From the NCBI GenBank assembly GCA_001275005.1, contig JWZX01002391.1, forward strand, positions 1 to 28,515: DNA of 28,515 bases, in the 5' to 3' direction. The stretch's first letter is position 1; the number at the start of each line of letters is the position of its first letter. This DNA comes from Chrysochromulina tobinii (lineage: Eukaryota; Haptophyta; Prymnesiales; Chrysochromulinaceae). Below the pieces are notes generated by a model, which worked only from the letters and a program-made list of their open reading frames with translations, made no database searches and was not told the origin of the DNA. A program made the translations under genes and the position numbers. Below, in pieces: positions 1 to 28,515 of the stretch.

Positions 1-262
1 GGCGGCCGCCGCGCTTGTGCAGGCCGACGAGCCAGGTGCCCTTCACCGCCGCGATCGCACCGCTCTCCACCGACGCGAGCAGCGACTCAACGTCAAAGTA
101 GGCGTTCCGTGCGGCGGCGGCGGCGCTCGTGACGATCGTCTGCGACTGGGCCGTGAGCGGCCCGCCGAGGCCACCGGGGAGCAAGTTGCGGCTCGTCGGA
201 GTTCGAGCTCCTCGGAGGACTCCTCGGAGGACGCGGAGGCGGAGCACAGCTGTGCTAATCAT
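1..262 (-). CDS. N-terminal part of an organelle-targeted protein, unknown function (runs off the window)
   Basis: An open frame starts at an ATG at 262-260, in good context (CCACC before ATG), and runs to the window edge, giving 87 residues. The first ~30 residues are rich in Arg, Leu, Ser and Ala without acidic residues (MISTAVLRLRVLRGVLRGAR...), as in a mitochondrial or plastid transit peptide. The part that follows has ordinary globular composition, with FDVESLLASVESGAI and then GTWLVGLHKRGGR at the edge. I do not recognise the family. The gene is head-to-head with the coiled-coil gene that starts at 588, so the 325 bp between the two starts is probably a shared promoter. The codon content is convincing, but the missing 3' part prevents a functional call. 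Confidence 0.5.
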   Translation of the reverse strand, partial: MISTAVLRLRVLRGVLRGARTPTSRNLLPGGLGGPLTAQSQTIVTSAAAAARNAYFDVESLLASVESGAIAAVKGTWLVGLHKRGGR

Positions 263-522
263 GGTGGGCTCTGTCGAGGTGGATGGGAAAACCTTCGAGT
301 TGGAGGAGCCCATTCGTTGGTGGTCGAGAGACCGCCTAATTGATCGCTTCCCCAGCGTTCAGGGCGGCAGAATGGGAGTGATCGCATAGAAACATCAGTA
401 ACAGAGCGTCGTGATGAGCGTCGAGTTGAGCGTCGCCGCCTTCCATGCTTGGGGGTCCGGAGAGTGTGCGCGTTTGTGTTTCACAGCAGCAGCAGCAGTA
501 CCAACTCGAGCGCTGGAAGCTC

Positions 523-538
523 ATTCACATTCACACAT
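523..538 (+). promoter_or_regulatory. Shared 16-mer upstream element, copy 1
   Basis: The sense-strand sequence ATTCACATTCACACAT ends 49 nt before the ATG of the coiled-coil gene. The identical 16-mer, in the same orientation relative to the gene, lies upstream of the PPR gene and the FO synthase gene. It could be a core-promoter, initiator or 5'UTR element. Function is inferred only from recurrence and position. Confidence 0.45.
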
Positions 539-587
539 CCAATCCGCTGCAGGAGCCACCCGTCGCTCCCGACTCTCTACCGAGACC

Positions 588-2456
588 ATGTCGCAGGAGG
601 CCCTGAAAACGGCGCTGCAGGAGACGTGCGCGCAGCGGGACACCTTCAAGGAACACGCGGAGGCGCTCACGCAGGAGGTGCTGCGCCTGCGCGAGCAGCT
701 CGGTTCGCACGTGGCGCACACCAGGGAGGCGGAGCAAGAGCACACGGCTGCGCGCGCCCAGTGGGCCTCCAAGCTCGAGCAGGCGCAGCGCGACTTCTCG
801 GAGATGCTCTCGCGCGAAGAGCTCGAATCTATGCGCCTGCAGCTCATCGAGCAGACCGAGGCGCCGTGGCGCGCGCGTGTCAAGGCCCTCGAGGCGGAGG
901 TGATGGCTGCGCGTGAGCAGGCCAACGGTCACCGCCGCGATGCGGAGAAGGCGCGTTCGACGGCGGACTGGGCGATGCACGAGCATCGCGCGACGCTGCG
1001 CGAGCACGAGGCGCGCGCTGAGAGCGAGATCGCCGAGCTCAAGGCGAAGCTCGAGATTGCCGAGTCGATCAAGGCGGCGAACGAGGAGCACGCAGGTGGC
1101 GCCGACCGCACGCGGCGGCTGCAGCGCGAGCACGCGGAGGCGACGATTCGGTGCCAGAAGCTGCTCGAGGAGGTGGAGGAGCTACGCCGCGAGAATGACG
1201 TCCTCATCGCCACGCGCTCGCAGCTGCTCGGCGCGCAGGGGTCCTTGCAAGGCGAGAGCGCGGCGCAGGCGCGGCTGGCCCAGGCCAAGATTGAGTCACT
1301 CGAGCGGCGGACCTCGCACCTGACGCACGAGCTGGACGCATCGATGGCGGCGCAGGAGCGGCTGCACGAGGGCGCCCTGCACGCCGAGAACGAGATGCGC
1401 TCGTTGCGCGCGCAGGTGGACGACGCGATGCATGCAACCGCTTCCGAGCGAGCTCAGGGCGAGATCAAGGTATCGGAGCTGCACCGTCAGCTCGCCGCGA
1501 TGCGCATCGAGCTCGACCGGCGGCACGCCGAGGCGCTCCGGCGAGAGGCGACGCTCCAAAAGTCGCGTGACGAGCTCGCCGCGCACGCCGCGCAGAGCGA
1601 GCGCGCTGCGGCTGCGGCGCTCGCGGCCGCGCGTGACGACGAGAGCGCGCGCTTCAAGCGCCTCGAGGCCGAGCGCGCCCGGCTCAACGAGGCCCTCGTC
1701 GAGGCGCAGAGCGCGGGGGCGGCGCAGCAGGCGGCGCTGCGCGACAAGACCGATGCGCTCCAAGGCGAATGTGCCGCCCTCAAGGCCGAATTGCATGGAG
1801 CCGAGCTCGGCCGGAGATCGAGTCTGGAGGAGGCCGATCGACTGCGCCGTCGCGTCGAGGAGGCGGAGAGCCGAATGGAAGCGAGCGTGGCGGAGCTGCA
1901 CGCGCTGCGGCTCGAGTCGGGTGAAACGCATGCGCACAAGGGGAAGCTGGTCGAGGTGCAGGCGCAGGCTACGATCGCGCAGGAGAAGCTGCAGCTGTCC
2001 CTCGCGTTCGCCCAGAAGGAGCTCGCGACGACGCGGGCGCAGGCGCAGGCGGACGTGCGCACGCTCGAGGCGAAGCTGCGCCACACAAAGAAGCTGCAGC
2101 TGAAGGAGCACCAGGCGAACCAGGAGGCGGACGCGGTGCGCACGCGCCAGATCGAGGTGCTCAAGCGCGAAGTCAGTCGCCTCCGCAGCGAGCGAGAGGC
2201 TCTACGACGCGACCTCGCCACGCGTACCGCCTCGATGCACGCGAGCGCGGGCGGCGGCCTCTTTGGCGGGGCGGAGGCGGAGGGCGGTATGTCGGCGGAT
2301 CTGCGCGCCCTCATTGCGGCTGAGTCGTCGCTCCTCGAGGAGGCAAGCGCACTCAAACGGCAGGCGAGTGGCGTGGCGCGCGGGCTGGGCGGTGGCCTGG
2401 GCGGCGCCGGGATGGGCATTCTCGCGACGGGGGGCACCGTGGCCGCCAGAGGATGA
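588..2456 (+). CDS. Long coiled-coil protein, CEP83-like (centriole/basal-body distal appendage candidate)
   Basis: This single exon of 622 residues is almost entirely heptad coiled coil rich in Ala, Glu, Arg and Leu. It has no membrane segment and ends in a Gly-rich tail. The frame is open upstream to 411, but I chose the ATG at 588 (ACC before ATG) because the upstream part has untranslated-leader composition and contains a 16-mer shared with two other gene starts. Residues ~80-105 (ESMRLQLIEQ, then EAPWRARVKALEAEV) and ~128-152 (EHRATLREHEARAESEIAEL) resemble the conserved N-terminal part of CEP83/CCDC41. The C-terminal Lys/Arg-rich coil also fits. CEP83 anchors basal bodies to the membrane through distal appendages, which would suit a flagellate. 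Coiled coils match each other easily, so another centrosomal or rootlet protein remains possible. Confidence 0.6.
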   Translation: MSQEALKTALQETCAQRDTFKEHAEALTQEVLRLREQLGSHVAHTREAEQEHTAARAQWASKLEQAQRDFSEMLSREELESMRLQLIEQTEAPWRARVKALEAEVMAAREQANGHRRDAEKARSTADWAMHEHRATLREHEARAESEIAELKAKLEIAESIKAANEEHAGGADRTRRLQREHAEATIRCQKLLEEVEELRRENDVLIATRSQLLGAQGSLQGESAAQARLAQAKIESLERRTSHLTHELDASMAAQERLHEGALHAENEMRSLRAQVDDAMHATASERAQGEIKVSELHRQLAAMRIELDRRHAEALRREATLQKSRDELAAHAAQSERAAAAALAAARDDESARFKRLEAERARLNEALVEAQSAGAAQQAALRDKTDALQGECAALKAELHGAELGRRSSLEEADRLRRRVEEAESRMEASVAELHALRLESGETHAHKGKLVEVQAQATIAQEKLQLSLAFAQKELATTRAQAQADVRTLEAKLRHTKKLQLKEHQANQEADAVRTRQIEVLKREVSRLRSEREALRRDLATRTASMHASAGGGLFGGAEAEGGMSADLRALIAAESSLLEEASALKRQASGVARGLGGGLGGAGMGILATGGTVAARG

Positions 2457-3091
2457 GGGCGCGTGAGGGCGCGAGAGGAACGCACGTAGTGTCGCTTTCG
2501 CGTCGATCGGGAGCACCAGCACACGCACGAGGGCTGCGGACGCGCTGTGAGATATGGTGGGATGGGCCGCGAGTGGCGACCGTAAGCGCGCGTCCCGGCG
2601 GCTCTCCCGCGTTCGCGTCTCCGGCTCAATGGCTCCATGCGTCAACACTGTCTCTGTACGGCGTACGGTGGGGTGGGGTGTACAGCGAGGTGCTATCGGT
2701 GTGGGCCGCTCGAGTACTAATGCCGTACTAGCGTGTCCGGAAACGCAGTAACGCACCTAATGCGATTATCATTTATCTATTGTGGTTTATGCTCAAACCG
2801 AAACCGTCCTCTTAACTCATCTCGACGTGATCTCTTACGAGTAACGTTCGGTTAGATGCCGTGCCTCGATCACCATCACGCGGTGCGCAGCGGGGCCGAG
2901 GGGTCGGCCTCGAATGTTGTAGGTTCAGGCTCCAGCACGTCGTTGGGTCGTACTACCGGCCGGGCTGTTACGCTCGGTCACCCCCGGGGTCCGCTCTATA
3001 AGGTACGCAGCTGTAACGTCGTGACTGGTAGCGCAGCTGCGGTGTTGGCTGTTGCCGAGCATTCTCTTATGATTCTCGTCTGACTCACATG
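2457..3091. other. Intergenic region between convergent genes, no gene seen
   Basis: These 635 bp separate the stop of the coiled-coil gene from the stop of the PPR gene. The part near 2750-2850 is clearly AT-richer than the flanks. I see no ORF with coding character, no RNA gene and no convincing polyadenylation motif. Confidence 0.5.
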
Positions 3092-5321
3092 TCACATAAA
3101 GAGAAGCCGCGGCACGATGGAAGTGGCGGCGAGCCCACTAGCGAGGACGGATCCGTATAGCAGGAGAGCTTTCCAGACGCGCTGCTGCCTCGCAGCCGTC
3201 GCCGCGCTCGCAGCCACACGCTCGAGCTCCGAAGCATCGACGAGGATCATGCCGCGCCGTTGCTCGAAGGACACACCTGATGAGGGAGCCCATCAGACGC
3301 AATCAGAGACGCCATCAGGCGTAATCGGACGCCGTGGCTCGAAGGAAAAACTTCGGCCTTGAGGAAGTCGATGGCACTCAGACGCAATCTGATGGCCATC
3401 GGACGCAATCACACCTTCGGCCTTGAGGAAGTCGATGGACGTCTGCACGGTGACCGGTAAGTTGGCGGCCATGCTAGGGCGGCTCGAGCCTGGAATGATC
3501 GCAGGCGGCCTCGTGCCCTTCTGTCCCGCACCTTTGAGGGCCGGCTGCGCAGTCGTCGCGCGATTCGTCGCGTGGCCGGCCTCCAGGCGGTGATCTCCCG
3601 TGATCTCCTCACGGATGAGCGGAGGCGTACCTGATGAGTGATGCCATCAGATGAAATCAGAGGCCATCAGATGCAATCAGGGAGCGTACCGGTCAGGATC
3701 ACCCACGAGCCGACGTAATCAGACGCAATCATATGTAATCAGACGCACTCAGACGCACTCAGGGAGCGTACCGGTCAGGATCACCCACGAGCCGCCGTAA
3801 CCACACGCCCCGATGCCACGCTCGCGAGCCTCCCCCGCCAGTCGCAGCTCCGCCCGCAGCGCGAGAGAGACCGCGGGCCGGGTGAGACCCCTCAGGTCTG
3901 TGACGAAACGCACGTCCGGGGGCAATTCCGAAGGAGCGGCGTACCTGATGAGGGACGCAATCAGACGCACTCAGATGCAATCTCCCAAGGGGCGGAGTAC
4001 CTGATGAAGGAGGCAATCAGACGCACTCAGATGCAATCTCCCAAGGGGCGGCGTACTGCTGTCCTGGGTTGAGAGCGGGCGCCTCCGAGAGCACCGACTC
4101 GGCGAGAGACGTGTCCGCGAAGAGCTGCAGCAGTGATGTGCGTGTCGCCGAGCTCTCCGCCACGCCTCGCAGCCGCATGCGCTCTCGGAGCTCCTCGGCT
4201 GTCGCCACTAGGTCCAGGCCTTCCAAATGCGGACGATCACCTTCCAAATGAGGACGAGAAAGAGATGCCCTCACGAGCGCGAGGAGGGCGGAGGTATACC
4301 TGATGAGAGAGGCCATCAGAGGCCATCAGAGGCGATCAGAGGCGATCAGAGGCGATCAGAGGCGATCAGAGGCGATCAGAGGCGATCAGAGGCGATCAGA
4401 GGCGATCAGAGGTCATCAGAGGCCATCCGAGGCACGATCGCGAGGAGGGCGGAGGTTATACGAGGTCTCGTTCGGCGCAGGGCCGTGCTCCTCCATGCGA
4501 CGGAGCGTGGTCAGCGCGAGCTGCACCTCGCCCGCCCGTGCCGCCTCGGCGATCAGCGTGTTGAGCACCACCGTGTCTGCCAGCCCACGCGCAGCTGCGA
4601 TCTCGACCAGCCGACGCGCTTCGTCAATCTGGCCACTGCGCCCAAGGAGCGCCGTGCCGAGCGCGATCGAGAACTTGTCAGCGGCGGGCGCGGCGCCGCC
4701 GTCCATCATCTGAGCCAGCAGCTCCTGCGCCGCTTTGGCCTCCGCCGCCTTGCCCTCCACGCCTGCGCGTCCGTCCGTCACCTCCCACGATCGGATGGTG
4801 GCCGCCAGGTAGCTGTTGCACACACGCGTGTTGAAGCAGCCCGCTGCCCGCGCTGCAGCGAGCACCTCGGATGCTATGGCCATGCTCTCTGTCGATCCAA
4901 AGGCGGTGATGAAGTCGCTCGAAAGGTGCGCATCGAGGGGCGCCGGCTCGCCTTGCTCGTGCACCGATCGCCATAGCTGCCGCACGAGCGCTGTTCGCTT
5001 TCGGCGGCCCGTCAAAGCCACGAGTGCGGAAAGCATGTACTTGTCCACAGCCACGGCTCCTGTCACATAAGCCTCCCACGCGCTCCCAACGTCATTACGC
5101 TTGCACGCGGAAAGGAAACCTTCCTTGTCCGAGGGCAGATTGGCACGCTGACGGCGGTGTCGCCTTTGTTCATGGGCAACACTGAGCGGGTTGGCCACTG
5201 GCAAACGGATTGAAAAGTGCCTGCTGGAGACGAGCGCAAGCGAAATGCGACACGGGCAAGCCAGCTTGACAGCACGCAAGCGAAACGCAGCACGCAAGCC
5301 CCCGTACGAGAGCGCCGCCAT
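3092..5321 (-). CDS. PPR-SMR-like organelle RNA-binding protein, five exons
   Basis: Five exons, complement(3092..3276, 3415..3630, 3772..3944, 4057..4299, 4462..5321), splice with GT-AG sites into one frame of 558 residues ending in TGA. The N-terminus (MAALSYGGLRAAFRLRAVKL) is an Arg/Ala-rich transit peptide. Helical-pair PPR repeats fill about residues 65-320, for example DTVVLNTLIAEAARAGEVQL, then HGPAPNETSYTSALLALV across the first splice. Residues ~380-430 (TDLRGLTRPAVSLALRAEL ... WVILTG) resemble an SMR domain with its DLHG-type motif. The last ~25 residues are a possible membrane anchor. PPR-SMR proteins bind organelle RNA or DNA. The upstream ATG is preceded in frame only by a TTG, so the ATG at 5321 is the start. 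All four introns are made of tandem repeats. The SMR assignment is weaker than the PPR one. Confidence 0.8.
3277..3414 (-). repeat. PPR intron 4: repeat intron containing a duplicated exon end
   Basis: This 138-nt GT-AG intron ends in CTCCCTCATCAG|G. It contains a perfect 24-bp copy (3351-3374) of the end of exon 4 (3415-3438), 64 bp apart. That copy is followed by a diverged copy of the start of exon 5 (CCTTCGAGCCACGGCG in the intron against CCTTCGAGCAACGGCG in the exon). Confidence 0.75.
3631..3771 (-). repeat. PPR intron 3: repeat intron containing a duplicated exon end
   Basis: This 141-nt GT-AG intron has TGATTGCATC/TGAGTGCGTC units and ends in CACTCATCAG|G. Inside it lies a ~41-bp copy (3678-3718) of the last part of exon 3 plus its donor site (3760-3800), a period of 82 bp. 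This creates a second donor-like GTACGCTCCC. The last ~110 nt before the acceptor have no AG. Confidence 0.75.
3945..4056 (-). repeat. PPR intron 2: two tandem 56-bp intron-like units
   Basis: The 112-nt intron is exactly two 56-nt units in tandem. Each begins GTACKCCGCCCCTTGGGAG and ends with YTCATCAG, so each alone looks like a complete GT-AG mini-intron. The next exon begins with another copy of the target (GTACGCCGCTCCTTCGGA). The joined frame reads QQYAAPSELPPD. Confidence 0.8.
4300..4461 (-). repeat. PPR intron 1: 10-bp tandem-repeat intron with duplicated target sequence
   Basis: This 162-nt GT-AG intron holds twelve 10-bp units at 4311-4430, eight of them identical. In the sense strand the unit reads TGATCGCCTC. 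The only AG in the whole intron is the acceptor, in CTCTCATCAG|G. The first ~28 nt of the intron (GTATAACCTCCGCCCTCCTC...) are a near copy of the first ~28 nt of the next exon (GTATACCTCCGCCCTCCTC...). Excising one copy plus the array restores a normal PPR motif (NETSYTSALLAL). Confidence 0.85.
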
Positions 5322-5387
5322 CAAATTCGAAAATCTTCGAGAGAGGCGACATGACGACGTCCCATCACAAACTTGGTGTTAATGTGT

Positions 5388-5403
5388 ATGTGTGAATGTG
5401 AAT
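5388..5403 (-). promoter_or_regulatory. Shared 16-mer upstream element, copy 2
   Basis: The minus strand reads ATTCACATTCACACAT, 66 nt upstream of the PPR start codon. It is identical to the copies upstream of the coiled-coil and FO synthase genes and has the same orientation relative to transcription. Confidence 0.45.
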
Positions 5404-6190
5404 TTGCGTATGTGTGATTTCTATCACACAAACCGGTTTGGTTCCCGGGGGGCGCCGGGACACAACACGGGGCTCAAGGGGACACACGCGGGCACACGGA
5501 ACACACTCTTCACAGACGAATCTCACAACCATCCCAACCCCCACCAATGCGCACCCGCATGACCGCGCGACGACAAAGGTACCGGTACGGATATGTCGGT
5601 ACGTGATCGGCCGGAGTGTGTGGGGACGACGCATTCGGCATTGATTGGACATCATGCACCGCGTCCTGACGTGCCCGCGACTCCTCGTCGGCCACACGGC
5701 CAGAACCCAGATCCTCGGAGATGCAGATGGACGCTCGATCGTTCGGTTTGCCGTTACGTATACTGCTGTCACAGTGTCACAAGTTACAGCTTACAACAAA
5801 ACGCACGTCTCCGGACGGGGGAGCGACGGGACCACTTCGCTCTCGACGGTCGCTCCCGCGGCGCGTGGCCCGTGGGTGCTCCGCTCGTCCGGAGGGTAAC
5901 AACGTCCGACATGCAACGTCAGTTGCTACGACGCGCTCGTACACATGCAGGGCCGGGCCGCAATCCGCTCGCAGTGCTACACATAAAGGCCACCCATGCA
6001 TAGCCGTTGGCCGCCCAGGAGCGACCCGGCTCCATATCCAAAACCCCTCAAACCCTCGCCGCATACGTCCGGTAGCTCATGCCGCCCCCACTGCTTACGC
6101 TCCCCCCTTGCCTATGCCGCACCCAGGTCCACCGCATTGCCGCCTCACAGAGGTAGCGACATGCGGCGGCGCTCGCCCGTCAGATGGTCC
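5404..6190. other. Intergenic region upstream of the PPR gene, no gene seen
   Basis: This stretch of ~790 bp lies between the PPR promoter side and the stop codon of the pyrophosphatase gene. Several ORFs are open, but none has domain-like or biased protein sequence. It probably holds the PPR promoter and the pyrophosphatase 3' UTR. I found no RNA gene. Confidence 0.45.
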
Positions 6191-7588
6191 TCAGACGGTC
6201 TTGGCGCCCGTGGCAGTGAGTTTCTGCCAGAACTGGTGCGTCTCTTCAATGACCCTCATGGTGTATTCCTTGCCCACCGCCTTCTCGTTCAACCCGAAGG
6301 AGTTCTGCGGCTTGCCGTCAATGACCTTGTAATTACGAAGCCACTCGCGCATGAAGGAGATGTAGCCGGGCAGCACGCGCTCGACGTCCTCGATGTCGTT
6401 GAGCTGCTGTGAGAGCGGGTCCTCCACGTTGATGCAGATCACCTTCCAGTCCGTCTCGCCATCGTCGATCATCGCGAGGCAGCCGAGCACCTTGACCTTG
6501 GTCACAGAACCCGAGCGCAGGATGCGCGTCCCAATCTCGATCGCGTCGATCGGATCATTGTCGCCGGCGAAGCCCGTGTCCGGCGTCGTGTGCTTCGGAT
6601 CCTCCCACGTCTGCGGGAAGGCGCCGTAGTTGAAGCACATGTCGCCGTGCTTGTACTCGCGAAGCTTGCCGTTCTTCACGTCCTGCTTGATTGGGTTGAA
6701 GGCCTCGCCCGTCGCGATCTCGAACTTGGCGCGCGAAAACTTTGGGATCTCGGTGATCATGTGCAAGTGCCCGTCCGAGCTGAAGAGCGGGATGTCGTGC
6801 CACGGAGAGATCTGCTTGAGCTGGCCAGCGTCGTTGTAGTGGAAGTGCACGCGGAAGTCGAGCGAGTTGGGCATGCCGGAGGTCGCGGTCGTCAGGTGTT
6901 TGATGTCGAAGGCGGACGAGAGCTTGTTCATGATCTTCTGGAAGCGCGAGGTGTACGCCATGCCCTTGGTCGAGAGCACTCCACTCTCCGAGTGAGCGAG
7001 CGTGTACCAAGCGAGGAAGTCGTCGAAGCCAATCGAGCCTTGGCGGGTTACGTCCATCGCCTTGAAGGCCAGCGTGAGCTCCGCATCCGTGAGTGGCTCG
7101 CCGAGCACCTGGTGGAGCTGGCCGAGCTGGTCGCGGTCGATGCGGCCGTCGCCGGTGTCGTCGGCGATCGAGAACACCTGGCGCAGCACAGACACGTCTT
7201 CCGCGGGCACACCCTCGTGCGGCGACGTCAGGTTCACGCCGCGCGCGAGGGCCTTGCGCTTGAGCCGGTCGATCTCGGCGAGCAGCGCCGGCACCTCCGT
7301 CTCGGCCTCGTAGAACGAATTGCGCGTGTACGCACGCTGGACACCGCTGTTTTGCACTGGCAACGTCACATCCGAGAGCGGCAAGACGTGCGGCGCCGCC
7401 GGCGGCGCGCTGGGCATCCCGCTGGGCATCCCGCGTGCCGGCACTGCACCTGCGCCAAGTTGTGTGCGCATGGTGACGGTCGATTCACCATACTGTCGTG
7501 AGACGGAGATGTCGATCGGCGGGGCGCCAGCCGGCACGAGCGCTTGGCGCGCAAGCGCCTGCTGAAGGAGGATGAGCTGCTCGTCCAT
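6191..7588 (-). CDS. Family I soluble inorganic pyrophosphatase with N-terminal EF-hands
   Basis: A single exon of 465 residues hydrolyses pyrophosphate to phosphate (family knowledge). The C-terminal ~235 residues are the family I pyrophosphatase fold, with the signature DNDPIDAIEIG (Asp343, Asp345, Asp348 bind the metals), upstream EIPKFSRAKFEIATGEAFNP and the EYKHGDMCFNYGAFPQTWE segment. Residues ~130-200 carry two EF-hand-like loops: 143-154 (DDTGDGRIDRDQ, Gln at position 12) and 179-190 (DVTRQGSIGFDD). Both are slightly non-canonical. The length far exceeds the plain ~175-290 residue enzymes because of the EF-hand region and a ~90-residue Ala/Pro-rich N-terminus that has no clear signal peptide. 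EF-hand pyrophosphatases are known from trypanosome acidocalcisomes (VSP type), so calcium control or a phosphate-storage role is a reasonable inference. Confidence 0.93.
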   Translation of the reverse strand: MDEQLILLQQALARQALVPAGAPPIDISVSRQYGESTVTMRTQLGAGAVPARGMPSGMPSAPPAAPHVLPLSDVTLPVQNSGVQRAYTRNSFYEAETEVPALLAEIDRLKRKALARGVNLTSPHEGVPAEDVSVLRQVFSIADDTGDGRIDRDQLGQLHQVLGEPLTDAELTLAFKAMDVTRQGSIGFDDFLAWYTLAHSESGVLSTKGMAYTSRFQKIMNKLSSAFDIKHLTTATSGMPNSLDFRVHFHYNDAGQLKQISPWHDIPLFSSDGHLHMITEIPKFSRAKFEIATGEAFNPIKQDVKNGKLREYKHGDMCFNYGAFPQTWEDPKHTTPDTGFAGDNDPIDAIEIGTRILRSGSVTKVKVLGCLAMIDDGETDWKVICINVEDPLSQQLNDIEDVERVLPGYISFMREWLRNYKVIDGKPQNSFGLNEKAVGKEYTMRVIEETHQFWQKLTATGAKTV

Positions 7589-7802
7589 GACTGCAAATCA
7601 ACTGTGAGACAAAGGAGACGCGAACGAGCGGGGTCAGGCGGTGAGAGGTAATTGGGCATAGAGCGAGCGGGGCTCGCCGCGGCTGCGGGTGCGTCCGCGT
7701 CGGGGAGGATCTAACATTTCACGAAGTGTATCTCCGCGGATTCGCCACAGAAGGAAGTCAAGTCAAGACGAAACGACGGATGGTGCGAGCTGGGCGCTTC
7801 AA

Positions 7803-8293
7803 ATGAGCCACGCGTCTGGACTCCATCTTTGGCCTTTATTCTGGCGTTGGGCCCGACTTCTTTCCGTCCTCCAAGTTTGGCGTGAACAAACTCACCGAAG
7901 AGCAACTCGCCCTCGACCCCCCCCCTCTCAACGCGGCGGAGCCGACAATCTTCGAGCGCAGACCCAGCGGTGCTCATGCTCAACGAGCGCGCTCAGATCG
8001 TGCTTTCCGTGCAGCCGCTCAATGGCGAGGATGACCGGCGGCTGGTGACCGATGCCCTCCTGCGGCTCGAGGGCGTGCGAACGGCCCATGTCGATATCCC
8101 GCGAGGGGTGGTGCGCGTGGATGGGGCGGCGAGCGACGTGGAACTGATTGCGACGATGGAGGCGCTGGGTAAGCGCGCGGCGGTCGTGACGCACACCCGG
8201 GGCGTGAAGGTTAACCCTCCGCAATCGGGCGGCATGCTGCGCGTCCAGCTCTTCATGAAACTTCTCGGGCGGCAAGCAAATTGCTGCGCATAG
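7803..8293 (+). CDS. Small HMA-fold (ferredoxin-like) protein, frame broken twice as sequenced
   Basis: The intact part starts at ATG 7976 and gives 105 residues: an HMA-like beta-alpha-beta pattern (IVLSVQPLNGEDDRRLVTDA, then LEGVRTAHVDI, VVRVDGAASDVELIATMEA) without the metal-binding CxxC, ending in ANCCA. Upstream, a different frame from 7816 to ~7965 reads like coding sequence (DSIFGLYSGVGPDFFPSSKF, then GVNKLTEEQLALDPPPLNAA). One extra base near 7963-7967 and another near 7815 would join ATG 7803 to this segment and to the HMA part as 162 residues. Either these are insertion errors, or translation starts at 7976 and the upstream similarity to coding is chance. It is head-to-head with the pyrophosphatase gene (214 bp between starts). 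The HMA call rests on fold pattern only. Confidence 0.5.
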
Positions 8294-8996
8294 ACATCTA
8301 ACTCCCCTGCGCATGTGGTGGCGGAGGCGAGAACCACCCTGAGCGCGCGTGACACACGTACTACCCCCCCCCCACCGATTCTTCCTCGCGTGCATCCCCG
8401 AGAGAGTGACTGAGGGAGGATGGACAGAGAGAGGGTCACTGAGCCAAATGCAAACTTGCTGCAAAAGAGACATCGAGAGTGACCGTGTGTATGTGCATAA
8501 TATGTGCATGAAAATAACTGTAGCTTTGACGTAGAGTGTTATGCCGGCCGGCAGAGCACACCTGCCTCGAGAAGGCGCAGCGCGGCGTGTTCGCGCCCCG
8601 GCCCCCGTGCCAAGCCCGCAAGACCAAGAGCCGCGCCGCCCGTGCGCCAAAATTCGCCGTGCGCCGTCCGCGTTACGTCCGCGGTGCGCGGTGTGGTGGC
8701 CTCCGTGACAACTCCGGAAGCAAGCAAGCTAATTTTGCTTGTTTGCTTGTGGCTCCGGCACTGCCGCCGCCGTGTCCGGGCTACCGGCGGGGCCGGGCTC
8801 GCTTGCCCGCTGCCTCTCTCACACCGCAGCCTGGCTCAGCCCGAGCAACACAGAGAGAACGCACGCACAGAGGTACACGCGCGTGGCACATGCCCTAGCG
8901 CTCGACCACCCACGCGCGCATCACCCCGCCATGCTTCGTGCGCCTCCTAATCGACGCCCGACGGGATTCATTGCGACTCCGCCTTGCCAGTGCCAC
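8294..8996. other. Intergenic region between convergent genes, no gene seen
   Basis: About 700 bp lie between the HMA-like gene and the TMEM70-like gene. An inverted repeat CAAGCAA-N7-TTGCTTG lies at 8721-8741. I see no coding or RNA gene. Confidence 0.45.
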
Positions 8997-9687
8997 TCAC
9001 TTGTTGATAGCTTTCTCGAGCTTCTCCATGAACTGTTCGTCGTGCATCTCGCCGAGCTCGTCGAGGTAGTACTTATTGCCCTTCGCCTCGAAAGTCGCAA
9101 ATGGATGATAGCCGAGCGGCCGCGTGATGTCGGCCCATGCGACCTCGGTCGTCGTGGATCCGCCTGTGAGCGTCGGCGTCTCGATGATCATCGCCTCCTT
9201 GCCCGGTATGGACGTGATGGTCAAGACGTAGGTGGAGGTTGCCCAGGTCAGCGCGCCCGTCGTGCCACCACCAAACGAGAGCAGCAGCATGCTCATAGCC
9301 ACACCCTTGCCGCTTGCACCCGACGCAGCTGTGATGTACTGCAGGAGTGGGACTGTGGCACGGACACAGAGGGCCAATGAGCGGCAAAACTCTGCGCTAA
9401 CACGGCGCAAGGGCAGGCCTACCTGAAGCAACTGCAAAACCGAGATTGGCGATCGAAGCAAGCTTCAGGGTTTTGACTATCTTGTTCTTGGCGCCCTCGA
9501 ACATGAGCTTTGGTTTGGGATCATCCACGGGTGCTGCCGCGCCCTTATTGGATTTTGTGCTGCACGAGCGGCTGCCCCAGGCTAAAGTTGGCCGCAAAGC
9601 TGCCAGTGGGGGAAGTTGCGAGGCGCAAGGTAGCCGTGCAGCGCAGCGGAGTGCCGAGGGGGCGAGGCCTGAGGCTCGCCGAAACAT
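8997..9687 (-). CDS. TMEM70-like mitochondrial membrane protein, two exons
   Basis: Exons complement(8997..9352, 9423..9687) join over a 70-nt GT-AG intron (TCAG|GTAGGC ... CCACAG|TCCC) into 206 residues. The start is the ATG at 9687, because the longer frame begins only with TTG. The N-terminus (MFRRASGLAPSALRCAARLP) is a typical mitochondrial leader. Two hydrophobic segments follow, around LASIANLGFAVASVPLLQYI and MSMLLLSFGGGTTGALTWAT, with a conserved-looking tail (YVLTITSIPGKEAMIIETPT ... PLGYHPFATFEAKGNKYYLD). This layout of a leader, a two-helix hairpin and a C-terminal beta-rich part matches the TMEM70 family, which helps assemble ATP synthase and complex I in the inner membrane. The family call is from pattern memory. 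The intron is ordinary and holds no repeats. Confidence 0.7.
9353..9422 (-). other. Ordinary 70-nt intron of the TMEM70-like gene
   Basis: GT-AG, phase 1, no tandem repeats and no flanking duplication. It serves as a contrast to the repeat introns elsewhere in the window. Confidence 0.75.
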
Positions 9688-9847
9688 CGAAATTCGGGCT
9701 TCGGAGCTCAATGGCTGATGATGGAAAGTTTAGTCAATTGGCGAGACCGCTAGAGATTTTTGTCTTTGATACAACACTTGGCTTAGACAAGACTTGGCGC
9801 TCTGGCCGGCAGCCCGGCACACATCTGTCGACGAATTTCCAGGAGAA

Positions 9848-10543
9848 TCACAGTGCGCGAGGCCTCGGAGTAAGAGCGCGCCGTCGAAAGCAGAAAGCGC
9901 GAGTCGTGCTCGTGCGCAGCGTGAGCTTGCGCGCCAGCAGTAGGTAGCTCAGTCGCCACCGGCGATGCCTAGCCTTGCGGATCGAGCTGCTGCCACCGCC
10001 GACTTTGGCGGCTGCGGTTTGGCTGTCGCTGATCGGCGCACTTGGCGCGGTTTCTCGATGGAGTGTCGTGGCTCCTGTCGCATCCGCAGGTGCAGGGAAC
10101 GAAGCAAATGAAGACACTCGGTTGGCCGTCGATTTTGTAGGTGACGAACGCCAGTAGCTGTCCAGATCGTCATCAAGGCTTGAGACTGTGTTTTGACGAG
10201 GCTCAGCAAGCCCAAATTCTGAAGGCGTCTCTGACTCCGCCGCGGCCTCTTCGGCCAATCGATGCAAATCGAGCCCGAGCGTCCGCGCCTTATCCATCAC
10301 AGAGTCGTCGAGCGTCGCTTGCGCAGCCAGCTTCCTCTTTATGAAGGCTGAGATCACGTCCTTCTCGCTCTTTGGCTTCGCGACCTTGCCAGTGCTGACG
10401 GTCCTGCGATGTGTCGGCAGCGGAGGCGGTGGCTTTGCGGCATCTGCTGCGAAACGTGCGGCCCTAGCCTGCGCACGTGCGCGCTGCTCGTCCAGGTCAT
10501 GTCCGTCCGCCCCAGCGAGCGTCATGCGGCCCGCCCCTCGCAT
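9848..10543 (-). CDS. Unknown basic/acidic low-complexity protein
   Basis: The open frame from ATG 10543 encodes 231 residues. It begins MRGAGRMTLAGADGHDLDEQ, is followed by an Arg/Ala-rich stretch (RARAQARAARFAADAAK) and a helical acidic segment (SEKDVISAFIKRKLAAQATL, then DDSVMDKARTLGLDLHRLAE), and contains SLDDDLDSYW, which recalls the C-terminal motif of some mRNA-export proteins. The last ~60 residues are Arg-rich and look untypical, so the true 3' end may lie at an unrecognised intron or frame. The start is head-to-head with the exostosin-like gene (140 bp). I do not recognise the family. A nuclear RNA-associated protein is only a guess. Confidence 0.45.
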   Translation of the reverse strand: MRGAGRMTLAGADGHDLDEQRARAQARAARFAADAAKPPPPLPTHRRTVSTGKVAKPKSEKDVISAFIKRKLAAQATLDDSVMDKARTLGLDLHRLAEEAAAESETPSEFGLAEPRQNTVSSLDDDLDSYWRSSPTKSTANRVSSFASFPAPADATGATTLHRETAPSAPISDSQTAAAKVGGGSSSIRKARHRRWRLSYLLLARKLTLRTSTTRAFCFRRRALTPRPRAL

Positions 10544-10683
10544 TAGAAAATGCTTTTGCAGTTCACGCGCCACGTCTCAAACTTCTCGTGCGGTTCAAAG
10601 TGTGTCCCGGCTACCACGGTGTCAAACTTTCCGTGTCTAAATTCCTCACTCGCGTCACGAGCGCGTGTGTGCTTCGCGAGAGA

Positions 10684-11835
10684 ATGCTGGACGATCGGCG
10701 CGGGCCTTCGGGTATCTTCATGTTGGCTGGCGTAGCCACTGCGGCGGTGCTCGTGGTCGCGTGGCGCCGGCGGCGCACGCAAAAGATGTCGCACGCAGAG
10801 CCCGGAGAGCTGATAATCGACACACCAACACCAGCATCAGCGTCATCACTTGAGCAGACCACAGGTTATCCATTCATCTCGCAGGACACCTGGATCCCGC
10901 TCGCAAGTGTGTTCATCAACAAAGTCCCGCATCCATCACAGCGCCAATCCATCTTCAGCGTGATCGACGGCTCAGCTTGCGCAGCTCCACGCATCTTCTT
11001 TGTGCGCACCGACCTCCTGTTTGACGTGATTGACCTCCTGCTGGCGCATCCTACACAATTCATTCTCATCACAGCTTCTAACGACGATCATTGCCCACCG
11101 TATCTTTACTATCCATGCTCAAACATGCAGCACATTCGAGCAGCCGACGCCTTGCTCGACGCACCTAATTTGCTCTGCTGGTTCGCAAAGAATCCATGCA
11201 TCGTGGCACCCAAGCTACGCCCGCTCCCACTAGGACCGAAGTGGCCCCGACGGAGGCCGGGACGCGAGTCCACTGCATTTCGTTCCGATAAGACGGCGCA
11301 CCTGGAACTCTTCCGTGCACTGTCCGAGACGTCCCCAAGCTCTCGGTTCCGTGAGGGCCGATCGGCCAAATCGGGATGGCTTTACTCGAACTTTAAGCAG
11401 ACCACCAAGAAATCGTTCTATCAGCCGCACCGCAACGTGCGCGTCACTTGCAAGGCAGCCCTGCTGGCAAACGGCTTCGAGATGTCCGAGATTACTGACT
11501 TCGAGTCTTACATGCGCGCGCTCGCGGACCACAAGTTCTGCGTGGCGCCTCCCGGGCGGGGCATCGACACGCACCGCTGCTGGGAAGCACTCATGGTGGG
11601 CACGATCCCAATCTTACTGCACACCCCCCTCGACTCTATGTTCGACGGGCTGCCGGTGGTCTTCACGGACGACTACGCGACGGTCACCAAGGAGTGGCTG
11701 GCCGCGCGCTATGAGGAGCTCCAAGAACGACCTGACGAAACCTTTGATTGGGCCAGGCTGCACGCGGATCACTGGGTCAAGAGCATTCAACAGGAGGCCA
11801 GCAGTCAGCGCGAGGCGAAGCGCCGCACGATGTGA
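10684..11835 (+). CDS. Exostosin/GT47-type glycosyltransferase-like type II membrane protein
   Basis: This single exon gives 383 residues from ATG 10684. The frame is open further upstream, but a leader ATG directly before an anchor fits best: residues ~11-27 (GIFMLAGVATAAVLVVAW) form one transmembrane helix followed by Arg-rich residues, the type II Golgi topology. The C-terminal part carries the exostosin-like core HKFCVAPPGRGIDTHRCWEA (about residues 281-300), then LMVGTIPILLHTPLDSMFDG and LPVVFTDDY. In exostosin-family proteins this region binds the nucleotide sugar. Members make cell-surface glycans, so a role in the Golgi on scale or wall polysaccharide is likely, with unknown substrate. 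It has no introns. Confidence 0.8.
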   Translation: MLDDRRGPSGIFMLAGVATAAVLVVAWRRRRTQKMSHAEPGELIIDTPTPASASSLEQTTGYPFISQDTWIPLASVFINKVPHPSQRQSIFSVIDGSACAAPRIFFVRTDLLFDVIDLLLAHPTQFILITASNDDHCPPYLYYPCSNMQHIRAADALLDAPNLLCWFAKNPCIVAPKLRPLPLGPKWPRRRPGRESTAFRSDKTAHLELFRALSETSPSSRFREGRSAKSGWLYSNFKQTTKKSFYQPHRNVRVTCKAALLANGFEMSEITDFESYMRALADHKFCVAPPGRGIDTHRCWEALMVGTIPILLHTPLDSMFDGLPVVFTDDYATVTKEWLAARYEELQERPDETFDWARLHADHWVKSIQQEASSQREAKRRTM

Positions 11836-12022
11836 GAAAACTCTGTGATAAAAACGGTGTGTTTCTCAGACTCAGTTATATCTTTCAACTCGAGAGTCGC
11901 CGTTTAGGCCGTTTTCGCCGGGTCATCTCTCGATCAGTCGCGATCACCCCAGCGGCCCGGCCAGCGGCAGCGGCCCCCCTCGACCGACATCATCTTCGGG
12001 CGGCTCAGATCCCTGGCGCCTA

Positions 12023-12931
12023 CTAGTGCCCCGCGACCCTCTTCGGGCGATGGCGAGTGGGCGAGGCCCTCGTCCGAACCTTTGCTGTCGAAGCTGCGGC
12101 CGCACGAGGCTTGGTTGGCGACTTCGCAAGGGCCGGGCCGACGGCGAGCATTGCTTGGGCTGCCGCGGCCTCCTTCTTGTCCTCGAAGACCGCCGGAGGC
12201 AATCCGGCGCCACTCAGAAGCCCAAGATGGCGAAGGTTGCTGGTGACGTACGTCGATTGCACGAGGAGCACGAAGGCGGCGCACCCTGCGTACGAGACGA
12301 GCGTGACGACTCGCCGTACATGGCCAAACATGCACGGTTGGCCGCTGGCACACGTGGCGAGCGTGCGAAACTGAGTGGGTGCTGCAGATACTGCACAGCT
12401 GGCGAGCATCACGGGCATGTTGATGAACAGCACCACCAACACGACGACACGCTGACCCTTGCGCACCACGACGGAGTCGGCGATGGCTCTGGGGCACGAG
12501 CGAACGGAGCACGAACAGGCTTTCGTTGAAGCCTGTCAAGAAGCCGCTCGCAACGACCGCAACGAGAGGCGTGTGATGCTGAACAAAGTGGAGCCACTCG
12601 TCGGGCACCCATGCATGCAGCAGCAGCAACGGCAGCAGCAGGGCCGCGCTCGCCATGTGATGTTGCCACACCTCGTCGGGGTGCCAAGTGTACAGTGTCA
12701 CGATGCCCGTGTACTTTGCCACCATGACTCCACCACATACTGTAAGGTGAAGGCCGGGATCGCTCGTGCAGCAATGCGCGCCGTGTCGTCGTCGATCGGA
12801 TTCGCCCACGGCATGGTGAAGATGCGCAGGCCAATGGCAACGAAGCAAGAGTAGGAGACCCCGGAAAGAAGCAATACAGGCACCGGTGCGCGGCGTGCGG
12901 CCTGCCGCGGCGGCTTGTTTGGCGGCGGCAT
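12023..12931 (-). CDS. Multi-pass membrane protein, TLC-like, frame broken twice as sequenced
   Basis: Three minus-strand frames follow one another and together read as one membrane protein. Frame one (from ATG 12931) begins MPPPNKPPRQAARRAPVPVL, with a helix LLLSGVSYSCFVAIGLRIF. Frame two continues GGVMVAKYTGIVTLYTWHPD, EVWQHHMASAALLLPLLLLH and SGFLTGFNESLFVLRSLVP. Frame three continues VVVRKGQRVVVLVVLFINMP and ends RHRPKRVAGH with TAG at 12023. The first junction, near 12738, needs one added base. The second, in the CCCC run near 12490, needs one base removed. The HH motif and helix order recall TLC-domain (TRAM-LAG1-CLN8) proteins of lipid metabolism, but this is weak. The cytosolic tail is Ala/Lys-rich. 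Sequencing indels are more likely than a decayed gene, since all three segments look well preserved. Confidence 0.5.
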
Positions 12932-13194
12932 CTAGCTAGAGTGGCCTTCTTGTGGTCGAGGCGGCTTCGGCGACACGTTTCAGTCCAGGGCAACCATCGC
13001 GACCCACCTTTTCTGTAACGGCGGCAATGAAGAAGACGACCCCACCACACCTGCCGGTTCGTGTGGAAAGCGCTCTTTCTCTCCCAACCAAACCCGAAGG
13101 TGCCTGTCAAATCCAAGCACATGCAAATGCGGACCAGGGCACTAGAAAGCTGGGCGCCTGGTCGTGAGGGCAAATCAAACGACGGAACGGAAGA

Positions 13195-14303
13195 ATGCAG
13201 CGCTTCGCAATTCTGGCTGCCGCTGGCGCCGCGACGCTCGCTGCCATCGCTGCCTTCACCTACCGTCGCCGGTCCGAAGGCGACGAGGTCGTTGTCCCAA
13301 CGACCATGAAAGCGGTTGTCGTACGAGGCGGCGAGTGCGTGGTCATATCAGACTGGCGAACGCCGACCCCTGCTGCCGGTGAAATTCTTGTACGCGTGGT
13401 GCCGACTGCAGTCAACCGCCTCGACTTGCTACAGCGGCTCGGCAAGGCACCCGTTCCCGAGGGTGTCACAGAGGTGCTGGGTCTCGAGTGCGCAGGCACG
13501 GTGGTGAGGCTTGGCGAGGGCGTGCGCGCCTTTGCCATCGGCGACGAGGTGCTCGCACTGGTCTCTGGCGGTGGCTACTCCGAATATGTCGCCTTGCCTG
13601 CCGAGACGGCGATGCGTAAGCCGACCGCGCTCTCGTGGGAGGAGGCAGGATCCATTCCAGAGGCGTGGCTGACGGCCTTCAAGCTCGTGCACGTCGTCGG
13701 TGGCGTACGGCCTCAGGAAAAGGTGCTGATCCACGCGGCTGCCAGCGGCGTCGGCGTGGCGGCGATCCAGCTCGCGAAGGACGCAGGCGCCATCTCCTTC
13801 GTGACCGTTGGCTCGAAGGAGAAGCTCCCAAGCGTGCGTGGACCGCTTGGGCGCGGCGGACGGTGCCGTGCGCCACGACGGCGCGTGGGATCGAGAAGCT
13901 CCAGGCAAGCCCACTCTTCAACGGGTCCGTCCACGTCGTCCTCGATCCGGTCGCCTCGAGCTACGCCGAGCAGAACCTGGCGGCGCTCGCAATCGATGGC
14001 CGTTGGGTGCTCTACTCGGCGCTCTCTGGCCCTGGGCTGCCGGAAGCTGTCGGCAAGACCTTTTTTGGGAGCATGGCCAGGAAGCGCCTCTCGCTGCTCG
14101 CGACGACGCTGCGCACGCGGCCGCTCGCGTTCAAGGAGGCACTCGTGGAGCGCTTTGCGCGCGAGGTGCTGCCCAAGTTGGCTACGGGCCGGCTCGAGCA
14201 CATCATCGATCGTGTCTTTGTGGGGTTGGAGCAGGCGCAGGCCGCCCACGAGTACATGGAATCGAATGCGAACGTCGGGAAGATCGTGCTCAAGCTTGCG
14301 TGA
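13195..14303 (+). CDS. NAD(P)H quinone oxidoreductase, PIG3/QOR-like, with N-terminal anchor; two +1 frame breaks
   Basis: This medium-chain dehydrogenase/reductase would reduce quinones with NADPH (family knowledge). From ATG 13195, an N-terminal hydrophobic helix (MQRFAILAAAGAATLAAIAA) is followed by the GroES-like domain (RVVPTAVNRLDLLQRLGKAP, VLGLECAGTVVRLGEGV), the PIG3-type SIPEAWLTAFKLVHVVGGV and the Rossmann motif VLIHAAASGVGVAAIQLAKD. The frame then breaks near 13827-13830 (one extra base), continues as ACVDRLGAADGAVRHDGAWD in a second frame, breaks again near 13889-13892, and finishes in a third frame (DGRWVLYSALSGPG ... EYMESNANVGKIVLKLA, TGA at 14303). Skipping one base at each site gives 368 residues, the family length plus the anchor. 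It pairs head-to-head with the TLC-like gene (263 bp). Confidence 0.85.
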
Positions 14304-14364
14304 AGGCTGAACCTCCAACGCGCAGGTGGGGCTGCACAGGAGGGGCTGCTCAGGAGAGGGTTCC

Positions 14365-14374
14365 AAATATAAAT
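14365..14374 (+). promoter_or_regulatory. TATA-like element upstream of the PLAT receptor-like gene
   Basis: AAATATAAAT stands out in a GC-rich setting ~175 nt before the ATG at 14548 and just after the previous gene ends. Transcription would start about 14395-14405. This is inferred from sequence only. Confidence 0.35.
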
Positions 14375-14547
14375 TCCGCTCTTAGAAACCAAGCTGCTAC
14401 TAACCCCCGGAACTGTGCCCAACACGGCGCCATCCAGTCTTTCCTTGAAAAGCGCCCAAAACGGCGCAGTGAAGTGTGCGAAAGCGTCGGCGCCAGGAAG
14501 ACGACCCGGTGTGTTGGCGCAGCCGGACGGGCGAGAACTCAATCGCC

Positions 14548-17500
14548 ATGAGCATGACCACCACGAACAGCACGGCGGGCCTGATGCTTCGGTGCACAAA
14601 CGGCTGCTTGATGTATCCAGCAGCGGTCTCCGACGGCATGTGCTCCGACGGTGGCCCGGGCGCCGAGTATGCACAGTGCCTCATCGGCGATGACTGCAAT
14701 GACTGCGGGCCTCGCTATGTCCCTGCGCCGCCGCCGCCGCCTCCCCAGATCATAAAGTGCACGAACTCATGTTCATACTATCCGGCAGCGAGCTCCGATG
14801 GCACGTGCTCCGACGGTGGCCCGGGCTCCGTTTTTGCGCAGTGCCGTCTCGGCGAGGATTGCAATGACTGCGGCCCTCGCCTTGTGCCGGCGCCGATGCC
14901 GCCGGCAGCGCCCGGCACGAACATGACCGGCCTGTGCGACAACTCCTGCTACTACTCAACCGACGTCTTCTGTGACGACGGCGGCGTGAACGCCGATAAT
15001 GACGTGTGCGACCTCGGCACCGACTGTGACGATTGTGGCGTGCGCTTCCAGCCGCCGATGCCGCCGGTGGCACCCTCGCCTAGGTCTCCGCCGCCGTCTC
15101 GACCACCGTCTCCACCACCGTCGCCCAAGACGCCCACCACCCGCTTGGCCGCCGCCTCCGTCGCCCTCGCCGCCGCCTCCGTCGCCCTCGCCGCCGCCGC
15201 CCTCGCCGCCGCCGCCCTCGCCGCCGCTACCGCCGCCGCAAGTGCCACGAGAATTTTGGGGTCCGTCCTCGCCACCTGCGCCCCCGCCGCCGTCGCCGTC
15301 GCCGCCGCCGCCGTCTGCGCCGCCGCCGCCTCCGGCAGTGCCGCCCAGGCCGCCACGGTGGCCCGGGACCAACAGCTCCACGCCCATGCCACCGGCCCCA
15401 CCGCCATACATCGACCGGCACTGCGCTGCTGGGCACATGTGGAACGAGACCTCTCGCCAGTGCGCGCCGTGCCGAGAGGGCACCTACAACGGCCTCGCTG
15501 GGTCGAATCGCACCGAGTGCGCCGAGTGCCCGGCAGGCCAGTACGCGCCGCTCGCGGGCTTGCTCCAGTGCGAGCGCTGCCCAGTCGGGAGCTTCGCTTC
15601 GGAGAGCGGCCAGCGCGCATGCGTCACGTGCGCAGCGTACGGCCTTCGGTACACGACGACGCTGCGCGGAGGGAGCACCTCGCCCGTAGAGTGCGTGTGC
15701 GCCGCGGGCGCGTGGCTGCCTGAGTGGCCGCGCCGCGGCGGGCGCTCTTGCTCCCGCTGCCCTCACGGCGCGCTCTGTCCGGGCGGCGACGCGCTGCCGA
15801 TCGCCGCGCCGGGCTACTGGTCTGACGAAGCCGAGGTGACGCGCGTCATCTGGCAGGGAGAGTCCGAGCGCGTGCCCCTCTTCTGGCGGTGCGCGGCCGG
15901 AGAGCTCGGATGCCTCGGTGGCGACGCCCTTGCCAATCTCACCTCGCGCTGTGCCGCCGACCGGCGCGGGCCGCAATGCGCGGGCTGCGTGGCGGGCCAC
16001 TTTGGCATCGGAGCGCTCTGCGGCACGTGTGACGGACCGGGAGGGCCGCTGCCGTTGCTCTTCGGCACACTGCTCCTTATCGGCTGGCCTCATCTCGTCG
16101 TCTGGCTCGGTGCGCGCACCAGCTCCCTGCGGCTCTGCGTGCAGGCGGCACAGACGCTCGCCGTGCTCGGCAGCCTGCGGCTCGGATGGGTGGACGGCAG
16201 CGCCTTGGGCTCGGGGATCGCGCAGACCGTCGGGCTGCTGGGAGTGCTGCTGCAAGACCCTCGGCTCACTCTCTGGAGCTGCGACGTAACGGTCGATCCG
16301 ACGACCGTTTGGACCGCGCTCATGTTGCTGCCCCTCCTTGAGGCGGCGCTGCTGCTCGTGATGCAGCTTGGCATCTACCTGACGCTCAGCTCGATCACCT
16401 CTCTGCCCGCTGAGGTCGTCGTGACTCGCATGACGTCGCGCATGCGCGCGACGCACGGCTACCTGGTGCGCGTGCTGCTGCTGCAGTGGCCCGGTCTCCT
16501 GCACCGCGCGATGATGCGCGTGCGCTGTGAGGCTCGTGCCGACGAGGAGAGCGACGGAGCGGCGGACGGGCAGGTGGGGCCTGCGCCTCCGTTTATACTC
16601 TCGCCCTTCCCGCCAAGGCCGCCCCCTGCCTTCTTTGGAACGATCACGTCACCGCCGCCTCCGCCGACGCCCTCGCCGCCTCCACCCTCAGCGCCGCCGC
16701 TGCTGCCGCCAACGGCAGGAGTGTTCACCGTTGATACTCTACGCCCACCGCCCGCCGCGCCCGCCGCGCCCGCCGCACCCGCGTCACCCGCGTCACCCGC
16801 CGCGCCGCCCGCCCCGATCTGTGCGTACGACGGCCAAGTGCTCGGCCAGACCTCCCACATGGTGCCGAGCGCTCTGTTCCTGTTCACGTTGCTCCTCGTC
16901 CCCGTCCTTGGGGCTTGGCGAGTGCGCCTGCTGCGCCGCGCCCGCCGCCTCGGCTCGAGCGCCGCGCACACGAGCTACGGCGTGCTGTATGCCGGCTTCA
17001 CGCCCCGTGCGTACCTGTGGGAAACAGTCATCGCGCTCCGGTTCGCGGCGCTCTCGGCGCTCGCCACGGCGCTCCCTGAGCACCCGAGGGTCCAGGCAGC
17101 AGGCGCGCTCGTGGTGCTCGCGCTCGGGACGGCGCTGCGGCTCGCGTACCGGCCGCAGCTCGTGCCGGCGTACGGTCGGCTCGCGATCGTGTACGACGTG
17201 CTGCTCCTGCTGCTCGTGCTCACGCACTCGCTGGCCGAGGGCGACGACAGCCTCGAGGCCGGATGGGGCGCGTTGGCGGGCGCCGCGGCGGGCGCAGGCG
17301 CCGTGGCGGGCGCGACGGGCGCGAGTGCCGTGGCGGGCCCGGGCGCCGTGGCGGGCGCGGGCGCGAGCATCAGCATCGGCCTTGAGGAATGCATCTCGAG
17401 TGCGCAGATCCTCGATGCGGCGAGCACTCCGACGGGCGCACACTGCCTGCGCCTCCTCTACCCTCTGATGAGCGCCGTCCTGATCGGCCTCGGCGCCCTC

Positions 17501-20500
17501 GCAGCCGTGGTGGCGTTCGCGTACGACGTGCTGCACTACCATCGGCTTCGCAAGCTGCTCGCGCTACCCGCTGCCCAACTAAGGGAGAGCGACCCGCTCG
17601 CTCTGAGCGGCCCGGCGGCCCGGGCCGCCCTCCACCTGCCGCCCTCGAAGCGCAATCTGCTCTCAGCGCACCTGCGAGCGTTGCGGGTGTGCCGTCCGTC
17701 GCCAGAGACGTCCGACCTCGCGATGCGGCTGCACGAGGTGCCTCGGAGGACCCCTGATGACCCGTGAGGACCCCTGATGACCTCGCGATGCGACTGCACG
17801 AGGTGCCTCGGAGGACCCCTGATGACCCGTGAGGACCTTTGAGTGCCTCTCATGACCTCTGTTTGCCTCGGATGACCTTTGAGTGCCCTCTGATTGCCTC
17901 TGATGAACTCTGAGAACTTCTGATCGCCGCTGAGGACCTCTGATCGCCGTTGAGGACCTCCGATTGCGTCCCTCATCAGGCACTGCCTGGGCTCGCGGAC
18001 TGGGCGCTCGATGCATCTCCAGCCGAGCTGCAGGCGCTCCAAGCGCTCCTCCCGCGCATCGAGGCTGCCGCGCCCCTCGGGCCTGTGGGCCGTTCACTGC
18101 TCCGGCCGACACAGCTGCAGGTGCTCGAGGCGCTCCTTGTGACGAACCACGAGCCATCGCCGGGTTCGTCACCGGCGCTCGCGACAACGCGGCGCTCGCT
18201 CTCGCTCGGCGCGTCATCGCATGCTCGCGCCTCTCTGCTGCGGCTGCTGCGCGACGTGACGGGCCATCACGCGATGCCATCGGCGGCCCAGCCATCGCAC
18301 GAGCTCGAGTACGAGACGGAGGTGCTCGCCGCACTGAGGCCCTCTGAGTGCCTCTGAGGAACTCTGAGGACCTCTGATTGCCTCGGATGACCTCTGATTG
18401 CATCGGATGACATCGGCTGGCCTCTGATGACCTCTGCGTTCCTCTGATGATCTCTGATGACCTTTGATGACCTCCGATGGCCTCCCTCATCAGGCGCTCG
18501 CCGCGCTGCGCGTGCCTGCCGATGCGCTTCTGATCGATGAGGCGCTCGAGCTCGGGCTCTTCGCTCAGTGCGTGCGCCACCGGCGCGGCGGCGGGAAGGG
18601 CAAGGGCGGTGACGGCGACGGCGCCGACGGGGGCGCCGACGACGGGGGCGCCGACGACGAGTACTTTCCCGTCTGGCTTCCCGTGAGCGCCACGACGCCC
18701 TTCGACCTATGCGACGCCGCGATCGCAGTCAGGTACGACCCTCGCACACTCGAGGCTGCGACTGCCGCAGACGGGGGAGGAGGCGGCGGCGGTGTAGGCG
18801 GCGGTGCTGGAGGCGGAGGCGGCGGCGGCGGCGGCGGCGGCGCTGTGAGCCTCGTGGCAGTGCTCTCCCCCGACGCGGTCGACCTTCCTGAGGCTGAAGT
18901 GTACGAGCTCCGGGTGGCCACTTCGGACTTTGAGCACGCGGGCTGCAGCGCGCGCGCGTGGGCATGCCTCATCGGCGAGCATGCCACCTCGCGCGACGTG
19001 CCGTTGCACTGCGATCTCGGCGAGATCTCGAGGGGCGAGATTGCGCCCTTGCGCCGGGGCAGCGTCGCCACTTACCGGTTCGTCAGCCGTCCGCTCGGAC
19101 GACTGAGCTGCGTGCGGCTGCTGCGCGAGGGACGGGGCAGCAGCTTCGACGAGGGGAGCTGGCATGTGGCGTGGCTCGAGGTCGTCGCTCTCGGGACCGG
19201 CGAGGGATGGCGCTTCGAGGCTGGCTTGTGGGTCGAGCGTGAGGACGTTGCCCTCACGCCCACTGAGTACTGGCAGGCTCCCGAGGGTGGCGACGGCGGC
19301 GACGCGGCCCGTGACGAGAGCCTCGCCCGCTCACACCGAGGCGTCGCGCCGCCTATGCTGCGTCACGTCCGCCAGCTGGGCGAGCAGTGTGAACCTTCAC
19401 AGCCGGGCGAGCAGTCCGCGCCGAGCCAGCGGGACGGCGGTGTGAACATTCACAGCCAGCGGGACGGCGGTGTCGACGTGGCCGTCGCCCCAATCCATAA
19501 GGCGACACCGCCGAGGGGGTACAGTCCATTGCAGTCGCGCTCCAGCGCTCAGTACGGCGTCGAGGCTCCAGCGATGAGCAGCCGCTCGCTCGGTGATGCG
19601 CCGACCATGCCCATGCCCTCGAGGTACCTGCCGCCGCTGCCCGGGCTCAGCGCACTTGGAGGCCGGTCGAGCCGAGCCGAGAGCGTCGCCTCGACCCGAG
19701 CCACCCCGCGCACCTTTGACGACCTGACGCCACGCAACGAGAGCCCGCAGGTCGAGCTGCAGCAGTTCCCGATGCCGCCGCTTCACGAGCATGCGCCCGC
19801 GCCGCGCTGGACGGCCCTCGGCTCGGCGGGCGCCCAGCACGAAGCGATACGCGCCGCCCAGCACGGCGCGCTGGGCGGTGCGTGGGGGAGCACGCCGGTG
19901 TGCCCGGAGCGCCCCTTACCGGGCACCTACAACAGTGGGTCGGAGCATTGGCTCCCATCGAGGTGTGAATTCACAGGCGGTGAGGGCGGGTCGGAGCGTT
20001 GGCTTCCATCGATGGGACAACCGTCCATGGGAGCCATCAACGGAGCCGTCGCTGCGTATCACGGGCTGATCCCGCCCTCATCGATGCTGCCGCCGCCGCC
20101 GGGCATGCTACCACCCGGCCTCGTGCCCACACCGTACCTTCACAGCTTCGGCATGCCGCAGCTGCCCCCGCCGTCCTTCGGCCATCCCTCCATACCGCCG
20201 CACCTCCTCGGCTCCATCCCGCCTGTGAATTCACACCTCGGCTCCATCCCGCCTGTGAATTCACACCTCGGCTCCGTCCCGCCCTTGTCTACTTGGGGGC
20301 CACCCCCTGCCGCCCCCGGAACCATTTTCCCCGGCCTCGAGGGGCACCAGCACCGCCCACCGATCCCCCTCGCCACCTTCGCAGCCTCCGCCGCGCACTC
20401 TGGTCTGCTCCCGCCCCGTATCCAGACCTACCGCGCCCAGGCGTCCGAGGCCACCAGTCGAGCCTCGAGTCTCCTCTCGTCCAGCCTCGAATCGAGCCGC

Positions 20501-20944
20501 GCGCCGAGTCGAGCCTCGACCAGCGCCACCGCCACCGCCGCCGGCGGCATCGGCGGGAGCGCCGCCGCGGGCATGTGGCTTGCGCCACAAGGCGGCGGGG
20601 CCAACCAGTCGAGCGCCGTGGCGGGCGCCATCCCACCGTCAAAGGCCGTCCCGCAGGATGCGCCGCCCTCGCACCGGTGCACCAGCCTGCCGCCGGCACC
20701 GCCGCCGGCGCCGCCGCCGACGGCGCCAGCCAAGCTTGGCGCACGTGTGGACATGCCGGTGCCGCCTCTCGGGCTGCATCGCGTCGGGCTGGGGTCGGCG
20801 CCGGTGGTCGCCCCAGCCGCCGCGGCGGTCGACGCCGAAGCAGAAGAGATGGGCTGGCCTGGTCTGAGCGACATGGAATCGGAAAGCGGGTCGGAGCCCA
20901 GTCCATCAGACGCGAACCCGAATGAGTCCAGGCAGATAGCTTAG
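14548..20944 (+). CDS. Very large Cys-rich / multi-TM / PLAT-domain membrane protein
   Basis: Exons 14548..15083, 15130..17737, 17980..18321 and 18494..20944 give 1978 residues. Residues 16-170 hold three DCxDCG-type Cys modules (at 16, 71 and 130) split by proline. Then come proline-rich linkers, an ephrin-receptor-like GCC2/GCC3 Cys region (~277-415: CREGTYNGLAGSNRTECAEC, CPAGQYAPLAGLLQCERCP), and about eight hydrophobic helices between ~486 and ~980, interrupted by a ~100-residue Pro/Ala loop. A PLAT domain follows at ~1296-1413 (EVYELRVATSDFEHAGCSAR ... GSWHVAWLEVVALGTGEGWR), then a ~560-residue low-complexity tail. A surface sensor or adhesion protein with cytosolic PLAT is the natural reading. 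The frame change at 15084-15129 could be a 46-nt intron or one extra base. No signal peptide is seen at ATG 14548, so an upstream exon may be missing. Confidence 0.75.
15084..15129 (+). other. Possible 46-nt mini-intron, or indel, in a proline-rich linker
   Basis: The frame shifts by one within CCN repeats. A GT at 15084 (CCTAG|GTCTCC) and an AG at 15129 (GCCCAAG|ACGCC) bracket 46 nt, which restores the frame exactly (PSPRRPPPAWPPPPS). One extra base would do the same. The 46 nt still encode proline-rich peptide, which argues for the indel. Confidence 0.35.
17738..17979 (+). repeat. PLAT-gene intron 2: repeat intron with 65-bp duplication across the donor
   Basis: This 242-nt GT-AG, phase 0 intron joins ...MRLHE to ALPGLADWALD. 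It consists of TGATGACCTC/TGAGGACCTC-like units and ends in GCGTCCCTCATCAG|G. The exon end plus donor (from 17716) is repeated from 17781, a period of 65 bp, giving a second CACGAG|GTGCCTCGGAG. The first donor must be used, because the duplicated copy is out of frame and follows a TGA. Confidence 0.8.
18322..18493 (+). repeat. PLAT-gene intron 3: repeat intron with target duplication
   Basis: This 172-nt GT-AG, phase 0 intron has TGATGACCTC-like units and ends in CCTCCCTCATCAG|G. The intron begins GTGCTCGCCGCACTGAGG and the next exon begins GCGCTCGCCGCGCTGCGC, a near copy in which only the intron copy has GT. The final ~125 nt before the acceptor contain no AG. Confidence 0.85.
19375..19470 (+). 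repeat. Two palindromes TGTGAANNTTCACA, each between direct repeats, in coding sequence
   Basis: Palindrome 19388-19401 lies between GCTGGGCGAGCAG (19375-19387) and GCCGGGCGAGCAG (19402-19414). Palindrome 19441-19454 lies between two perfect copies of GCCAGCGGGACGGCGG (19425-19440, 19455-19470). The added lengths, 27 and 30 nt, keep the frame. Confidence 0.8.
19937..20012 (+). repeat. Palindrome TGTGAATTCACA within a 25-bp direct repeat, in coding sequence
   Basis: The palindrome at 19964-19975 sits between 25-bp copies at 19937-19961 and 19988-20012, with 23 of 25 positions equal. The period is 51 nt, a multiple of three. Confidence 0.75.
20206..20283 (+). repeat. Palindrome TGTGAATTCACA twice, alternating with an 18-bp direct repeat
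   Basis: Three copies of CCTCGGCTCCATCCCGCC (20206, 20236 and 20266, the last with one change) alternate with the palindrome at 20224-20235 and 20254-20265. The 30-nt period encodes PVNSHLGSIP twice. Confidence 0.85.
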
Positions 20945-21412
20945 TGACCTCAGGCGAGCGGACGCGTCGTTTACACCATTCATCGTACAGCCTGGGCACG
21001 GCCGTTACGTTTGCAGCTCCAGACCTCCACCTCGTCCTCGCGGTGCGGAGATTTGGGGTTTAGTTGCGCCCAGAAACTACGCTTCCAGAAACTGTACTGG
21101 TACATGTATGTGCACGTCGGTGGTACCATCTAACGCGCGCACAGCGTCAAGAGCGCCATCACATTTCCGCGATTTTTGCATTTTTGGCTTTCCAGCAGTC
21201 GAGTGCTCAAACGGACAAACCGCGGAGCGCGGACTCGACACCTCGACAGTCTCATTTTGATAAGCAGATGAGGACCATGCAGCCCGGCCGTTAGGTCAAC
21301 ACGACAAGTCCTGTGGGCCAATTTGCCACTGCTCCGCCGTCACTTGCATTCGCCACCCCCGCCAAACGTCACTTGCATTTGCCTGTCGTGCTCATCTCGG
21401 CGCCTGTCGTGC
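20945..21412. other. Intergenic region between convergent genes
   Basis: The 468 bp between the PLAT-gene stop and the FO synthase stop hold no gene that I can see. Near 21339-21420 two short tandem duplications occur: GTCACTTGCATTYGCC twice, and CGCCTGTCGTGCTCATC-like twice. The second reaches the FO synthase stop codon. Confidence 0.5.
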
Positions 21413-24400
21413 TCATCCAACCTTGACCGGCAGCAGCGGCCCTGCACGCGCGGCGGCCGCCTCTCGCTCGGCGCCCGCGGCCGCATACAGCGTCGTGCGC
21501 TGCCAGGCGCGCCTCTCAGCACCACCAGCGTCGGCCGGGAGGCTCTCAATGATGGCTCGCATGCCTGCTGGGGTCATCTCCTGCCCATTCTTGGCGCCTG
21601 CAGCACGGCTGATCGACTCGGACATGAGCGTGCCGCCTAGGTCGTTCGCGCCCGCGCGCAACGCCATCGCAGCGCCCCGCGCCCCCATCTTGGTCCACGA
21701 CGTCTGGATGGAGGGTACATTGGGCAACGCAAGCCGCCCCACCGCATGCACCAGGAGAGCTTCACGGAGGGTCGGGCCGGGGCGCGCTTGCCCACGCCGG
21801 TACACGGGCGCCTCCGGGTGCACAAAGGGCAACGGCACAAACTCGGTCACCGCCGCGGGCGCGCCCGATCGAATCGTACGCTCTTGCCTAATTTGGATCC
21901 TCTTCAAATGTTTTGCGAGGCTCGTGTAGCCTTCGACGTGGCCGAACATGAGCGTCGTGGTGGTGGGCAGCCCGGCCGCATGCGCTTCGCCGAGGACACG
22001 AAGCCATTCAGACGAGCGCAGCTTGTCGGGGCAGATCTCGTCGCGCACCGCGTCGTCGAGCACCTCGGCCGACGTGCCCGGCAGGGAGCCGAGCCCCTCC
22101 GCCTTCAAGACCTGTAGGAAGTCGGACGTGCTCACACCGAGCGCACCGGCGCCTTGCGAAACCTCGAGGGGTGAGAAGGCATGCACGTGGATGGACGGGA
22201 CCGCTCCGCGCGCCGCTCGCAGGAAGCCGAGGTACGAGCTGCCGTCGTACCGGCCGTCGATGCCGCCTTGCATGCACACCTCGGTCGCCCCCCTCTCCCA
22301 GGCCTCCTCTACCCGTCGAGCGAGCTCCGCGAGGTCGACGTCGTAGGCGGCGCCTTTCGCCTCCATCGTCCCCTTGGAGAATGCGCAGAAGGAGCACGCG
22401 TACACGCACCTGCCATCCGAGGGGTCATTCGCGCCATCAGAGGCAATCAGAGGCAATCGGAGGTGGTGCACCTGCCATACGAGGGCCATCCGAGGCCATC
22501 CGAGGTCATTGCAGCTCATCAGGAGCTCATCAGGAGCTCATCAGAGCTCATCAGGAGCTCATCAGGAGCTCATCAGGAGCTCATCAGGAGCTCATCAGAG
22601 CTCATCAGGAGCTCATCAGGAGCTCATCAGGAGCTCATCAGGAGCTCATCAGGAGCTCATCAGGAGCTCATCCAGAGCACCGTCCGATGAGAAGAATGCG
22701 AGCACGCACCGGTTCGTGTAGTTGATGTTGCGGCACACCACGTACGAAACCGCCGAGCCGACGAGACGCTGGCGAAGCAAGTCGGCGGCGATGCACGTGG
22801 CGGCCAGATCGGGTCCGCGCGCGTGCAGCAATCGCTCCATCTGGCGCAGCGTGAGCCCGCCGCAACCCAGCGCCGTCGTGAGCGCCTCGCGCACGCCGCG
22901 GCTCAACCTCGAGTCGCCTAGCAATCTCGTCTCATCTCCCGCCGCCGCGGCAAGCATCGCTTCGAACCCGTCGCCGAAGGGCACCCATCGCATCTCGTCC
23001 TCTTCAGAGCCCGAGGGGGGCGCGCGCACCAGCCCCGCGTGCCACGACAGCTGTGCCGCGCGCTCCGTGCGCGCGTAGCCCGCGCCGTCGGAGAGTCGGC
23101 GGACGTGCGGTGCGACCGCGGGGTGCTGCCAGCGCGCAAGGGAGCGCGACGCGACCGACCGGTGCGCCACGAAGCGTGGGTAGGCTGGCAGGAGGGCAGG
23201 CGCGGCGCAAGGTGCAGGCCGTCAGCATGGAATGATCAGCATATGATCATCAGAGGTCCTCAGAGGTCCTCAGAGGTCCTCAAGGGTCATCAAGGGTCGT
23301 CACCTGGTAGGCGCGGCACGAGGCGCAGGCCGAGCGCCTCTGTCTCGGAGCGAAGCCTCGCCACGTCAGGCCACGCCGCCTCCGGGTTGACATGATCGGG
23401 CGTGACGCCTGCGCGTCGAGGAAGGACAGGGGTCGTTGGTCATCAGTCGTCATCAGTCGTCATCAGAGGTCATCAGAGGTCATCACCTGGTGCGGGTCGG
23501 AGGTGGGCCTCAGTCGTCATCAGAGGTCATCAGAGGTCATCAGAGGTCATCAGAGGTCATCAGAGGTGATCACCTGGGGAGATACCGCCCCAGTCGTCGA
23601 CGCCGCAGCGCAGCAGCCGCCGCAGCGTGGCCCCGTCAGCACTGAGGTTGGGCGGCGACTGAATGGGCACGCCTACCGGCCCGAGGATGAGCTTAGCACA
23701 GGCGACCGCCCAGAGCAGCTCCTCCTCGGGGAAGGCCTCCGCGCTCGCCATGCCCGTTCCCGCCTTTGGACGAAACGGCTGCACGATGAGTTCCTGCACA
23801 TGTCCCCAGCGCTCGTGCGCGTGCCTCACGCGTAGCAGGGCCTCGACGGTGTCGGCGCGCGTCTCGCCGAGCCCGAGGAGCAGCCCCGTGGTGAAAGGCA
23901 CGCGCAGCCGGCCCGCCAGCTCGATCTGGCGCAGCCGCGTGCGGGGCAGCTTCGTCACACAGCCCGCATGCGCTCCGCCGGGTGCGCTTGCCGCCTCTGC
24001 AACCGTCTCGAGCATCAGGCCCTGCGAGACGGCGACCTCGCGCAAGCGAGCCATCTCGCGCACGCTGAGCACGCCGGGGTTGGTGTGCGGCAGCAGCCCC
24101 GTTTCCTCGAGCACGCGCGCCGCCACCGAGGCGAGGTAGGCCACCGTGCTCTCGAAGCCCATGGCGTCGAGAGCCTCGCGCGCTACGGGCCACCGCGCCT
24201 CGGGCCGGTCGCCGAGCGTGAAAAGGGCCTCGGTGCAGCCGGCCTCCACGCCGCGACGAGCAATGTCCAGCACCTCGTCGGGCGTCAGGTACGCCCGCTT
24301 GGCATCGGCCACGCCGCCGTGTGCCGCAAACGTGCAGTAGCCACAACGATCTTGGCAGAGGCGCGTGAGCGGGATGAAGACTTTGCGGGAGTAAGTGACG

Positions 24401-24492
24401 CGGACATCGTCGCGCTCAGGCAGCCGATCTGCAAGCACGTGCCATGGCTCCCGTGTGAGGGCGCGCGCGGCGTCGGCGGCCAGGTAGCGCAT
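21413..24492 (-). CDS. Bifunctional FO synthase (fused CofG-CofH), radical SAM, four exons
   Basis: Exons complement(21413..22409, 22710..23184, 23304..23408, 23574..24492) give 831 residues, close to bacterial FbiC. The product makes FO (7,8-didemethyl-8-hydroxy-5-deazariboflavin) from tyrosine and a flavin-pathway uracil intermediate; in algae FO serves as a photolyase antenna pigment. The CofG half has the radical-SAM triad CQDRCGYC (Cys46, 50, 53) and ends GVDDWGGISPGVTPDHVNPE across the first splice. The CofH half has NINYTNRCVYACSFCAFSKG (Cys501, 505, 508), formed only when intron 3 is removed. I chose ATG 24492 because the longer frame starts at TTG after an in-frame stop. The shared 16-mer lies 67 nt upstream, and a short missing first exon is possible. 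It is head-to-head with the pseudokinase gene. Confidence 0.93.
22410..22709 (-). repeat. FO synthase intron 3: GAGCTC-centred 11-bp repeat array
   Basis: This 300-nt GT-AG intron contains about 15 copies of an 11-bp unit (a few are 10 bp), at about 22512-22672, reading GAGCTCCTGAT in the sense strand, followed by a few TGATTGCCTC units. Donor CCG|GTGCGTGCTCGC and the next exon GTGCGTGTACGC are near copies. An inner GGCAG|GTGCACC duplicates the acceptor area. Confidence 0.85.
23185..23303 (-). repeat. FO synthase intron 2: short repeat intron with a copy of the preceding exon end
   Basis: This 119-nt GT-AG, phase 1 intron starts GTGACGACCCTTGATGACCC, has TGAGGACCTC units and ends CTGCCAG|CC. 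Its 3' part (GGCCTGCACCTTGCGCCGCG) is a near copy of the end of exon 2 (GGCCTGCGCCTCGTGCCGCG). Joining gives LVPRLPAYPRFV. Confidence 0.7.
23409..23573 (-). repeat. FO synthase intron 1: TGATGACCTC repeat intron
   Basis: This 165-nt GT-AG, phase 1 intron starts GTGATCACCTCTGATGACC and ends CTCGACGCGCAG|GC. It contains two arrays of TGATGACCTC and some GATGACGACT units, and an inner CCAGGTGATGACC copy of the donor region. Joining restores GGISPGVTPDHVNP. Confidence 0.8.
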
Positions 24493-24559
24493 GAATGGCT
24501 CGGGGAGGCCTCCAGAGGAAGCGGGGCCGGCCACACGAGGAGCGCGTCCCGCGAGCAAG

Positions 24560-24575
24560 ATGTGTGAATGTGAAT
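24560..24575 (-). promoter_or_regulatory. Shared 16-mer upstream element, copy 3
   Basis: The minus strand reads ATTCACATTCACACAT, 67 nt upstream of the chosen FO synthase ATG, nearly the same spacing as at the PPR gene (66 nt). It lies in the 208-bp shared region with the pseudokinase gene. Confidence 0.45.
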
Positions 24576-24700
24576 GTGTGACTGTTTACACCCCATATTT
24601 CGTTTCGTGCGCTGTGAGGGCGCGCTTCCGCCGCGCGATTCGGAGCGTAACGGGCCGTGCAGCTAGGTAAGGAAACTGGCCCTTCGAGTGCGCCAAGCCG

Positions 24701-26260
24701 ATGTCGTTCGCGTCGTCGAAATCGAAGCCCCCATCCATTCCGAAGGATCAGCTGGTCAAGCGCACGACGGAGCCGCGCCCGCCGTCGATTGCAAAGCCCG
24801 GGCTCCAAGCGACTCTCCGTCAGGCCTTGCGCGCGCAAGACGGCAGGCCCTCGTCACCGCGTGCGATGAGGGATGCTGTGAGCCGTCTGACCAACCCGCA
24901 GACTGCGGCGACCGCGGAACGCATCACTGATATCTACGAGATCATCGAACCGCTGCACACCTCCGCGCTCAGCACCGAGCTTCAGCTCGCACTCCACAGG
25001 AGAACAGGAGAGGTCGTTGTGCTCAAGGCCATCGACCGGGCCAAGATGCAGAGCGGCACTCGCGTCGCGCCCGCGGCCGCGGCGGTGTACCACGCGCAGA
25101 TCGACCACCCGCACATCTGCGCGCTGCATGAGATCTTCGACTCGACGCGTCTCGTGCTCGCGCTCGAGTACGTGCCGGGCATCACGCTCGATCGGTTCAT
25201 GATCGAGTACGGCTGCGGCGAGCCGGAGGCACGTCAGATCGCGCAGCAGCTGGGCTCGGCGCTCGCGCACATTCACGGGGCGGGCGTGTGCCACCGCGCC
25301 GTGAGCCTGCAGAATGTGATGCTACGCGAAGGGCCTCGCTGCTGCGTCAAACTCATCGATTTCGGCGGCGCAGCGACCGCACTCAAGCCTCTGCGCCGGC
25401 GAGTGCCGACTCCGGGGGTGTACGCGTCGCCGGAGCTGATCGCCGCGCCGGATGTGGACGACACGGGCCCCGGCTACAACGGGCCGCTCGTCGACGCGTG
25501 GGCCTACGGCGTCGTGCTTCACATGCTCTTGAGCGGCAAGTTCCCCTTCGTCACCGCTGAGCAAGCGTGCGCGGGTCTGGCGGCGACGCTGCCCGAGACG
25601 ATTCCGGTGGCCGCAGCCGAGGTCCTGCGGGGTCTGCTCGCGGTGCCGGTGGAGGCGCGCACGAGCGTCACCGACGCGTGCGCCAAGGACTACCTACGAG
25701 AGGAGGCCGAGCGCGAGATGAAGGAGCGCGAGGCCAAGGCGAAAGCCGTGCCTGCCGTTAGTGGCGCGGGCGCACCGGCGCCACTGGCGGCGGTGATCGC
25801 GACGGGAACGCCAGCAGCGTGGCTGCGCGCGCGCGCGGCGGGTGTGCTGCCATCCGACCAGCAGCAAGCGCATGCCGAGATCCTGTCAGAGCTCGAGAGC
25901 CTCGGCTTCGACCCATCTCTTGTGCTGCGCTCTCTGCAGGACGGAGTGCGGAATGACGCGACCACGTCCTACTTTCTCCTGTGCCGGCGCCGTGTGCGCG
26001 TGGCGGAAGAGGCTGAGGCGGACACGCTTGAGGAGGAGGAGGAGGGTGAGGCGCCCAGCTCGCCGCGCGTCGAGATAGGCACCCCGCGAGGCGCTCCGCC
26101 AGTGCCAGCACCCCAGGCAGCGGTGCCAGCCACGGAGCCAGCAGCGGTGCCTCCTACAGAGCCGACGGCCGAGCCTACGGCCAGTGCTGCATCCCAACCA
26201 TCCCCTCCGGCCGCGCCCGAGTTGCTGCCAACGGCGGAGGGCCAGGAACCCAACGAGTAA
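24701..26260 (+). CDS. Pseudokinase (CAMK/AMPK-related fold) with C-terminal UBA-like segment
   Basis: Single exon, 519 residues. The kinase fold spans about residues 80-345: ATP-anchoring lysine in VVVLKAI (Lys109), HPHICALHEIFD, EYVPGITLDRF, then CHRAVSLQNVML where HRD is HRA (Ala200 replaces the catalytic Asp and Ser the usual Lys), a kept LIDFGGA (Asp220), and YASPELI with DAWAYGVVLHMLLSGKFPF. The glycine loop is degenerate (LHTSALSTELQL) and the helix-C Glu appears to be Val. It is therefore probably catalytically dead, perhaps still binding nucleotide. Residues ~394-435 (ILSELESLGFDPSLVLRSLQ) resemble the UBA-like segment that follows the kinase in AMPK/MARK relatives. The tail is acidic, then Pro/Ala-rich. 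A scaffold or regulatory role is inferred. Confidence 0.88.
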   Translation: MSFASSKSKPPSIPKDQLVKRTTEPRPPSIAKPGLQATLRQALRAQDGRPSSPRAMRDAVSRLTNPQTAATAERITDIYEIIEPLHTSALSTELQLALHRRTGEVVVLKAIDRAKMQSGTRVAPAAAAVYHAQIDHPHICALHEIFDSTRLVLALEYVPGITLDRFMIEYGCGEPEARQIAQQLGSALAHIHGAGVCHRAVSLQNVMLREGPRCCVKLIDFGGAATALKPLRRRVPTPGVYASPELIAAPDVDDTGPGYNGPLVDAWAYGVVLHMLLSGKFPFVTAEQACAGLAATLPETIPVAAAEVLRGLLAVPVEARTSVTDACAKDYLREEAEREMKEREAKAKAVPAVSGAGAPAPLAAVIATGTPAAWLRARAAGVLPSDQQQAHAEILSELESLGFDPSLVLRSLQDGVRNDATTSYFLLCRRRVRVAEEAEADTLEEEEEGEAPSSPRVEIGTPRGAPPVPAPQAAVPATEPAAVPPTEPTAEPTASAASQPSPPAAPELLPTAEGQEPNE

Positions 26261-26790
26261 GAGCAGGGCGGGCAGTGTAATACACTCAGTGTTCTTCGGT
26301 CAGAGAGACACTCAGAGAGACACTCAGAGCGGGTCTGAACGACAAAGCAGTCGGCGTCGCGTGTCACATCTCGGTCAAAATGGATCTTTAAACCTCGGCC
26401 CCCCGACACTCTAATCACGCTAAGGGCCACACGCTATATATACTACGGAGATTCAGCATTCACTACCGGTAGACTCACTGACGAAACCCACTGGTTGCCT
26501 AATAAAGAGATGACGAAACTTAGCGAGGTCAGTGACGAAACTTCGACGAACCTTTTCCCGCACTTACAGTGTCAGACACTCCAGCTATATACACGTCGTG
26601 AGCGATACGCTCACTATATTAATACGCGCGGTTCATGAAAGCCGAACAAATGGCAAACGTCACACATGGATACTACCTTCCTGGCGCATCTTCAAAGATC
26701 GATCTTCGATCTTGAGATGGCCCGCGGTCAAACTCAGTGCGACTCGGTGTCTGTTGTTCCCCCCTTGGTGTGAGGCGGGGCCAAGAGGCC
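26261..26790. other. AT-richer intergenic region between convergent genes
   Basis: These 530 bp have no recognisable gene. They hold a hairpin GTGAGCG-ATA-CGCTCAC (26598-26614), three copies of TGACGAAAC (26479, 26511, 26533), a tandem GACACTCAGAGA duplication near 26306-26330, several TATATA stretches and a 12-bp palindrome AAGATCGATCTT near 26696. The region may contain both 3' ends and polyadenylation signals. Confidence 0.5.
26598..26614. terminator. Hairpin between convergent genes (possible 3'-end signal)
   Basis: A perfect 7-bp inverted repeat with a 3-nt loop lies in an AT-rich setting between the pseudokinase and RhoGAP stop codons. A role in transcript ends is inferred from position only. 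Confidence 0.25.
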
Positions 26791-27790
26791 TCAACTGGGC
26801 GCTGCGCGCGGGCCGGCGAGGCAGCCCGAGGCGACCTCGTACTCGACCAGGCGCTCGACAAAGGTCATGACGCGCCGGTTGATCTCGAGGGCAAGTAAGG
26901 GGGGTACCGAGGGCGGCGGGTCGACGAGATTCGGAGCGAACACGGTGGCGAGCGATTTGAACGTCATCCGGTTCGTCGCCTCGTGCGCCACGATGTCCGC
27001 AAAGAGCCGAAGAAGCCACTCGACCGTTGCCCGCTGTACCGGTAAGAGGGTCCCGAGCAGTTCGCCGTAGGCTGCGTCGCCATGGGGCGGTGGTCCATCG
27101 ACGATGGTCTGCAGGCACGGTGTGAAGATGGACTCGGGCAAATCTCGGAACCAGTGCTTAATGAGCTGCGAGAGGCACTCGGGTTCCTTCACATGCGCGA
27201 GCTGCCCCGCCTCCGTTAACCTCCTTGCATCCTGCAGGCTGCTCGCCCCGGGCGATACACGAAAGATCCCCTCGACTAAATGGCCGTTGTTCTCGAAGAG
27301 CAGTCGGCGCATCGCACAGAGCACCTCGGGGACGCCACTCTTGGCGTCGAGCGGCGCCAACTCGAGCGGCAGCCCAAAGACGGACCGCTTCGGTGCCTCA
27401 GGGCCAGCGGAGCCCTTCCGCTTGCTAAAAGGCCAAAAGCCACCGCTGGGACGAGTCTTGCTGCTGCCGACACTACCCGTTTGGCTAACGGGCTGCGGTG
27501 CGTGCGCCCCTGCTGCAAAAAGGTGGAAGAGCTGCTCCTGCGGCGGCGGCGGCACGGGCGGCTCCGCCATGGAGACGCCGGTTGCCGGCTCAATCCGATT
27601 GCCCGATGAAGGCGGCGGGGGGCGCGGAGGCGCAGCGACTACTCGGGCTCCGAGCGACGACTCGGGCCCCGTAGCCGCCGAGGCAGACGCTACCGACGAC
27701 TTGCTCGGTGGAGAAGCGGCACCCGAGGGCGCGGAGCGGGACGCCGAGTCCGGCAGGCCCGCGGTGTCGTTAGAAGAAGATGACGGCGGC

Positions 27791-27826
<36 letters not shown>

Positions 27827-28166
27827 GACATCGGCGACGACGGCTGCGCTCCCCCATGGGCAGCGGCTGCGCCCTCTTTCACCATGTCGAAGAGCTCCGG
27901 CACTCGATGCAGCCGCACCCAGCACCGGTCTGCAGTCGCATCGGTCTGCAGCTGCTCCGACCACACGTACGTCCTGTCCGTGATTACCCCGGAAGAGAAG
28001 AGGAATCGGAGCGTCGCCTCGGTGACTGGCCCGCGATAGTCCTGCGAGAGGCGAGACGAGGATGAGACGGCAAGAGCGTCGGAGGCGCGAGTGCGTGCGC
28101 AGGGGGCGAGGCGAGCACCTTCTTGGAGTCGATGAAGTACCAGGACGGTGTCGCCGGCGCCTGCAT
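26791..28166 (-). CDS. GYF-domain plus RhoGAP protein, two exons
   Basis: Exons complement(26791..28041, 28119..28166) join into 432 residues. Exon 1 encodes MQAPATPSWYFIDSKK, and exon 2 continues DYRGPVTEATLRFLFSSGVI, then TDRTYVW ... VRLHRVPELFDMV. Together (residues ~9-70) these form a GYF/GYF_2-type domain (W-Y-F start, GPVT, VW), which usually binds proline-rich peptides. A long Pro/Ser linker with a 13-proline run follows. The RhoGAP domain fills ~238-421: VFGLPLELAPL, LVEGIFRVSPGASSL with the arginine finger at about Arg277, DLPESIFTP and MTFKSLATVFAPNLVDPPP. RhoGAPs switch off Rho/Rac GTPases by speeding GTP hydrolysis, acting on actin or membrane traffic. The start ATG 28166 is the only good one. 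The proline run could fold back on the GYF domain (inference). Confidence 0.88.
28042..28118 (-). other. Ordinary 77-nt intron of the GYF-RhoGAP gene
   Basis: GT-AG, phase 0, with a pyrimidine-rich 3' part (CTCGCCTCTCGCAG). It has no tandem units and no flanking duplication. Removing it is needed to complete the GYF domain. Confidence 0.8.
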
Positions 28167-28515
28167 TGAAGACTGGCGGCGCGCGTGAAGGCGGCCCAAC
28201 AGAGCAGGGTAAACCTGGTCGCGCGTTGAAACGTTGAATTGCGGTTCATCAAAGCTACACAGACGCAGCCTGGTGAGCGCGACAACCCGGTCCCTGCTAA
28301 AGCTAGACCAGGCTTACATCGCGGTGGGTGGGCGGGACACTTAACTCTCATCGGAGGATTCGACGACATGCTCGACATTGCGCTTCGAGAACTCCCCCCG
28401 AGGTGCAGAGGTGCCGAGTAGCACACCATCTGCCACGTGCATCTCCCGTAGGGGTTAATCAGGATGCGCATCGACTAGCTTCGAGGATCCCCCTTGGGTC
28501 TCGAAACCTTGAGCA
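28167..28515. other. Upstream region of the GYF-RhoGAP gene, nothing further seen
   Basis: These 349 bp at the window edge contain no ORF with coding character, no RNA gene and no repeat of the families above. They probably contain the RhoGAP promoter. Confidence 0.4.

What the first reader, a model, noticed from the sequence alone, without database searches (positions are those of the whole stretch)
3277..23573. A family of strand-locked tandem-repeat introns with a common 3' end
Nine introns in three unrelated genes (PPR 3277-4461, PLAT gene 17738-18493, FO synthase 22410-23573) are made of a ~10-bp unit whose sense strand reads CTGATNRCCT-like. The unit always has the same orientation relative to the host gene, although the genes lie on opposite strands. 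Six of nine end in CTCATCAG|G, far more than a splice acceptor needs, so they look related by descent rather than separate microsatellites. Removing them closes the PPR frame (558 codons) and the FO synthase frame (831) exactly and is in phase in the PLAT gene. This fits introner-like elements, which are known from some algae and fungi (established). A repeat-array type with this sequence is, as far as I know, undescribed (inference).
Basis: partly seen in the sequence, partly recalled or inferred. Interest (0 to 1): 0.88.

Follow-up and report, generated by a model that had tools for sequence, protein, structure and literature searches.

The report
Self-copying introns in an alga
In the genome of a haptophyte alga, thousands of introns made of a short repeated word look like copies of one another that were pasted into genes, each paste duplicating about 15 to 40 letters of the host gene, which suggests that introns here multiply much as retrotransposons do.

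Summary
In detail: nine sense-locked introns built from a ~10-bp CTGATNRCCT unit, six ending CTCATCAG|G; removing them gives a 558-codon PPR gene and an 831-codon FO synthase. Genome-wide, TCCCTCATCAG occurs 2,351 times (reversed control 13), followed by GT in 1,567. New here: many of these introns are flanked by long target-site duplications (TSDs, mostly 15-40 nt). The exon sequence right after ...CATCAG is repeated at the intron's start and supplies the 5' splice site; others can splice at an AG|GT inside the duplication. Ends are asymmetric: 3' mostly fixed at CAG, 5' variable, no terminal inverted repeats. One source can be named: an asparaginase-gene intron carries 62 nt (61/62 identical) of another gene's intron, including exon-derived sequence, and stops at the same CAG. 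Homologues from other contigs read straight through seven window intron positions. A second family (at least 2,132 matches) shows the same geometry. Reading: introners, of a 3'-anchored, long-TSD kind that looks retrotransposed from intron RNA. Insertion is well supported, copying rests on one traced pair plus the shared ends, and the RNA step is inferred. The largest published survey seen removed low-complexity families, so this kind would probably have been missed.

The parts
4300..4461 (-). PPR intron A: TSD copy 1 (4461-4433) + array + CTCTCATCAG; TSD copy 2 is the next exon (4299-4272)
   Evidence: score 23.8; domain PPR_2 spans the junction; homologues P0002, P0003 and P0004 read through
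3945..4056 (-). PPR intron B: exon copy GTACGCCGCCCCTTGGGAGATTGC at its start (4056-4033), copy 2 in exon (3944-3922); two stacked 56-bp copies
   Evidence: score 18
3631..3771 (-). PPR intron C: an exact 33-nt direct repeat (3762-3794 across the 5' splice site, and 3680-3712) flanks an array; ends CACTCATCAG
   Evidence: 82-bp period; 33/33 identical; the score anchored at the CAG is only 7.8
3277..3414 (-). PPR intron D: inner exon copy (3351-3330) of the next exon (3276-3255), stacked on a second copy of the upstream exon
   Evidence: score 15.4
17738..17979 (+). PLAT-gene intron 1: a 30-nt direct repeat (17717-17746 and 17782-17811, one mismatch) containing CACGAG|GTGCC flanks a 35-nt array; then a longer array ending CCTCATCAG
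   Evidence: (65-bp period, 98%); the CAG-anchored score is not above chance
18322..18493 (+). PLAT-gene intron 2: TSD copy 1 GTGCTCGCCGCACTG, copy 2 GCGCTCGCCGCGCTG (18494-18508)
   Evidence: (score 12.6)
23409..23573 (-). FO synthase intron 1: array, ends GACGCGCAG; no clear duplication
   Evidence: homologues read through, some one residue shorter at the junction
23185..23303 (-). FO synthase intron 2: 27-nt duplication of the upstream exon (23332-23306) lies inside the intron's 3' end (23221-23195), next to the acceptor
22410..22709 (-). FO synthase intron 3: CTGATGAGCTC array; starts with a diverged, gapped copy of the next exon (GTGCGTG...)
   Evidence: radical-SAM motif restored on splicing

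Best explanation
These are introners: mobile spliceosomal introns that copy themselves into exons. A copy of the 3' part of an existing intron (a few to many CTGATNRCCT units ending in CTGATTGCCTCCCTCATCAG, which reads as branch point, pyrimidine tract and 3' splice site) is inserted at a staggered break, duplicating about 15-40 nt of exon. The new intron brings its own 3' splice site and takes its 5' splice site (GT) from the upstream TSD copy; splicing then restores the mRNA exactly. Others instead can splice at an AG|GT inside the duplication. Shown here: duplications, a mostly fixed 3' end with variable 5' ends, sense orientation, homologues without the introns, one traced copy event. Inferred: the copied template is intron RNA, whose natural 3' end after splicing is the CAG, and insertion is by target-primed reverse transcription with LINE-type enzymes.
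For: TSDs: 24 of 44 CTCATCAG-ended elements exceed the 99th percentile (13.15) and 16 of 44 the maximum (16.8) of 176 permuted controls; among the 31 with no further element in the next 200 nt, 16 exceed 13.15 against 1 of 31 for exon shifted by 60 nt. Second family: 14 of 21 rows (20 distinct 3' ends) exceed the maximum (11.0) of 105 permuted controls. Fixed 3' end: 2,351 against 13. Next dinucleotide GT in 1,567 of 2,351 against 370 of 7,891 after any CAG in 20 stretches. Variable 5' start and array length; no terminal inverted repeats above control. Copying: L030 (asparaginase gene) carries 62 nt, 61/62 identical to the 3' end of a C395 intron copy, with exon-derived sequence of the C395 gene, ending at CAG, between its own 22-nt TSDs. 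The CAG end is kept when splicing does not need it (L070, L074). Homologues read through all seven PPR and FO sites. Domains run across junctions. LINE-like RTs, one copy 5'-divergent at 96% identity, and an endonuclease domain are present.
Against: No RNA-seq. Only one of four searched unique 5' segments had a second copy. 20 of 44 elements lack a TSD above the control's 99th percentile. The second control (exon shifted 60 nt) is high over all 44: 15 reach 9, where the real set has 34; above 13.15 most of the excess comes from the 13 loci with another element close by (6 of 13 shifted against 8 of 13 real). After splicing, 16 of 34 joined 300-nt pieces still contain a stop in their best frame, which I put down to further introns nearby. 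In the traced pair both exons start GTACGG, which would also fit template switching on DNA. Some arrays do not end at CTCATCAG. No LINE carrying this tail was seen. Junction microhomology is also expected of end joining, and boundary ambiguity inflates it.
Confidence: 0.62

Rival explanations
1. DNA-level capture: staggered double-strand breaks in exons are filled in and joined with templated filler copied from other introns (polymerase-theta-like or microhomology-mediated template switching). Selection keeps only products that splice cleanly. No RNA intermediate.
For: Direct repeats at new introns in Daphnia were explained by staggered breaks, though only 4-12 bp long (PMC4202315, passages). 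Short microhomology at junctions. The traced source and target both read GTACGG after CAG. Arrays with ragged 3' ends exist.
Against: The same 11-mer ends more than 2,000 copies and is kept in two elements whose acceptor lies in the TSD. TSDs cluster at 15-40 nt rather than spreading from zero, although my cut-off hides short ones.
Confidence: 0.25
2. DNA transposon (MITE-like) introner, as described for other algae: a transposase moves a fixed-end element.
For: This is the usual reading of algal introners with TSDs and TIRs (PMC9860276, section 7 and passages). The second family has a constant core.
Against: No terminal inverted repeats above control: 1 of 21 and 1 of 16 elements exceed the permuted 95th percentile. 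Variable 5' ends. TSDs several times longer than the 3-9 bp quoted for earlier families.
Confidence: 0.06
3. Minisatellites that arose separately in ordinary introns; sense orientation and the common end reflect splicing selection (branch point CTGAT, pyrimidines, CAG).
For: The unit looks like a branch point plus pyrimidines (consensus recalled). Arrays do change: the 98%-identical protein P0001 reads into intron A but then departs from the window (and reading).
Against: Does not explain TSDs, the traced copy, the CAG|GT excess, or homologues without introns at the same positions.
Confidence: 0.04
4. Tandem duplication of an AGGT-containing exon segment made the introns, with no insertion from elsewhere.
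For: Exon duplications are present and some contain AG|GT (L020, L036, L070).
Against: An array or other shared element lies between the two copies in nearly all 41 elements listed; a few rows there are stacked copies of the same element.
Confidence: 0.03

Closest known systems
Introners / introner-like elements (PMC9860276: search listing, section 7 and passages of other sections seen; supplements not available)
   Same: Many similar introns in unrelated genes, insertion into exons, mRNA restored, 5' splice site taken from the TSD in some families, mostly aquatic hosts, families of up to more than 2,000 copies
   Different: TSDs of about 15-40 nt instead of the 3-9 bp quoted there for earlier families (examples shown: 4 and 8 bp); 3'-anchored with variable 5' end; body is a tandem array, a class which that survey removed by hand as low complexity
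Chrysochromulina sp. introner family 5 of the same paper (Tara MAG; passages)
   Same: A haptophyte genus (recalled); no TIRs
   Different: 4-bp TSD; carries its 5' splice site and co-opts the 3' one: the reverse of the main class here
Fungal introner-like elements, interpreted as propagating by reverse splicing (as summarised in PMC9860276)
   Same: Proposed RNA propagation, gene bias
   Different: No TSDs or TIRs in the fungal elements; long TSDs here
Daphnia neointrons from staggered breaks (PMC4202315: passages)
   Same: Exon-derived direct repeats at intron ends
   Different: Repeats of 4-12 bp there; here one shared element family with a common 3' end
5'-truncated LINE/SINE insertions (recalled)
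   Same: Fixed 3' end, variable 5' end, variable-length TSDs
   Different: No LINE tail or poly-A seen in the elements read; the 3' end coincides with the splice site

Membership tests
Introners | Sequence-similar introns in many unrelated genes | tested here: met
   unrelated genes
Introners | Insertion into exon with mRNA restored | tested here: met
   homologues read through; domains across junctions; by conceptual splicing only
Introners | Lying in genes, in sense | tested here: met
   28 of 34 left and 28 of 34 right flanks coding in sense, 17 of 34 in sense and in phase; in 20 unselected stretches 15 of 16 flanks with a strand difference of at least 0.1 favour sense; no systematic intergenic survey
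Introners | Splicing seen in RNA | not testable with these tools
   no RNA reads held
MITE-type (DNA) introners | Terminal inverted repeats and short TSDs | tested here: not met
   terminal inverted repeats at control level; long TSDs
TPRT retroelements (mechanism, not membership) | Fixed 3' end, variable 5' end, long variable TSDs | tested here: met
   arrays with other 3' ends also exist
TPRT retroelements (mechanism, not membership) | RNA intermediate | not testable with these tools
   one traced copy ends at the splice site, which fits RNA but does not prove it
TPRT retroelements (mechanism, not membership) | 3' tail shared with a resident LINE | tested here: inconclusive
   one LINE-like copy, contig C1050 read to base 8000; no array found, 3' end not located

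The most novel reading that the evidence does not exclude
Spliceosomal introns that multiply as retroelements: the 3' end of an excised intron RNA, itself a tandem array of branch-point-like units ending in the splice acceptor, is reverse-transcribed at a nicked exon by LINE-type enzymes, so that each insertion makes a spliceable intron from target plus template. A second family suggests that the machinery uses more than one intron as template.
Probability: 0.45. Interest if true: 0.95.

Novelty: new variant of a known kind. Interest (0 to 1): 0.85.

Why it matters
How new spliceosomal introns arise in bulk is a long-standing question. Most introner families surveyed so far look like DNA transposons, and an RNA route has been proposed for fungal ones that lack TSDs. 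Here thousands of introns share ends and, where sampled, many carry a retrotransposition-like footprint; duplications range from 100% identical to barely recognisable, so old and young copies lie side by side; and one parent-offspring pair can be named. The route can therefore be tested directly. It also shows that tandem-repeat introns, which a survey discarded, can be mobile elements.

Tried and rejected
Rejected: separate microsatellites; tandem exon duplication alone; DNA transposon (see rivals). A viral vehicle: exact scans of viral contigs gave 0 matches for two family-1 patterns and 9 for a 16-mer, which I judge chance and did not inspect. One match to the second family lies in the last 60 bases of an IMG/VR contig (L080); I take it for a chimaeric join, untested. 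Source tracing: one of four unique 5' segments had a second copy. The array variant of L037 gave only itself and matches with 2-3 mismatches. LINE tail: no array in the part read. Microhomology: means 1.45 against 0.58 permuted (n=38) and 1.76 against 0.55 (n=17), but the permutation does not allow for TSD overshoot, so only suggestive. Species: the only eukaryote names among the 120 listed FO synthase hits are the haptophytes Pleurochrysis carterae and Prymnesium polylepis; not resolved further. The passages seen of the Chrysochromulina tobin genome paper (PMC4580454) and the Diacronema paper (PMC8379373) mention no such introns. The Emiliania genome paper (DOI recalled) is not held. My note gives 24 of 44 for a score of 14 or more; the list gives 23 for that cut-off and 24 above 13.15. 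A line meant to translate intron A was out of frame and is not used; the comparison with P0001 is by reading.

Full report
OBSERVATION. Removing four from the PPR gene gives 558 codons from its ATG, three from FO synthase gives 831 codons, and two from the PLAT gene leaves it open. Six of nine end CTCATCAG|G. The sense strand of each reads CTGATNRCCT-like.

GENOME-WIDE. The window is one whole contig (C1249) of a 53.15-Mb, 2,253-contig genome. CTGATGACCTCTGATGACC with up to 2 mismatches occurs 4,319 + 4,466 times against 1 + 0 for the reversed pattern. TCCCTCATCAG occurs 1,164 + 1,187 times against 5 + 8. TCCCTCATCAGGT occurs 755 + 812 times against 1 + 0, so 1,567 of 2,351 are followed by GT; in 20 sampled stretches GT follows 370 of 7,891 CAG. 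GTRCG follows 466. The tool calls such counts lower bounds. In 20 stretches of 10 kb taken at about even steps through the contig numbers, arrays of at least three units were found in 7 of 20.

TARGET-SITE DUPLICATIONS. The exon sequence right after CTCATCAG is repeated, from its first base, at the left edge of the array, for example L026 GTCGCGGTGCCCCTTGTATGGCGCTCCT[array]CTCATCAG|GTCGCGGTGCCCCTTGTATGGTGCTCCT. Of 44 elements with a pyrimidine-rich CTCATCAG end (from the window, the 20 stretches, 20 targeted 2-kb stretches and two search loci), 24 exceed the 99th percentile and 16 the maximum of 176 permuted pairings, and 34 reach a score of 9 against 27 of 176. A second control, exon shifted by 60 nt, reaches 9 in 15 of 44. 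Split by surroundings: of 31 elements with no further element in the next 200 nt, 16 real and 1 shifted exceed 13.15 (25 and 8 reach 9); of 13 with one, 8 and 6 exceed 13.15 (9 and 7 reach 9). Across 41 elements of both classes with scores of 13 or more, duplication lengths run from 13 to 49 with median 26; the longest include stacked copies. The 20 targeted stretches were picked by a GT after CAG. To offset this, 12 stretches around sites without GT were read. Of 13 sites, L070, L074 and L077 have clear duplications of 32, 33 and 20 nt starting right after CTCATCAG, one more is a stacked copy, and the rest are unclear or lack an array. In L070 and L074 the AG|G that restores the exon lies inside the duplication, so the CTCATCAG end is kept although that splice does not need it. 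Terminal inverted repeats are at control level: 1 of 21 CTCATCAG-ended and 1 of 16 other elements exceed the permuted 95th percentile.

TWO SPLICING CLASSES. The main class brings the acceptor and borrows GT from TSD copy 1. Others can splice at AG|GT (or AG|G) inside the TSD: L020 (two), L036, L016-5725, L070, L074 and the first half of PLAT intron 1 (and reading). Under a strict ungapped rule, precise GT-AG removal was possible in sense for 15 of 35 arrays and in antisense for 8 of 35. This rule misses gapped duplications and stacked introns, and I do not rest on it. Some arrays with perfect duplications and no acceptor (L016-5928, L032-592) sit inside larger introns by my reading.

STRAND AND FRAME. 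A codon model, trained on window genes (35 of 39 training windows right) and then on the sample itself, was run on the 34 elements with a duplication score of at least 9. In these, 28 left and 28 right flanks score best in sense, and 17 are in sense on both sides and in phase after splicing; 16 of 34 spliced pieces still hold a stop. Stacked introns blur these figures. In the 20 unselected stretches, 15 of 16 flanks with a strand difference of at least 0.1 favour sense. Of 16 elements spliced in silico (score at least 10.5; L008, L029, L035, L039, L045 and the window left out as stacked or done elsewhere), 7 give an open frame through the whole 300-codon stretch. I gave five of these 16 to Pfam; in all five a domain runs across the junction: asparaginase, kinesin, SET, GH3, and Exo_endo_phos, the last 0.1 bit under its cut-off. 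PPR_2 spans PPR intron A.

HOMOLOGUES WITHOUT THE INTRONS. P0002 (62% identity) reads through PPR introns A and B; P0003 and P0004 read through A to D in the alignment, though C lies in a poorly conserved stretch. P0003 carries an insert at another position that looks like a read-through intron, so its contig is probably genomic. P0006, P0007, P0008, P0009 and P0012 (66-74% identity, contigs up to 14 kb) read through all three FO positions; P0007 and the more distant P0015, P0016 and P0029 are one residue shorter at intron 1. Such protein sets favour uninterrupted frames, so this shows that relatives without the introns exist, not how common they are. The 98%-identical P0001 shares the first residues of the intron A read-through and then continues where the window has a stop (reading).

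A TRACED COPY. L030 lies in an asparaginase gene (C19). Between its TSDs (GTACGGTACTCGTCGAAGCTCC and, with one mismatch, the next exon) it carries 62 nt: 29 nt of non-repeat sequence, then CTCTGAGTGCATGCTGATTGCCTCCCTCATCAG. The same 62 nt (61/62) end the first of two stacked copies at C395:9558-9619. There 23 of the non-repeat letters (GACGGAACTCGAAAGGATCCGGA) are that intron's copy of the C395 exon. So the copy went from C395, or a close relative of it, to C19, 3'-anchored and 5'-shortened, and stopped at CAG. Both exons begin GTACGG, which leaves template switching open. Three further unique segments had no second copy.

SECOND FAMILY. GCATGCAAGYGCTCACCACGGC (up to 2 mismatches) occurs 1,028 + 1,104 times against 0. 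Elements run ...GCATGCAAGTGCTCACCACGGCGCCC...CCCCACAG| with 1-17 variable bases before GCATGC in most of those with a TSD. Of 21 rows (20 distinct 3' ends), 14 have duplications above the maximum of 105 permuted controls, 22-57 nt long (the 49 and 57 run into the element), several perfect (22/22, 27/27, 34/34). L001 carries one CTGATGACCT unit upstream of its GCATGC, so the families look related.

MECHANISM. A common 3' end, variable 5' ends, long variable TSDs and no inverted repeats are the footprint of target-primed reverse transcription (recalled, as for LINEs). An excised intron ends at exactly this CAG. The last 20 nt, CTGATTGCCTCCCTCATCAG, would serve as branch point, pyrimidine tract and acceptor (consensus recalled), which also explains why sense copies persist in genes. 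The genome has LINE-like reverse transcriptases (L059, L061, L062; RVT_1 confirmed for L059 and L062) and an endonuclease domain on another contig (L063). L061 matches L059 at 96% from its position 691 to the contig end, with no match before it, as a 5'-truncated copy would. The RNA step and the enzyme are inferred.

NOVELTY. The largest survey seen quotes TSDs of 3-9 bp for earlier families, finds no TSDs in the ascomycete families thought to be RNA-borne, and removed low-complexity families by hand because microsatellite expansion could explain them (PMC9860276: section 7 and passages; its supplements were not available, so longer TSDs may be listed there). Amoebophrya introners have 3-5 nt direct repeats and inverted repeats (PMC7789003, passages). 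A study of 213 introns of all classes reports direct repeats of 4-30 bp, mean 11.4 (PMC11782384, abstract and passages). I saw no report of long-TSD or tandem-array introners in the listings of nine full-text searches; the library holds open-licence papers only, and most listed papers were not opened.

Noticed in passing
G000 genome-wide; L016, L018, L032, L039, L046, L001: Second introner family GCATGCAAGYGCTCACCACGGC...CCCCACAG, at least 2,132 matches, with long duplications.
   Followed up: partly
window 4461-4300 and protein P0001: A 98%-identical protein from another contig reads into PPR intron A with the same start and then departs from the window: the array seems to change between close strains.
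   Followed up: partly
window 20206-20283; also about 19390, 19440, 19963: 30-bp tandem repeat with the palindrome TGTGAATTCACA in the PLAT gene, and similar TGTGAA..TTCACA palindromes nearby in coding sequence.
   Followed up: no
L020, L036, L042, L079: Alternative 3' ends such as CTCATTGCATGCAG or AATTGCATGCAG beside CTCATCAG, apparently sub-families.
   Followed up: no
L035, L038, L039, L045, L079: Tandem stacks of TSD plus element (56-87 bp periods), as if the same site was hit repeatedly or the unit was duplicated.
   Followed up: no
L080:4495-4519: Second-family element in the last 60 bases of an IMG/VR contig; probably a chimaeric assembly, untested.
   Followed up: partly
L036:862 to about 945: A different tandem repeat (CCTCGTGACGAACC, 14 bp) directly after a TSD copy, ahead of the usual element end.
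   Followed up: no
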